Assembly: GCA_013306675.1 (NCBI GenBank)
Contig: JABLUY010000182.1
Span: 1-64,000, forward strand
Direction of reading: 5' to 3'
DNA: 64,000 nt
From: Thraustochytrium sp. TN22
Lineage: Eukaryota; Sar; Bigyra; Thraustochytrida; Thraustochytriidae
Shown here: piece by piece, positions 1-64,000 of the stretch
Layout of the letters: each line of letters begins with the position of its first letter
Numbering within the stretch: the stretch's first letter is position 1
Made by a program: the position numbers and the translations under genes
The notes under the pieces: model-generated
Databases searched by the model: none
The model's input: only the letters and a program-made list of their open reading frames with translations
What the model was told of the DNA's origin: nothing

Positions 1-191
1 GTCAAAGTACGTTCCAAACACCGTAACCTTGTAACATAACCCGCGGTGCAGAGACTTAAACCCTCTGACGTGGCGCTGCGAAGTGGCGCGAGGCTGCACA
101 GAGCACAGCGCAGCACAGGAGTAGCGCGCGGGGCGGAGGCGCAGAGCGCCGAGCGAGGGCAGGCGGGCAGGCGGGCAGGCGGGCAGGCGAA

Positions 192-2069
192 ATGGGCGTG
201 AGGGAGGAGGTGATGGCGCGCGTGCGCGACGAGCGCGTGCGCAGGCTGGTGGTCAAGTATGGGCCGCCGGTGGTGCTGCTGCTCGGGGTGCTGCGGCACT
301 TCACGCCGCAGGAGAAGCCGCGCAAGGGCGACGTGCAGCGCGGCGGCGGGAAAAGGTACATGGGCGGCGTGTGGCTGGCGCTGCAGAGCTCGACGCTGCG
401 CAACATGCTCATGAGCGCGCTGGGCGTGACGTACCTGTCGGGGCGGTTCTTTGGCGTGCGGGCGAAGCGCGCCTTCCCGAGCTTCTTCGCGACCATCTGG
501 GCGCTCATCTACTTCTTTCGCGTCGTAGAGACGCCGCAGGTGTGGTTCCGCCGCACGTACTACAACACGACGCTGGTGGAGAAGAGCAAGATGACCACGA
601 CCGAGTTCTGGCCGGTGTTTTGGCTCTTCAATCGCCACGCGCAGACCGTGACGTGCTACGTGATCTCGGCGCTCGAGTGGCTCTGGGCGCGGCCCATTCT
701 GTACAAGCGTGAGGTGCTGCCGTGCCACGACGCGCCCAATGAGCAGTACCTGGACTGGGCGTACTTTGGCGAGCGCTCTTCGCGGCTCCCTGGGCAGCCC
801 GAGGTGGCGGGCCAAGCCTCGCAGCAGGCCAAGGCCATGGGCAAGCGCCGGCCGCAGGGCCCGCTGGTTTTTGACGAGGAGGAGGACGAGGAGGAGGTGG
901 ACGAGGAGGAGGAGGAGGCCGCCGGCAGGGGCCCAAGCGAGGAGGACATCGAGGATGAGCGCAAGCGCGAGGCCGACAAGGAGGCCTCGCGGTCCACGTG
1001 GCAAACGCCCATCGTGCTTTGCATCCACGGCCTGGGCGACAACAAGGACATCCCGTACATCAAGCGCTTCGCGCGGACGTGCCTGCGCAAGGGCTGGCGC
1101 GTGGTCGTGTGGAGCTACTGGCGCTTTAACTTCGAGGAGTCCCGCGACCTCAAGATTGTCGTGGACCACCTGCACGACAGCTTCCCGCGCGCCCCGCTCG
1201 TGGCCGTGGCATGGTCCGCCGGCTCCTACTACCTGACGCGCTACCTGCAAAAGGCGGGCGCCGACAAGACGCCGCTCGTGGCGGCCATCTGCCAGAGTCC
1301 GTGCCTTGACTTCGTGCAGGCCGTGGAGGACGTGACGGCCAATGAGAACACCACGTACCCTCTCTTCCTGCTCGGCCAGGCGCACACCTGCGTGCGCCGC
1401 CACGTGAGCAACGACAAGCACATCAAGAACAAGTCGGCCTTCAATGAGCTCCTGCTCGAGCTCAACCCCATGCGCATGTTCAACAAGTTCGCCTGCATGT
1501 CGCCCGAGCCGCTGCCTGACGACACGGGCTTTGGCCCGGCCGGCTTCATCTCCGACACTGGCACCGTCGAGGAGCGCGTGCAGAACGCGGCGCACTACGT
1601 GAACCGCAGCATCGACCACATGCATAAGATCAAGGTGCCCTTGCTGCTTTTGCATGCCGACGACGACCCGGTAGTCTCCTCGGCGCATGTCGACTGGGGC
1701 AAGCTCGAGTCGAACCGCCACATCATTGTGGCGCACACCCACCGAGGTGGCCACTGCGCCTGGCACGAGGGCATTATGCCCTTTGGCGACACCTGGGGCG
1801 ACCGCGTCTCCTCCAACTTCATCTCGGCCGTCATCGAGGTCCACTGCCAGACGCACTTTATCGTCGAGCTCGTGCGCAATGCAACGGCCGCTAGCGCCTC
1901 ACCGGCGGCACGTTTTGGCGGCGGCGGCGGCGGTGGCCGCAGTGGCCGGCCTCGCTTCGATCCGATGGCCATTACTCGCATCACCTCCGCTTCGGACCTG
2001 GCCTCCATGGGCCAGGCCCCGATCGCTCGGGCGCAGAATGGCGCCTTTCGTCTGGCCGCAGAGCCTTGA
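192..2069 (+). CDS. Alpha/beta hydrolase, EMB8/YheT (ABHD1/2/3) type, membrane-anchored
   Basis: 625 residues, intronless, starting at the first ATG. The N-terminal 130 residues contain hydrophobic stretches (near residues 22-37, 68-88 and 94-111) that probably anchor it in a membrane. The hydrolase fold begins near residue 272 with IVLCIHGLGDN, the oxyanion-hole HG. The expected triad is visible: nucleophile Ser342 in AVAWSAGS, an Asp in the DDD run at 490-492 (HADDDPVV) and His521 in GGHCAWHEG. The nucleophile elbow is A-W-S-A-G instead of the usual G-x-S-x-G. A run of about 20 Glu/Asp residues interrupts the protein near residues 225-245, ahead of the fold, and a poly-Gly stretch lies near the C-terminus. 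The family includes esterases and acylglycerol lipases; the substrate here is unknown. Confidence 0.9.
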   Translation: MGVREEVMARVRDERVRRLVVKYGPPVVLLLGVLRHFTPQEKPRKGDVQRGGGKRYMGGVWLALQSSTLRNMLMSALGVTYLSGRFFGVRAKRAFPSFFATIWALIYFFRVVETPQVWFRRTYYNTTLVEKSKMTTTEFWPVFWLFNRHAQTVTCYVISALEWLWARPILYKREVLPCHDAPNEQYLDWAYFGERSSRLPGQPEVAGQASQQAKAMGKRRPQGPLVFDEEEDEEEVDEEEEEAAGRGPSEEDIEDERKREADKEASRSTWQTPIVLCIHGLGDNKDIPYIKRFARTCLRKGWRVVVWSYWRFNFEESRDLKIVVDHLHDSFPRAPLVAVAWSAGSYYLTRYLQKAGADKTPLVAAICQSPCLDFVQAVEDVTANENTTYPLFLLGQAHTCVRRHVSNDKHIKNKSAFNELLLELNPMRMFNKFACMSPEPLPDDTGFGPAGFISDTGTVEERVQNAAHYVNRSIDHMHKIKVPLLLLHADDDPVVSSAHVDWGKLESNRHIIVAHTHRGGHCAWHEGIMPFGDTWGDRVSSNFISAVIEVHCQTHFIVELVRNATAASASPAARFGGGGGGGRSGRPRFDPMAITRITSASDLASMGQAPIARAQNGAFRLAAEP

Positions 2070-2264
2070 GCTGAGATACAATAGATCGGAAGCGGTGATG
2101 GGAGCGGCAGGAGCGATGGAGAGTGGAGGAAGCGTTCCAAGTTGCCACCAACAAGGGAAATTTGAGTCTGTCCGCATGCCACCCTTGTGCCACCGAGACC
2201 GCCTTGGCACTCGGTTCAGCCGTGCAGCAGGATGGGGCAGGCGGTTGGCGGCTGCACCCGCCGA

Positions 2265-2352
2265 TGCTCCTCTCTCTCTCTCTTTCTCTCTCTTCTCTTC
2301 TCTTTTCTTCTCGTCTCTTCTCTTCTCTTCTTCTCAATTTCTCTTCTTTCCG
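2265..2352. repeat. Polypyrimidine (CT-rich) tract
   Basis: A run of about 85 bases, almost only C and T on the plus strand, lies between the convergent hydrolase and first aldo-keto reductase genes. I see no gene in the rest of 2070-2457. A similar tract sits between another convergent pair at 62.03-62.10 kb, so it may belong to 3' regions. Confidence 0.8.
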
Positions 2353-2457
2353 AATCCAAATCGTTTCCTCGCTCGCAATCCATTCTTATCTTTTTGTCGG
2401 GCTACTTGCTCGCCGTCCGCATGCCTGCTCATTCCGAGTCAGACCGCCGCATTCAAA

Positions 2458-3552
2458 TCAAATGAGCGGCAACGGCCGCATCTGGCATTCCCAGGACTCG
2501 GGTTTGTTGCCGAGAATGGTCTCGATCTCGGCCATGTGCTCGTCCGTGAGCCTGAGCAGCACCTGGACAGCGCCAATGTTCTCTTCGAGCTGCTCGGCCT
2601 TGGTGGCGCCGACCAGGGCGGTGCTCACATTGGGATTCTTGAGGCACCAGGCCAACGCGAGTTGCGAGACGGAGCAGTCTAGCTCCTTCTCGGCGAAGTC
2701 GGAAAGGCGCTGCACCTTGTCGAAGCTGCCGTCCCTCTTCCAGGCCTCAAGGCGCTGGCCAAGCCACTCGTAGCCCTTTTGCGTCATGCGCGAGTCCTCC
2801 GGGACGCCGTCCTTGTACTTGTTGGTGAGCAGGCCCGAAGCCAGCGGGCTCCAAATGGTCGTGCCCATCTTGTACGGCGCGCGATACAATGGAAAGTACT
2901 CCTGCTCGAAGCGCTGGCGGTGCATCATGTTGTACTGGGGCTGCTCAAAGGCTGGCGCGATCATGCCGCCGCGCTGCGCGATGTAGTACGCCTCGGTGAT
3001 CTGCTGCGCGCTCCACTCGCTGGTGCCCCAAGCAGTGGCCTTGCCGGAGCGCACCAGGTCCGTCATGGTCTGGACCACGGTCTCGGTGCTGGTGTACGGG
3101 TCGGGGCGGTGGCAGAAGACGAGGTCCACATAGTCGAGTTGCAGGCGCTTGAGCGAGCCCTCCATGCCCTCAGTGAGGTGCTTGCGGCTGAGCCCCTTCT
3201 CGTTCCAGTTGCCCTCGCTGTCCTGTGCGCACCAGAAGAGCTTGGTCGTGATGACAAGAGAGGTCCGCCGCCACAGCAAAGGGTCCTCCTCACGCAGCTG
3301 TGCCAGTGCCTCTCCCATAAAGCGCTCCGCCTCGCCGGACGGGTTGCCGTACGTCTCGGCGTTGTCGAAGAGGTTCACGCCGGCCTTACGCGCTACACGC
3401 AGGCAGTCCTTCGCCAGCTCCATGCCCTGCTCACCGCGAAGCGACGCCTTGACGCCAAAGCTCCCCAGGAAGCCGTAGCTCAGCACGGACACCGCCAGGC
3501 CCGTGTTGCCCAGGATCCTGTAGTACATCTTGGGCGCCTCAGCCGCCGCCAT
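2458..3552 (-). CDS. Aldo-keto reductase, Kv-beta/AKR6 type (copy 1)
   Basis: 364 residues, from the ATG at 3552; the frame is open further upstream but only to a TTG. NADPH-dependent carbonyl reductases of this family are (beta/alpha)8 barrels. The catalytic tetrad is present: Asp63 and Tyr68 in FDNAETYG, Lys104 in VITTKLFW, and His148 in FCHRPDP. Animal Kv-beta subunits have Asn at the last position, so this protein keeps the full reductase set. The AKR6 hallmarks WGTSEWSAQQITEAY and WSPLASGLLTNKY are also present. It is the first of three same-strand paralogues. It could be a channel beta subunit or a soluble reductase; no channel gene is nearby. Confidence 0.95.
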   Translation of the reverse strand: MAAAEAPKMYYRILGNTGLAVSVLSYGFLGSFGVKASLRGEQGMELAKDCLRVARKAGVNLFDNAETYGNPSGEAERFMGEALAQLREEDPLLWRRTSLVITTKLFWCAQDSEGNWNEKGLSRKHLTEGMEGSLKRLQLDYVDLVFCHRPDPYTSTETVVQTMTDLVRSGKATAWGTSEWSAQQITEAYYIAQRGGMIAPAFEQPQYNMMHRQRFEQEYFPLYRAPYKMGTTIWSPLASGLLTNKYKDGVPEDSRMTQKGYEWLGQRLEAWKRDGSFDKVQRLSDFAEKELDCSVSQLALAWCLKNPNVSTALVGATKAEQLEENIGAVQVLLRLTDEHMAEIETILGNKPESWECQMRPLPLI

Positions 3553-4547
3553 CTTTGCAGAGTCTGTCTCAAGTTCTCTCAAATCCGGAGCTACGTTGGT
3601 ACTCTAGCTAGCGGTACTCTTAGAGCGTTGGTTGCAGGGCGTTGCAGGTCTGGCGTGGCCGTCACGACCGGAGGCAGGTGCCGTGCGAACAAGGTTGTCA
3701 CGGATGCGCACGTGTCGCGGCCCGGCCTTGCCGAACGTCCCCATGATCTCGCCTAACGCCGCCGCCAGCTCACCTGTCTTCCTAGGACGACGCCCCCCGC
3801 CCGGCGCCAGTCGTGCGTAGGTCATCGAACAGTCGTGCGCTCCATGTTCGCTGCCATAGTCAGGGGGCCCGCCTCAAGCCGCCGTCCACGGTGCTATCTT
3901 TCAGATAACCCGACGGGATGGCTGGCACTGCCGCAGGACCGTCCTGGCGTGCGAAGGCGGGCCGAGCCTGCTGAGATGACTCACTGAGTCGCCGAAGTGA
4001 GGTGCCAGTGGAGGTCGGAGCCAGCCTCAGCGGACGCCAACATGTAAGAGTAAGAACACGTCGCTTGGCGGGAGAAAGCAGCAACACGGAACCGAGAACC
4101 GGGAGAGTCCAGGTTACCATGGTACTAGTGCACTACCAGATGCGACCGTGGCCTGCAAAGTACTGGACCAGGTTGGCAATCGTGACGGCCACGTGTTTCC
4201 AGCAGCGTTGCAAAGTACATGACTTGACTTGAAGCGCGCCGCGACTCACTGGCAGACTTGGGGCGGGCAATTCACGATGAACCTCTTCAGGTCCAAGAGG
4301 ACAATGAACTAACTGCCTGGCCGACGGTACAGTTGTGCCCCAGTGGTCGCGCACCGAGGCAGAAGAGCCTTGCAAGCTGGCCCTCGCATCGCAATGCGCG
4401 TTGCCTCCTTTTTCTCTGGCCAGACTTGGCTCCCCAGCGGTGGCGCACCGAGGCAGAAGAGCCTTCAAGCTGGCCCTCGCGCGTTGCCTCCTTTTTCTCT
4501 GGCCGGCCAGACTGGTACGATTTTTGTGAAAATGCGATTCTTTTAGG
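3553..4547. other. Intergenic region between aldo-keto reductases 1 and 2
   Basis: 995 bases with no convincing coding sequence. The open frames here are short and unlike any family I know. It must hold the promoter of copy 1 and the 3' region of copy 2. Near the copy 2 end it contains the direct duplication listed separately. Confidence 0.6.
4341..4512. repeat. Two-copy direct repeat of about 80 bp
   Basis: The block starting CAGTGGTCGCGCACCGAGGC (4341-4425) recurs as 4435-4512 with a few substitutions and a roughly 10-base deletion. Both copies contain GAGGCAGAAGAGCCTT and TTGCCTCCTTTTTCTCTGGCC. It lies just downstream of aldo-keto reductase 2, so it is probably transcribed 3' sequence. 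Confidence 0.85.
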
Positions 4548-5634
4548 TTAGATAAGCGGGATGGGACGCTGCTGGTTAAGCCAGGGCTCCGGCTTGTTGC
4601 CAAGGATCTCATCAATCTTGGCCATGTGTTCGTCTGTGAGCTTGAGGAGGACCGGGAGGGCGCCGAGGTTCTCCTCGAGCTGCTCGGTCTTGGTGGCGCC
4701 CAAAAGCACGGTGCTGACGTTGGGGTTCTTGAGGCACCAGGCAAGGGCAAGCTGCGACACCGAGCACTGGAGCTCCTTGTCGGCGAAGTCGGCAAGCTGC
4801 TGCACCTTCTCAATGGAGCCGTCCTCCTTCCAGGTGTCGAGCTTTTTGACGAGCCACTCGTAGCCCTTTTGGGCGAGGCGGGAGTCCTCCGGGATGCCAT
4901 CCTTATACTTGTTGGTGAGCAGGCCAGAAGCGAGCGGGCTCCAGATCGTGGTGCCCATGTTGTAGGGCTGCCGGTAAAGCGGGAAGTACTCTTGCTCGAA
5001 GCGCTGGCGGTGCATCATGTTGTACTGGGGCTGCTCGAAGGCAGGTGCGATCATGCCGCCGCGCTGCGCGATGAAGTACGCCTCGGTGATCTGCTGCGCG
5101 CTCCACTCGCTGGTGCCCCAGGCCGTGGCCTTGCCGGAGCGGATCAGGTCCGTCATGGCCTGCACGACCGTCTCCGTGCTGGTATACGGGTCGGGGCGGT
5201 GGCAGAAGATGAGGTCCACGTAGTCGAGCTGCAGGCGCTTGAGCGACGCATCCATGCCCTCGTTGATGTGCTTGCGACTCAAGCCCTTTTCATTCACGTT
5301 GCCCTCGTCATCCTGGGCACACCAGAAGAGCTTGGTCGTGATGACGAGCGCGGAGCGACGCCACAGCGTGGGGTCCTCCTCGCGCAGCTGCGCAAGTGCC
5401 TCGCCCATGATGCGCTCCGCCTCGCCGGAGGGGCTGCCGTAGACCTCGGCGTTGTCGAAGAGGTTCACGCCGGCCTTGCGCGCCACGCGCAGGCAGTCCT
5501 TGGCCATGTCGATGCCCTGCTGCTCGCGCAGCGTTGTCTTGACGCCAAAGGTTGCCCAGAAGCCATAGCTCAGCACAGACACCGCCAGGCCCGTGTTGCC
5601 CAGCATGCGGTAGTACATCTTGGTCGCCTCGGCC

Positions 5635-5639
<5 letters not shown>
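4548..5639 (-). CDS. Aldo-keto reductase, Kv-beta/AKR6 type (copy 2)
   Basis: 363 residues starting at the ATG at 5639 and ending in TAA. Most of the protein matches copy 1 closely. It has the same tetrad contexts (FDNAEVYG, VITTKLFW, FCHRPDP) and the same WGTSEWSAQQITEAY and WSPLASGLLTNKY blocks, so it should be a working NADPH-dependent reductase. The start codon is abutted by a (CCTG)n microsatellite, so that repeat lies in the 5' untranslated region or core promoter. It is the middle member of a head-to-tail array. Confidence 0.95.
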
Positions 5640-5695
<56 letters not shown>

Positions 5696-5697
5696 CT
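5640..5697. repeat. (CCTG)n microsatellite at the aldo-keto reductase 2 start
   Basis: About fourteen CCTG/CTGC units run directly up to the initiator codon of the minus-strand gene. Such a tract is expected to vary in length between strains and could affect promoter or leader function. No gene is seen in the remaining bases up to 6147. Confidence 0.95.
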
Positions 5698-5836
5698 TTT
5701 GCCGCGCGCTTCGAGCCTCGCCAGGTCGTTTGTTGGTCTGGACTCTGGTCACGTCACGCCCGTGACCGGCGCGCCGGCCGGTCCGGGCAGCGCCTCAACC
5801 TGCCATGATGAGAAAGATACCAGCCAGCAGGTAGGC

Positions 5837-5850
5837 CTAACTTAAGTTAG
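5837..5850. repeat. Perfect 14-bp palindrome CTAACTTAAGTTAG (copy 1)
   Basis: The sequence equals its own reverse complement. An identical copy, also followed by AAA, lies at 25983-25996. Here it sits between aldo-keto reductase 2 (about 200 bp upstream of its ATG) and the 3' side of copy 3. Its function is unknown; a protein binding site or 3'-end signal is possible. Confidence 0.7.
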
Positions 5851-6147
5851 AAAGAAACTCTCTCTGTACGCCACGGCACTGCAATTGTCGTTCGTAGGCT
5901 AGGTAGCTACGCGCAGTCGGCACTTCATGCAGGTACCACCGCGGCCAGCGAAGCGCGACGCTGCGCGGCGCGTCAAGCGCACTGAAAAGCTGGCAGCTGC
6001 CACGCTGGCCGGCCAGCCACGACAAAAAGCGGTCAAGATCCTTTTTGTGATTGAGCGGCTCATTATCGCAGGTCCTGACCGATCTTCTCCTCTCGCTCTC
6101 GCTCTCACTCTCTGTCTCTCCTTCATTTTTTATGCACGCACTCAGTC

Positions 6148-7254
6148 TCACAGGCGCGGCCCAAGGGGGCGGCGCTCAAAGAGCCAAGGCTCCGGCTTAT
6201 TGCGCAAGATGCGGTCGATCTTGGCCATGTGGTCGTCGGTGAGCTTGCGGGCGACCGGGATGGCGCCGAGGTTCTCCTCAATCTGTTCGGTCTTGGTGGC
6301 GCCCAGGAGCACGGTGCTCACGTTGGGGTTTTTGATGCACCAGGCGAGCGCGAGCTGCGACATGGAGCACTGAAACTCCTTCTCGGCCATGTTGGAGAGT
6401 TGCTGCACCTTGTCGATGGACCCGTTCTTCTTCCATGACTCGAGCATCTTGACGAGCCAGCCGTAGCCGGCCTGGGCGAGGCGCGAGTCCTCCGGGATGC
6501 CGTCCTTGTACTTGTTGGTGAGCAGACCAGACGCGAGCGGGCTCCAGATCGTGGTGCCCATGTTGTAGGGCTGCCGGTAAAGCGGGAAGTACTCTTGCTC
6601 GAAGCGCTGGCGGTGCATCATGTTGTACTGGGGCTGCTCGAAGGACGGCGGAATCATGCCACCGCGCTGTGCGATGAAGTATGCCTCGGTGATCTGCTGC
6701 GCGCTCCACTCACTGGTGCCCCAGGCCGTGGCCTTGCCGGATCGGACCAGGTCCGTCATGGCTTGCACGACCGTTTCGGTGCTGGCGCACGGATCCGGGC
6801 GGTGGCAAAAGATGAGGTCCACGTAGTCAAGCTGCAGGCGCTTGAGCGACGCGTCCATGCCCTCGTTGATGTGCTTGCGGCTCAGGCCGTACTCGTTGAG
6901 CATGCCCTCGTCGCCGCGGCCGCCGAAGAACAGCTTCGTGGAGATGACCAGCGACGACCGCCGCCACAGCTGCGGGTCCTCCTCCATGAGCTCGCGCAAC
7001 GCGATGCCCATGATGCGCTCCGCCTCGCCCAGCGGCGTGCCGTAGCCCTCGGCGTTGTCGAACAGGTTGATGCCGGCCTTGCGCGCCACGCGCATGCAGT
7101 CCTTGGCCATCTCGATGCCCTCGCGCTCCATCAGCGACGACTTCACGCCAAAGGTCGCCCAGAACCCGTAGCTCAGCACCGAGACCACCAGGCCCGTGCC
7201 GCCCAGCTCGCGGTAGTACATGGGCGCCTCCGGAAACCCCTTGCGCGCCGCCAT
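6148..7254 (-). CDS. Aldo-keto reductase, Kv-beta/AKR6 type (copy 3)
   Basis: 368 residues from the ATG at 7254; the frame runs further upstream only from a TTG. The tetrad is intact: FDNAEGYG, VISTKLFF and FCHRPDP. WGTSEWSAQQITEAY and WSPLASGLLTNKY are conserved. It is the most divergent of the three copies. It reads FFGGRGDEGMLNEYG where the others have FWCAQD...NEKG after the catalytic Lys, and it ends RRPLGPRL. The substrate loop may therefore differ while the chemistry is kept. Confidence 0.94.
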   Translation of the reverse strand: MAARKGFPEAPMYYRELGGTGLVVSVLSYGFWATFGVKSSLMEREGIEMAKDCMRVARKAGINLFDNAEGYGTPLGEAERIMGIALRELMEEDPQLWRRSSLVISTKLFFGGRGDEGMLNEYGLSRKHINEGMDASLKRLQLDYVDLIFCHRPDPCASTETVVQAMTDLVRSGKATAWGTSEWSAQQITEAYFIAQRGGMIPPSFEQPQYNMMHRQRFEQEYFPLYRQPYNMGTTIWSPLASGLLTNKYKDGIPEDSRLAQAGYGWLVKMLESWKKNGSIDKVQQLSNMAEKEFQCSMSQLALAWCIKNPNVSTVLLGATKTEQIEENLGAIPVARKLTDDHMAKIDRILRNKPEPWLFERRPLGPRL

Positions 7255-7671
7255 GGGTGCTCGCGCCTGGGGCCGGACGTCAGGAACTCCGCCGGCGTAG
7301 ATCTCGGTCTGCTGCCTTCGCCTGATTCCAGGCAGCAAAGCACTGGCAGGGGCCCAAGGTACGGTCCCGGGGACCGGGACAGTGATGTGATCCGCGACGA
7401 GGTCCCATGATGAGGGACGCCGCCAACGCGGCAGGGCGCCAGCGGAACGTGAACTCCGCTGCTCGCGCGCGCGGCGGCGGGCAGGGGGCGGCGGCGGCGG
7501 CGGCGGCTGCAGCGGCAGCGGGGCGGGGCGGGGCGGCCTGTGCCGAGGGCGTGCGCGCGCACGGCGAGGCCGCCCTCGTCACGTTTTGTCCAGGCCCGGC
7601 CACCGCCGCGCGGAACGCAACGCGGTGGTTAGGCCGTCGGCCCGACCACAGACCGCAGCGGCAGCGGCGGG
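7255..7671. other. Divergent promoter region, aldo-keto reductase 3 / RING-BRCT gene
   Basis: 417 bases between two divergently transcribed genes, so it should hold both promoters. It contains a GCGGCGG-rich low-complexity block around 7471-7530. I see no coding sequence or recognisable motif. Confidence 0.6.
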
Positions 7672-8567
7672 ATGGCGGCCAACTTTAGGCTGGCGTCCAT
7701 GCAGGTGGAGAACTTGTGCGCGATGGAGCGCCTGCTTCAGTGCGGCCTTTGCGAGAAGCTGCTGGATGATCCGTACTCGACCGACTGCGAGCATCACTTT
7801 TGCAAGTCATGCATCGACAAAGCGCTCTTTCGAGAGAGCAAGTGCCCGAGCTGCGGCCTGCCCATGCACCCGCGCGACCTCGCGCGCAACCCGACCTTTT
7901 GCAATATTGTCAACAGCGTCCGGGCGCTGCGTGGGGCGCTTGACCGTCTTGAAACGCGCCGTAGGGCTCGCGAAGCCGCGAACAGTGGCAAGGCCGAGGC
8001 CAAGATGGATGACCCTGCCGATGCATCGCGGGACGACCCGGCCGACGCATTACTGGATGCCGCAAAGCTTGGCGACGCTGCAACCTCCGCGCAGACCACT
8101 AACGCGCAACAAGTTGCCATTCACTCCCACAACGCGCCGCAAGACACCAGGCAGCAAAATGCCGTGCCGCAAGGCGCTGGGCAGCAAGATACTGCCCCGC
8201 AAGGCGCTGGGCAGCAAGATGCTACACCTCAAGGCGCTGAGCAGCAAGATGCTGCACCGCAAGACGCTGGGCGGCAAGATGCTGGACCTCTAGGCTCAGC
8301 GCCTCTCCCGCTCGACGCCATGGAGGTGGACGAGGGCGAGCCTGCGAGCAAGTCCGAGGGGACGGTCGCCTTTGCGGCGGCACAGCAACTTCTCGCGGAG
8401 CGGCAGGCGCAGCTTCAAAGGGGCTCTGTCGGCCCGGGCAGCCCGCTCGGCGGCGACCTCGAGGAGCGGCGTCGGCGATTCGAGCAGCAGCAAAAGGCTG
8501 TCTTGGACAGGTTCCAGGGTGGCGCGGCGGACGTAGCGCAGAAGGGGGGCGCGGCGGCAACAGCAGC

Positions 8568-8656
<89 letters not shown>

Positions 8657-9477
8657 GCAGCAGCAAAGATGTGGGTATGCGCATCATGAGCACAGGCCTC
8701 GAGGATGGAGACCTGGCGCGGCTCGAGACGCGCGTCGCCGCTCTGGGTGGCCTATACGTTCGCAAATTCGAATGCGGGACGCGCGTGTCACACGTGGTCG
8801 TGGCGCCCATGGGCGAGAGCCCCAAGGGCGAGACTTTAGTCAAAATCTCGCCAAAGTACCTGTACGGGCTCATGTACAACTCGGAGGTGGTAACGCCAGC
8901 GTGGATCGAGGCGTGCGAGACGGCCGGCGCTTGGGTGGACGAAGCTCCTTTTCGTGTGCGAAACGCGCATGCGCGTACGATGCGGCGCGTGCACTCGGGC
9001 GAAGAGCCAGACCACACGAATTTGGGTAGCTTTGACTTTGTGCTGGCCGTGAACGAGCTATACAAACCCATCTTCGTCACGTGGCTGCGGAAGCGCTACC
9101 CTGACGTGGTTGTGCAGGACCTGTGCTACCTGCACCCGCTCATGGACCAAGCCGCGAAGAGCTTGCACGAGCTCGTGGGCAAGGAGCGCCTTGCGGACCT
9201 CAAAGAGAATCATTTCCCCGCGAAACGGCCCCAGATTGTCCTGGTGGAGCGGTGCCCCCTGGCCGGCAAGAAGGCGCATGATGCCAAGGCTTGCGCGCAC
9301 TGTACCAACCACCGTCATCTCAGAAGCTACTACGACCGGGCGGTTCTCGTTCTGCCTAGGATTCTGCTGCAAGCCATCATCACAAATCAGCCTCTGGCAA
9401 AGCAAAAGGCTGCACTCCGGGTGCGAGGAAAGAGATTCAAGCTTCCTGCCAGCGTGAAAGAGCGTAAGACATCTTAG
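7672..9477 (+). CDS. RING-finger protein with tandem BRCT-like C-terminus (BRCA1/BARD1 layout)
   Basis: 601 residues, intronless. Residues 24-61 form a C3HC4 RING with ligands Cys24, Cys27, Cys39, His41, Cys44, Cys47, Cys58 and Cys61. It is followed by RNPTFCNIVNSVRAL, the helical flank typical of the BRCA1/BARD1 RING. Residues about 335-430 look like a first BRCT (VAALGG, SHVVV, SPKYLYGLMYN, VVTPAWIEAC). Residues about 445-590 are a more divergent second one. The RING predicts E3 ubiquitin ligase activity and the BRCT pair phosphopeptide binding, hence a nuclear DNA-damage role by family analogy. The linker holds a roughly 10-residue repeat (near 160-205) and a poly-Ser run (about 300-330). 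No ankyrin repeats are seen, unlike animal BARD1. Confidence 0.85.
8140..8292 (+). repeat. Coding tandem repeat, 30-bp unit
   Basis: Five imperfect 30-base units encode QQDxxPQGAG-type decapeptides in the linker of the RING-BRCT protein. The reading frame is kept throughout, as expected for an expandable spacer. Confidence 0.85.
8563..8666 (+). repeat. (AGC)n microsatellite coding for poly-Ser
   Basis: About 30 nearly uninterrupted AGC codons, broken by two AAC, give a Ser-rich run just before the first BRCT-like domain. The length is probably variable and prone to assembly error. Confidence 0.95.
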
Positions 9478-9810
9478 CTTAGCTGGACGTAGGCGGAGGT
9501 CACCGAATCGCGCTGTTATATTGTTCTGCGAGGCCTGGGAGTAAGATTGTGACCAAAGCACGGTCTGCACGAAGAGCATCCCTCCAGGATGGCCACCAGA
9601 GACATAACAATACAAAGCGCAAGAAAGAAAGAATGAAAAAAAAAAAGAAAAGGGAGGTTCTTGGTAGGGTAGTACAACAACAGGGTGTCTTTTGCTCTGC
9701 GCGGCGTCGCGGTCTCGCCGCCCTGGCGAGACCATCTTCTTGCCCATGCCAATCCGGTCGGAGCGCGGCATGCGTGCTTGCTCGCTCGATGGCTCGCTGG
9801 TAGACTTCAG
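9478..9810. other. Short intergenic region between convergent genes
   Basis: 333 bases shared by two 3' ends. It contains an A-rich stretch around 9622-9652 that could form part of a 3' untranslated region. No coding sequence is seen. Confidence 0.6.
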
Positions 9811-10602
9811 TCAGGCCTTTCGCTTCTTGTGCGAACCCGCGGCTTCCTGCTCGCGAAGACGCTTGCGGAGCACCTCAATGTCCTCCTCAGCGTCGGCTTG
9901 CAGGTCGGCGAGCTCCTTGGCGACGTCAGCGGGGTCCTCCTCGTCAATGGCACTGTCGTCGTCGTCCTCGTCGTCGTCGGCGTAGTCGTCGTCAGCAGCG
10001 GCGTAAGATTTGTTGATGCTCAGCCTGCCCTGCTCGGGCCAGTACTTGCCCTCGAGCGTGAACTCGCCGAACTGGTTCTTGCCGGAGCCCGTCACGTCCA
10101 TGATGCCGTCGCTGCCGTCACTGGAGGAGAACTTGAGCTTGACCTTCTTCTCAACAATCTTGTTGGACTCCTCGCCGTTCTTGACCATGAAGTAGCCGGA
10201 GTAACGGCCGCTTGGCGGCTTGGCGGCGCTGAGCCGTTTCTCCTCGCCCACGTACGAGTACTTGAATTTGGACCGGTCCTTGGCAGCGAAGAGCTCCTTG
10301 GACATGGCCCAGTGGCCGGACCACGTGAGCTTCCCGTCCTTGACCTTGATGACGCCGCGCAGCACGGGCGCGATGCGCGCAGCCCGCGGCTTGGGCGCGG
10401 CCTCCTCCGGCTCTACGTCCTCGTCGTCCTCATCGTCGTCGTCGCCCAGGTTGTCCGACACCAGCGCGGCCAGGCCGCTGCCGCCCTTGTCGCCCGCCGC
10501 CGCCCCCGTCGCTACTGCCGGCGCCGGCGCTGCGGCGGCGTCCTCCTCGCCCGCGTCCGGCGCGGGGGGCGCCGCCGCCACCTTGGCCGGCTCGTCCGCC
10601 AT
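9811..10602 (-). CDS. Acidic protein with a beta-rich domain, function unknown
   Basis: 263 residues from the ATG at 10602; the frame is open further upstream but would overlap RPF1, so this start is preferred. The N-terminal third is Ala/Pro-rich and acidic. A compact domain at about residues 90-205 contains regularly spaced Trp, Gly and aromatic residues (KLTWSGHWAMS, SGRYSGYFMV, GSGKNQFGEFTLEGKYWPEQG, LSINKSYA), suggesting a small beta-sheet fold. A second acidic run follows, then a charged helix and a basic tail, HKKRKA, that could be a nuclear signal. I do not recognise the family. It is divergent from RPF1, which might mean shared control, but that is inference. Confidence 0.72.
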   Translation of the reverse strand: MADEPAKVAAAPPAPDAGEEDAAAAPAPAVATGAAAGDKGGSGLAALVSDNLGDDDDEDDEDVEPEEAAPKPRAARIAPVLRGVIKVKDGKLTWSGHWAMSKELFAAKDRSKFKYSYVGEEKRLSAAKPPSGRYSGYFMVKNGEESNKIVEKKVKLKFSSSDGSDGIMDVTGSGKNQFGEFTLEGKYWPEQGRLSINKSYAAADDDYADDDEDDDDSAIDEEDPADVAKELADLQADAEEDIEVLRKRLREQEAAGSHKKRKA

Positions 10603-10951
10603 CCAGCCGGCCAGCCCGCCCGCCCGCCCGCGCGCCCGCGCGCCCGCGCGCCAGCCAGCCAGCGCGCGCGCGCACACGCCGAGAGCCCGCCGCGGCGCAC
10701 AGTCGCACCGCGCGCGCCCGCCGCCGCGCCGCCGCCGCCGCGCGCGCCGCGTTCGAGTTGGCGGACTCCAACTCGCGCTGCCGCGGCGCCGCCGCCGGCC
10801 GTCTCGAAACGTTCTGGACGCGCGGACCTGGTTCTGCACGCGAGTGGGCGTGGCGTGGGTGGCGGCGGCGAGCGCGGCGCAGACCCGAGCGGAGGGCCAG
10901 GCGGGCGAGCGCGGGCGGGCAGGCAGGCGGGCAGGCGGGCGGGCGGGCAGG
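10603..10951. promoter_or_regulatory. Bidirectional promoter region, acidic protein / RPF1
   Basis: 349 bases separate two divergent start codons, so both promoters must lie here. The sequence is extremely GC-rich with CG and GGCGGGCA repeats next to the RPF1 start. No TATA-like element is seen. Confidence 0.6.
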
Positions 10952-11863
10952 ATGCCGAAGCGCATGGTGAACCCGAACGAGATTGGCAACAAGGACAAGC
11001 GCGCGCAGGTGCGCAAGAAGCAGCGGCAGGACAAGGAGAAGGAGAAGCGCGAGCGCAAGCTCAAGCGCAAGCGCGAGGAGCAGGAGCTGGGCGAGGATGC
11101 GCCGCCCAAGCAGATGCCGCGCACGCTGGACACCATGCGAGACCCGGATAACACGGTGGTGGCGCCCGACGACGACGAGGTCATCGCGGACGAGGAGCAG
11201 GACGAGTTCGCCGAGTACTTTGCGAACGAGAAGAAGCCCAAGCTCATGATCACGACACGGCGCGGGCCGACGGCCAGCATCTTCACTTTCGTTGCGGACC
11301 TCATGCTCATGTTCCCCAACTCCTTCTACTACCCGCGCCGCGACTTTTCCCTGCAGGACATCAAGGTCTGGGCGCACAAGCGCAAGTTCACGCACCTCAT
11401 CGTGCTCGGCGAGCGCGACAAGGTCTGCGACCAGCTTCTCTTCATCCACCTACCGGTTGGGCCCACGGCGCTCTTCAAGGTGTCCAACTTCGTCCCAGCC
11501 AAGGACATCCGCGGCCACGGCACCAAGACGGACCACCTGCCGGAGATCATCCTCAACCGCTTCCAGACGCGCCTGGGCCACCGCGTCGGCCGCTTCCTGG
11601 GCTCGCTCTTCAACCACGAGCCCGAGTTCCGCGGCCGAAATGTGGTCACCTTTCACAACCAGCGCGACTTCATCTTTGTGCGCTTTCATCGCTACGTCTT
11701 CGCTGACAATGGCAAGAAGGCGCGACTGCAGGAGCTCGGGCCGCGCTTCACGCTCAAGCTGCGCTGGCTCATGTCGGACGCGTTTGACACCAAGCACGGC
11801 GAGTACGAGTACGTGCACAAGCGGCGCCAGGACGAGACGTCCAAGCGCAAGTTCGCGCTTTGA
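10952..11863 (+). CDS. RPF1: Ribosome production factor 1 (Brix domain)
   Basis: 303 residues from the ATG at 10952; the open frame extends upstream only through GC-rich non-coding sequence. The N-terminus is Lys/Arg-rich, as expected for a nucleolar protein. The Brix domain (about residues 95-290) includes TTRRGPTASIFTFV, the RPF1-specific block NRFQTRLGHRVGRFLGSLF, and NVVTFHNQRDFIFVRFHRYV. The ending QELGPRFTLKLRWL...GEYEYVHK also matches eukaryotic RPF1. The family acts in the nucleolus in maturation of 27S pre-rRNA into the 60S subunit. It is a full-length housekeeping gene. A likely polyadenylation signal AATAAA lies at 12091-12096. Confidence 0.97.
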   Translation: MPKRMVNPNEIGNKDKRAQVRKKQRQDKEKEKRERKLKRKREEQELGEDAPPKQMPRTLDTMRDPDNTVVAPDDDEVIADEEQDEFAEYFANEKKPKLMITTRRGPTASIFTFVADLMLMFPNSFYYPRRDFSLQDIKVWAHKRKFTHLIVLGERDKVCDQLLFIHLPVGPTALFKVSNFVPAKDIRGHGTKTDHLPEIILNRFQTRLGHRVGRFLGSLFNHEPEFRGRNVVTFHNQRDFIFVRFHRYVFADNGKKARLQELGPRFTLKLRWLMSDAFDTKHGEYEYVHKRRQDETSKRKFAL

Positions 11864-11892
11864 AAACCCCTCTCGCTGAGCGACACGGGGAA

Positions 11893-11944
11893 GGAAGGAA
11901 GGAAGGAAGGAAGGAAGGAAGGAAGAAAGGAAGGAAGGAAGGAA
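11893..11944. repeat. (GGAA)n microsatellite downstream of RPF1
   Basis: About thirteen GGAA units with one variant unit, starting some 30 bases after the RPF1 stop codon. It probably lies in the 3' untranslated region. Confidence 0.95.
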
Positions 11945-12090
11945 ATGCGAGCGAACGAGCACGCGCGCGTCGCCCAAGTCCTCTCGTCGCGAAGTAGGAT
12001 CTCGACACCAGGACGAAGGACGGCCAAGGTAGTAAAGTAGTCGTGGCCGCGCCAAATAGGCGCCCGACCCCCCACTCTGTGATGATACAA

Positions 12091-12096
12091 AATAAA
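12091..12096 (+). terminator. Candidate polyadenylation signal AATAAA for RPF1
   Basis: A canonical AATAAA hexamer lies 228 bases after the RPF1 stop in otherwise GC-rich DNA. Its use is not shown by sequence alone. Confidence 0.45.
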
Positions 12097-12162
12097 GGTA
12101 CACATGCTGGTCGGATATCTGTCTCTTTGTACAGGGTGCAGCGAGCTGCGCCGGGTGGATCG

Positions 12163-12176
12163 TTTTTAATTAAAAA
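12163..12176. repeat. AT-rich palindrome TTTTTAATTAAAAA
   Basis: A perfect 14-base palindrome in a GC-rich setting, between the convergent ends of RPF1 and the Q-rich gene and 31 bases past the latter's stop. It could serve as a 3'-end element for either strand. Confidence 0.5.
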
Positions 12177-12207
12177 TGTAGCACACCGCCTCAGCTTTAG
12201 GCCTTCG

Positions 12208-13104
12208 CTAGATGAGGAGGGCGCCGCACGGAAGGAGCTCACGCGATGGAAGGCCGAGGCGCTGCAGATCAGCGCGCACAGCGTTGAGGAGGGTATATTC
12301 CTCCGGCGACAGCTCCGAAGACTTCTTCTCGGCGAGAAGAGCGAGGATGTGCTCCTGCGCCTGCGCCGAGTCGCGCTCGCGCCAGCGGCTGAAGCGAAGA
12401 ATGCGCTTGATCTTCTTGTCGATGGCGCGCTTGGGCCGCGAGATGCCGCACTTCCAGGCGACCACCGCCATGGTGCGAAGCTCCGCGTCGATGAAGCTGT
12501 ACATGATGTGCAGGAGCAGCTTCTCCTCGTCCACCTGCCACGGGCCCGTGGCCATGGCGCCCTTGAAGAGTGAGTCGTCTTGCAGGAAGAGCTCGTAGCC
12601 ACCGTAGATAATCCGGCCGCCGTCCGGCCCGGTCCAGAACCCGGGCGACTGGCTCGACGCAGACCTCGACACCGGGCTCAAAGGCGCCTCGGTCTCAGGC
12701 GAGGACGACGTGTCGTTCGCTACGTCTGCGGCGGGGAACACCTGCAACATGTCCATGTCCTCCAGGTCATCGAAAACCGCCAGGTCCGCAGCCGAGGGCA
12801 TCGCGAAAGCTTCCTGCTGATTCGGCTGATTCAGCTGCTGCTGCTGCTCCTGCTGCTGGTGCTGGTGCTGGTCTTGCTGCTGTGGCAGTGCGGAGGTCCA
12901 GAGGTGCGCGTCGGCGCCGCCCGACTCCTTCGCGAGAATGTCCATGACATGCCTGCCGATAAAGGAGTCCGTGAGGTTGGCTGACTCGCTGCGCGTGCAC
13001 TTGAGCTTCTTCTCCGGCGCGTTGATCATCTCGGTGTCACCGCTCTCTTCGCGTTCCATCTCCGAGGGCAGCGTCCGCTTCGCGATGCGGAGGACACAGT
13101 GCAT
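12208..13104 (-). CDS. Q-rich protein with a possible SANT-like helical domain, function unknown
   Basis: 298 residues from the ATG at 13104; the frame upstream reaches only a GTG. The middle (about residues 80-110) is Gln-rich (DQHQHQQQEQQQQ), with acidic and Ser/Pro-rich segments nearby. That is typical of nuclear regulators. The C-terminal 140 residues look folded. They run from IIYGGYELFLQDDSLF through PWQVDEEKLLLHIMYSFIDAE to ISRPKRAIDKKIKRILRFSRW. The Trp, the acidic start and the basic third helix faintly recall a SANT/Myb or other helix-turn-helix unit, but I cannot assign it. It could be a transcription factor. Confidence 0.68.
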   Translation of the reverse strand: MHCVLRIAKRTLPSEMEREESGDTEMINAPEKKLKCTRSESANLTDSFIGRHVMDILAKESGGADAHLWTSALPQQQDQHQHQQQEQQQQLNQPNQQEAFAMPSAADLAVFDDLEDMDMLQVFPAADVANDTSSSPETEAPLSPVSRSASSQSPGFWTGPDGGRIIYGGYELFLQDDSLFKGAMATGPWQVDEEKLLLHIMYSFIDAELRTMAVVAWKCGISRPKRAIDKKIKRILRFSRWRERDSAQAQEHILALLAEKKSSELSPEEYTLLNAVRADLQRLGLPSRELLPCGALLI

Positions 13105-13913
13105 CTTCCTTGTGTTGCTGTCTTTGCCTTGAAGCTTGCGTTGGGCTTGTTTGATCTTGTTCACGTTCGAGGTCTGCCTGCCTGCCTTGCCTTGCCTTGC
13201 CTGCCCGCGCGTCCGCCCGCCCGCCCGCCTGCCTGCCTCAGCTGCCTGCCTGCCCACTCGGCCGCTACCGGTCACCGGTCCAGCCCGTGCCGCTGGCTCG
13301 CGACTCGTCTCGACTCGACTGCCTCGACTTGATGCGTGTGCTGGTCCCTGCCAGCTCGCGAACTCGAAACGAGGCGATGCGCCCGTGCGTCCGAGCTCGC
13401 GTGCCTTGGACTCCTGCGGCGTAAACTGCGCGCCAACGCTGCGTCGTCGACGTTGCTCTCGTGCTGGACACGATGCTGGCCCTGCTGCTGGCTGATTGCT
13501 TACGAGGTCTGCTGGCCAAGCTGGCCAGGCCAGGCCAAGATGCGACTAGCGTCAGCTGGTTCGGCGACTTCGCACCCGGCCAGGAGGCCACGGAGACCGA
13601 CGCGGCCGCCGCGCCCTCATTCAGACGCGCCCAGCGCCAGGGAGAGCAACTTGAACGCGCTGCCAGTGCCCAGCGCGTCCGTCCAGCGCGCGACTTTCGG
13701 CGCTTCCCCGCGTTACCGCGCTGGCGCGCAGTACAGTCGCCATGTCCCTGCAGTGCCTGCACCACGACTCGACGACGAGCGCGGAGCGGCCATGGCCGAG
13801 TTGGCTCACAGTCGCTCTTCCTTGAGCGCCTCTTCGGATCGCAGTGCTGGCTGAATGTACTCGAGCGAGCGAGCTGCCTAGGCCTAGGCCTTGGCCTTGG
13901 CGAAGGAGTAGGC

Positions 13914-13935
13914 CTAGGCCTAACGTTAGGCCTAG
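13914..13935. repeat. Perfect 22-bp palindrome centred on AACGTT
   Basis: CTAGGCCTAAC is followed immediately by its reverse complement GTTAGGCCTAG. It sits in a cluster of TAGGCCTA/GGCCTTGG units from about 13878. It may be a regulatory site or simple-sequence decay; nothing else marks it. Confidence 0.8.
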
Positions 13936-14059
13936 CTACTCTAGAGCAAGTAACGGAAGGTTTTTATTAGCCAGGTGTGACTGCCGCGGCTCAGGCTGGA
14001 CACGGGCCGTGCCGGCTCTCGTCGTCTACTGGTAGCTAGTAGCTACTACTACTCTAGCC

Positions 14060-14101
14060 AGCGAGGCAGAGGCAGGGGCAGAGGCAGGGGCAGAGGCAGG
14101 C
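14060..14101. repeat. GAGGCAGGGGCA tandem repeat
   Basis: About three and a half copies of a 12-base unit (GAGGCAGGGGCA) in the gene-poor region. Confidence 0.8.
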
Positions 14102-16007
14102 CAGCCCGTTCACGCTCGCCGGTCGGCTGGCTGGGTTGCCAACCCCTTGCTCGCTTGCTCTCGCGCTCGCTCGTGCGCTGTACCTGCAGCCGCCGCGGCC
14201 ACAGCGCGCTCGACTTGCGCGGATCTGATGTCCTGTCCAGTTCCGGCCAGGAGAGACTATTTTACGGACGGTCTCAGGCTCAGGTGGGCTGAGAGTTCGG
14301 CAGCAGCAGGGTCCCTGGCCGGCTTGAGGCGTCCCTGGGCTAGGCTTGCTTGCTTGCTCGCTCGCTCGTCCCGCGCTCGCTACCCGTCGCCACGCACCGC
14401 GCAGGCAGCGAGCAGGCGGAGGAGCAGGCCCCGCGACGAAATCTCACCACCAGGCGCTGTGTCGATCATCAGCTCGCCGCCTTTTGGTGAGCGTGCTTAC
14501 TTTTGCGGTGATGAGATGAGTTGATCTCGTGGTGCGTGCGTGTGTGGGAAAGCGCAGGTGGGACTTTGATCAGCGCTTGGAGCCGAGTTGCCATGGACCT
14601 GGCGCGCAAAGCATTCGGCGGGAAAGGGAGGTCTGGCCAGTGCTTCGCTTCGCAGCTACTTCGCAGGGGAAGCAGCAACTACTCAGCTACAACTTGAGAG
14701 ACGCAAAGGGACGATTCAAGACGCGGCGCGACGATACAAGACGCGGCTCGGTTCCTAACCTGTCCTATCCTTCCTTCCTCGGTGAGGCTCGCTCCATACG
14801 CACCGGCCAAACCTGGAACCCAGGCGGGGAGCACAGAGCAGCGACTGACCGACGCAACCGCTACTCCTGCCTCGAATGCTTGCCACGTCGGCCGGCCGTC
14901 GTCTCGAAGCCTTGCAACTAGCGCCTGCTCGCCGGCCAGTCGGCCACTAGCAGTAGCTCCAACAAGATCACTTGTACTCGTCATCCCGTCAAGTTCTGCA
15001 GCAGACATCGGATGGGAGTCCGCCAGACGCCGCCACGAAGCGTCTTGTCACGTGTCGCGTCGACCCATCGCGATTGTAATCTTCACGTTGTTCGCTTGGG
15101 GCGCCATCTTGGCGCGGCGTGTGCGTGCTCGCCAATGGCGCAAAGCAAATGGCGCAAAGCACGACGCAAACGACACGAATCTGAAAGCCCCACTTGTGTC
15201 ATGAGGCGCAAGTGGCCGCCTGGCCGTCACGCGCCTTGGCGCCGCGCTTTGTCTCTCTCTGTCTCGGCCGAGTTACTGCTCATAAGCAAGGCTAGTAGAT
15301 AGCTGCCTGCCTGACAGTCAAGCAGGCAGGCAGGCAGGCAAGCCCGCAAGCTCCGCAAGCGATCAGAGCGCGCGGCAGCGAGCGCGGCGCGCTCGCCCGA
15401 GGCCTGCGCGCGGCGCTCGCGCGCGCGCGGCCGCGCTCGCGCGCGCCGCCGGCGCGCTCCTCCGTTTTCTTTCCTCGTCCGCTGGCAGGCAGCCGCGCAT
15501 CCAGCCGGCCGGCCGGCCGAGCCTCTGGGCGGCTGCGAAGTACTCCGGCTGCTAGCCGGCCTGCTGGCAGCAAGCAGCCGCAGCCCGAGCGGCTGGGCCA
15601 GGCCGCGCGCACGAGGCAGTCGGCCGACCGTAGACGGCAGCGCAGCACGGCGCGGCACGGCACGGCACAGCGCGAGGCGAGGCGAGGCGACGGCGAGGCG
15701 ACGGCCAGGCGATCAACCATCCATCCATTTGCTCGCTGTCTGTCCATCAAGTGACGCCAGCAGGCCGGCTGGCGACCGCGCGCCGCAGCCGCACGCGCGG
15801 GCGTGCGGTGCGACCGGCGCTGCAAAGCGCCTCGTGCGCTGCGCTGCGCGGCCCTGCGCGGAGCGCAGCGGAGCGGAGCGCTTCGCGCGGCGCGGCGCTG
15901 ACCGGGCACGCGGCGGGGCTCACCCGTACCGCGGCGCGCCGCCATAGTGGCGCCGGCGCGCAGCCGGTCGCTCGCCCGCTCGCGCGCTCGCGCGCGCGCA
16001 CACAGAG

Positions 16008-16052
16008 CGAGGCGCGCGAGGCGCGCGAGGCGCGCGAGGCGCGCGAGGCGCT
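16008..16052. repeat. GCGCGAGGC tandem repeat
   Basis: Five consecutive 9-base units (GCGCGAGGC) about 400 bases upstream of the DENN gene start. Confidence 0.8.
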
Positions 16053-16457
16053 TGCGGGCTTGGCTTGCGTGCCAGGCCTGCTTGCTCGCTCGCTTGCTCG
16101 GTTTGTCGGAGGCGAGCTCGGCTCCTCGTCGCCGGACCGGGAGGGTCGAAGGCGCGGGCGTCGCGCTTCGACCCCCTCCGCTACCCGGGCCCTGTGGCTG
16201 CCGGTGGCCCGGTGGGCGTGCGCGGCCGCCGCCTCGCCTCGTCCACCGTGCGCGCCGCGCGACGTTAGGGACCGTCGCACTCTTCTCCTCTCAACGCGGG
16301 CCCGCCGCAGGGCAAGCGCGAGTCTCGCGCGGCCAGGGCCGCCGCGGCCAGGGCCGCCATCAGGGACGCCGCGTACCAGCGCAAGCGCCGCAGCGCAGCA
16401 GCAGCGACAGCGACAGTGACAGCAACAGCAGCAGCCGCCGCCAAGAAGGAGATAACG

Positions 16458-19400
16458 ATGGGCCTGCTATCAGGCACCAAGTTCTCTTCGGAGCCGCCGG
16501 GCGGCTCCATGGCGGCAGCGGCTGCCGCTGCCGCGGCAGCGCAGCAAACTCCTGCCGCGCGGGCGCCGTCGGCGTCACCACCGCTAGCGCCACCATTAGC
16601 TCATCAGCGTATGCCTCCACAGCAGCAGCAGCAGCGGCAGCTGCCGCCCACGGCGCCGCCGCTGGACGAGTCCGCACTCGGCAGCAAGCGGCAGCGCTCG
16701 CAGCAGGGCGCCTCTGGGCTCGTACGCAGGGCCACCACTGGCCAGCAGGCGCTCACCGAGGCCCGCGACACTGCAGGCACCAAGCAGCTTGTGCAGACGC
16801 GCGTTGTAGACTTCTTCTGCGTCGTGGAGCTGAGGGCAGGGGGGCTCTGGGTGCGCCAGCGCTTCCCGGCCGTCGGCCCTGTCGCCTTCCCAGAGGCGCT
16901 CCTGCTTCTTTGTCTACGTGAGGTTTTCATGGGCGGCACGGACGGCGCCGACAGCAGCAGCAGTAGTGGTAGTAGTAGCAGCAGCAGCAGCAGCAGCAAC
17001 ACGAACAACAGCGGAAAGGGCCCTGGCACGGCCGAGGCGGCCGATCCAGCCACGGCCACGGCGACCTGCTCCTTCGTGCTTCCGGACGCCGCCACGGGCG
17101 TCTTTCTGTACTGCAGCGCTGTCCAGGTGGGCGAGGCGGCGCAGTTCCTTTGCACAGTTTCGCGCGCGCCGGCCATGTCCTTCATGGAGACGGCGCTGTT
17201 GGAGCTGGCGAGCCTGTGCGACCGCGATGTCTGCTCGCACGTCATCATCGAGCCCTTTGTGCGCTCGCTGATTGCCGAGGTGCCAACGCCGCCGCCCGAC
17301 CGCGCCATGCGCATGACCTGGGAGCGCGTACCCGTCTTCAAACGCCGCGTGAGAATTTGCCTGCCGCGCATGCGCTACCTGCCACTCGTGGATGACCGCT
17401 CCTTCTTGGCGCTCTTCTCCGGCTTCCGCCCGGCGCTCATCATGACCATCATCGAGCACCTGCTGGCGGAGGACTCGGTCATCCTACACACCGAGGACGC
17501 CTCGCGCCTCGCGCCGCTCGCCGAAGGGCTGCGCGCGCTCCTCTTCCCCTTCGTGTGGCAGGGCCTCTACGTGCCGGTGCTCCCACGCTCCGAGTGGCAC
17601 ATGTTGCAGTCCTCGTCGCCCTTTCTGGTGGGCCTCTGCTGCGCCGAGTCCGCCGCCTTTAAGCTGCGCCTCCATGCCACGGGCGAGTTCCACCGCCAGA
17701 CCGCCAAGCGCTTCGCCCTCGTCGACGTCGACAACGGTCGTCTCGAGGTCGTCTGCCGCACACCGGGCCTCGCGCGCCGTCTCATGGCGGCGCCCCTGGG
17801 CGCCGCCTCCGACCCGCTCGACGCCATCGACGCGCCACTCGGTTCGGTACCCACTGTTCCGGAGCCGCTGCGCTCCAACGTGCTCGCGCATCTCACGCAC
17901 ATCCTCCCGGACTCGCTCGTCTCGCCCCTCAGCAGCCCCGGAAGCGGCTCCGGGTGCGTCGCCGCGGGCGGCGCCGGCTCGCCGCGCGCCACCACGATGA
18001 TCAAGCGCGTGTCCTCTTCAGCATCCAGCCAGAGCTCGTATGCCGGTGCGGCCGCCAGCACTGGTGGTAGCACCAGCGTTGCCAGCGCGGCGGCCTTTTC
18101 CTTTCCGTACTCGGCAGAGGCCTCCACGACAACCGGCAGCACAAGCGCCAGCAGCGGCAAGGCGTCCTCCGGCTTGGCCTCCTCCACCTCGCGCGACTCG
18201 CTACTGGACGACGACGCGGACGACCACGTGTGGATCGACCAGGCGCGCATTGCGTTGCTGGAGCTCTTCCTCACGCTCTTCTCGCATCTCAAATTCCACC
18301 TCGTGCCGCTGTCTACCCCCACCGAGGTGGCGCTCGCCGCCGCCGTGTCGTGGTCCGCGGCGTCCGAGCCGCCCTCGGCGCCACACTCGCTGCGCCACCA
18401 TGCGTCTTCTTCCGCCTCTTCCACCATTTCCTCCTTCCGCAGCGCCGCAAGCCAGGCCCCGTCGGTGCCGTCGCAGGCGCCTGACGTGCGCACGCGCGCT
18501 CCTGCTGGTGCGAACCTCGCATCATCCGCGTCCCTGCCAGCGCCGGGCGGCGGGCGCCACTTGAGCTCGTCCGCCAGCACGTCCAGCCTGAGCAGCCTGG
18601 GCAGCGCCGGGTCCGGCTCACGAGTCGCGGCAAACAAGCTGGGCTTCGACCCGGCGGCCTTCGCTGCCAACCTGCCGGAGTCCTTTCGGCCCTTCGTGGA
18701 GGCCTTTGTGGAACGCCGCCTCTTTTGCGACCTGGTGGCGCGCCAGATCACCGCCGGCGCTAACTCGCTCTTCGACCGCCTCGTCAGCATCTGGCGCAAG
18801 CAGGCCGTGCACGCCATCAAGCGCAAAATGTCACCGCTCGCGCGCCGCCTCAGTGACCTGCTCGCCGGCCTCGGCTATTCCGTTTCTGCCACGCACCTCG
18901 CGGTCGACCGCCTGGTCCTGCTCAGCCCGGAGGAGATGGATAACCTCTTCACCTCCGTCGGCAAAGTGCGCGAGACGCTCGACCACATGGGCATCCCGCC
19001 CTTTCTGGTCGAGGAGGACACCGTGCCGCCGACGCCCTTCAACGCGCGCACGCGTAAGCTGCGCGCCGTGCTGCAGCGGCCCGGCCTGCGCGAGAAGCCG
19101 CCCCTGGTGTGCCGCATCTCCCTGGACAAGTTCCATCGTGACGTGCCGGGCACTTGGGCGCAGCATCCGGATCAATGCGGCCGCCTCGCGCCCCTGCGCC
19201 GCGACCTCGTTCTGGCCAGCACGGTCGCCACGCTCCCGCACCAGCCTCTGCGCCAGAACCGCGCCGAGACGCGCAGCGCCAAGCTCACTTCGCTCGCCCT
19301 CATGAACGCTCTGCGTCACCACGAGAGCGCCACCCATGCCGACGGCCACGATGCCGCGGGTGCGCGGCCCAGCTCCGCCAGCAGCTCTTCTCTGGGTGAC

Positions 19401-20141
19401 ATGCTGCGCGTCGTCTCCAGCGCCACGCTCTCTACGCTGCAAGAGGTACCCACGGGCCCGGGCTCGGCGCTTGCTGGCGAGAGGGATACCACGGCTAGCA
19501 TCTCGGCAGGTTCGCGCTACGGGTCTGGAGACGGTGAGGACGGCGCTGTTGCCGACTCGTCCGCGCGCCTGCGCGCGCTGCGCTGGCAGGAGTCCCAGGC
19601 CCATGTGGCCTCGGAGGACGCCACCGATACGCTCCTTGGTCATATGGCTGCCACGGAGAAGGTGCGGCGCACTGAGACGGAGCGCAGTCGCACACGAATT
19701 GACAACCTCGAGCGGGTCCTCTCCGAGAAGGACCGTCGCATCCAGGAGCTTGAGCTGCGCCTGGCTGCCATGAACGCGACCGAAGCCGCGGCGCCTGACA
19801 GCGCCCTCACCTCGCCAGGCGCGGGCATGAGCAGCAGCAGCAGCATGAGCTCCACGACGAGCTTGTCCCCCAAGGATGCCTGGCTCACGAACTCGGCGAT
19901 TGTCCCACGCATTTCTACCGGGTCTGACGGCGAGGCCGCCGCTGCCGCGGCCTTTGCGGCCCTGCCGCGCACGCGCATGCGTCGCAACTCCCCACTGTAC
20001 CCAAACCTCGCTGCGCGCCGGCGGTCGGCGACTGAATCGGCGAAGGATGAGGCGCCGCCGCTTGGCATCCCCCCTGACCTGGTCCCGCCGCGGCCCAGCA
20101 GTGCTCAACATAACTCGGCCTCCAGCCCGTCTTCAGCATGA
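16458..20141 (+). CDS. DENN-domain protein (putative Rab guanine-nucleotide exchange factor)
   Basis: 1227 residues from the ATG at 16458. The frame is open 5' of it to 16269 without another ATG, so an upstream exon is possible. An upstream-DENN-like segment lies near residues 115-160 (VVDFFCVVELRAGGLWVRQRFP). The core DENN spans about 245-395 with LPLVDDRSFLALFSGFRPAL, LLAEDSVILHTEDASRLAPL and LFPFVWQGLYVPVLP, all typical of the family. Residues about 590-790 probably form the downstream DENN part, split by a long Ser/Ala-rich insert. A coiled coil follows near 1065-1110. DENN proteins activate Rab GTPases in membrane traffic, but the target Rab is unknown. Poly-Ser and poly-Ala runs, partly AGC repeats, punctuate the protein. 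Confidence 0.9.
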   Translation: MGLLSGTKFSSEPPGGSMAAAAAAAAAAQQTPAARAPSASPPLAPPLAHQRMPPQQQQQRQLPPTAPPLDESALGSKRQRSQQGASGLVRRATTGQQALTEARDTAGTKQLVQTRVVDFFCVVELRAGGLWVRQRFPAVGPVAFPEALLLLCLREVFMGGTDGADSSSSSGSSSSSSSSSNTNNSGKGPGTAEAADPATATATCSFVLPDAATGVFLYCSAVQVGEAAQFLCTVSRAPAMSFMETALLELASLCDRDVCSHVIIEPFVRSLIAEVPTPPPDRAMRMTWERVPVFKRRVRICLPRMRYLPLVDDRSFLALFSGFRPALIMTIIEHLLAEDSVILHTEDASRLAPLAEGLRALLFPFVWQGLYVPVLPRSEWHMLQSSSPFLVGLCCAESAAFKLRLHATGEFHRQTAKRFALVDVDNGRLEVVCRTPGLARRLMAAPLGAASDPLDAIDAPLGSVPTVPEPLRSNVLAHLTHILPDSLVSPLSSPGSGSGCVAAGGAGSPRATTMIKRVSSSASSQSSYAGAAASTGGSTSVASAAAFSFPYSAEASTTTGSTSASSGKASSGLASSTSRDSLLDDDADDHVWIDQARIALLELFLTLFSHLKFHLVPLSTPTEVALAAAVSWSAASEPPSAPHSLRHHASSSASSTISSFRSAASQAPSVPSQAPDVRTRAPAGANLASSASLPAPGGGRHLSSSASTSSLSSLGSAGSGSRVAANKLGFDPAAFAANLPESFRPFVEAFVERRLFCDLVARQITAGANSLFDRLVSIWRKQAVHAIKRKMSPLARRLSDLLAGLGYSVSATHLAVDRLVLLSPEEMDNLFTSVGKVRETLDHMGIPPFLVEEDTVPPTPFNARTRKLRAVLQRPGLREKPPLVCRISLDKFHRDVPGTWAQHPDQCGRLAPLRRDLVLASTVATLPHQPLRQNRAETRSAKLTSLALMNALRHHESATHADGHDAAGARPSSASSSSLGDMLRVVSSATLSTLQEVPTGPGSALAGERDTTASISAGSRYGSGDGEDGAVADSSARLRALRWQESQAHVASEDATDTLLGHMAATEKVRRTETERSRTRIDNLERVLSEKDRRIQELELRLAAMNATEAAAPDSALTSPGAGMSSSSSMSSTTSLSPKDAWLTNSAIVPRISTGSDGEAAAAAAFAALPRTRMRRNSPLYPNLAARRRSATESAKDEAPPLGIPPDLVPPRPSSAQHNSASSPSSA
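16951..17009 (+). repeat. AGC/AGT repeat coding for poly-Ser in the DENN gene
   Basis: A Ser/Gly/Asn run between the upstream DENN and core DENN parts, encoded by AGC, AGT and AAC codons. Confidence 0.85.
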
Positions 20142-20556
20142 ACAAGACAAGTGCCAAGGGGGGAGGGGGGGGAGCTTTGTGAGCGCCTCCACTCTTCCAT
20201 GCAACCACAAACACCACGCACACAAGTATCTTATGTACACCATCATTTGTTCACCACAAAGAGCAGACAACACGACTTTGATCAACATCAGACTGGCTCG
20301 GGGTCATTCATTGGGTCGGATGGTAGCAGATTTGAGGGAGCGAGAGAGCGAGCGAGAGAAGAGGGAAAGAGGTGGCGAGTAAGTAGAGAAGTGCTCTTGA
20401 GAGTTTGCATGTACTTTGAGTCCAGCAGGAGCTGGGGCAAAGGAAGGATTCAGCCAGCCGTTTGACGGGCTCCTCCTCTCTCCTCCCCGCTCGCCCTACC
20501 TCTAGCTGGCTAGCTGGCTCTAGCTAGGGAGCTAGCTGAAAGGGCTATCGAGCTAG
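20142..20556. other. Intergenic region between convergent genes with TAGC repeats
   Basis: 415 bases shared by the 3' ends of the DENN and TOG genes. The right part (about 20505-20570) consists of overlapping GCTAGCTAG palindromes that run into the TOG gene's last codons. No coding sequence is seen. Confidence 0.65.
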
Positions 20557-21815
20557 CTAGCTCGAATCGGACTGTACCGAGCCGGACGGAGCTGCGTGGC
20601 CTGCAGCGACAACGATCGTGTCGAGGGCACTCTGCGCGCCCGCGCGCGGAGTGACGGCGGCGTCCGTGGCCGACTCCTCGTCGATCTTTCCCTGGTCCTG
20701 GTCCTCCTGCTGCTGCTTCATCATCTCGCGGCGCTTGGCCGCCATGAGCTCCTTGAGGGAGGGCTTCTTGGTGCCGCGCTGGACAGGCTTGTGGACCAGT
20801 GCGAGTACCCGCGAGGCGTCGGCAGGACTAAGGGCAGCACGCGCGAGGGCATCGAAGCGGTCCTTTCGGAGCGCCACGCAGAGCGCGCGCAGACTGTCCT
20901 GGGCGGGCTTCTTGGCGTCCACGGAGCGGCCGCCCTCGAGCTCAGCGAAATGGGTCAAAATCGTCTGCACGAGCGCGTCGTCGGCCAGAGCCGCGGCGCC
21001 CGGCGTCTGCAAGGCGTCGTGCGTCGCCGGGAGCTTGAGCAGGTTGCGCAGGCAGCGGGAGGCATACTTGGATACAACAGCGCAGACCTTGGCGTTCTTG
21101 CTCGAGGACCGTTCGAGAAGCGCCACGAGAACCGGCACGCTAGCAGCGGCCGAGACCATCTCGTCCAGCACGGCCTCGCCAGCCGCCGCAATGAAACGCT
21201 TATCGTTGACACTCTTGGTGATGACCACGTCCGTAACGGCCTGCATGGTTTCGGCGTCCAGGATGAGCCGCTGCTCCAGGCTGTGGAAACACGCCTGGAT
21301 CGCGTACAGCGCGTTGCGGCTCTGCGCGGACCGCAGCGACTCCACGCCTAGCTTGAGGAAGAGCAGAACAGCGGACAGCTGCGGGATGATGCGCAAGTCC
21401 GTCTGGTCCGGATGGAAAGTCACGATCTGCCGCAAGAGCGTTGTTGCCTCATGCTGCTCGACCCAGTCCTCGGACTCGATCATCGCCTTGAGGCGCGCGG
21501 CCTGCGCTGGGGCCTCGGCGGCGGGCAGCGGCGAGAGCTCCTCTGGTTTTGGTACCTCGGCCACATATGCGCTGGCGTCGGTCTCCGCGGGCTCTGGCGC
21601 GGGCGCGGGCGACGCAGGCGCACGAGTCGGCGCGTTCGTCGAGTCTGCGAGGGGCTTCTCGGACTTGCCGGTGCGCGCGTCCATGCCAGCGGCCGCGCTG
21701 CGGCCGGAAGCTGGTGCCTCCTTTTTGGGCTGCGCCTTCTTGACTGCGCCACGCGCCTTGACGGCGTCCTCCTCGCAGCGGTTGTTGTTGTCCTTGCTGA
21801 TCTTGCCGCCGCCGA

Positions 21816-21846
<31 letters not shown>

Positions 21847-22434
21847 ACTCGAGCCGGCGAGAACGTTCTCCTTGGCCAAGTCCGTGAGGCTGTCACTAAT
21901 GCCGACGGCAGCGGACTTTGCCTTGGAGGCCCGCGCGGTGCGAGGCTTGCGCGCCGGCGTCTTGAGTCCCTTCACGAGAGACCCCTTGCGCTTGCGCTGG
22001 CGCGACCTCGTGTTGTACGCAACAGGCTCTGGGGAGTCCATATACTTGGCCAGGAACAACGAGCAGAGCTCTGCAACCCTGGACACCAAACTGCTCTCCT
22101 GCTGCTGCTGCTGCTCGAACGGTGTTGATGACTTAGACGCGGGCTCGCACGCCTGCCCTGCGCCGCGGTGACTCTCTTCCTCCTCCTCGTACTCCTCTTC
22201 CTCCTCCTCCTCCTCCTCCTCGAGGTCCTGGAGATCCGATTCCTCGTCCTCCTTCTCGGAGTCTTCAACCTCGGGCACCGCCAGGTCCTCCTCCTGATTG
22301 ACGTTCAACCTGCGCGCGAACTCGTTGGCGAGGTCCTTCTCGTCCTCCTTGCGCTCGACTTCCTCGGCCAGCACGCGAGCCGCCTCCTCGTCCCTGTCGC
22401 CTTGCCCAAGGCGGCGCTCCTGCACCAACAACAC
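20557..22434 (-). CDS. CLASP/TOG-domain protein (Crescerin/TOGARAM-like), 5' end uncertain
   Basis: At least 620 residues. The N-terminal half is disordered, with a Glu run, Gln and Ser runs and a basic patch (TRSRQRKRKG). Residues about 300-520 form HEAT-like helices of the CLASP/TOG type: MIESEDWVEQHEATTLLRQI, LRSAQSRNALYAIQACFHSL, and ITKSVNDKRFIAAAGEAVLDEMV. TOG domains bind tubulin, and this spacing resembles CLASP and the ciliary TOGARAM proteins. The frame begins at a GTG and there is no ATG in it upstream. The first in-frame ATG is at 22041, which would remove the acidic region. A plausible 47-base intron (GTAAG at 22466 to CAG at 22420) suggests a missed 5' exon. Confidence 0.72.
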
Positions 22435-23796
22435 CGAGGGCGCCGCGCCGAAGAGCTCCTTCTTACCGGGGCTCCTCCCGCCCGCTCCGGGGCCGCGGTA
22501 GCGAAGCGTCTTGCCTCGGCTCTCCCGCGCGCAAGCCGCCCTCCGGCCGGCCGCGCGCGCCTCCCGCCGCCCGCCGCCCGCCCGCAGGCGCCGCGCCGCC
22601 GCGCGGTGCCGCCGATCCCTCCTCCCGCCCTCCCTCCACCGTTCGCGCGCTCGCGCGCTCGCTCGCTCGCTCGCCCGCGCGCTCGCCGGCTCGCCGCCCT
22701 GCGCCGCGCCCGCCGCCGCCGCTCTGCGCCCGCTCTGCCGCCGCTCTGCCGCCCGCGCGCGCGCGTGCTGCCTGCCGCCCGCGTGCGCGGCGGCGGTTTG
22801 CTCGGGCCCTCACTCAGCCTGGCTGGCGAGTCGCGGCGGCCAGGTCCAGAGAGGGGCTCGCCCCGCCTTTCAAGTTTCTGCTGAAAGTCAACTTCCGGTC
22901 GCGCAAGTGCGCTTTCGCCAGCCCGCGCTGTTGCGGCCCTTTCTTCAAGTTGCCGGCTCAGCGCTGTGGCCAGCGAGCGCTGCGATGCGATGCGGTGCGG
23001 CCTCAGCGGCTGCTCGGACGAGGCGCCGGCGAGCCGGGGCGCCTGGCGGCGGCGGCTGCTAACGCGCGCCCTGGCCAGCGTCGCGCCGCGCCGCGCCGCG
23101 CCGCGCCGCGCCACTGGCAGAGCCCGACCCGGGGCCGAGTCAGTCACCGGGCGGGGCCCGCTGGCCGTTACACGTGTCCGGCTCGGATGGCACGCACGTC
23201 ACGTCACTGCAGGCAAGGCAAGCTGAGGCCGGCAAAGCAAGGCACGATGGCGAGAGGGCGGCCACGGAGGACTCGGAGGAGTCCTGGAGTTCATTCATGT
23301 CACGGTGGCGTGACTCGGAAAAGGCGCCACCTGAGGTTGGGCAGGCCTAGGCTAAACGCCGAGTGGAGGATTTCGAGGCCAGGGCGGGACTCCCGGACGG
23401 CACTGCCTGCATGCAGTCAAGGCGGCGTTCCAGCAACCTGCGCGGCGCCGTCTGGCCGACGCGTAGTTTACAAGTTTCGTGCTTGCGTGCTTTTGCGTGC
23501 TTGCGTGCTCATGGAGGCTCGGGTGGCGAGGGGACGGGTCACGGTCGCGGAGGCCGGCCAGGGTGACAAGGAACGCAAACGAACAAAGCTGAAAGCTACT
23601 TACAAGCCTAGGAGAGGAGAACGCCGCCGCCAAGTGAAACGATGTGGGTCGTGAGCGATCCAGTAAAACGATGTGGGTCGTGAGCGATCCAGTGAAACGA
23701 TGTGGGTCGTGAGCGATCCATCTTCTCCGAGTCCAAGGCATGAATTTGGGCCTCTTCATGTTCATGACGATGGCTGCGCGGCCTTCCGGTCGGTCT
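22435..23796. other. Intergenic region upstream of the TOG gene and downstream of P450-1
   Basis: 1362 bases. The left 700 bases are extremely GC-rich with GCTCGCTCG repeats and contain no ATG on the minus strand until about 23290. The 5' exon or promoter of the TOG gene should lie here. The right end holds three copies of a 29-base repeat. No independent gene is supported. Confidence 0.6.
23633..23719. repeat. Three perfect-length tandem copies of a 29-bp unit
   Basis: Units at 23633-23661, 23662-23690 and 23691-23719 share GATGTGGGTCGTGAGCGATC and differ at one base. They lie about 80 bases past the stop of P450-1. There are no spacers, so this is an ordinary minisatellite and not a CRISPR array. 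Confidence 0.95.
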
Positions 23797-25314
23797 TCAG
23801 AGCGGGTGCAACTCCAAAGTTGGCATGGTGGTCGGGATGCGGGCAACAACGAACTTGCCATCCGGCGCGGGTTGGTCCGGAGGACTGAGTACGAGCTCGT
23901 AGCGCTGCACAAGTTCGGTGATAAGGCAATACAGCTCGAGCTGCGCGCCGCGCTTGCCGGCGCACAGGTGCGAGGATCCGCCAAAGGGATCACGGCCCAC
24001 GGGCGAGTCCAGTGCCGCACTCATCGGGCAGCCGGACGCCTTTCGGCTCCGCACGCTCGCCCGCAGGAACCGCGTGGGGTCGAAGCGGTCCGCGTCAGGG
24101 ACGAGGCTGAGGTCGCGCGACGGCATGGTGGAGCCAAGCTCGATTCGGGTCCCCTTGGGAATGCGCACGTTCGTGCTTGGGAGCACCACGTCGTGGTCAA
24201 AGGTGCGGGACCCGGACACGTGGACGGATGGGTAGAACCGATGCACCTCCCGGAAAAAGGCCAGCATATACGGGAGAGACGCGCCCTTGTGGTAAGGCGC
24301 GCCCTTGAGCTCGCGCTGGAACTCCTCCCGTAGCTCGGCCTGCGCCTCCGGGTGCTTCACGAGAGCCACCAGCGCCCAGCAGAGCACCGACATGGTGGTC
24401 CCGATGCCCACGGGGGCGAGCAGGGATATCAGGTTGAGCAGCTGCGCCTCGTGAAGGCCCTGCGATCGGAGGTCGGCGAACCAACACTCCGGCAGCTCTG
24501 CCTCGTCCATGCTGCTCAGACGGTGCACGTCGGGCCGCACAATCTCTCGGATGCGGTCCATGGAGGCGCGAAGTTTGCCGTACGCGTTCCAGGGCTGCAG
24601 TATCCACGGCAGATGCTGCAGGCGAAGCGCCAAGCCGATGCTCGTCTCCTCAAGCTTGCCAATCTCCTTGTACGGGGTGGTGCTCTCCGGGTCCGAGGCG
24701 CCCACGCTCTTGCCGAGCAGCAGCGACACGAAGACGTCCAGCGCGGCTGCGCGGGCCCAGCCGCGCATGTCCGAGGCGTATCTGGGCGCAAAGTCCACGG
24801 CCGCGCGCGCGGCGCGCTGGACACTCCCCTCGTACCGCGCGACGGCATCTGAGTTGATGCCCTGCGTGATGAGCGCGCGCGCCTTCTTCCAGTCCTCGCC
24901 AGCGGTGAAGATCTTGCCGGCCACGTTGTCAGGGCCGTCCTTCTCCTCCAGGTACCGCGCGAGCGCGCGGATCTTCACAGACCCCTCGGTGTGGAGGCCG
25001 CCCTGCCTGGCCTCCTCGAGCCAGACGAACTGCAGATCCTTTTGGTCGAAGAGCATCACCTTCTCCGCGCCGTTCGCGTGCCGCCCGCGCACGATGCCGT
25101 CCTCGCGGCCCATTGTCTCGTACAGCTCCTGCCACGCACCGATGCTGTCTTTCGCGCTCTTGAACATGAACATGACGCCCACACTGCGCAGGTCCGCAAG
25201 CTCTCGAGGCGGCGTGGGCGGCGCCTTGTCCCCCGCGGCCGCCAGCGTCGAGGCCTGGGCGCGGGCAACGAGCGCGCGCGGCGCCCTTGCTGTCAGCACC
25301 GAGCGCAACATCAT
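23797..25314 (-). CDS. Cytochrome P450, group A (P450-1)
   Basis: 505 residues from ATG ATG at 25314, intronless. The N-terminus MMLRSVLTARAPRALVARAQ is basic and lacks acidic residues, like a mitochondrial presequence. P450 landmarks are in order: I-helix PVGIGTT, ExxR at Glu356/Arg359 (REVHRFYP), the PERF-type PDADRFDPTRFL, and heme loop FGGSSHLCAGKR with ligand Cys451. The heme loop has His where most P450s have Arg, and Ser where Gly is usual at the fourth position. Also present is GCPMSAALDSP, with its Cys 22 residues before Cys451. The enzyme should be a monooxygenase; the substrate is unknown. It is the first of seven group A genes in the array, all on the minus strand. Confidence 0.93.
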   Translation of the reverse strand: MMLRSVLTARAPRALVARAQASTLAAAGDKAPPTPPRELADLRSVGVMFMFKSAKDSIGAWQELYETMGREDGIVRGRHANGAEKVMLFDQKDLQFVWLEEARQGGLHTEGSVKIRALARYLEEKDGPDNVAGKIFTAGEDWKKARALITQGINSDAVARYEGSVQRAARAAVDFAPRYASDMRGWARAAALDVFVSLLLGKSVGASDPESTTPYKEIGKLEETSIGLALRLQHLPWILQPWNAYGKLRASMDRIREIVRPDVHRLSSMDEAELPECWFADLRSQGLHEAQLLNLISLLAPVGIGTTMSVLCWALVALVKHPEAQAELREEFQRELKGAPYHKGASLPYMLAFFREVHRFYPSVHVSGSRTFDHDVVLPSTNVRIPKGTRIELGSTMPSRDLSLVPDADRFDPTRFLRASVRSRKASGCPMSAALDSPVGRDPFGGSSHLCAGKRGAQLELYCLITELVQRYELVLSPPDQPAPDGKFVVARIPTTMPTLELHPL

Positions 25315-26019
25315 TGTGCTCCTCTCGAAATCCTTTCGGCGCTCGCCCTGCCCGGCTACCCGGCTGGTCACGCGGCGGCCGGCGCGCCCAGCGCCGGCCA
25401 GCCCAGGTGCCAGTGGATGCTGACTCGAGGCCGCCTCCTGCAGCGGCAGTCAACTCCAAGTTGACGGCCTTGACGGCCTTGCCCAAGTTCAAGGTTCGCA
25501 TGGTCCTGCGGCAGAGACTCGACCACCTCTGTCCGACGCGACAAATGGTGCCAGTGCGGGGACTCAGACAGCCTGAGTGACTCGGAGCTCGGATCTAACA
25601 GACTGTGATGATGACGGTGGGCCGAGTGATGTGACGGCGGGCGGCTGCGACTCAGCTCAGAGGGGATCGAGCACGAAGGTGAACTCGTTGTTATAGACGA
25701 GCATGCGTGCGTGCACGAGCAGCGACGAGCGCGAGGTGATGATGATGGCCCGAGCGCGAAGACGAGCTGGAGAGCGCGGCGTCGTGAAAGCAGGACGGAT
25801 GGCACAGGCCTGCGGCGTGAATCGACAAGAATCCTTCCCTTCGAAGTTAGTACCGCGGGTGCCTGCTTGATTGTGAATGTCCGCTCGCCCAGTGACACGT
25901 GGCAGTCGTCTCGGTTCATGTTCCTGGAGGTCACAGGCGTGTCAGGGAGCGGGCAGACGAGAGCACAGGGAGTGGAACTCTGCTAACTTAAGTTAGAAAC
26001 AAACAACAAGAAAAGAGCT
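25315..26019. other. Intergenic region between P450-1 and P450-2
   Basis: 705 bases without a supported gene. It holds the promoter of P450-1 and the 3' region of P450-2, including the second copy of the 14-base palindrome. Confidence 0.6.
25983..25996. repeat. Perfect 14-bp palindrome CTAACTTAAGTTAG (copy 2)
   Basis: Identical to the copy at 5837-5850 and likewise followed by AAA. It begins 24 bases past the stop codon of P450-2, so here it is in 3' flanking or untranslated sequence. Confidence 0.7.
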
Positions 26020-27591
26020 TCAATGAACAATCGGGCGCAGCTCGATGGAGGGAAAGCGCTCCGGGGAGCGAATGATGGACATCTTGCCCTTGGGCGGTTC
26101 TTGATCGCCAGGGCAAAGCACGAGCTCGTAGCGCTGCAGGAGCTCGGCGATGATGCAGTGCAGCTCGAGCTGGGCGCCGCGCTTGCCGGCGCAATGGTGC
26201 GAGGAGGCGCCGAAGGTGTCGCGGCCGATGGGCGCATCCAAGGCGCCGCTCATCGGGCAACCCGAGGCCTTGCGGCTGCGCACGTTGTCGCGCAGGTAGC
26301 GCGACGGGTCAAAGCGGTCGGCGTCAGGCACGAGGTCCTTGTCTCGAGAGGGCATGGTCACGACGACACTGATGCGCGTCCCCGCCGGAATGCGGACGTT
26401 TGTCTTGGGCAACACAATATCGTACTCGAAAGACCGGATCGCAGTCGCGGCACTGCTCGGGTAGACACGGTGGACCTCACGAAAGAAGGCCAACATATAG
26501 GGCAGGGACGCGCCCTTGGCGTACGGCCCGCCCTTGAGCTCGCGCCGGAGCTCGGCGCGCAGCTGGTCCTGCGCGTCCGGGTGGAAAGCCAGGGCCACGA
26601 GCGCCCAGCTGAGCACCGAAGACGTGGTGCCGATGCCGACCGGGATGAGCATGGAGATGATGTTGAGCATCTGTGCCTCGTTCAGGCCCTGGGAGCGCAG
26701 GTCCTTGAACCAGCACGCCGGCAGATCGTCGTCCGCAAAAAGGCGCGCCACGTCCGGCTGCACAATTGTCTGGATGCGGTCCAGCGACGCGGACATCCTG
26801 CTGAACCCATTCCAAGGTCGCAGGTACCAAGGGAGAAAGGTCAGACGGAGCGCAATTCCGAGACTCGTCTCCTCGAGCGAAACGATCTCCTTGTACGGCG
26901 TCGTGCTATCGGGGTCCGACACGCCGGCGAACTTGCCGAGGAGCAGCGCGGTGAACATGTCCAACGACGCGTAATGCGCCCAGCGTCCGAGGTCCGTGTG
27001 CCTCGGCGCTGAGTCTACCGCGGCCCGGGCGGCCTCCTGGACGGTCGTCTCGTAACGAAGAACGGCGTCCGAGTTGATGCCCTGCGTGAGAACGGCACGC
27101 GCCCGCTGCCATTCCTCGCCCACCGAGTTGATCTTGCCGATGACATTGTCCGCGCCGTACTTCTCCTCCTGGTACCGCGAGAGCGCTTCGATCGGGACCG
27201 TGCCCATCGTCCGTAAGCCGCCCAGCCTGGCCTCTTCGCGCATCACGAACTGCGCGTCCTGCTGGTCGAAAAGGAAGACGCGCTCCTTGCCGTCCGCTCC
27301 GGGCGCGCGCACCACGCCCTCCTCGCGTCCCATTTTCTCGTAGAGCTCCTGCAGCGTGTCCTTGGTGTCGTACCTCAGCATGTTCAGAAAGTGCAACCAG
27401 CCTGCACTGCGCAGCTCGGCCACCTCGCGCGGCCTCGTCGCCTCGCCCTGCGCCCCGCCATGCGCTTGCTGCTCCGGCTGCCGAGGCAGTGCCGCGGCCG
27501 TCGAACGAGCAGTGAGTTCACGCGCCGCCGCCGCCACGCCATGGCAGCGCGCGCCGAGTGCGCCGCCGCGTGCGTGCACGCGCCCAAGCAT
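26020..27591 (-). CDS. Cytochrome P450, group A (P450-2)
   Basis: 523 residues from the ATG at 27591; the frame upstream reaches only a GTG. The N-terminus (MLGRVHARGGALGARCHG) is basic and presequence-like. Landmarks are I-helix PVGIGTTSSVLSW, ExxR in REVHRVYP, PDADRFDPSRYL and heme loop FGASSHHCAGKR with Cys467. GCPMSGALDAP precedes it with the same 22-residue spacing. The N-terminal motif REVAELRSAGWLHFLNML matches the other group A proteins, which have RE[ILMV]x[DE]LRSxGW at this point. It appears intact and is arranged head-to-tail with P450-1. Confidence 0.93.
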   Translation of the reverse strand: MLGRVHARGGALGARCHGVAAAARELTARSTAAALPRQPEQQAHGGAQGEATRPREVAELRSAGWLHFLNMLRYDTKDTLQELYEKMGREEGVVRAPGADGKERVFLFDQQDAQFVMREEARLGGLRTMGTVPIEALSRYQEEKYGADNVIGKINSVGEEWQRARAVLTQGINSDAVLRYETTVQEAARAAVDSAPRHTDLGRWAHYASLDMFTALLLGKFAGVSDPDSTTPYKEIVSLEETSLGIALRLTFLPWYLRPWNGFSRMSASLDRIQTIVQPDVARLFADDDLPACWFKDLRSQGLNEAQMLNIISMLIPVGIGTTSSVLSWALVALAFHPDAQDQLRAELRRELKGGPYAKGASLPYMLAFFREVHRVYPSSAATAIRSFEYDIVLPKTNVRIPAGTRISVVVTMPSRDKDLVPDADRFDPSRYLRDNVRSRKASGCPMSGALDAPIGRDTFGASSHHCAGKRGAQLELHCIIAELLQRYELVLCPGDQEPPKGKMSIIRSPERFPSIELRPIVH

Positions 27592-28093
27592 CCTCTTGGC
27601 GTGGCGCGAAAGGACAGCACGCCGTGCGCGGAGTTTGATCTGCCGGCTGCCCAACTCGCAGCCCAAGGTTGCCGGCCGCACGACGAGGGGTGTCCGAGGC
27701 GTTCACATTGGACACCTCGATTGCCACGTCACGGTGCTACTAGCTAGCTCTAGCTACCTAGAGTGTGTGTAGAAGCCCCACTGCACCACGCATTCGCTGG
27801 CACTGCACTGGGCCGGCACCCTGCAGTGCACGGATCATCCATGTCAAAGGACTGCAAGTTCATGTTCAAGTTCTAGTTTAAGTTGAGCGCCGCGGTTGAG
27901 CGTGACCGTGACATCGTGACAAGTTGTCCGGGACGGTCAGAGACCGTCACGGTGCGAGGCAGTGCCAGTGGCCGGCGTGGCCGTGGGCCCACCATGTTCG
28001 CAAGCGATACATTTGGTGACTTGACTGTGTGTGAACGATTGTAGCAGACCTGTCGGAGAAAGGTGCGACGACCGAGCGGAGGCCGGTCACTGA
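27592..28093. other. Intergenic region between P450-2 and P450-3
   Basis: 502 bases. Nothing beyond low-information sequence is seen. It must contain the P450-2 promoter and the P450-3 3' region. Confidence 0.55.
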
Positions 28094-29659
28094 TCAATGA
28101 CCTGAGAGCGGGCGCAGCGCTACGGAGGGGAACTTGTCGGGCGTGCGAACAATGGTGGCGATGCCGCCAGGAGGCGTCTGATCCGCAGGGTCGAGCACGA
28201 GCTCGTAGCGCTGCAGAAGCTCGGCAAGGAGACAGTGGATCTCGAGCTGCGCGCCGCGCTTACCGGCGCAGTGGTGCGAAGAGCTGCCGAAGCTGTCGCG
28301 GCCGATTGGCGCGTCCAAAGCGGCGCTCATGGGGCACCCAGAAGCCTTGCGGCTGCGCACGTTCTCGCGCAGGTAGCGCGACGGGTCAAAGCGATCGGCG
28401 TCCGGGATGAGCGTCTGGTCCCGCAGCGGCATGGTGGCCGCAATCTCGATACGCGTTCCCGCAGGGATGCGCACGTTAGTGTTGGGCAGTACGATGTCGT
28501 AGTGAAACTCGCGCGAGCCGGAGAGGACCGTAGCCGGGTACAGGCGGTGCAGTTCGCGGAAGAAGGCCTTCATGTAAGGGAGCGAGGCCTCATTCGAATA
28601 CGGGCCGCCCTTGAGCTCGCGCTGGAACTCGGCGCGCAGCTCGCGCTGAGTTTCGGGGTGGAAAACGAGCGCGACGAGCGCCCAGCTGAGCAGAGACGCC
28701 GTCGTACCGACGCCCACGGGCGTGAGCATCGTGATGACGTTGAGCATCTGCGCCTCATTCAGACCCTGCGAGCGGAGGTCCGCAAACCAGCACACGGGCA
28801 AATTCTCAGCCTCGCAGAGCCGGCGCACGTCTGGTTGCACGATCTCGCGGACGCGGTCCAGGGAAGCGGCCATCTTGTCGCCAGCTCTCCATGGGCGCAT
28901 GAACCAGGGCGCGTGCTGCAGGAGGATGGCGTAGCCCAGGCTGGACACCTCCAGCTCCATTACCTCCCTGTACGGGGAGGAGTTGTCCGGATCCGTGACG
29001 CCGCTCGTCTTGCCGAGGAGCATCGCGGTGAACATGTCCAGCGCGGCAGCTCGCGCCCACTCGCTCAGGTTTTTATGCCTCGGCGCGAAGTCCACCGCGG
29101 TCCGGGCTGCCTCCTGCACAGTGGGCTCGTACTTGAGCACGGCATTCGAGTTGATGCCCCGCGTGAGCAGATTGCGCGCCTCCTTCCACTTTTCGCCCGT
29201 GCGGAACATGTTGCCCAGGACATTGTTCTCGCCATACGTCTTCTCCAGGTACTCGAAGAGGGCGTCCAATTGAACCGAGCCCGTCGTCTTGAGGCCGCCA
29301 TGCTTGCCTTCCTCGCGCATGATGTACTGCAAATCCTGCTGGTCAAAGAGGATGACCTTTTCTTTGCCGCTGGGGTGCGGCGACCGCACGATGCCTTCCT
29401 CGCGTCCCATCTCCTCGTACAGCTGCTGGAACGTTGGCACGATGTCGTGGCCCATCTTGAGCATGAAGCTCCACCCAGTGCTGCGCAGGTCCGAGATCTC
29501 GCGCGGCTTGTTCGCGGTCGCCTCCGGCGATCCCTGCGCCGCCTCCTGCGCTGCTGCAGACGTCGATGCGAGCGCCGCGCCGACCCGGCCGTGGCGCGTG
29601 TTGCTCGCGCCAAGCGCGAGCAGCCTGGACCCGCGCGTGGCCATCATCAGGCGCTGCAT
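28094..29659 (-). CDS. Cytochrome P450, group A (P450-3)
   Basis: 521 residues from the ATG at 29659; codons upstream are open to a GTG at 29836. The N-terminus MQRLMMATRGSRLLALGAS is again basic and presequence-like. Landmarks are I-helix PVGVGTTASLLSW, ExxR in RELHRLYP, PDADRFDPSRYL and heme loop FGSSSHHCAGKR with Cys464. GCPMSAALDAP has the family spacing. It appears intact. The closest relatives by eye are P450-2 and P450-1. Confidence 0.93.
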   Translation of the reverse strand: MQRLMMATRGSRLLALGASNTRHGRVGAALASTSAAAQEAAQGSPEATANKPREISDLRSTGWSFMLKMGHDIVPTFQQLYEEMGREEGIVRSPHPSGKEKVILFDQQDLQYIMREEGKHGGLKTTGSVQLDALFEYLEKTYGENNVLGNMFRTGEKWKEARNLLTRGINSNAVLKYEPTVQEAARTAVDFAPRHKNLSEWARAAALDMFTAMLLGKTSGVTDPDNSSPYREVMELEVSSLGYAILLQHAPWFMRPWRAGDKMAASLDRVREIVQPDVRRLCEAENLPVCWFADLRSQGLNEAQMLNVITMLTPVGVGTTASLLSWALVALVFHPETQRELRAEFQRELKGGPYSNEASLPYMKAFFRELHRLYPATVLSGSREFHYDIVLPNTNVRIPAGTRIEIAATMPLRDQTLIPDADRFDPSRYLRENVRSRKASGCPMSAALDAPIGRDSFGSSSHHCAGKRGAQLEIHCLLAELLQRYELVLDPADQTPPGGIATIVRTPDKFPSVALRPLSGH

Positions 29660-30553
29660 GGTGACTTCGACAACTCGGCGCCAGCCAGTCCGAGTCAGGC
29701 GGGCCGCGCCACGCCCCAGCCGCCGTCCGCAGCGTTGCTCGCCTGCGCCCGCGACGCCGCGACGCCGCGCCGTGTACAGCGCGCTCGCGCTCTGCGCTCG
29801 CCTGCGCCGAGTCAGGATTTGGGTGTCCACATGCACAAGTGTGGCGGCTGTGTCGCCAGAGACAAACTATAATTGCGCCGCCTGGGCCGAAGACGAATTA
29901 TAATTGCTTCTACCAGCCTGAGGTAGAAGGTGAAAAGTGCCAAAGCCCAGCACGCGACGGCGAAGATCGGAGACGTCAGTTCGAGGCGGAGAAGGTGAAG
30001 CATTTCGAAAGGCGGGATTGCAGCAGAGGCGGCCCGTGCATTGATCATCCAGCATGGTATCGCGCTCATCGAGAGTGCCCATGTCGACCTCGTAGCGCTG
30101 GACGAGCTTGGCTATGTATGAGAACGCGTCGGTCGAGCTGGCTGGGCTGTGTGCTTGCCAACGCACTGATCTGATGAGCTCCGCAACCACGCTAGCTTCT
30201 ACAAGTGCACATGCATGCGCACGCGCGCACAACCACGAGAACTGAGACTGCCAACTGGCCTCGAAGATTGTGGCGGATCTCGCGCGTACAGGCTGGCGAG
30301 ATGCCTGTCCGCTGGCTTGAAGTAGACTGTTGCCTGTGGCTGGACGCGACTGTCAACGTCTCATCGCAGTGGCCCCTCCTTGAGCCGGTTTTGGTTGCAA
30401 GGTGAAGATGGATTTCTTATGAGCTCTTCTGGGGGAGCGGCCGCAGGGTCACTTCGTCGCGTCCGGCGGTCTCCAGATCACTGCGCTCCAGGACCGCGAC
30501 GCCGGCCAGGCCAGGGGCCGCCTCGGCATCCGAAACTGATTCCTTTGTCTCCG
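29660..30553. other. Intergenic region between P450-3 and P450-4
   Basis: 894 bases. It contains a decayed P450 3' end (listed separately). A second copy of the GGAGCGGCCGCAGGGTCA sequence, which encodes the P450-4 C-terminus, lies near 30434, so a small local duplication took place. No complete gene is present. Confidence 0.65.
29985..30135 (-). pseudogene. Decayed 3' fragment of a group A P450
   Basis: On the minus strand the sequence at about 30065-30120 encodes YIAKLVQRYEVDMG, matching the helix after the heme loop in the intact genes (IAELVQRYELVLDP). Some 50-80 bases further on, in another frame, SRLSKCFTFS resembles the SRMPKSFPS ending. No heme loop remains. It looks like the 3' end of a lost array member between P450-3 and P450-4. 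Confidence 0.6.
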
Positions 30554-32098
30554 TCACGTGGCGGTCGGGAGCGGCCGCAGGGTCATGGAGGGAAAGTACT
30601 TGGGCATGCGGCTGACGGCCATAACACCTCCGGGCGGGCGCTGGTCTGGGTTATCCAGCACGATCTCGTAGCGCTGAACGAGCTCGGCGACCAGGCAGTT
30701 GAGAATGAGTTGGGCGGCATACTTGCCGACGCACTGGTGCGAGCCGCCGCCGAAGGAGTCGCGGCCGAGACTTGAGTCGAGTGCGGCGCTCATCGGACAG
30801 CCTGATGCCTTGCGGCTGCGCACGTTCTCGCTCAGGTACCGCGAAGGGTCAAAGCGGTCGGCATCCGGCACCAAACTTGGGTCGCGCGACGGCATCGTGA
30901 GCCCCATTTCAATCAGGGTCCCCTGGGGCACGCGCACATTCGTGTGTGGGAGCACGATATCGTGATCGAAGCAGCGAAGACTAGCAATCGGGCTCGAGGG
31001 GTACACGCGATGGACCTCCCTCAGGAAAGCATCCATGTACGGGAGGGTGGCGCGCTTCGAGTAGGGCTCGCCCTTGAGCTCGCGCTGCAGCTCTGCGCGG
31101 AGCTCGCTTTGCGCCTCGGGGTGGAATGCAAGCGCGATGATGGCCCAGTCCACGAGGGCGATCAGCGGGGCGAATCCCAGGGGCAGAAGGACGGAGATGG
31201 CATTCAGCAACTGCGTGTCGTTCAGCCCTTGAGCACGCATGTCTGTGAGCCAGCTCCTGTAGGGAGCGGCGGTATCTGAGGATTCCGTCGTCGCCGTGCC
31301 CTCCACGTTGGGCCTGACGATCTCGCGGATTCGATCCATGGACGTACAGAGCTTTGCGTAGGCGTTCCAGGGGTGCAGCCATTTCGGAAAGTACTGAAGC
31401 ATGATGGCGTTGTATGCAGAGGTCTTTTCGAGTTTCAGAATCTCCACGTAAGGGCTGCTGGCCTGGGCGGGGTCCGTAATGCCAATTTGCGCACCAAGCA
31501 TGAGCGCCATGAAGGCTTCCAGCGTCGCGAGGGACGCCCAGGCGCCCAGGTCCTTGTGCTTTGCTGCGAAGTCGACGGCGCTGCGAGCGGCGATCTGCGT
31601 GCCGGCCTCACACTTGCTCACGTTGTCCGAATTGATGCCTGCGGAGACGGCCTTTCGGGCCTGCCGCCAAGCTTCGCCCTTGGAGAACACGCGACCGGCC
31701 ACATCGTCCTCGCCATCCTTCTCGTCCAGGTAGCGCACGATTTGGCCGAGCACCAGGGCTGCGGTGCCTTGAACGTTCAGCCCCCCGCCTCGCACTTCCT
31801 GTTGATAGACGTAGAGCAGGTCGCGCTGGTCGAAGAGAATGATCTTGTCCTTGCCATCAACATGCAGGGCGCGCACAACGCCGTCTTCACGGCCCATGTC
31901 CTCGTAGAGCTGCTGCCAGGTCGGTACCATGTCCAGGAACATTTTCGGGAGCCACATCCAGCCTGGGCTGCGCAAGTCCGAGAGTTCGCGCGGGCGCCCT
32001 GACGCCGCCGTCGTGTTATCCTTCTGGACTAGGTCTTGCCCCACCATGTCGCGCTTCGGTTCGCCCGAGAATCGCTGCATCCAGCCCAGGCCCACCAT
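30554..32098 (-). CDS. Cytochrome P450, group A, with atypical I-helix (P450-4)
   Basis: 514 residues from the ATG at 32098. That start matches the paralogue lengths; the frame stays open to 32701 through repetitive sequence. Landmarks are ExxR in REVHRVYP, PDADRFDPSRYL, heme loop FGGGSHQCVGKY with Cys456, and GCPMSAALDSS with family spacing. The I-helix reads LPLGFAPLIALVDW, so the Gly-Thr-Thr found in most paralogues is replaced by Ala-Pro-Leu. In P450s that Thr usually helps activate oxygen. The protein may therefore use peroxide, catalyse an isomerase-type reaction or be inactive. The presequence (MVGLGWMQRFSGEPKRD) is less clear than in the neighbours. Confidence 0.9.
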   Translation of the reverse strand: MVGLGWMQRFSGEPKRDMVGQDLVQKDNTTAASGRPRELSDLRSPGWMWLPKMFLDMVPTWQQLYEDMGREDGVVRALHVDGKDKIILFDQRDLLYVYQQEVRGGGLNVQGTAALVLGQIVRYLDEKDGEDDVAGRVFSKGEAWRQARKAVSAGINSDNVSKCEAGTQIAARSAVDFAAKHKDLGAWASLATLEAFMALMLGAQIGITDPAQASSPYVEILKLEKTSAYNAIMLQYFPKWLHPWNAYAKLCTSMDRIREIVRPNVEGTATTESSDTAAPYRSWLTDMRAQGLNDTQLLNAISVLLPLGFAPLIALVDWAIIALAFHPEAQSELRAELQRELKGEPYSKRATLPYMDAFLREVHRVYPSSPIASLRCFDHDIVLPHTNVRVPQGTLIEMGLTMPSRDPSLVPDADRFDPSRYLSENVRSRKASGCPMSAALDSSLGRDSFGGGSHQCVGKYAAQLILNCLVAELVQRYEIVLDNPDQRPPGGVMAVSRMPKYFPSMTLRPLPTAT

Positions 32099-32911
32099 GA
32101 TTCCTCGGACCTCTGTTTTTTCTTTCGCTGCCTCCGAGTCCTTCAACCTCGGTTTATTCTTTCGCTGCCTCCGAGTCTTGCTTGTGCTTCTCCAGGCTCG
32201 CTCGCGCTCGCTTTTCCAATCAGGATTTGCTTCTGCTCTGCACTGCGCTGCCAGCGTACTCGGAGCGGACGCGAAGCTCAAAGCCAGTGAGGACTCGCCG
32301 CCGCCGAATGGGCTCTCCGCGGTCACGGGCCGCTCGCCAGAGGGCCATGCGTTGACCATCACAAAGAGCCACCGGCGCAGAGGGCCAGTGTGGGTCAGCT
32401 GGTGACTCGGACTGTGAGCGGCCGGGTACTGGCAGGGGTCCCCGCCATCACCGCTGAGGAATCCTCGATCGACCGCTCGCAGCGCTGGCGGCCCGGGCCG
32501 GCCCGGGCTGGCCAAAGAATTCCGACCACCCACGGCGCGGCAATCACTTGTCCCTGCCTCGTGTGTCCTCGCTGGCGGCGGCGCGCTCTGCTTCTCGCGG
32601 GCGCTGGTCGCCTCGCTAGCTAGCTCGCTAGCTTTTTTTTTAGAGCCAGGCTGTGGCCAGTCAGAGTTGAGTTCTCCGTATCTCCCAGCCGCGGCTGTCA
32701 CGGTAATTTCAACTAGGCCTACCAGGTAAAGAGCTGAGCCTGGTGAGGGAAAACCCGAACGTGAAGCGATACTACTGACAGTGACTCACTGATCTTTGAC
32801 TCATTACTCATGAGTTGGGAGTAGGACTAGGGGCGTAGGGCGCCCCGGGAGGGGGTCCTCTCACAGGCAGGCTGATGCAAAACCGCGGTTTCGGGCTCTT
32901 TACTAATGGAA
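32099..32911. other. Intergenic region between P450-4 and P450-5
   Basis: 813 bases. The minus-strand frame of P450-4 stays open up to 32701, so an N-terminal extension cannot be fully excluded. A 20-base sequence (TCTTTCGCTGCCTCCGAGTC) occurs twice, near 32120 and 32160. CTAGCTCG repeats lie near 32610-32630. No separate gene is seen. Confidence 0.55.
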
Positions 32912-34497
32912 TTAGTCATTATGTTGCGCCGCCGCGTTGACGGGCCGCAAGTTGATCGAGGGAAAGCTTTTTGGCATGCGACTCGCTACGATAAAGCCGC
33001 CAGGCGGGCGTTGGTCGGCCGGGTCCAGAACGAGCTCGTAGCGTTGCACAAGCTCGGCAATGAGACAGTGCACCTCGAGCAAGGCGGCTCGTTTCCCGGC
33101 GCATTGGTGCGCCCCGCCGCCAAAGTCGTCGCGGCCCACGGGCGAGTCGAGCGCCTCGCTCATGGGGCAACCCGAAGCCTTGCGGGCGCGTACCGCCTCG
33201 CCAAAGTAACGCGAAGGGTCAAAGCTGTCCGTGTCCGGGACGAGGCTCGGGTCGCGCGATGGCATGGTGGTGCCCAATTCGATGCGAACGCCTTTGGGCA
33301 CGCGAACGTTGGTATGGGGCAGCACGATATCACGATCAAAGGTGCGCACGCTGCCCACCGGGGTGGACGGATACACGCGGTGGACCTCGCGGCGAAAGGC
33401 GGCAAAGTACGGCAGCGTCGCGCCCTGGTAAAAAGGTCCGCCCTTGAGCTCGGCCTGGAGCTCGGCCCGGACCTTGGCTTGGGCGTCTGGGTGGAAGGCG
33501 AGCGCGATGATGGTCCAGCTCAAAAGGGAGACGGTGGTGCCGAGGCCGGCAGGAAGGAGGAGCGACACAATGTTGAGCAGCTGCACGTTGTTGAGCCCCT
33601 GGGAGCGCAGATCCGCAAACCAGCAAACTGGCAGGTCCTCTGGCCTTTCGCGCATGAGTAGATCCACATCTGGCTTGGCGATCTCCCGGATGCGGTCCAG
33701 GGCCGCGGAGAGCTTGTCATAAGCCTTCCACGGCTGCAGCCACCACGGCAGGAACTGCAAGGCGATCGCGTAGCCCATAGTGAACTTTTCGAGCTCCAAA
33801 ATTTCCTTGTACGGACTGGACGAGCCCGGGTCCGCAATGGCCACCTGCTTGCCGAGCAAGAGCGCCATGAAGACGTCCAAGGTCGCAGCACGGGCCCAGG
33901 CGCCGAGGTCCTGATGCTTGTCCGCGAAGTCGACGGCCGTTCGCGAGGCGGCCTGCACGATGCTCTCATACCTGTCGACCGAGTCCGAGTTGATGCCCGA
34001 GGCAATGATGGTGCGCGCCTTCTTCCAAGCTTCGCCTCGAGTGAGGATCTTGCCCACCACGTCGTCCTCGCCGTCCTTTTCTTCGAGGTAGCGCACCAGG
34101 GCGTCCAGCACCACGGAGCCATCGGTGGCAAGGCCGCCAAGCCTGGCGTCCTCGCGGTAAACGAAGAGGATGTCCTTTTGATTGAAGAGGATGATCTTGT
34201 CCTTGCCGTCCGGGTTCATGGCTCGCACCACGCCATCCTCTCGACCCACGCTCTCGTATAGGCCCTGCCACGTAGGCAGGATGTCCAGCACCATCTTGGG
34301 GAGCCACGTCCAGCCAGCGCTGCGCAGCTCGGACATCTCACGCGGGCGCGCTGCCTTGGTCTGGCCAGGGTCCAGGGGTCCGCGCTTCTCCGGCGGGGGC
34401 TGCTTGCCCGAGAGCCATGCCAGCATCCTTGGCGCGCTGCTCCGGCCTTGCGCCACTGCCACCGACGTCGCCGCCTCCGCCTCCGCCGCCGCTGCTG

Positions 34498-34540
<43 letters not shown>

Positions 34541-34660
34541 GTCGCGACGCGAGTTCGCGCTCTGCTTTCTGGCAGTGCCTGACAGTGTCATCATGAAGTG
34601 CAGCACGTGCACGTCCGAGGTACGGGACTGCCAGGGCTGCCGCAGCATCGCATGCATCAT
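32912..34660 (-). CDS. Cytochrome P450, group A, with poly-Ala leader (P450-5)
   Basis: 582 residues from the ATG at 34660; ATGs at 34657 and 34648 are alternatives. The leader is long and includes a run of about 14 Ala residues from a (GCC)n tract near residues 41-54, followed by an Ala/Glu-rich stretch. The P450 part is complete: PREMSELRSAGW, I-helix PAGLGTTVSLLSW, ExxR in REVHRVYP, PDTDSFDPSRYF, and heme loop FGGGAHQCAGKR with Cys520. GCPMSEALDSP has the family spacing. Only 91 bases separate its start codon from the stop of P450-6, so its promoter is very short or overlaps the upstream gene. Confidence 0.92.
34499..34541. repeat. (GCC)n tract coding for poly-Ala in P450-5
   Basis: An uninterrupted GCC/GCG run on the plus strand, read as Ala codons on the minus strand. 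It is likely to vary in length. Confidence 0.9.
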
Positions 34661-34751
34661 CGCCTTGAGAACAAAAGGGCATCTCTGTTGCAAGTTGAAA
34701 GGAAATCAAGCGCGCGCTCAAGCGCTGCAGGTGCTCGCCGTGAGGTGCTTT

Positions 34752-36437
34752 TCAGTTTTGGTTCTGAATCGGTTTGAGCCGCGTGGAAGGGAAGGACTTG
34801 GGATCACGGACAACAACAGTGGCGCCGCCGGGAGGGCGTTGATCGGCAGGATCGAGCACAACCTCATAACGTTGAATGAACTCGGCGATGAAGCAGTAAA
34901 GCTCGAGTTGCGCACCGCGTTTGCCGGCGCAGTGGTGGGAACCGCCGCCGAAGGCGTCGCGACCGGCCGGCGAGTCGAGTGCAGAGCTCATCGGACAGCC
35001 AGAGGCCTTGCGGGCGCGCACGGCGTCGCGCAAGTAGCGTGATGGGTCGAAGCGGTCGTTGTCAGGGACGAGCGTAGGGTCGCGCGAAGGCATCGTGGCG
35101 CCCATCTCGATGCGGACGCCCTTTGGAATGCGCACGTTGGTGTTGGGCAGCACAATGTCATGGTCAAAGGTGCGGACGCTTCCTACTGGCGTGGACGGGT
35201 AGACGCGGTGCACCTCGCGGAAGAAGGCGAGCATGTAGGGCGACTTGGCGCCCTTGTAGTACGGGCCGCCCTTGAGCTCGCGCTGGATCTCGGCACGGAG
35301 CTCTGCCTGCGCCTCTGGGTGAAAGGCAAGCGCAAGGATCGACCAGCGCAGAACGGAAGACGTCGTGCCGACGCCAATGGGCGTGAGCAGAGACATAATG
35401 TTCATCAGCTGGGCGTCGTTCAAGCCCTGACTGCGAAGATCAGCGAACCAAGAAGGCTTCAGGTCCTCTGCCTTGGCCTCGCACAGGTGGCGAATGTCGG
35501 GCGTGATTATCTCACGAATGCGGTCCAAAGCCTCCGCCAGCTTCTCGCGGCCCTTGTAGGGCCGCAAGAACCATGGAAAGTACTGGAGTCGGAGCGCGTA
35601 GCTGATGGACTTCTCGTCCAGATCCAGAATTTCGCGGTACGCACTGGGATTCTTCGGGTCCGCGATGCCGGCCTGCTTGCCAAGCAGGAGAGCAACGAAG
35701 AGATCCAGGGCCGAGCTGCGCAGCCAAGTTTCCAGGTCCGTGCTCTCCATGGCAACGTCGACGGCTCGGCGAGCGGCCTCCTGTACGCTGCTCTCGTACT
35801 TGGTGACTGCGTTCGAGTTGATGCCCGCAGTGATGATATCGCGGGCCTTTTTCCATTCCTCCCCGTCACCTAGGATCTTGCCGACGACGTTGTTCTCGCC
35901 GTCCTTCTTGTCCAGGTAATCCCTGAGAGCGTCCATCTTGACGGACCCCTTAACACGCGTGCCGCCGCCCTTGGAGTCTTCGCGGTAGATGAACTGCAGG
36001 TCGCCATGGTCAAAGAGAATAACCTTGCTTGAGCCGTCAATGTCCGGGGCGCGCACGATGCCGTCCTCGCGCCCCAGGTCCTCGTACAGCTGCTGCCACG
36101 TCGGCAAGATATCCAATCCCATCTTGGGCACCCAGCTCCAGCCGGTGCTGCGCAGCTCGCTGATCTCGCGCGGCCGCACCTCCGCCCGCTCCGCCACCTG
36201 CGTCGAGGCGCTCCGCGTTGCGCGGCCCCCGCCTGCCGCAGTGGCGGCAGCAGCAGCGGCACGGCGCCAGGCCGCGCCGCGAACCGTCTGCGCAGCAAGC
36301 ATGCTGCTCGCGTGCGCGCTTGCGTGCGCGCTCGCGAGCCCCGCGCCCCGAGAGCAGGCGACTGCGCGCTGTTCGAGCGCGCGCGGGCTTCTCGATTTGC
36401 CATGGTTGCTGAGACCCGAGAAGACCATGATCATCAT
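34752..36437 (-). CDS. Cytochrome P450, group A (P450-6)
   Basis: 561 residues if the ATG at 36437 is used. The ATG at 36302 (MLAAQTVRGAAWRRAAAAAA) gives 516 residues with a cleaner mitochondrial-like presequence and fits the paralogue lengths better. Landmarks are PREISELRSTGW, I-helix PIGVGTTSSVLRW, ExxR in REVHRVYP, PDNDRFDPSRYL and heme loop FGGGSHHCAGKR (Cys503 on the long form). GCPMSSALDSP has the family spacing. It is divergently arranged with group B gene P450-7 across 466 bases, the junction between the two P450 types. Confidence 0.92.
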   Translation of the reverse strand: MMIMVFSGLSNHGKSRSPRALEQRAVACSRGAGLASAHASAHASSMLAAQTVRGAAWRRAAAAAATAAGGGRATRSASTQVAERAEVRPREISELRSTGWSWVPKMGLDILPTWQQLYEDLGREDGIVRAPDIDGSSKVILFDHGDLQFIYREDSKGGGTRVKGSVKMDALRDYLDKKDGENNVVGKILGDGEEWKKARDIITAGINSNAVTKYESSVQEAARRAVDVAMESTDLETWLRSSALDLFVALLLGKQAGIADPKNPSAYREILDLDEKSISYALRLQYFPWFLRPYKGREKLAEALDRIREIITPDIRHLCEAKAEDLKPSWFADLRSQGLNDAQLMNIMSLLTPIGVGTTSSVLRWSILALAFHPEAQAELRAEIQRELKGGPYYKGAKSPYMLAFFREVHRVYPSTPVGSVRTFDHDIVLPNTNVRIPKGVRIEMGATMPSRDPTLVPDNDRFDPSRYLRDAVRARKASGCPMSSALDSPAGRDAFGGGSHHCAGKRGAQLELYCFIAEFIQRYEVVLDPADQRPPGGATVVVRDPKSFPSTRLKPIQNQN

Positions 36438-36903
36438 GCTGCGAGTGAGCTTTTCGCGCGAGTCAAGCTCGACGCAGCTGCCAGCTTGTCCGAGTCAGGC
36501 TGCAGTACACTGGCATGCACACCGTGACATGGCGCGTCGAGCGAAGCAGCGTGGCTTTGGAGTCGGACCCTCGGCTCTACCAGTGCGGCCTTCACTCTCT
36601 GGCAGAGAGGTTCGCGACGTCCTGCGCAGAATCGTCCAAGGCCGCGAGGCCGCACAGATTTCACAGATTTCACTGTCAGTGCCGGCCTGCCGCGTGCCGC
36701 GACTCGACCCGGAGAGCCCCGGCAACCAGCTGAGTGGCTCGAACCGAGCGGCCAATAACTGGCAGGCTGGCACGAGCAGGACCTGAGGACCCGGAACCAG
36801 CGCGTGCTCCAGGGGGAGCAAAGATCGCCAGCGTGACTTGTCCTTGGAGATCAAATCAAGACCACGAGCCGCCTGCTGCAGAGCTGCAAAGCAGGAATCG
36901 AGG
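36438..36903. promoter_or_regulatory. Divergent promoter region, P450-6 / P450-7
   Basis: 466 bases between the start codons of a group A and a group B P450, so both promoters lie here. No recognisable element is seen. A shared control region is possible but unproven. Confidence 0.5.
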
Positions 36904-38706
36904 ATGTTGGCGGGCCTAGGCTCGGGTCGCGCGGCGGGCGCGGCGGCGCGGGCCTGGCGCGCGCTCGCGTCGTCCAGCACGAGCGCGGCGGCGCCGGCGG
37001 TGTCGACGGCAGGGACCCCGGACCCGGAGCTGGCCACGCATAGCAAACAGGCACCGCGGGAACTCGAAGAGGTGGCCGGGCCGGGATGGCGCTTTATCGT
37101 GCAGAGCATGGGCGACACGGTCGAGGCCTACAGGACGTCCTACGAGAAGTACGGCAAGAGCGGCGGCGGCGTGGCCATGGTGCGGGGAGCCACGCTGGAC
37201 CCCGAGATCGTGGTCTTCGACCACCAAGGTACGCGTCCATGAAGCAGGTCGTGGTGCGGAGCAGCTCCAAGTCCGTGAGCTGATGGGAAATGCAAGCTGA
37301 CACCGTAGCGCTGATTACGCGGGAGCGCCACAGATATTCTGCACGTTTTGCGCAACGAGGGCAGCCACGCCGCTGGTGGGTCGGCACTGATTAGCACGAT
37401 CAAGGAGTACCTCATCGAGCGCGACGGCGACGAACCGGACAACATCAGTCTGCAGCTGGCGCTCACCGGTCCGACGACGCGAGTGGCGCGGGAAAAGCTG
37501 CAGCACGGCATCAATACCGGCGCCTGCGCCGCCTACGTTCCTTCCATGGTCGCTGCCGCAGAGCATGCAGTGGACATGGTAGATCTCTACGCGAAGAGCC
37601 TTGACGCGTGGACACCCTTTGCGTACGTAGGCATGTTGGGCCGTGTCTTCTGTCGCGCAAGAATGGAGACTGACCAGCATGCGACAGCGTCTTCGACCTC
37701 TTTTGCGCCATGACGCTGGGCATCAACCCGAAGACCACTGACCCAAAGAGTGAGCACCCGCTCAAGGAGCTTATTGAGCTCGACAAAAATGGTCTGACGC
37801 TGGCGGTCCAGCGCGAGTTCCTTCCGTGGTTCGCGCAGCCCTACAATTGCGCGCGAGAAGATGTTCAAGGCCCTTGACAGGATTCAGGAGGTCACCAAGC
37901 CGTACATTCGTGGCATCGACACCAGCGAAGACCGCGCGCCGTGCTATTTGGGCGATCTCAAGTCGAACCTCACCGAGAAGCAGCTGGAGAGAGTCCTCGG
38001 GGGGCTCTTATCCGCGTACGTTACGCCGTGTTTGTTTGTTGTGCTTTCTTGTCGCTGACGCAGGCAGGCTGACATTGCCTGTGCACTCGCGATGCGAAGC
38101 GGCATTGCCACCACCTCCAGCGCGCTGACCTGGTTTCTTCTCGCATTGGCGCGGCATCCCGCCGAGCAGTCGAAGCTGCGCGAGGAGCTCGTCTCGGTTC
38201 TCGGCGACCAGCCATACTCCATGGACGCCAAGCTGCCCTATCTCGACGCCTGGGTGAGTGAGACGCATCGATTCTACCCGGCGTCGCCCAACAGCACCCG
38301 GCGCAAGCTGCCTCACGAGATCGTTCTGCCCAAGAGCAACGTCCGCGTTCCAGCTGGCACATGGATGGATCTCGCGCCTGCGTACGTCATGAAAGACTCC
38401 TCCATCCTTCCGGACGCCGACGAGTTCAAGCCGGAGCGGTACCTGCGCGAGAGCAGGCGCAAGCGCAAGGGCTGCCCTGTGCAGGCGCAGATTGACTTCC
38501 CGTTCGGCAAGCACCCGTTCGGTTTCGGCTCGCGCTCTTGCCTTGGCCGCGTCGTCGCTACGCAGGAGCTGCGCATCGTGCTCTGCTCCTTCCTTCGCCG
38601 GTACGAGTTGCTCGAGGACCCGCCCGGCCAGCCTCGTCCAGCCTTCAAGCGCGTGCTCTCCGGCGTACCCAAAGTGTTCCCCCAGATCCGCTTGCGCCGC
38701 CTTTGA
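36904..38706 (+). pseudogene. Cytochrome P450, group B, four exons, one frameshift (P450-7)
   Basis: Exons inferred from GT-AG sites and paralogues are 36904-37228, 37334-37622, 37688-38015 and 38100-38706. Introns fall after FDHQ (phase 1), before VFDLF (phase 2) and in GGLLSA/G (phase 2). The leader MLAGLGSGRAAGAAARAWRA is presequence-like. I-helix GIATTSSALTW, ExxR in SETHRFYP, PDADEFKPERYL and heme loop FGFGSRSCLGRV are intact. Exon 3 has one extra T in CTACAATTGCGC (near 37846) compared with P450-8, which shifts the frame. Without it the exons total 516 codons. It is either a very young pseudogene or a sequencing error in an intact gene. Confidence 0.85.
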
Positions 38707-39195
38707 GGTCCGGCGCAACCAAACTTGACAGCGTTCAAGTCAGAAAAAGTCTTATGTTTCTCCTTCAGCTTGACTTGGTTGAGCGAGCTCAGACTCCGAA
38801 AGAGAGGTCTTCGGGTCACGAATTTGTACTCTGCGTCTGTCGTGTGCAAGGATCCTGGCCTCCGAGTCGCTGTCGGTCGCCTGCCTTGCCCGCCCGGGGC
38901 CCTTGTTCGAGGTCGACCTTGAGGAAGAGCTGCAAAAAGCGCTTTCGGGCCGGATTTTTTGGCTCGGCAAACCGCACCAGCACTGCCAGCGCTGCCAGCA
39001 CTGCTACAGCGCGTTCAGGTCCTCCGCAACACTGCAAGGCGTGGAGCTCCTGTCAGGATGCCTCATCGGACGAGAGACGTCGGACGCGAGGACGCGGCGG
39101 GGCTCATCTTTGGCAAAATCAAAACCGCAGCAAGTCGGCTGCGCCGCACTGCGCCGCTGCGCTGCGCTGCGCTGCGCTGCGCTGCCGGCAGGAGG
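38707..39195. other. Intergenic region between P450-7 and P450-8
   Basis: 489 bases. It contains a GCGCTGC repeat (about 39145-39185) next to the P450-8 start. No coding sequence is supported. Confidence 0.55.
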
Positions 39196-40994
39196 ATGAT
39201 GATGGCAAGGGCAGAGCGCGGCGCGGGCGCCGCGGCGCGAGCCTTCACGTTGCGGGCGCTCGCGTCGTCGAGCGTGAGCGCGGGCGCGGCGGCAGCCGCG
39301 ACGACGGGGTCCGCAGGGCGGTACAAGCCCACGCACGACTCGGAGGACGCAAGGCGGAAGCGGGCCCCGCGGGAAATCGAAGAGGTGGCAGGGCCGGGCT
39401 GGCGCTTCGTCGTGCAGAGCTTGGGCGACCCGGTCAAGGCCTACACGAAGGCGTACGAGGAGTACGGCAGGAGCAACGGCGTGGCCACGGTGCGAGGACC
39501 CACGCTGAAGCGCGAGCTCCTGGTCTTCGACCATGAAGGTACGTTCGCGCCAGAGGACTCCATGGCCCGCGGGGGCTGAGAGACAGTCTGACTGAAATGG
39601 AGCGCGTTGGCGTCGCAGACGTCGTGCACCTGCTGCACAACGAGGGAGCTCACGTCACCGGCGGGTCTGCAATCATTGGCACGCTGAGAGAGTACCGACG
39701 CGAGCGCGGCGGCGATGGCCCAGACAACGTCAGTCTGCGGTTGTCGCAGACCGGTCCGGAGCAGCGAGCGATACGGCAGAAGCTGCAGCATGGCATCAAC
39801 ACCAGCGCGTGCTCCGCCTACATCCCTGCCCTGGTCGCCGCCGCGGAGCATGCCGTTGACATGGTTGAACACTACGAAACGAGCCTTGATGCCTGGTCGC
39901 CCTATGCGTACGTAGCCGTGCTGTACCGCAGCACACCTTGCTCCGTTCTCCGGGGACTGATGAACGAACGCTACGTGACGCAGCATCTTCGACCTCTTTT
40001 GCTCGATGATGCTGGGTGTGAACCCCAAGACCGTCGACCCGAAGAGCGAACACCCGCTCAAGGAACTCATTGACCTCGATAATCAGGGCCTGCGCCTGGC
40101 CATTCTGCGTGAGTTTCTGCCGAGGTTTGCGCATCCTTACAATGCGCGCAAGAAGATGTTCTCGGCATTGGACAGGATTCAAGAACTCGCGCGCCCGTAC
40201 ATTCGGAGTATCGACACCAGCAAAGCCTACCCGCCATGCTACTTGGGCGATCTCAAGACGACTCTCACCGAGCAGCAGCTGGAGAAGGTCCTCGGGGGGC
40301 TTTTGTCCGCGTACGTTGTCCGCATTTTCTTTTCGGGTCGGTTCAAGTCGGTCGCAGCAGACTTACATTGTATGACTTCTTCCGAAGCGGCATCGGCACG
40401 ACCGCCAACGCTTGGACCTGGTTTCTCGTCGCGCTCGCACGCCATCCCGCCGAGCAGGCGAAGCTGCGCGAGGCGATCGTCTCGGGACTGGGCGACCAGC
40501 CTTACTCCATGAGCACCAAGCTACCGTACCTTGACGCCTGGGTGAGCGAGGCGTACCGCGTCTACCCACCCACGCCCATCAGCACCCGGCGCAAGCTGTC
40601 TCACGAGGTTGTGCTGCCCAAGAGCAACGTGCGTGTCCCCGCTGGCACGTGGATGGACATTGTGCCATCGTACGTCATGCGGGACACCTCCATCTTTCCA
40701 GATGCGGACGAGTTCAAGCCGGAGCGGTATCTGCGCGAGAACATGCGCAAGCGCAAGGGCTGCCCTGTGCAGTCGCAGGTCGACCTCCCGCTCGCCAAGC
40801 ATCCCTTCGGCTTCGGCTCACGTTCCTGCCTCGGCCGCGTCGTCGCTACGCAGGAGCTGCGCATCATGCTATGCGCGTTCCTCCGTCGATATGAGGTGCT
40901 TCAGGAACCGCCTGGCCAGGACCGCCCAGCCTGTAAGCGTTCCGTGACCACCACTACCGATCCTTTTCCGCAGCTCCGGTTGCGCCGCCTCTGA
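39196..40994 (+). CDS. Cytochrome P450, group B, four exons (P450-8)
   Basis: Exons 39196-39538, 39619-39907, 39984-40310 and 40388-40994 join to 521 residues with no frame break. Introns use GT donors (GTACGT, once GTACGTT) and CAG or AAG acceptors at the same three positions as P450-7. The leader (MMMARAERGAGAAARAFTLR) is presequence-like. Landmarks are I-helix GIGTTANAWTW, ExxR in SEAYRVYP, PDADEFKPERYL, and heme loop FGFGSRSCLGRV with Cys467. GCPVQSQVDLP lies at the family spacing of 22. The FGFGSR-x-CLGR loop recalls animal mitochondrial-clan P450s (CYP11/24/27), but that is resemblance only. The substrate is unknown. Confidence 0.92.
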
Positions 40995-41206
40995 TCACAC
41001 TGCAGGGACAATGACAACAACTTCTTATGCAAGTGTCTCACGTTCATGCGCAAGCGAGAGCGGCCACGGGCGGAAGCAAATATCTCATCTCGGATGAGGC
41101 TCGCTTTGTGCTGGTGCCACGGCAAGAGTAGCAGCAGGCTTCGCGTGACCAGTTGGAGGTGACTTAGGGTCGCATCGTGTCACGTGTCGCTGCCGCGGCG
41201 GTGAGG

Positions 41207-42793
41207 TCATTCGTGCGCGAGCGGGCGCAAGTACATGGGCGGGACCGGGTTGGGGATGCGTTGGCTCGTGAGACGCATGCCGGGGTAGGCCTGGTTCGGG
41301 TCCTTGAGGACGATCTCGTAGCGCTGCAGCAGCTCCGCGAGCAACACGTTAAGCATGAGCTGTGCGCCGCGCTTGCCGGCACAGTTGTGCGAAGAGCCGC
41401 CGAAGGCGTCACGGCCGGCGGGCCCGTCCAGCGCGGCGCTCATTGGGCAACCTGCTGCCTTGCGGCTGCGCACCGCATCCCGCAGATAGCGTGCCGGGTC
41501 GAAGGTGTCGGCATCCGGGACGATGGTTGGGTCGCGACCCGCGTAGCGCGGCGCCATCTCGATCTTGGTGCCCTCGGGCACGCGGACATTGGTGGACGGC
41601 AAAACAATGTCGTGATGGAAGCTGCGCATGGTCATGACGGGCGAAGAGGGGCACACGCGGTTGAGCTCGCGCAAATATGCATTCAGGTAGGGCGTCTCGG
41701 CGCTCCTCCTGTACGGCCCGCCACCCAGAGCCTTTTGCAGGTCCGCGCGGAGCTCGTCTTGCACCTTGGGGTTGAAAGCGAGTGCGACAAGCGAGTGCTG
41801 TAGGGTAGCCGCAACCCCGGAGGGCCCGAGGGGCAGGAGAAAGGCGATCACATTGAGCAGTTCGCCGTCGCTCAGGCCCTGCGCGTGCAGGTCAGAGAAC
41901 CAGCACGGTGGCAGGTCGTCGCGCTTGCACAGGTCGCGCACATCGTCCTGCACGATCTCACGGATGCGGTCAAGCCCCGCCGACATCTTGGCGTAGCCGT
42001 TCCATGGCTGAAGGAACCAGGGGAAGAAGGCCAGCCGGAGGGCGTAGCCCACGCTTGTCTCATCAAGCTCCTCGAGCTCCTTGTAAGGGCTCGGGTCGTC
42101 CGGGTCCACGATTCCCGGGCTCTTGCCCAGCAAGAGCGTCGTGAAGAGTTCATATGCGCTTCGAGATGCCCATAGGCCGACTTGGTCCGGTTCATACTGC
42201 GCAGCGTGATCCACGCAGAGGCGCGCTGCCGCCTGCATCGTAGGCTCGTAGTTGCCCACGGCGCTCGAGTTGATGCCGTGCGTCACAAGCGACCTGGCCT
42301 TTTTCCACGGCTCGCCCGTCGCAAAGAGGCCGCCCATCACATTGTTCCCCGCCGGCCCGTCCTTCTCCTCGAAGTACCGCTGCATCGGCGTCAGGCGGAG
42401 CACGCCCTGCGACTCCATACCGAGTGTGGCCGCCTCTTCGCGCAGCACGTGCTGGCAGTCCTTCTGTTCAAAGAGGATGATCTTCTCCTTGCCGTCCGCG
42501 TCCGGCGCCCGCAAGGCGCCGTGCTCGCGGCCGCCGGCCTCGCGGTACAGGTGCTCGAAGCTGGCCACCGGGTCAAAGACCATCTTCGCCAGCCACAGGT
42601 ATCCCGGGCTCGGCAGCGCCGACATCTCACGCGGCGCAGCGCCCGCGTGCGTGTCGCTCGCGCCGTCCTCGCGGGGGTCGTTCTCCTCGCTTCTCGCGGC
42701 CGCCGCCTCGCTCCTGGCCGAGCTCAGCCATCGCGCCCCGCCGCTCCTCCGCAGGGCGTGCCGCGCCGCGACGCCGCGCGGCACCAGCATCAT
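41207..42793 (-). CDS. Cytochrome P450, group A, with atypical I-helix (P450-9)
   Basis: 528 residues from ATG ATG at 42793, intronless. The leader MMLVPRGVAARHALRRSGGARWLSS is a clear presequence-like segment. Landmarks are PREMSALPSPGY, ExxR in RELNRVCP, PDADTFDPARYL and heme loop FGGSSHNCAGKR with Cys471. GCPMSAALDGP has the family spacing. The I-helix reads LPLGPSGVAATLQHSLVAL, so the Gly-Thr-Thr of most paralogues is missing, as in P450-4. It is separated from the other group A genes by the two group B genes P450-7 and -8, and converges on P450-8 with 212 bases between stop codons. It is the most divergent group A member. Confidence 0.91.
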   Translation of the reverse strand: MMLVPRGVAARHALRRSGGARWLSSARSEAAAARSEENDPREDGASDTHAGAAPREMSALPSPGYLWLAKMVFDPVASFEHLYREAGGREHGALRAPDADGKEKIILFEQKDCQHVLREEAATLGMESQGVLRLTPMQRYFEEKDGPAGNNVMGGLFATGEPWKKARSLVTHGINSSAVGNYEPTMQAAARLCVDHAAQYEPDQVGLWASRSAYELFTTLLLGKSPGIVDPDDPSPYKELEELDETSVGYALRLAFFPWFLQPWNGYAKMSAGLDRIREIVQDDVRDLCKRDDLPPCWFSDLHAQGLSDGELLNVIAFLLPLGPSGVAATLQHSLVALAFNPKVQDELRADLQKALGGGPYRRSAETPYLNAYLRELNRVCPSSPVMTMRSFHHDIVLPSTNVRVPEGTKIEMAPRYAGRDPTIVPDADTFDPARYLRDAVRSRKAAGCPMSAALDGPAGRDAFGGSSHNCAGKRGAQLMLNVLLAELLQRYEIVLKDPNQAYPGMRLTSQRIPNPVPPMYLRPLAHE

Positions 42794-43730
42794 CGTTTCT
42801 GCGTCGCGTCCGCGCCCGGCCGCCTGCAGTGCAGTGAGCCCGTCGCCGTCGGGCCAGGCTCACGCGATTTGATTTGATTCTGCGCTCTTGAAGTTGTGTT
42901 GCCACGGCCGCCGCACGTGCCGTGTGCAGTGCAGTGCAGTGCAGCGCGAGTCAGTCAAAGTCGGCCGCCACCGCAAAAGCCGCGATACCGTGACTCGGAC
43001 TCGGACTCGGACGCTTCGCAGTTGACGGGGACCCCGAACCCGGCGGCGCTCCGGCACAGTCTGCACTGCAAGCCGGCCGCCGCGGCTGCGATGACTAGTA
43101 GCTAGAAGGAGTACAAGTTAAAATACTTCGAGTTGACAGCAGAAGGCGGCCGGCCACTGGCAGGGACGAGGGCGCACCAAGTCGGGCTGGGCCTGTCTGG
43201 ACGCCTGGCCGCCCCGTCGTGGGTGCCACGCTGCTTCCGCCGCGTGCCTGGCTCCCGGCGCGGGCTCAGCGTCCAGGCCGTGCGCCACATCCGCGTCGCG
43301 CTTCGTGTCGTCTCGTGTCGTCTCGTCTCGTGTCGTGTCGTGAGTCGTGTCGTGTCGTCTCGTCTCGTCTCGTCTCGTCTCGTCTCGTCTCGTGTCGTCT
43401 CGTGTCGTCTCGTCTCGTCTCGTCTCGTCGCTCCGCCGCCCGTCATCGCTCTCCGGCGCCCTCTGCGCGCTCGCCGTCGCGGCGGGACCGCCGCAGGCCG
43501 TCCCGCCGCGGCCGGCTCTGCGCCCGCGCCGATGACGACTCCGATGTACTTGGCCTGAATCAAAACGCAAACGCAAGTTGAAGCCGATCGGCCGGCGGCA
43601 GAGCGCCTGACCGCCGCGGCCGCGGCCCGCGATCGGTCGGCCGCGCGGCGGGCAGGCGAAGGAGGCGCAGGCGCGGGCGCGCGGGCGCGGGGCCGCGGCC
43701 TGCCTGCCCCTGCCTGGGGAGGCGGGCAGA
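42794..43730. other. Divergent intergenic region with a long microsatellite
   Basis: 937 bases between the start of P450-9 and the start of the next plus-strand gene. About 130 bases of it are a pentanucleotide repeat (listed separately). Open frames over that repeat are artefacts of its composition. Confidence 0.65.
43303..43433. repeat. TCTCG/TGTCG pentanucleotide microsatellite
   Basis: About 26 five-base units of TCTCG and TGTCG. The two unit types alternate in blocks. The tract lies in the control region between P450-9 and the polytopic protein gene. Confidence 0.95.
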
Positions 43731-43836
43731 ATGGCGAGGGCGGCTCCGGGACACTGCGCGGTGGCGCGTTGGGACGGGACGGCCAGCGCGAGCCCGAGCG
43801 CGAGCGCGAGCGCGAGCGCGAGCGCGGGCGCGCGCC

Positions 43837-43871
<35 letters not shown>

Positions 43872-45479
43872 AAGCGAGAGGAGCCGCGGGCGAGCGCGAA
43901 GGGGATGCCGACGGTGGGCGTGGCTCGCAGGGCGCGCCTGCCGCCTCTGCGGCCGCTGCTGCGCAGGCGCGGGTCGTCGACCGCGGCCGTGGGCGCGGCG
44001 GTCGCGGCGGCGCCGCGGCCGGCCGCCGACCACGGCGAGCAGACCAAGGCCCTGGGCGCCGCCTGCGCCACGGCGAAGACGCCGCTCCAGGCGCTGCTGG
44101 CCGTCATTCAGAGGCCGGCCACGACGCTGGACGTGCTGGGCGACGGCGTGGTGTGGGAGCCCGCCTTTCTGGAGGCGTGGCTGGCGGCCGTGCGGCAAGT
44201 GCTCACGGACGAGGGGCGAGAGGCGGCCGCCGTGGCGTACCTGGCGACGCGCGCCATGCACCTGCAGTGCGACGTGGCGTTTGAGCGCGCGCACGTGGAG
44301 GTGTTCTTGGCGAGCGGCAAGCTGAGCGCAGACGAGGTCGTGCGCGCCTCCTCGGGCGACACGCTGCTCATGGAGCTGGTGCGCGACCATCAACCGGCGT
44401 TCGCCGTCGTCGACCACCTGCTGCAGGCGAGCCCGGTGGCGCCCAATCCGCGCAAGCTCAACGCGCAGGGCCAGACGGCGCTCGCGGTCCTGCTCGAAAA
44501 TCTGTGCGGCGTGGACTTCTTCGACGACTTTGTCGAGGTCGGCACGAACCCCTGCTTCACGGCCGAGGTCCTCGGCGCGCTCGCCAGCCTTGAGAAGCTG
44601 GGCTACCAGGCCTGCCTGTCTACGAGCGAGCTCGCGCGCTTCGCGGACCGCCTGGGCGCCGCCATCCACCGCTGGGAGACGCACTTTGACGCGCTCTGCA
44701 GTCCAGTCAACATCCGCAACCACGTCGACAGTTTGCAGCACATGCAGCCGCCCTCCGCGGCGCACGCCAGGAGCAACCGCAAGATTGCGCGCTCCTTCCA
44801 GCTCGCGCTGCAGTACCATGCCGAGGAGGTCAACGCGCGCGGTACCAAGGTCATCGGGCTTCTCACCAGGGTGCGCAAGTCTCTGCTCAAGCGCCTGCAC
44901 GCTCGCCGCGCCGAGTCGCCCCCGCCTCGCGCTGACCCGCAGGCCGCGCAGCGGGGCTTCACGGCCGCCTCGCTGGTCCACCGCGTTCTCGCGACGGCCC
45001 GCGCGGGTGTCCACGCCGCGGTTCCCTCCCGCGTTGCGTTCCTGGCGCCGGTGCGGGGCTGCTGGTCTTTTCCGTCGCCGGGCACCGCCCTCCTGGCGCT
45101 GGCCGTCGCGGAGCTCGTGGTGGGCGCCTTTTTCGTGGCCTTGACCTGCCACGAGGACACCAGCACGCGCACCTGCCGCAGCCACGAGCAGTGGCTGCTC
45201 GCCGCCTCGCTCGGGCTCGCCGTGTTGCTCCTGGTCGCGTCCGCCTCGGCCGCCTGGAGCGAGCGCGTGCAGAAGCTGGCGGTCTGCATGCTGACCATCT
45301 CGACCGCGTACAGCGCGTTGCAAGCAAACCGCGGCTCGACACAGGACTCGCTGCGTGCCCTCGCACACGCCTGCGTCGCTCAGCAGTGCTATTTAGCGCT
45401 GGCGCGCGGCGACCAGGAGGCTTGCCAAGGTCCGCAGGAAGAGGAAGACCTTCTCTCCGTGCTGTGCGGGCCCCAGTGA
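43731..45479 (+). CDS. Polytopic membrane protein of unknown function, possible helical-repeat domain
   Basis: 582 residues from the ATG at 43731. An ATG at 43905 (MPTVGVARRARL) would skip a Ser/Ala and poly-Gly leader coded by GCGAGC and GGC repeats. Residues about 100-330 are helical. Segments such as GDTLLMELVRDHQPAFAVVDHLL and NPRKLNAQGQTALAVLLENL are reminiscent of ankyrin-type repeats but too divergent to assign. Residues about 440-540 carry two strong membrane segments (TALLALAVAELVVGAFFVAL and WLLAASLGLAVLLLVASASA) and perhaps a third. I do not recognise the family. It lies within the P450 array, but nothing ties it functionally to the P450s. Confidence 0.72.
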
Positions 45480-45730
45480 AGATCCACCCCGCCGCAGCGT
45501 GTTCTGCCTGATCCGCCGCAACTCTTTGAACCTTATTTAGTTAGCCTCCTAAAGTGGTGCCCGGACCCGTATCACCACCGGAGGCCGTCACCGCAGAGTT
45601 GCAATAGACACAGACACACAGACACACGCGCACACAATAGAATAGAAACAATGACCATAAACGATTGGACTCTACGGGGCGAGACGCATAGACATCCTGA
45701 CAAACTGCGATGGGAGCGCGAAGGACACGG

Positions 45731-47185
45731 TCAGAGCCTGCTCAGGCTCTTGCGCGGCACGCGCTGCGGCGTCTCGGTGCCAGCAACACGTTTGGGCACG
45801 TTCTGGAACTCTGTGCCGTCGGCGAGCTCCTCCGCAACGATCTCGGCAACATCGGCGCGGCAGCGAGCGCCCTGGCAGTTGCCCATGCCGGCGCGGCAGC
45901 GCCACTTGACGGCGTCTGTAGAGGTGATGGGAATGCCGGCCTGGCGGATGGACTGCCGAATCGCCGCCTCGCTCACCTGCTCACAGTGGCACACAATGCG
46001 GCTCGCCTTGTCCGCAACCACCTCGGGCTGGTGCAACGGGTGGCGGCGCGAAGGCTGAAAGTCGCCGCGCGGGCGGATCGCCAGACCACAGCCGGCCAGG
46101 AGGTCCCGCACCATCTGGGCGATGGCCGGCGAACTGGTCAGGCCTGGGCTCTCGATTCCAGCGGCGTGAATGAAACGCGGCAGGGTGGCGTCCGGCTCGA
46201 TGATGAAGCCTCGACCCGAGCGCGCACGCAGACCGGAGAAGCTTGTCAAATTCTGCCGTGTGTCCAGGTGCGGCACGGAGCGGCGAGCGGCCCAGGCCAC
46301 GTAGGCCAGCTCCTGCATGTCGGTGGACCGGTCCTCCTTCGACTCCTGCTCCGCGGCCGAGGGCCCGAGCAAAAGGTTGCCCGATACGGTGGGCGAGACC
46401 AAGATGCCCTTGCCCCAGCGAACCGTAGGGCACTGGAAAATGACCGTGTTTGCCATGTGGCCCTGCGACTTCTCCAGCAGCACGTACTGGCCCTTGCGCG
46501 GCAGAATCTTGTACGAAGTACCGGCGCCCGCCAGGCTTGCCACCGTGTCGGCGTACAGACCGGCCGCGTTCACCACATAATTGGCGTACACGACAGCGCC
46601 CTCGCGCGTCTCCAGGCGGTACACCTCTTCGCCGCCACGCAGCGGGCGCACGCGGTCAATGCTCACGACCTCGGCGCTCACGCGGACTTGGGCGCCGTTG
46701 GCGATCGCGTTCTCTGCGAGCGCGAAGCAGTACTCGTACGGACTCACGATGCCTGCGCTCGGGCAGTGGAGTGCCGCACGCACGCCCACGCTCACGTGCG
46801 GCTCCATGGCGCGCACCTGGTCCCCGTCGAGCATCTTCAGGTCATCCACGCCATTCAGTCGGCCGTTTTCCATCAGGTTCTCCAGCTCGCCCACCTCCTG
46901 CTCCGTGAAGGCGAGCACGAGCGAACCGATCTGCTGAAAGCCAAAGTCCAGCTCCGCGTTGAGCTGAGCGAACTGACGGTTGCCGCGCCGGCTCAGATCG
47001 CCCTTGAGCGTCCCGTGCTTGGCGTCGTAGCCCCCGTGCACGATGCCGGAGTTCGCCTTGCTCGCGCCCTGCGCCAGGTCCGCCGCCTTCTCCAGCAGGA
47101 CCACCTTGACGTCCTCGAGCTTGCTCAGCTCGCGCGCCACGGCGCAACCCACCACACCGCCGCCCACCACCGCCACGGTCGCCAT
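45731..47185 (-). CDS. FAD-dependent oxidoreductase with C-terminal BFD-like [2Fe-2S] domain (GlpA-like)
   Basis: 484 residues from the ATG at 47185 (MATVAVVGGG). Further open frame upstream would add an Ala-rich leader and cannot be excluded. The Rossmann motif GGGVVG at residues 8-13 and ANSGIVHGGYD identify a DAO-superfamily flavoprotein of the glycerol-3-phosphate dehydrogenase/L-2-hydroxyglutarate oxidase kind. The C-terminus has four Cys placed as in BFD-like [2Fe-2S] domains: C399-x-C401 (VCHCEQ) and C437/C442 (GMGNCQGARC). This two-domain layout is common in bacterial GlpA-type proteins and in some protists. It oxidises a hydroxy acid or polyol phosphate and could pass electrons through the cluster. 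It lies between P450s; a role as their electron donor is speculation. Confidence 0.9.
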   Translation of the reverse strand: MATVAVVGGGVVGCAVARELSKLEDVKVVLLEKAADLAQGASKANSGIVHGGYDAKHGTLKGDLSRRGNRQFAQLNAELDFGFQQIGSLVLAFTEQEVGELENLMENGRLNGVDDLKMLDGDQVRAMEPHVSVGVRAALHCPSAGIVSPYEYCFALAENAIANGAQVRVSAEVVSIDRVRPLRGGEEVYRLETREGAVVYANYVVNAAGLYADTVASLAGAGTSYKILPRKGQYVLLEKSQGHMANTVIFQCPTVRWGKGILVSPTVSGNLLLGPSAAEQESKEDRSTDMQELAYVAWAARRSVPHLDTRQNLTSFSGLRARSGRGFIIEPDATLPRFIHAAGIESPGLTSSPAIAQMVRDLLAGCGLAIRPRGDFQPSRRHPLHQPEVVADKASRIVCHCEQVSEAAIRQSIRQAGIPITSTDAVKWRCRAGMGNCQGARCRADVAEIVAEELADGTEFQNVPKRVAGTETPQRVPRKSLSRL

Positions 47186-47766
47186 GCTCCAGGCCGTCGA
47201 AGCCGCCGCCGCTGCCGCCGCCGCTGCTGCCTTTGCGGCGCTGCAGAGATTGATGATGCTGTGCTGTAATGTCGGCCCGTCTGCCCTGCCTCCTCCTGTC
47301 CGGCTTCGAGTCGCCTGGTCCTTCAAGTTGGCAGTGCGGCGATGACGCGGCCCAAGCGTCCCGGCCGCGCAGGCTGCCGCTCTGGCGGACCAGGGCCAAG
47401 CATCAATCATGGCCAAACTGTTTGTTTGCCAGTGGCGCAAGGCAAGCAAGCGGTCTCTCGGTCCTGCTGCGTTTGGTAATAACACTTTTCCCTGGCAGCT
47501 GCGTGCTGCAGCGCATGGAGACGTGATGCAGGACCTTTTGCGTAGTAGTAGGGGCTGGACGGTGACAGCCTCCTGGTCGGAAAATGAAGCACGAAACGGT
47601 GGGGCTGCGCAGCTCCACAAAAACAAAAAAGAACTCAAGGGGACCATCTGAGCATAACTTGAAGTGCACTCGCTCTGCTCAGGCCTTGTCCTACACGTGG
47701 AGACTCGGCGTGCTGGCCGTGCACATGCAGAGCATGTCCCTGATGATGATTTTCCTTTCGTATATG
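47186..47766. other. Intergenic region between the flavoprotein gene and P450-10
   Basis: 581 bases. The minus-strand frame of the flavoprotein stays open through it, which gives some chance of an N-terminal extension. It also contains the start of the segment duplicated at 52.4 kb (from about 47760). Nothing else is seen. Confidence 0.55.
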
Positions 47767-49508
47767 TCAACCGAGGCGATGGAGGCGCACCTGAGGAAAG
47801 GGCTCCGGGACGCCGGTCAGGACGCGCTTAAAGGCAGGGCGCGGCTGGCCCACCGGGTCCTCCACCAGCTCGTACCGACGCAAAAATGTGCAAAGCAAGA
47901 TGCGCAGCTCCTGCGTGGCGACGACGCGGCCCAGGCAGGAGCGAGAGCCGAAGCCGAAGGCGTGCTTGGCCAGCGGGTTATCGAGCTGCGACTGGACAGG
48001 GCAGCCCTTGCGCTTCTGCTTGTTCTCGCGCAGGTACCGCTCCGGCTTGAACTCGTCCGCATCGGGAATCACCGAGGGGTCCCGCATGACGTACGTCGGG
48101 CAGAACTCCATGAAGGTACCGGCCGGCACGCGCAGGTTGCTCTTGGGTAGAATCACGTCGTGATCAAGCTTCCGCTTGGTGCTGGACGGCGTCGGCGGGT
48201 AGACACGGTATGTTTCAGCCACCCAGGCATCGAGATACGGAATCTTGGCGTCCATGGTGTACGGCTCGTCGCCAAGCGCCGCCATGATCTCCGTACGCAG
48301 CTTCGCTTGCTCCTCCGGATGCCGCGCGAGGGCGACGAGGAACCAGGTCCACACGCCGCTGGTTGTGCCAAGGCCGGCAGAGAGGAGCGAACCGACGATC
48401 TTCTCGGCCTGGTCCTCGGTGAGCGTCTCCTTGAGGTCCGCCAGGTAGCACGACGGATGATCAGCCTTCTCGTCCAGCTGCTTGACGTAGGGCTTGCCCA
48501 CTTCCGTCATCTTGTCCAAGGTGGCATACATTTTCTCGCGCGCCCGGAAAGGGTGGGTGAACCACGGCGTGAACTCGCGACGCACGGCGAGGTGGATGCC
48601 GCTATGCTCCAGTTCGATAAGCTCCTTGAGCGGGTGCGTACACGCAGGGTCGACAGTCTTGGGGTTCTCGCCGAGCATCATGGACGTGAAGAGGTCAAAG
48701 ACACTAAGATACGTGCGGGGCAAGCGGTGCGAGGCAAGCGGCGCGAGGCAGGCGAGCGCGAGAAGGTGAGGCGCGTCAGTTTGGTGCTGGTAGCCTTGCC
48801 GGCGCTCCAAGAAGAACTCACGTGTTTTGGGACCAGGTGCGCATGTCCTTCTCGTAAAGCTCCACCTTATCCACGGCATACTCCGCGGCGGCCGTAATGG
48901 TGGGGATGTAAGCGCTGCACGCGCCCGTGTTGATGCCGTGCTGCAGCTTTTGCCGGACCTCGCGCACAATAGGTCCGCTGCGGCCCAACTGCAGGCTCAG
49001 ATTATCCTCGTTGTCGCCGCCACGGTCCAGGTTGTACTCCTCCAGCGTGCGCAGGCTTGAGATGCCTACCGGGCAGACGCCCTCGTTGTGCATGACGTGC
49101 AGCATGTCTGCGTGTGGGTCCCGAGAAACCGGTCAGCGACTGCGCAAGCTTGGGAATGAAGCAGACAAACTCACCTTCCTGGTTGAACACCAGCAGCTCC
49201 TTCTCCAGCGTGGCCCCTCGCACGATCGCAACGCCGCCGTTGCCCTTGGCGTACTTTTCGTACACGTTCTTGTACGCGCTGACCGTGTCGCCCATGGCGT
49301 TCTCCTTCAAGAACCAGTAGCCCGGGCCCGGGACATCAGCCAGCTCACGGGGCGGCGGCACCTGCTCCTCGGGGCCCGCGTTCGTGACCACCTCCGTCGC
49401 CGCCGCCACGGTCGACTTGTAGGTCGACTTGTAGCGTGCCGCCGCTTGCACGGCCGCTCGCTGCTGTGTCGACACCCATGTGGCGGTCTTGACGCCGTGA
49501 CGCCACAT
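47767..49508 (-). CDS. Cytochrome P450, group B, three exons (P450-10)
   Basis: Exons in gene order are 49508-49175, 49107-48822 and 48703-47767. They join to 518 residues with no break. Introns are at the first two group B positions (after NQE, phase 1; before VFDLF, phase 2). The third group B intron is absent, so GSLLSAGLGTTSGVWTW is continuous. Leader MWRHGVKTATWVSTQQRAAV is presequence-like. ExxR is in AETYRVYP, the PERF type is PDADEFKPERYL, and the heme loop is FGFGSRSCLGRV with Cys463. GCPVQSQLDNP has the family spacing. It is nearly identical to P450-11 and lies in the same duplicated segment. Confidence 0.93.
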
Positions 49509-49749
49509 CCTGCTCCGAGGCGTCGCGTGTCAGCGCCGAAGCGTCTACGCTCGCTCGCTCGCCCACGTGCTTGCTCGCCCGCTCGCGATCGCTGCTGCTC
49601 TTCGTCCCCGCGTTGCGCCGCGCGGCTTTGACTGCGAATTAGAATGAATTAGGCCGAGCTGGAGGTATGGACGTCAGGTACCGCTATTCGGTACGCATGC
49701 ACTTTGTGTACCATGGTACCAAGGTACCACCGAAGTCAGCAAGGCAGGT

Positions 49750-50199
49750 TCATGATGTCAAAGTAAAGTAAGCGCAAGCGCGGCTGCCACTGGAGTGGAC
49801 AGAGCAGAACCTCCAGCTTGCAGAGGATCCCAATTTTGAACATTTTGATTTTAGGCCAAAGAGCTTGAAGCGGTCCAGAATGGTGGTTAGCTCCTCGTCG
49901 CAGAGGTCATAGGTCTCACCATCCTCTGCCTTGGTCGCGAGGATCTCGTTAAGTTGCTGGAGGCTGATGAGGCAGATCTTGGATTCCTTCTTGGTGTCGA
50001 GCCAGAAGAACTGGTACTTGTTGACCGTGTTCTGGTCCCGGGTTCGGGTCTGGAGCGAGACCTTCACGCGGCCGTTCGTCGGGTCACCCGGCTGCGCCTG
50101 GACCCCGGGCGGTGGGTTGATGTGGGAGCTGGTCAGCGCCGGGACACCGCCCGGGTAGCCTGCGAGGCTGCTACGCATTTGCTTGTAGGGTGCTGGCAT
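49750..50199 (-). CDS. Small protein of unknown function
   Basis: 149 residues from the ATG at 50199. The central part (NGRVKVSLQTRTRDQNTVNKY..FFWLDTKKESKICLISLQQLNEIL) is balanced in composition and much less GC-biased than the spurious frames around it, which supports real coding. The last 30 residues (SSASWRFCSVHSSGS) look random. The true end may lie at an intron or earlier, or the gene may have lost its original 3' end. I do not recognise it. DNA similar to its 3' part recurs near 54.43-54.53 kb, at the edge of the segmental duplication. Confidence 0.48.
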   Translation of the reverse strand: MPAPYKQMRSSLAGYPGGVPALTSSHINPPPGVQAQPGDPTNGRVKVSLQTRTRDQNTVNKYQFFWLDTKKESKICLISLQQLNEILATKAEDGETYDLCDEELTTILDRFKLFGLKSKCSKLGSSASWRFCSVHSSGSRACAYFTLTS

Positions 50200-50436
50200 C
50201 GTGACAAAGTCACTACGCAGCGTCGGGCCCTCGGGGTGTGGTTGTAAAGGCCCGATATGGTAGTTTGGCTTGCGGTTTGCGGCTTGCGGTTTGCGACCCG
50301 ACTTGACTTGACTTCAACACTCGGTGGCTCGGGACGCACGTGCATTGCGTCTCATGGCTCCATGTAAAGGCTTTGCAAGGTCAGCTGCTGTCTTCGTCTT
50401 CGTCAGACAGAAGGCAATAATAACAAGTGCAAGGCA

Positions 50437-50703
50437 ATGCGGCGCCAGGACCTCAACTTCGTGGATCCCCGTAGCACCCCGACCGAGGTGGCTCTCGTGC
50501 TCGCACAAGCCACGTTCTATGTTCTCATGGGAATCTGCATTGGTCAAGAGGTCGCCGGCGATGCCGGTGTCGTCCTCCGCTTTGCTTTCGCTGTGGCGAG
50601 CCTGTGTGTCACCTTGGTTCTGATGCTCCCACTGCACAGCTACGAGTATGCAGACGTGGTGGCAGGTGTGGTAGTGCTGGGTTCCGCTGCTGCCGCGTGC
50701 TAA
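50437..50703 (+). CDS. Possible small membrane protein
   Basis: 88 residues from the ATG at 50437, with two or three hydrophobic segments: VALVLAQATFYVLMGICIG, VVLRFAFAVASLCVTLVLML, and a last one, YADVVAGVVVLGSAAAAC. A Gly/Ser-rich frame continues on the same strand from about 50711 and might be a further exon. No family is recognised. The case rests on the hydrophobic pattern and composition only. Confidence 0.38.
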   Translation: MRRQDLNFVDPRSTPTEVALVLAQATFYVLMGICIGQEVAGDAGVVLRFAFAVASLCVTLVLMLPLHSYEYADVVAGVVVLGSAAAAC

Positions 50704-50966
50704 GAGGACTGTGTGGGCTTTCGGGGCACTGACGCCGCCTTTGGCGGCCTCTGGCGGCAAGTCGAGCTCCGGAAGCAGTGGTAGCTACGGAAGCGGCGCG
50801 GGGCGAGTGCCCCGCACTGTGGCGGTCCCCTTCCGAACGGCGATGCGCGGTGGCGGCGCCGGCGGCGCTGGACCAGGTGGTCGCACGCTCACAGTCGACG
50901 GCCTCAACATCGGATCTGTTCTGGGGGGCTGCCGCTGCTGGTGGCAGCAAAGCATGAGGGAGACTA

Positions 50967-52238
50967 TCAACGTAAATTGTCGCGGCAGTGTCGGACCCGC
51001 GCTGCGGCGTCCACGGTCTTTGAATGCTCAGCGCCCAGCACGTCCATGTAGATGCCCTGCGCTTCCTCGTCGAGCGGCAACGCTTCACCGAACCGACGCT
51101 TTGCCTTGTAAAGATCGGCAATCTTCTGCAGCGTATCCGCAACAGATCGGTGCGGCGGACGGTATAAAATCCGGCGTTCCTCCAGCGCCTCGTTGAGGTA
51201 GTCCAGCGCAGCATTGAACCGACCATCTCTCATGGCAACGTAGGCATCGTTCTCCAGCCAATCCAGGCGCTTCTCGTGGACGCTTCGCGCTTCCTCGTCG
51301 AACAGCAACGCTTCATCGAACCGACCCTGTGTCTTGTAAAGATCGGCAATGTTCTGCAGCGTATCCGCAACAGATCGGTGCCGCGGACCGAAATATTTCC
51401 GGCGTGCCTCCAGCGCCTCGTTGAAGTAGCGCAGCGCATCATCGTAGCGGCCCTGGGATTTTTTCACGACAGCGATGTCGTCGAGCAGGTCCGCCACGGC
51501 TGGCGCATACGGACCGAAGTGCTCCATCTTAAGCTCCAGCGCCTCTTTGATGTAGGGTAGTGCATCCTCGTAGCGGCCCTGGGAGAGTATCACCTTTGCC
51601 ATCTTGACGAGCGTCTCTGCCAAGTCGAAGTGCCGCGGCCCAAGGGCCTCCAGGCGCAGCTCTAGCGCCTCGTTGTAGCAGCGCAGCGCATCCTCGTAGT
51701 GTCGCTGGGAGTCGTACACGATCGCCATTCTGTCGAGCGTCCCTGCCACGTCCAGGTGCCGCGGCCCAAGGACCTCCCGGCGCAGCTCCAGCGCCTCGAT
51801 GTAGTAGGACAGCGCATCCTCGTAGCGGCTCTGGGACTCGCACTCGCGCGCCACCTTGTCGAGCATCCTTAACCGGTCCGGGTGCCGCGGCCCAAGGGCC
51901 TCCAGGTGCACCTCCAGCGCCTCGTTGTAATAGCGCAGCACATCCTCGTCGCGGCCCAGCTTTGAGGATAGATAGGCCAACTCTTCGAGCCTCTTTACCA
52001 CCACGCCCGGGTGCCGCGGCCCGAGGGCCGCCCTCTCCAGCTCCAGCGCCTCGATGTCGTAGCTCAGCGCAATATCGTAGCGGCCCTCCTGGAAGTACCG
52101 CCACGCCTTCTTGTCGAGCGTCTGGATCACGGTTGGCGGGTGCGGCGGCTCGTAGGGGCCCTGCACGATCGCCATATACACGACTGCCAGTGCGCCCGCG
52201 CACGCCAACACCCACACGCACAGGCTCTCCGCCGCCAT
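50967..52238 (-). CDS. Membrane-anchored TPR protein (kinesin-light-chain-type repeats)
   Basis: 423 residues from the ATG at 52238; the frame further upstream reaches only a GTG. One membrane segment lies near the N-terminus (CVWVLACAGALAVVYMAIV). About eight 42-residue tetratricopeptide units follow, from residue 40 to near the end, each with YxDALxxYxEALELRxxxLGPRHxxVAxTL or close variants. These long TPRs of the kinesin-light-chain/NPHP3 kind bind peptides or partner proteins. The repeats should lie on one side of a membrane with the N-terminus as signal anchor. It is an insert between the two duplicated P450 genes P450-10 and -11. A link to P450 function is not shown. Confidence 0.86.
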   Translation of the reverse strand: MAAESLCVWVLACAGALAVVYMAIVQGPYEPPHPPTVIQTLDKKAWRYFQEGRYDIALSYDIEALELERAALGPRHPGVVVKRLEELAYLSSKLGRDEDVLRYYNEALEVHLEALGPRHPDRLRMLDKVARECESQSRYEDALSYYIEALELRREVLGPRHLDVAGTLDRMAIVYDSQRHYEDALRCYNEALELRLEALGPRHFDLAETLVKMAKVILSQGRYEDALPYIKEALELKMEHFGPYAPAVADLLDDIAVVKKSQGRYDDALRYFNEALEARRKYFGPRHRSVADTLQNIADLYKTQGRFDEALLFDEEARSVHEKRLDWLENDAYVAMRDGRFNAALDYLNEALEERRILYRPPHRSVADTLQKIADLYKAKRRFGEALPLDEEAQGIYMDVLGAEHSKTVDAAARVRHCRDNLR

Positions 52239-52401
52239 CCTCCCGTCCGCGCGCCAGCGCGCCCGCCAGAAACGCGCTCTGTCTCTACAAACGCGCTCTG
52301 CCTCTACGGCTCCCACGCTGTCAGGCCCTGCAAAGGTCGGAGGGGGGCGCGACGTGTCACTTAGGTTAGGTTAGGTTTTATGGCAACACAAACCGAAAAT
52401 G

Positions 52402-54150
52402 TCAACCGAGGCGATGGAGGCGCACCTGAGGAAAGGGCTCAGGGACACCGGTCAGGACGCGCTTAAAGGCAGGGCGCGGCTGGCCCGCCGGGTCCTCCAC
52501 CAGCTCGTACCGACGCAGAAATGTGCAAAGCAAGATGCGCAGCTCCTGCGTGGCAACGACGCGGCCCAGGCAGGCGCGAGAACCGAAGCCGAAGGGATGC
52601 TTGACCAGCGGGTTATCGAGCTGCGACTGGACAGGGCAGCCCTTGCGCTTCTGCTTGTTCTCGCGCAGGTACCGCTCCGGCTTGAACTCGTCCGCATCGG
52701 GAATCACCGAGGGGTCCCGCATGACGTACGTCGGGCAGAACTCCATGAAGACACCGGCCGGCACGCGCAGGTTGCTCGTGGGCAGAATCACGTCGTGATC
52801 AAGCTTACGCCTGTTGGTGGAAGGCAGCGGCGGGTATACGCGGTATGTTTCAGCCATCCAGGCATCGAGATACGGAATCGTGGCGTCCATGGTGTACGGC
52901 TCATCGCCAAGCGCCGCCACGATCTCCATACGAAGCTTCGCCTGCTCCTCCGGATGCCGCGCGAGGGCGACGAGGAACCAGGTCCACACGCCGCTGGTTG
53001 TGCCAAGGCCGGCAGAGAGGAGCCCCCCCAGAAGCTTCTCGGCCTGGTCCTCGGTGAGCGTCTCCTTGAGGTCCGCCAGGTAGCACGGCGGATGATCAAC
53101 CTTCTCGTCCAGCTGCTTGACGTAGGGCTTGCCCAAATCCCTGAGCTTGTCCAAAGCGGCATACATCTTCTCGCGCGCCCGGAAAGGGTGGGTGAACCAC
53201 GGCGTGAACTCGCGACGCACGGCGAGGAGGATGCCGCTATGCTCCAGGTCGATAAGCTCCTTGAGCGGGTGCGTACACGCAGGGTCGACAGTCTTGGGGT
53301 TCTCGCCGAGCATCATGGACGTGAAGAGGTCAAAGAGACTGCGTGCAAGGCAAGCGGTGCAAGGCAAGCGGTGCGAGGTAGGCGGGCGCGAGAAGGCGAG
53401 GCGCGTCAGTTTGTTTGGCTTTGTTTGGCTTTTTCTGGTAGCCTTGGTTGCCTCGGCGCTCCAAGAAGAACTCACGTGTTTTGGGACCAGCTGGGCATGT
53501 CCTTCTCGTAAAGCTCCACCATATCCACGGCATTCTCCGCGGCGGCCGTAATGGTGGGGATGTAAGCGCTGCACGCGCCCGTGTTGATGCCGTGCTGAAG
53601 CTTCTGCCGGACCTCGCGCACAATAGGTCCGCTGCGGGCCAGCTGCAGGCTCAGATTATCCTCGTTGTCGCCGCCACGGTCCAGGTTGTACTCTTCCATA
53701 GTGCGCATGTTTGCAGTGCCCACCGGGCAGACGCCCTCGTTGTGCAAGACGTGCAGCATGTCTGCGTGTGGGTCCCGAGAAACCGGTCAGCGACTGCGCA
53801 AGCTTGGGAATGAAGCAGACAAACTCACCTTCCTGGTTGAACACCAGCAGCTCCTTCTCCAGCGTGGGCCCTCGCACGATCGCAACGCCGCCGTTGCCCT
53901 TGGCGTACTTTTCGTACACGTTCTTGTACGCGCTGACCGTATCGCCCATGGCGTTCTCCTTCAAGAACCAGTAGCCCGGGCCCGGGACATCAGCCAGCTC
54001 ACGGGGCGGCGGCACCTGCTCCTCGGGCCCCGCGTTCGTGGCCGCCGCCGCCGCCGCCGCCACGGTCGACTTGTAGCGCGCCGCCGCGTGCACGACCACG
54101 CGCCGCTGCGCCGACACCCACATTGCGTTCTTCATGCCGTGACGCCACAT
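52402..54150 (-). CDS. Cytochrome P450, group B, three exons (P450-11)
   Basis: Exons in gene order are 54150-53829, 53761-53476 and 53338-52402. They join to 514 residues without a break. Exon 2 and exon 3 have exactly the same lengths as in P450-10 (286 and 937 bases), and the introns sit at the same two positions. Leader MWRHGMKNAMWVSAQRRVVV is presequence-like. I-helix GLGTTSGVWTW, ExxR in AETYRVYP and heme loop FGFGSRACLGRV (Cys459) are present. GCPVQSQLDNP has the family spacing. It differs from P450-10 by only scattered substitutions, mainly near the exon 3 start and in the substrate-recognition region around PPLPSTNRRK. Confidence 0.93.
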
Positions 54151-55488
54151 CCTGCTCCGAGGCGTCGCGTGTCAGCGCCGAAGCGTCTACGCTCGCTCGC
54201 TCGCCGCCCGCCCGCTTGCCTGCTCGCCCCCTCGCAATCGCTCAGCGCTGCAGCTCTTCGTCCCCGCGTTAAATTTGGTTACCCCCACCGGTTCCCTTTT
54301 ACGCACGTAGCATACTGATCACCGGTTCCCTTTTACGCACGTAGCATACTGATCATGATCATGATCATGACTGCCAGTGTGTAACTTCGGTGGGGGTACT
54401 GGTATCTAGTACACCGAATGCCACCGAATCGGCAAGGCGTCTTCATGATTTCAAAGACAGGTAGGCAAGGCGGCAGTGCGGCGGGCCTCCGTACCAAGTG
54501 CACGGAGCAGAATCTCCAACTTGCGGAGGATTTGCTTTTTTCTGGCTGCCTGACGTTCGTTAGGTAACGTTACTGCTGCTCGAGTCGAAGCGGCGGAGTC
54601 GTTCTCCATGCAGAACACGACGCTGACCAAAAATTTAGTAGCCAGCTCGGGCTCAGTGGTTCCTCCCCACCGCGGAACCGGCCATTCGAGACCTCCGATC
54701 CGTCGCCGGCCGGCCGCCCGTCAGCCGCCCAGCCAGCCAGCCAGCCAGCCGCAAAGAACCGCCAGCGCCGTCAAGCCCAGCCTCGCGGCGGCAATCTTAG
54801 TCTCGACGCCCTCGACGCGCGTCTCGACCGTCGTGCCTACGTTCTCGGCCGTCGGGAGAACCTGGCGCTGGTCTGGTTTCCCCGGCCGCTCATATTCCCC
54901 CGACGGCCGACTCACTCCGAGTCACAGTCCGAGTCCGAGTCAGCCTCGCGCCCGCTCTCGCGGCGGCGCCGGGGCGGCAGTCCCGCTCCGCGCCTGCGTC
55001 TGCGCCTGCGCCGCCCGTCGCAGGCAGGCCTGTGCGCCCGGCGCGCCGGACCCGCGCCCCTCGCGCGCCCGCTCTCTCTCTCGCCGGCGCGCTCGCTCGC
55101 TCGGCGGCCGCGGCGAGGCGGAGCGAAGGGGGCGAGCAGATCATCAGCGCGCAGGCCCGCGGCCGGCGAGACTGCGCGGCTGCCTGCGGCGGCGGCGCAG
55201 CGCGCGCGAGAGAGAGCGCGCGGCGGCGGCGGCGGCGCGAGCCCTGCGCGGTCCTCCCCTCCCCCCCCTCGCGCCCAGCCCGTTCTTCTCCCCCCTCGGC
55301 GGCGGCGGCGGCTGGGCTAGCTAGCTAGCTAGCCAGCTAGCGAGGTCGAGGTCGAGGTAGAGGTACAAGGGCGAGCACTCGGCCGGTGTGCGCAGGCGCG
55401 GCGGCGGCCATCACCAGCTCGTGGCAGCCGGCGCGGAGGGCAGCAAGGACAAGGAGGAGCCGCGGCCGCCCCGCGCCGCAGAGTGATC
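54151..55488. other. Intergenic region upstream of P450-11 and of the ESCRT-III gene
   Basis: 1338 bases. The left 390 bases are homologous to the region upstream of P450-10 (49509-49870). The right part is GC-rich with CGGCGG runs and a CTAG repeat near 55316-55342. Divergent promoters should lie here. No coding sequence is supported. Confidence 0.6.
54287..54370. repeat. Two perfect 34-bp direct repeats followed by (ATGATC)n
   Basis: The unit beginning ACCGGTTCCCTTTTACGCAC occurs at 54287-54320 and 54321-54354 without change. It is followed by about 2.5 ATGATC units. It lies upstream of P450-11 and is absent from the matching region upstream of P450-10, so it arose after the duplication. 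Confidence 0.9.
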
Positions 55489-56121
55489 ATGTCGAACCCG
55501 TTCAGGAGAGTGTCGGTGAAGGAGGAGGCGAAGAAGACCAAGCGCGAGGTGAGCCGCGGGCAGCGCGAGCTGACGCGCGAGCGCACGAAGCTGGACAACG
55601 AGGAGAAGCGGCTCGTGGCGGAGATCAAGCGCACGGCTGCCAAGGGCGGGCGCGAGGCGGAGGTGCGCGCCATGGCCAAGCAGCTGGTGCAGATTCGCAA
55701 CGCGCGTGCGCGGCTCGTGGGCATGAATGCGCATCTGGGCGCCGTCAAGACGACGGCATCCATGATGGCGGCCAACGAGAGCATGGGCACGGCCATGAAG
55801 TCCACCACAAAGGCCATGAAGCGCGCCAACAAGGCTTCAAACGCGCAGAGGCTGCAAAAGACCATGATGGAGTTCCAGGAGGGCATGGAGCGCATGGCCG
55901 TGAACGAAGAGATGATGGACGACGCTCTCGCTGCGCTCGACGACGAGGACATGGACGAGCAGGCCGACGACGTGACGCGCCAGGTCCTTGACGAGATTGG
56001 CGTCTCCCTCGACGGCCAGCTCGCCTCGGCGCCCGTCGGCCGCGTCAAGACCGCTGCGCAAGAGGAGGCCGAGGAAGAAGGCCCAACCGCCGAGGAGCGC
56101 GCTCTCTTCGAGGGCGTCTAA
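55489..56121 (+). CDS. VPS2: ESCRT-III subunit, CHMP2/VPS2 type
   Basis: 210 residues from the ATG at 55489. The Snf7 fold is complete. A basic first helix contains RELTRERTKLDNEEKRLVAE. A segment reading VRAMAKQLVQIRNARARL follows, then MGTAMKSTTKAMKRANK and the block KTMMEFQEGMERMAVNEEMMDDAL, which is diagnostic of CHMP2. The acidic stretch and VLDEIGVSLDGQL follow as expected. The complex remodels membranes in endosomal sorting, abscission and repair, with VPS2 helping to recruit the VPS4 ATPase. The C-terminal MIT-interacting motif (leucine-rich, LxxRLxxLR in CHMP2) is not obvious. The protein ends AEERALFEGV, so VPS4 contact may be weak or differently made. Confidence 0.93.
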   Translation: MSNPFRRVSVKEEAKKTKREVSRGQRELTRERTKLDNEEKRLVAEIKRTAAKGGREAEVRAMAKQLVQIRNARARLVGMNAHLGAVKTTASMMAANESMGTAMKSTTKAMKRANKASNAQRLQKTMMEFQEGMERMAVNEEMMDDALAALDDEDMDEQADDVTRQVLDEIGVSLDGQLASAPVGRVKTAAQEEAEEEGPTAEERALFEGV

Positions 56122-56280
56122 CTGACTCTTCAAGCAAAGACCTGATGACATCGCCAGGCACTTCACAACGACTACATCAGGGGCCGCCCTGCGCGCGCCG
56201 CGCCGCACCGCACTGCGCCGCCTCCAACGAAATCATGACATCTATCCCAGCAAAGAAAAACGAACAACTTGCCCTTTGTT

Positions 56281-58548
56281 TTATGACTCCTCGTTTGCCT
56301 CGAGCGCGGCGCCCAGGGTCGCACCGCTCATGGAGCGCAGTTCGTGTCGCAGCGCCGCGAGCTGCGCGGGAAAGACCTCATCCGCTGGAAAGCGCCGCGA
56401 GAGGTCCTGGAGCTGCCGCTCCAGGCGCACGTTGAGGCGCCCAAGGCGAGCGAGAAGGGCCCTGTCCCCGGCCTGAATCTGCGCCTTGATCACCTCGCGC
56501 TCCGCGAGAATCTTGGCCACCGGCACGCGCGCGTAGAGGAGGTGGACCTGCTCCTCAAAGAGCCGCTCCATGGCCGGCGAGTACGGCACCGCGTCGAAGA
56601 CGGCGCGAAAGAAGCTCGGGGCGCCCACCTCGGTCTCGCCCAAATAGTCCACGAGGGAAGCGATGCAGTCACGATGCTCCTGCAGGACCTTGGCGCCCGC
56701 TGCAGCGCGCGCTGCCTCCGCTGCCTCCTTCTCGCGCAGCCTCTGCAGCTCCAGCGTGTTGGCGATCTGCTGCTCGTCGTGCAGCTGAGCGGCGCATGCG
56801 TGCGCGCTTCTGAGCGCGAGCACCTCGTCGCGTGCGCGCGCCAGTTCGGCTGCGAGATCAGCGATGGCGGCCTCGTGCCGGGCCCGCAGCTGGTCCATCT
56901 CCTCGTTCAACTTGGCAGCATAGGCGAGCTTGTCCTTCTCGGCGGCCACCTGCGCGAGCTGCACGCGCTCTTCGAGCTGACACTTGGTCTCCAGCGCCGT
57001 CGCCACCTGCTGCAGGTTGCGCTCCTGTAGCGCGCGGAAGCGCTCCTCGCTCTCCTGCCGAAAGCGGTCCATGCGCTCGAGAAAGAGCCGCTCGCAGGTG
57101 GCCTGGAAGTCGCGCTCGCGGCGCGTAAAGTCGTCCGCAACCTTGGCCTGCTCCTGCGCCCAGGCCGCCTCCGCAGACTCCCGAAGCTCGTGCGCCGCGG
57201 CGAGCCGGTCCTGTGCCGCTTTCATCTGAATGGAATGTTGCTTCAGCAGGTCAGCTTGCAGCTGCACGCGCCGCGCCTCCTCGTTGAGCTTCCACGAGGC
57301 CGCCTTCTCACGCATGACGATCTCCCAACGCTGCGCAGCCTTGTCCTCGGCGTCGCGCGCCGCCTCGGAGGCGATGCGCAACTCCGTCTCCTCCATCATG
57401 GCCTCGCGCGCCGCCAGCTGCACGTGCCGTCGCGTCGCCTCCGCTGCCACCTTGGCCTGCTCTTCGCGGAAGGAGGTCGTCAGCAGCTCATACTGCGCGC
57501 GGAGCGAGGACTCAAAGTGCGCCTTGTCTGTCTGCATACGGTCCACCTCCTCCTTGAGCACCAACGCGAGATGCTCGCGCTCCTTCATCGTTCGCGCCTG
57601 CAGCGCATCCACGGCTTCGCGAAAGGAGGTGCGCTCCTTATCGATCACGCTCGCCAGTGCCTCCAACTGGGCTGCCATGGCAGTGCGCTCCGCGTCGTCG
57701 CGCAGTGCCACATGCTGGTTCTGCTTGGCGAGCGCTTCTTCGAGACGCGCACGGCCCGCGTCCACTAGCGCGCGCATGCGCTCCGTGTGTGCGGCCTCCG
57801 CCTGGCCAACCTTGTCCAGGTGCGTCTGAAAGCTTGTCTGCATGCTGTCCTGTGCGCGCGCCGACTGCTGCAGCAGCGCGTCCACGGCCACCTCGGTGCG
57901 GTGATGCACGAGCTCCACGAGCGCCTCCAGCGAGGCGCCGCTCGCTTCCTGCAGCGTCGCGCTCACCTCCTCCTGCAGCTTCTCGTGCTCTTCGCGCAGC
58001 CCCTCCTGCACGGCCGCCACGGCCTTGGCCAGCTTGAGGCTGAACTCGCGCTCTAGCGTCTCGGCGCGCGCCGCCAGCGCCTCGCGCTCCTCGCGGTGGT
58101 CGCGTTCCACCGCGCCGCGGATGTCGCGCTCCAAATCCTCGTAGAAAGTGCCCTTGCGCAAGTCGCACTCCTTGCGCAGCTCCGACTCCACGCGCTCGCG
58201 CGCCGCGCGGAAGACCGACCCGGTGCCCTGAGCGCACTCGCGGTCCACGGCGGCGCGCGTCGCGACCATGACGCGCTCCAGCAAGCTGCCCTTGCCTGCA
58301 TTGATCTGCGCCTGCAGCGTCGCCATCATGGCCTCCTCCAGCCGCCGGAAGATCGGGCCCTCTTGCCGCACGATCTGCTCCTCCGCCTCCTCCACGGCCG
58401 ACTCCCGCGCGCGCCGCAGCGCCTCCTGCTGCTGCACGCGCGTCTCGAACAATTTACGGCTCAGCGAAGCCATCGATTCGTCCATCGGCTGCTTGGCCTC
58501 CGTCTTGGCCTCCTCCTCCACCACCACGCGCTCGCCCGCGCCCTCCAT
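56281..58548 (-). CDS. Long coiled-coil protein of unknown function
   Basis: 755 residues from the ATG at 58548; a GTG six bases upstream is not needed. After a short acidic start the protein is almost entirely Ala/Glu/Arg/Gln-rich helix with heptad character from about residue 35 to 600. The last 130 residues change character: IASLVDYLGETEVGAPSFF, VPYSPAMERLFEEQVHLLY, and LARLGRLNVRLERQLQDL. They may form a small helical domain. No membrane segment or catalytic motif is seen. It could be a cytoskeletal, centrosomal or flagellar structural protein. It is divergent from the coiled-coil gene at 58953 across 404 bases. Confidence 0.78.
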   Translation of the reverse strand: MEGAGERVVVEEEAKTEAKQPMDESMASLSRKLFETRVQQQEALRRARESAVEEAEEQIVRQEGPIFRRLEEAMMATLQAQINAGKGSLLERVMVATRAAVDRECAQGTGSVFRAARERVESELRKECDLRKGTFYEDLERDIRGAVERDHREEREALAARAETLEREFSLKLAKAVAAVQEGLREEHEKLQEEVSATLQEASGASLEALVELVHHRTEVAVDALLQQSARAQDSMQTSFQTHLDKVGQAEAAHTERMRALVDAGRARLEEALAKQNQHVALRDDAERTAMAAQLEALASVIDKERTSFREAVDALQARTMKEREHLALVLKEEVDRMQTDKAHFESSLRAQYELLTTSFREEQAKVAAEATRRHVQLAAREAMMEETELRIASEAARDAEDKAAQRWEIVMREKAASWKLNEEARRVQLQADLLKQHSIQMKAAQDRLAAAHELRESAEAAWAQEQAKVADDFTRRERDFQATCERLFLERMDRFRQESEERFRALQERNLQQVATALETKCQLEERVQLAQVAAEKDKLAYAAKLNEEMDQLRARHEAAIADLAAELARARDEVLALRSAHACAAQLHDEQQIANTLELQRLREKEAAEAARAAAGAKVLQEHRDCIASLVDYLGETEVGAPSFFRAVFDAVPYSPAMERLFEEQVHLLYARVPVAKILAEREVIKAQIQAGDRALLARLGRLNVRLERQLQDLSRRFPADEVFPAQLAALRHELRSMSGATLGAALEANEES

Positions 58549-58952
58549 CCTCACCGCCGCTCACGCTCACGCTCACGCTCACGCTTACGCTCACGCGCAC
58601 GTGCGCAGCGGTAGTGAAGACTCTGGCCGGCCTCGACGTCTGCGCGAGACGAGGCTCCGCGCTGCGTTCCTAGGCCCGGAGTTGACCACGCTTCCTCGCA
58701 AGCTGTGGCTTCTAGCTACTAGTAGTAGCCAGGGCTCGCGCGAACTCCAGGCTGTGTGCACTCGTACGGTGTGTACCGTGGTTCGCTTTCTGGCGAGGAC
58801 GTCACAACTCGGATGCAAAGACGTCTCGGCCGTCGCCAGCCACCTACCTGACTGGCCGGAGGAGCTGCCACCAGCGGCTCGGATCGCAAAGGCAACCTCG
58901 AGGCGGGAGACGACGGCGGGCATCAAGCGCGCGGGCGCGCAGGCGCCGCAGG
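58549..58952. promoter_or_regulatory. Bidirectional promoter region of two coiled-coil genes
   Basis: 404 bases between divergent start codons, so both promoters lie here. A run of GCTCAC repeats (about 58558-58595) starts ten bases upstream of the left gene's ATG. No other motif is seen. Confidence 0.6.
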
Positions 58953-61940
58953 ATGTCGTCGACCATGAGTGCCAGCTATCGGTCGCAGGCGCTCGAGGCA
59001 GAGGTGAACGTGGTGGAGGCCAAGCATCGAGCGCTATGGACGGAGGAGACGAGCCTGCGGCAGGCGGACCTGGAGGAGAAGATCACGAACGAGCCGCCGG
59101 GCGTGGCATGCGACCTCGCGGGCCGCAGCGACACGAGCGCGCTACGGCGGCCGTCAACTCTGGCCGTCAGTCTGCCAAACGGCAAGTCGAAGACCATTGT
59201 CGACCCAGAATACGTGCTCTCCTGCGTGTCCGCTCTGGAGCGCGTCTCCAAGTCAGAGCGCATGACGCCGGTCGTAAGCGCTGTGCTGCAGCAGGCGTGC
59301 GCAACCATCCGCGATGGCGTAGGCCGCGGGGGCATCTCGCACTGCCTGCGGACCGGCGTGCTGAAGCGCGAGATTGAGGGCCTGCGCTCGCAGTGCATGC
59401 GCAAGCAAGCCATGGTGGGGTCGCTGCGTCGCGAATACACTGAGCTGGTGCGTCAGTTTGCCACCGTCGAGGACGACCTCGAGGACCTCCTCAACAACTA
59501 TGACGAGGTGGAAAGGGACCTCGACGCCAGCCGGGGCGTCGTGGACCTTATTCAGGCGCAGGTAGACAATGAAGTGCGCAAGCAGGAGTCGATGGCCACG
59601 TCCATCGAGGAACAGACCAAGGAGATGTACCGCGTCACGCAACAGCTATACGAGGCAACGATGCGGCGACGCGATCTACGCGCCGACTTACAGCGCGCCC
59701 GCAAGAAGCTTGACAACTATCGCGACGAGATGGAGCACAACAAAGGAACAGTATCGAAGGAGGAATTTGCCGAGCTCTTGGCCGAGATTGCCGAGGCCAA
59801 AGATCGCATCGCCGTCAGCGAGACGGCCATGCAGATGAGGCAGACCGCTTACATGGAGGTCGTGCACAAGATTCAGGACCTTAGCGAGGAGCTGCGCGTG
59901 GAGCGCGCCGAGTACGCTGCTTTGCTCGCCAAAGAGAAAGAGATCGAGCGCTCACTCACGCCGCGTCCCAGTCTCGCGGCCGCCGTCCCGCTTTGCGACT
60001 CCATTGTGGCGCCTGCGCCAGACGAGGGTATCTACACGATGGGCGGCGTGCGGCGCGGGAAATCAGGCGCCAAGTCATCCACAGGGTCCACGTCGCGATC
60101 GTCCGGGTCCGCCTTGAAGTCTGCCTCGCGCTCTGGGTCAGCTTCACGACCTGACTCCAGCACGAGTTTCAAGGCTGGCCGTAAGATGAGACGCCAAAGT
60201 TCGCTTGCGCCAGGTGCGGAACATGGGCCTGCCCTCATTAAGCGACGGTCCACGATGCTCATGCAGACAACCCAGACGGCCGCCTCGCCTTCGTCGCCAA
60301 GCAGCCCAAGAAGCCCCGGTTCGTCGTCGAAGGAGGCTCTGTATCCCACGAGTCCAGGCGGCGCGAGCGAGGAGCGCTCTGCCACTGCGGTGGCTGCTCC
60401 ACGCAGCGGGACCATCAAAATGCTGCGGCGACGCGCATCCACACGGCGCGGGTCCCGTGGATCGGCTCAAATGAGCGAGGCTGCCTTGCTGCGACGCCAT
60501 TCGACCAAGCACTTGGGCGCCCAGGGAATTGCGCGCAAGGAGGCCAAGCAACAGCTCCTCATCCCCACGAAGGAGGCGGTCTTGGAGATCGCGCGTAAGA
60601 TCGAGCGACTCGGATTGGACGGGCCGAAGCTGCAGCGCGCCCATGACGAACTACGCGAACTGCAGACGGAACTGCGCTCGGCGAGGTCAAAGCTCAAGGA
60701 GGCGCAGTGCTACGTGTCAGCAGACATGGCCATGGCGAAGCGGCGGCTCATCTCGCTGGCTGACGCGAGCTCTCGCCGGTACGCCTCAAAGCGCGACGAC
60801 GCCGACCAGGAATGGTTCCACCGCGAGCTGGTTTTTGAGACGAACAAGCGCGGCGAGCTGTACGTGCAGGCGCTCGGGCGCGGGCCGAGAGTGCCGACCT
60901 TTCTCAAGCACGAGGGCGAGATCCCAGTTCGCATGATTCCGCGCCTTGAGCTGCTCGACCTGGTCCACGAGGTGTGGAACTTCAAGCTCGTCAAGGAAAA
61001 ATCTGGCACGGCGGGCGCCGCAAGTCTGCACATGAGCCTCTCGGATGCCTTCTTCTGGGTTCTCAAGAACCGCTACGGCCTCCAGACGATGGTGGCCAAG
61101 TGGGCATACAACGCGCTATACTCACTCGACCAGCTCAAGTGGGACCCGGACCTGGACCTCTTCCGGCTAGCCCTGACCGAGGCAATTCCGGAGGGAACAT
61201 ACGTGGACCAGCAGGTAATGCTTTCCACGCTGCGATCATTCCTGCAGAGGCTTAGCTCGCTCGACATGGGCGGCACGCTTGGGGAGGTCTCAAAGGAGTC
61301 GCTCTATGCCTCGCTCGGAAACATGTTCCCTCACAAGAAGGACGAGGCTATGGACGAGCTGGAGGGTTGCATCGACGCCGAGCAGCCCATGGCACTGGTT
61401 TTTGTGGATCTCCTGCTCGAGACGCAGGACGGCAGTGCGCACGCTGGCTTCGCGGACTCCTTCCTAACGGCCGTCAAGCGTCAGCACCTGGACGAGGTGC
61501 ACGACTTCTTCACTGCTCTGGTAGATGGCCTGCACGTGGCCGGCGCCAAGTATGGCGGCGACGGCTTGTCCTGCAAGCTCGCCGACTTTGTCCAGCTGAT
61601 GCGGCGGATCGATGAGTTCGCTACCGACGAAGAGCTCGAACAGGCTTTGCGCCGCGCCTTTCCGGACCGCATTTTGTCGGAAGCGGACGCGCGGCGGGCG
61701 CGTCGCCTTGGCCGATTTCCAGAGCCCGAGGGCGCCGACAAGACTGTCGATGGGGCTCTCAAGGACGCCGAAACGGAATTCAAAGAGGCTTCTGCCGACC
61801 AAGGCGGCGATCACGAGGTCGTCTCCGTTTCAGTCTTGGATCTGCTATCCCACTTGCGCAAGACCATCTTCAAGCCGGCAGGAAACTTCGAAATTGATCC
61901 GACCCCGGTCATCGACGACGGTACCATGGATGATTTATAG
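58953..61940 (+). CDS. Coiled-coil protein with a C-terminal helical domain, possibly flagellar
   Basis: 995 residues, intronless. Residues about 130-330 are coiled coil (EIEGLRSQCMRKQAMVGSLR, DLEDLLNNYDEVERDLD, and similar). A Ser/Arg-rich low-complexity stretch (360-520) follows. A second short coiled coil covers about 530-590. Residues about 640-915 look like a folded alpha-helical domain, with blocks LLDLVHEVWNFKLVKEK, FFWVLKNRYGLQTMVAKWAY and LSCKLADFVQLMRRIDEFAT. The overall plan resembles axonemal and translin-associated-factor-interacting proteins, but I cannot name a family. A flagellar role is a guess supported only by this layout and the divergent coiled-coil neighbour. Confidence 0.78.
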   Translation: MSSTMSASYRSQALEAEVNVVEAKHRALWTEETSLRQADLEEKITNEPPGVACDLAGRSDTSALRRPSTLAVSLPNGKSKTIVDPEYVLSCVSALERVSKSERMTPVVSAVLQQACATIRDGVGRGGISHCLRTGVLKREIEGLRSQCMRKQAMVGSLRREYTELVRQFATVEDDLEDLLNNYDEVERDLDASRGVVDLIQAQVDNEVRKQESMATSIEEQTKEMYRVTQQLYEATMRRRDLRADLQRARKKLDNYRDEMEHNKGTVSKEEFAELLAEIAEAKDRIAVSETAMQMRQTAYMEVVHKIQDLSEELRVERAEYAALLAKEKEIERSLTPRPSLAAAVPLCDSIVAPAPDEGIYTMGGVRRGKSGAKSSTGSTSRSSGSALKSASRSGSASRPDSSTSFKAGRKMRRQSSLAPGAEHGPALIKRRSTMLMQTTQTAASPSSPSSPRSPGSSSKEALYPTSPGGASEERSATAVAAPRSGTIKMLRRRASTRRGSRGSAQMSEAALLRRHSTKHLGAQGIARKEAKQQLLIPTKEAVLEIARKIERLGLDGPKLQRAHDELRELQTELRSARSKLKEAQCYVSADMAMAKRRLISLADASSRRYASKRDDADQEWFHRELVFETNKRGELYVQALGRGPRVPTFLKHEGEIPVRMIPRLELLDLVHEVWNFKLVKEKSGTAGAASLHMSLSDAFFWVLKNRYGLQTMVAKWAYNALYSLDQLKWDPDLDLFRLALTEAIPEGTYVDQQVMLSTLRSFLQRLSSLDMGGTLGEVSKESLYASLGNMFPHKKDEAMDELEGCIDAEQPMALVFVDLLLETQDGSAHAGFADSFLTAVKRQHLDEVHDFFTALVDGLHVAGAKYGGDGLSCKLADFVQLMRRIDEFATDEELEQALRRAFPDRILSEADARRARRLGRFPEPEGADKTVDGALKDAETEFKEASADQGGDHEVVSVSVLDLLSHLRKTIFKPAGNFEIDPTPVIDDGTMDDL

Positions 61941-62287
61941 AAAGCATAACTTATTCCTGCTGACATCAGGAGGTCGCCGCGCCACAGGCAGCAGATGCGT
62001 CCTACCGCGCACGTATGCTCTCCCCTTTGTTCTCTCTCTCTCTCTCTTTTCTCTCTCTCTCTCTCTCTCTCTCTCGCTCTCTCTCTCTTCTCCTTCTCTA
62101 AGCTAGTTCAATGACTCCCCGCTACTCTCTCATACAGCAGAGACCTCTCAGGCCAAAGTAGGCCTAAGAGTAAGTAAGCTCTTCGCCTTCCTCTCCTCTC
62201 CCCTCATGCACTGCCACTCTCCTTCCTCACTCACGGACAGTGAGCGACTCTCTTCCCTTGCTTGCACTGTGAACTGCACTGTGAACA
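61941..62287. other. Intergenic region between convergent genes, with a CT microsatellite
   Basis: 347 bases shared by two 3' ends. The (CT)n-rich tract at about 62028-62098 dominates it. Short TAAG/AGGCCTA sequences follow near 62156-62180. No coding sequence is seen. Confidence 0.7.
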
Positions 62288-64000
62288 TTAGCGCATCTCC
62301 GAGACCATGGCGGAGGGCTTTTCAATAAAGCGCTTGAGCTCGTTGGAGAAGCGCGCCACGGACGCGCCATCGACAACGCGGTGGTCGGCAGCCCAGCTGA
62401 TGTTCATGATCTTGGTCGCCTGGAAGCCGGCGTCCGGGTTCGCCTCGTCAAGAAAGCGCGGCAGCGTCTGGATCTTGCCAATAGCGCCGATGACGACCGT
62501 GGGCGACGGGATGACGGGCGAGGCGTAGGTGCCGCCGATAGCGCCGATGTTGGAGAGCGTGAAGGTGGCGCCCGAGAGCTCGGCCTCGCCGAGCTTGTTG
62601 TTCTTGCCAAGCTCCTGAAGCGCGACGAGGTCCTGCGCCACGTCGAGGATGCTCTTCTCCTGAACGTCCTTGATGACGGGCACGAGGAGGCCGCGCGGCG
62701 TGTCCATGGCGACGCCGATGTTGTGCGAGGCCTTGTGCGTCACCTCGGAGGCGTCCTCCTTGATGTGCGCGTTGAGGCCTGGGAACTGCAGGAGCGCCAG
62801 CGAGGTGGCCTTGATGAGGATGGGCATGTAGCTGAGACGAACGCCACGCGCCTCGGCGATGGCCTTGAGCTCGGCGCGGAAGGCGGCCATCTGCGTCATC
62901 TCGTACTCCTCCATGAAGTTAAAGTGCGGGATGCGCAGCGAGGCTTCCATCGACTTGACCATGATGCGCTGGATGCCGCGCACGGGGACAACCTCGTCCT
63001 GGGCAAGGCGCTCCTTGCGTGTAGGGCCGGAGGCGGGCTGCTTGGCCTCCACCTCGGCCGTCGTCGTCGCTGGCTTCGCCTTGGAGGCGGGGCGGCGCCT
63101 CTCTTCCTCCTCCGCGGCGCCCTTGGCGGCCTCGGCGCGCGCAGCGGCGCGCGCGGCCTCGGCCTGGCGGCGGCGCTCCTCGAGCGGCACGGCGCTAATG
63201 TAGGCTAGCACGTCGCCCTTGAGGACGCGGCCGCGCGGGCCGGTGCCCTCGATCAGGCTAAGGTCGAGGTCGTGGTCGCGCGCCAGACGGCGCACGGCCG
63301 GCGTGGCCAGCAGCTTGTCGTCCTTGCTCGCCGCGGACACGCGCGGCGTGGACGGGTCATACGCCGGCGAGTTGGGCGGGCGAATGATCGGGTCCACGGA
63401 GAAGGAGCCGTCACGCTCGACGGCGCGCGGCGGCGAGGAAATCTCCACGACGTCCGGCTCGCGGCGCGCAGGCTTTTCGTCGTCGACCTCCGCCTCCGCC
63501 GCGCCCTTGCCCTCGACCATTAGGTAGACGAGTGGCTCGCCGACCTGGGCCATGTCGCCGACCTGCCACTCCAGCGAAACGATCTCGCCGTCGAAGCGCG
63601 AGGTCACCTCGACGGTGGCCTTGTCGCTGGACACCTCGCAGATTGGCTGGAACTGCTCGACGTGGTCGCCGGGCTTGACAAAGTACTGGATGATCTCCAC
63701 CTCCTTGATGCCCTCGCCGATGTCGGCCAGCAAGAAGGGGACCTTGCCCTTGCCCTTGGGCTTGACGGCCTTGGGCTCGGCAGCAGGCTGCGCCGGCGGC
63801 TTCTCCGCGGGCGCCGGCTTGGCCGCCTCCGCGGGCGCCGGCTTGGGCGCGGTGGCGGGCGGCTTCTTTGTGGCCGGCTCCGCCTCCTGCTTGGCCTGCG
63901 TCGGCCCCGCCTCGCCCTTGCCCTCCACTTCCATGTAGACGAGAGGCTCGCCGACCTGCGCCATGTCGCCGACCTGCCACTCTAGCGAGAGGATCTCACC
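62288..64000 (-). CDS. DBT: Dihydrolipoyl acyltransferase (E2) of the branched-chain 2-oxoacid dehydrogenase complex, 5' part outside the window
   Basis: About 570 C-terminal residues; the start lies beyond the right edge. In order: the end of one lipoyl domain (VGDMAQVGEPLVYMEVEGKG), an Ala/Pro linker and a complete second lipoyl domain. The latter has LADIGEGIKEVEIIQYFVKP, with the lipoyl Lys in SSDKATVEVTSRFDG. A peripheral-subunit-binding domain follows (LATPAVRRLARDHDLDLSLI), then a second linker and the catalytic domain ending in AADHRVVDGASVARF with the active-site His and Asp. The phrase IGEGIKEVEI...SRFDG fits the branched-chain E2 better than the pyruvate E2. It acts in the mitochondrial matrix in Val/Leu/Ile breakdown. 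Known branched-chain E2s usually carry one lipoyl domain; this one has at least two. Confidence 0.94.
   Translation of the reverse strand, partial: GEILSLEWQVGDMAQVGEPLVYMEVEGKGEAGPTQAKQEAEPATKKPPATAPKPAPAEAAKPAPAEKPPAQPAAEPKAVKPKGKGKVPFLLADIGEGIKEVEIIQYFVKPGDHVEQFQPICEVSSDKATVEVTSRFDGEIVSLEWQVGDMAQVGEPLVYLMVEGKGAAEAEVDDEKPARREPDVVEISSPPRAVERDGSFSVDPIIRPPNSPAYDPSTPRVSAASKDDKLLATPAVRRLARDHDLDLSLIEGTGPRGRVLKGDVLAYISAVPLEERRRQAEAARAAARAEAAKGAAEEEERRRPASKAKPATTTAEVEAKQPASGPTRKERLAQDEVVPVRGIQRIMVKSMEASLRIPHFNFMEEYEMTQMAAFRAELKAIAEARGVRLSYMPILIKATSLALLQFPGLNAHIKEDASEVTHKASHNIGVAMDTPRGLLVPVIKDVQEKSILDVAQDLVALQELGKNNKLGEAELSGATFTLSNIGAIGGTYASPVIPSPTVVIGAIGKIQTLPRFLDEANPDAGFQATKIMNISWAADHRVVDGASVARFSNELKRFIEKPSAMVSEMR

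What the first reader, a model, noticed from the sequence alone, without database searches (positions are those of the whole stretch)
23797..54150. Eleven-gene cytochrome P450 array of two related groups, probably mitochondrial
Eleven P450 genes plus one decayed fragment occupy about 30 kb. Seven intronless group A genes and four intron-bearing group B genes share unusual signatures. Most begin with basic, acid-free leaders instead of a hydrophobic anchor, which suggests mitochondrial import. Outside animals, mitochondrial P450s are little known, so an expanded family in a protist would be notable. The substrate could be sterol-, fatty acid- or carotenoid-like, but the sequence does not say.
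Basis: partly seen in the sequence, partly recalled or inferred. Interest (0 to 1): 0.78.

Follow-up and report, generated by a model that had tools for sequence, protein, structure and literature searches.

The report
Mitochondrial-like P450 array in a protist
A single-celled eukaryote, probably a thraustochytrid, carries eleven neighbouring cytochrome P450 genes of one family that look most like the mitochondrial P450s of animals, mostly have leaders that could take them into mitochondria, and lack a normally conserved acid in the oxygen-binding helix, which matters because mitochondrial P450s are usually described as an animal speciality.

Summary
The array is real: seven intronless (A) and four intron-bearing (B) P450 genes plus a relic; B1 has a frameshift. 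Two more members (group C) lie on contig C417. A+B+C form one clade, 100/100. The sequence profile and the predicted fold of A3 (ranks 1-17 are CYP11A1/11B1/11B2/24A1) are nearest to animal mitochondrial P450s; C1 has the published mitochondrial motif. The tree leaves the sister group open; three candidates survive AU tests. Leaders are basic, acid-poor and anchor-free in 10 of 13 members against 4 of 23 other P450s, but charge alone does not separate them (10 of 13 against 12 of 23), and 20-29% of random ATGs pass. Adrenodoxin reductase and ferredoxins exist. Mitochondrial import is likely, not shown; substrate unknown. Toxoplasma has a published mitochondrial P450 (PMC10499268).

The parts
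23797..25314 (-). A1, intronless P450, 505 aa, basic leader
26020..27591 (-). A2, intronless P450, 523 aa, basic leader
28094..29659 (-). A3, intronless P450, 521 aa; no acid in the first 30 residues; the one member folded (residues 1-49 low confidence, about 51-518 align to mitochondrial P450s)
30062..30174 (-). P450 relic: heme loop and following helix of an A4-like gene, in two frames
30554..32098 (-). A4, intronless P450, 514 aa from the chosen Met; no basic leader from either Met tried; I-helix Thr-Thr lost
32912..34660 (-). A5, intronless P450, 582 aa, long alanine-rich N-terminus, leader ambiguous
34752..36437 (-). A6, intronless P450, 561 aa, basic leader
36904..38706 (+). B1, P450 with three introns (37229-37333, 37623-37687, 38016-38099) and a +1 frameshift near 37845
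39196..40994 (+). B2, P450 with three introns (39539-39618, 39908-39983, 40311-40387), 521 aa; the start is a chosen Met, an earlier in-frame ATG exists
41207..42793 (-). A7, intronless P450, 528 aa, basic leader; I-helix Thr-Thr lost
45731..47770 (-). Open frame inside the array: type 2 glycerol-3-phosphate-oxidase-like FAD enzyme plus BFD [2Fe-2S] domain; relation to the P450s unknown
47767..49508 (-). B3, P450 with two introns (48704-48821, 49108-49174), 518 aa, no acid in the first 30 residues
50967..52316 (-). TPR-repeat open frame between B3 and B4, not a P450
52402..54150 (-). B4, P450 with two introns (53339-53475, 53762-53828), 514 aa, 90% identical to B3, no acid in the first 30 residues

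Best explanation
The array is a tandem expansion of one P450 family found, in everything that could be searched here, only in this genome, most likely that of a thraustochytrid. Most members are probably made with a cleavable basic presequence, imported into the mitochondrion, and supplied with electrons by the cell's adrenodoxin reductase and mitochondrial [2Fe-2S] ferredoxin, as in the animal CYP11/24/27 enzymes. They probably act on lipids (sterol-, fatty-acid- or isoprenoid-like), different copies on different substrates. Because the acid of the I-helix acid-alcohol pair is replaced by Gly (or Ala/Ser) in all 13 members, and A4 and A7 have also lost the Thr pair, oxygen activation is probably not the textbook monooxygenase relay. 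Shown: the array, the clade, the motif losses, the presence of the redox partners. Inferred: import, electron supply, substrate, altered chemistry.
Against: No localisation data. 20-29% of random ATG windows here pass the leader criteria; by charge alone 12 of 23 other P450s pass as well (p 0.13), and at a looser anchor cut-off of 1.5 the contrast is weak (10 or 9 of 13 against 9 of 23, p 0.03 or 0.08). The cut-off was set after seeing the values, and the members are relatives, not independent trials. A4 has no basic leader, A5 a doubtful one. A cleavage-like motif was found in 5 of 12 members but in only 1 of 5 mitochondrial controls, so it says nothing. The first of the two K-helix lysines that bind adrenodoxin in CYP11A1 (recalled) is absent in 11 of 12 rows, and group B has no basic residue in either place. 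C1 alone matches CYP4B1 as well as CYP24A1 (75.7 against 74.8 bits). The tree leaves the sister group open (36/48). The redox partners exist in most eukaryotes for Fe-S synthesis (recalled).
Confidence: 0.5

Rival explanations
1. The proteins are not mitochondrial. The basic N-termini reflect G+C-rich codon use (many Arg, Ala, Gly), and the enzymes are soluble or loosely ER-bound P450s served by a diflavin reductase.
For: 29% of random ATG windows in this window are basic and acid-poor, 20% also without an anchor. By charge alone the other P450s of the genome do not differ (12 of 23). Four FAD_binding_1 matches, not assigned further, are candidates for a P450 reductase. A4 and A5 lack good leaders.
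Against: Charge together with lack of an anchor does separate the family (10 of 13 against 4 of 23); five mitochondrial-type enzymes share the pattern; fold and sequence profile rank mitochondrial P450s first.
Confidence: 0.27
2. The family does not work as electron-fed monooxygenases but as peroxide- or hydroperoxide-using or isomerising P450s; the lost I-helix acid marks a peroxygenase- or allene-oxide-synthase-like chemistry. The glycerol-3-phosphate-oxidase-like gene inside the array could supply hydrogen peroxide.
For: Acid missing in all 13 members, Thr pair missing in A4 and A7. Type 2 glycerol-3-phosphate-oxidase-like frame between A7 and B3. That CYP152, CYP74, CYP5 and CYP8 lost the acid is recalled.
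Against: The other 11 members keep Thr-Thr, and groups A and C keep the C-helix Trp (sequences). The oxidase scores 294 bits against a curated cut-off of 460, and that it sits in the array was seen in this one genome only. In NCBIfam, A3 and C1 match no peroxygenase model; a CYP152 model was hit weakly only by a different P450, L028.
Confidence: 0.25
3. The similarity to animal mitochondrial P450s is convergent: an ordinary P450 lineage moved to the mitochondrion on its own and kept or gained a few similar motifs. This rival concerns ancestry only and can be true together with the best explanation.
For: Sister group unresolved; groupings with CYP17/76 or CYP4B1 are no more rejected than one with the animal mitochondrial clan (p 0.156, 0.147, 0.161). 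The Toxoplasma mitochondrial P450 is most similar to microsomal CYP26B1 (PMC10499268, section 7), so such a move seems possible.
Against: Exact C-x-GRR-x-x-E motif in C1 and the first 17 ranks of the fold comparison point to one clan.
Confidence: 0.45

Closest known systems
Animal mitochondrial P450 clan (CYP11A1, CYP11B1/2, CYP24A1, CYP27)
   Same: Best profile and fold matches (CYP27 not among the rows seen); a Pro-Arg ... Pro-Gly opening after the leader in groups B and C, less clear in A; C-x-GRR in group C; adrenodoxin reductase and ferredoxin in the genome.
   Different: I-helix acid absent; adrenodoxin-binding lysines of the K helix only partly kept; a longer stretch with a Gly-Cys-Pro motif before the heme loop; 18-22% identity in the aligned structures of ranks 1-17; not an animal.
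TgCYP450mt of Toxoplasma gondii (PMC10499268)
   Same: A P450 of a protist placed in the mitochondrion (predicted from hyperLOPIT, section 7; the title places it there).
   Different: Described as a single gene; a transmembrane domain and highest similarity to microsomal CYP26B1.
Blooming P450 families of oomycetes (CYP5014, CYP5015, CYP5017; PMC4486971)
   Same: Tandem expansion of one family.
   Different: The term mitochondri does not occur in that paper's main text; sequences not compared.
Acid-less P450s (CYP152, CYP74, CYP5, CYP8; recalled)
   Same: No acid in the I-helix acid-alcohol pair.
   Different: None of these appeared among the rows shown; here Thr-Thr is usually kept.

Membership tests
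Cytochrome P450 superfamily (PF00067) | Match to the family profile, ExxR, heme Cys loop | tested here: met
   10 of 10 proteins scanned match; ExxR and Cys in 12 of 12 rows (rows entered only with a heme motif)
Animal-type mitochondrial P450 clan | Cleavable mitochondrial presequence | tested here: inconclusive
   10 of 13 leaders fit (9 with strict first ATG), A4 and A5 do not; 4 of 23 other P450s fit; random rate 20-29%; no predictor or experiment
Animal-type mitochondrial P450 clan | C-x-GRR-x-x-E motif (PMC3790746, passages) | tested here: inconclusive
   C1 complete, C2 C-x-GRR only, A C-x-GKR in 6 of 7 (A4 GKY), B C-x-GRV
Animal-type mitochondrial P450 clan | Nearest solved fold is a mitochondrial P450 | tested here: met
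Animal-type mitochondrial P450 clan | Groups with CYP11/CYP24 in a tree | tested here: inconclusive
   Not joined in the best tree; joint clade not rejected, p 0.161
Animal-type mitochondrial P450 clan | Basic residues of the K helix that bind adrenodoxin (recalled) | tested here: inconclusive
   Second site K/R in A and C, not in B; first site K only in A3
Animal-type mitochondrial P450 clan | Adrenodoxin reductase and mitochondrial ferredoxin in the same cell | tested here: met
   not specific, since Fe-S synthesis needs them too (recalled)
Canonical monooxygenase P450 | Acid-alcohol pair in the I helix | tested here: not met
   Acid absent in 12 of 12 rows and in B1
TgCYP450mt | Sequence kinship | not tested
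   Full sequence not held in the tools used

The most novel reading that the evidence does not exclude
These are true members of the mitochondrial P450 clan outside animals, so the clan is older than animals (or was passed between lineages), and this lineage expanded it to at least 13 genes while replacing the I-helix acid, giving a set of mitochondrial P450s with a different way of activating oxygen.
Probability: 0.3. Interest if true: 0.78.

Novelty: new variant of a known kind. Interest (0 to 1): 0.6.

Why it matters
[quoted passage not shown] PMC10499268 says many studies place their appearance after animals split from fungi and plants (passage), while describing one in Toxoplasma whose highest similarity is to microsomal CYP26B1 (section 7). 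A protist family with the mitochondrial motif and the nearest fold makes the age of the clan testable by one well-sampled tree. The family-wide loss of the I-helix acid makes it a natural test of how far oxygen activation can be rewired. Thraustochytrids are used to make lipids (recalled), so enzymes that may modify sterols or fatty acids have practical interest, if the organism is one.

Tried and rejected
Several unrelated CYP families in one array: rejected, the family is one clade at 100/100. Bacterial or viral origin: 16 loci in GTDB genomes match at 24-32% identity in the best segment, as generic P450s; none of 40 candidate stretches in IMG/VR is a relative. Both scans use short conserved patterns and would miss distant kin; no eukaryote collection could be searched, so 'only in this genome' means only in what was searched. 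Cleavage-site motif: no use as evidence. Naming the organism by its 18S rRNA: the search never returned an answer. No RNA family reached its cut-off in the window. Foldseek's own PDB search could not be run; only the VIA-align second look was obtained, and no control fold. Papers: searches; I saw their listings only (the top 1-12 rows each, of up to 660 hits), and no listed title concerned this family. Only open-licence PMC papers are searched. Of papers, I saw passages of PMC10499268, PMC3790746 and PMC4486971, and section 7 of the first; no whole text.

Rows dropped: five other P450 frames of this genome (L031, L032, L033, L036, L040) had no recognised heme motif and are missing from the tree and the motif table, as are two of 16 bacterial loci (L016, L019) and the fragment L041; B1 was left out of the tree. 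Starts of the 23 other P450s are simply the first ATG of the frame and may be wrong. For the family the start is the first ATG in 10 of 13; A4, B2 and C1 use a later Met. The control leaders start at a Met that I picked, and the lipoamide dehydrogenase is named from its sequence (recalled motif).

Correction made on checking: I had counted 3 of 23 other P450s by hand and put that number into the script (p 0.0002); the recount by script is 4 of 23, and the contrast depends on the anchor cut-off. For this I lowered the best explanation from 0.55 to 0.50 and raised the non-mitochondrial rival from 0.22 to 0.27.
Full report
Setting. The window is contig C91 of a 37.9 Mb, 453-contig genome; the window is 61-71% G+C in 2 kb steps and its B genes have GT-AG introns. 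A PfaA-type polyunsaturated fatty acid synthase with a 3044-codon frame scores 2540 bits over that frame, and such synthases in eukaryotes are typical of thraustochytrids (recalled). The organism is therefore probably a thraustochytrid, but no rRNA answer could be obtained.

The array. Group A proteins are 47-63% identical to each other, group B 52-90% (B1 over its left part), and A to B 27-36%. B3 and B4 are a recent duplicate, 92% identical over 1.9 kb, dS 0.10. Within group A dS is 0.85-1.41 and dN 0.29-0.50, ratios about 0.2-0.5, so all seven, including A4 and A7, have been under constraint. A relic lies at about 30062-30174. A whole-genome search with A6 gives matches above 50 bits only on C91 and C417. 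The two C417 genes, C1 and C2, are 38-44% identical to A6 in the matched parts and bring the family to 13. The introns of C2 lie at other places than those of group B.

What they are. The 10 proteins scanned are P450s by Pfam. In a 55-row tree of the C-terminal half (289 columns; 12 family members, 18 other P450s of this genome, 14 bacterial, 11 from the PDB) the family is one side of a branch at 100/100. Its neighbour is not resolved: 36/48 for standing beside a group of CYP17/76 and the animal mitochondrial P450s. Holding the family together with the animal mitochondrial rows, with CYP17/76 or with CYP4B1 is not rejected (p 0.161, 0.156, 0.147).

Leaders. Ten of 13 members have at least four R/K and at most one D/E in the first 30 residues and no 19-residue stretch above 1.2 on the Kyte-Doolittle scale near the N-terminus; 4 of 23 other P450s do (p 0.0007). 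With strictly the first ATG it is 9 of 13 (p 0.003). Charge alone does not separate them: 10 of 13 against 12 of 23, p 0.13. At a cut-off of 1.0 the counts are 9 of 13 and 2 of 23 (p 0.0003), at 1.5 they are 10 of 13 and 9 of 23 (p 0.03), or 9 of 13 with first ATGs (p 0.08) (all; the cut-off of 1.2 was chosen). Five mitochondrial-type enzymes of this genome, three of four E2 subunits, one ferredoxin and one lipoamide dehydrogenase, look alike. The null is high: 29% of 1034 random ATG windows pass the charge criterion, and 157 of 772 longer ones pass both. Lack of an ER-type anchor is thus the informative part.

Redox partners. An adrenodoxin reductase (contig C2; 343 bits to PDB 1cjc) and two adrenodoxin-type ferredoxins (C424, C220) are present, the second with a basic leader. 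They would be expected in most eukaryotes with mitochondria (recalled) and so allow, but do not prove, a class I system.

The unusual feature. At the I-helix acid position (D or E in 42 of 43 comparison rows; the exception, L028, has His) the family has Gly in 10 of 12 rows, Ala in A4 and Ser in A7; B1 has Ala. A4 and A7 also lack the Thr pair. Group B also lacks the C-helix Trp that A and C keep. By established P450 knowledge (recalled) the acid-alcohol pair delivers protons for O-O bond cleavage, and lineages that lost it often use peroxides or isomerise. This is the ground for the peroxygenase rival, and the glycerol-3-phosphate-oxidase-like frame inside the array (294 bits, curated cut-off 460) is a possible but unproven peroxide source.

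Known work. PMC10499268 (passages; section 7) reports a single mitochondrial P450 in Toxoplasma, most similar to microsomal CYP26B1, so a protist mitochondrial P450 is not new in itself. PMC4486971 (passages) describes tandem P450 blooms in oomycetes without the word mitochondria in its main text. The listings showed no title on this family. What is new, as far as seen, is the combination: a tandem family, nearest in fold to animal mitochondrial P450s, with a family-wide loss of the I-helix acid.

Noticed in passing
contig C42:75346-90435 (L042, L043): A second tandem P450 array, seven genes in single open frames of another family (clade 100/99 of seven, near CYP97 and CYP46 rows), with the usual I-helix acid.
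   Followed up: partly
window 45731-47770 (-): Glycerol-3-phosphate-oxidase-like FAD enzyme with a BFD [2Fe-2S] domain sitting inside the P450 array.
   Followed up: partly
window 2491-3547, 4581-5637, 6182-7230: Three direct copies of about 1 kb, 80-86% identical, left of the array; gene content not examined.
   Followed up: no
window 50967-52316 (-): TPR-repeat open frame with internal repeats of about 177 bases between the B3/B4 duplicates.
   Followed up: no
contig C124:26703-41142 (L074-L076): PfaA-type PUFA synthase, 3044-codon frame, with a 2083-codon frame on the other strand beside it that also matches parts of PfaA.
   Followed up: no
contig C410:25857-39995: A 5691-codon open frame with repeated matches to parts of PfaA, probably a modular polyketide synthase.
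   Followed up: no
contig C220 (L010): Adrenodoxin-type ferredoxin with a long N-terminal extension of about 115 residues; the same 38 kb contig carries a P450 outside the family, L035.
   Followed up: partly
window 62288-63964 (-): E2 subunit of a 2-oxoacid dehydrogenase; read further upstream in L056 it seems to have two lipoyl domains and a leader beginning MWRQ, like MWRH of B3 and B4.
   Followed up: partly
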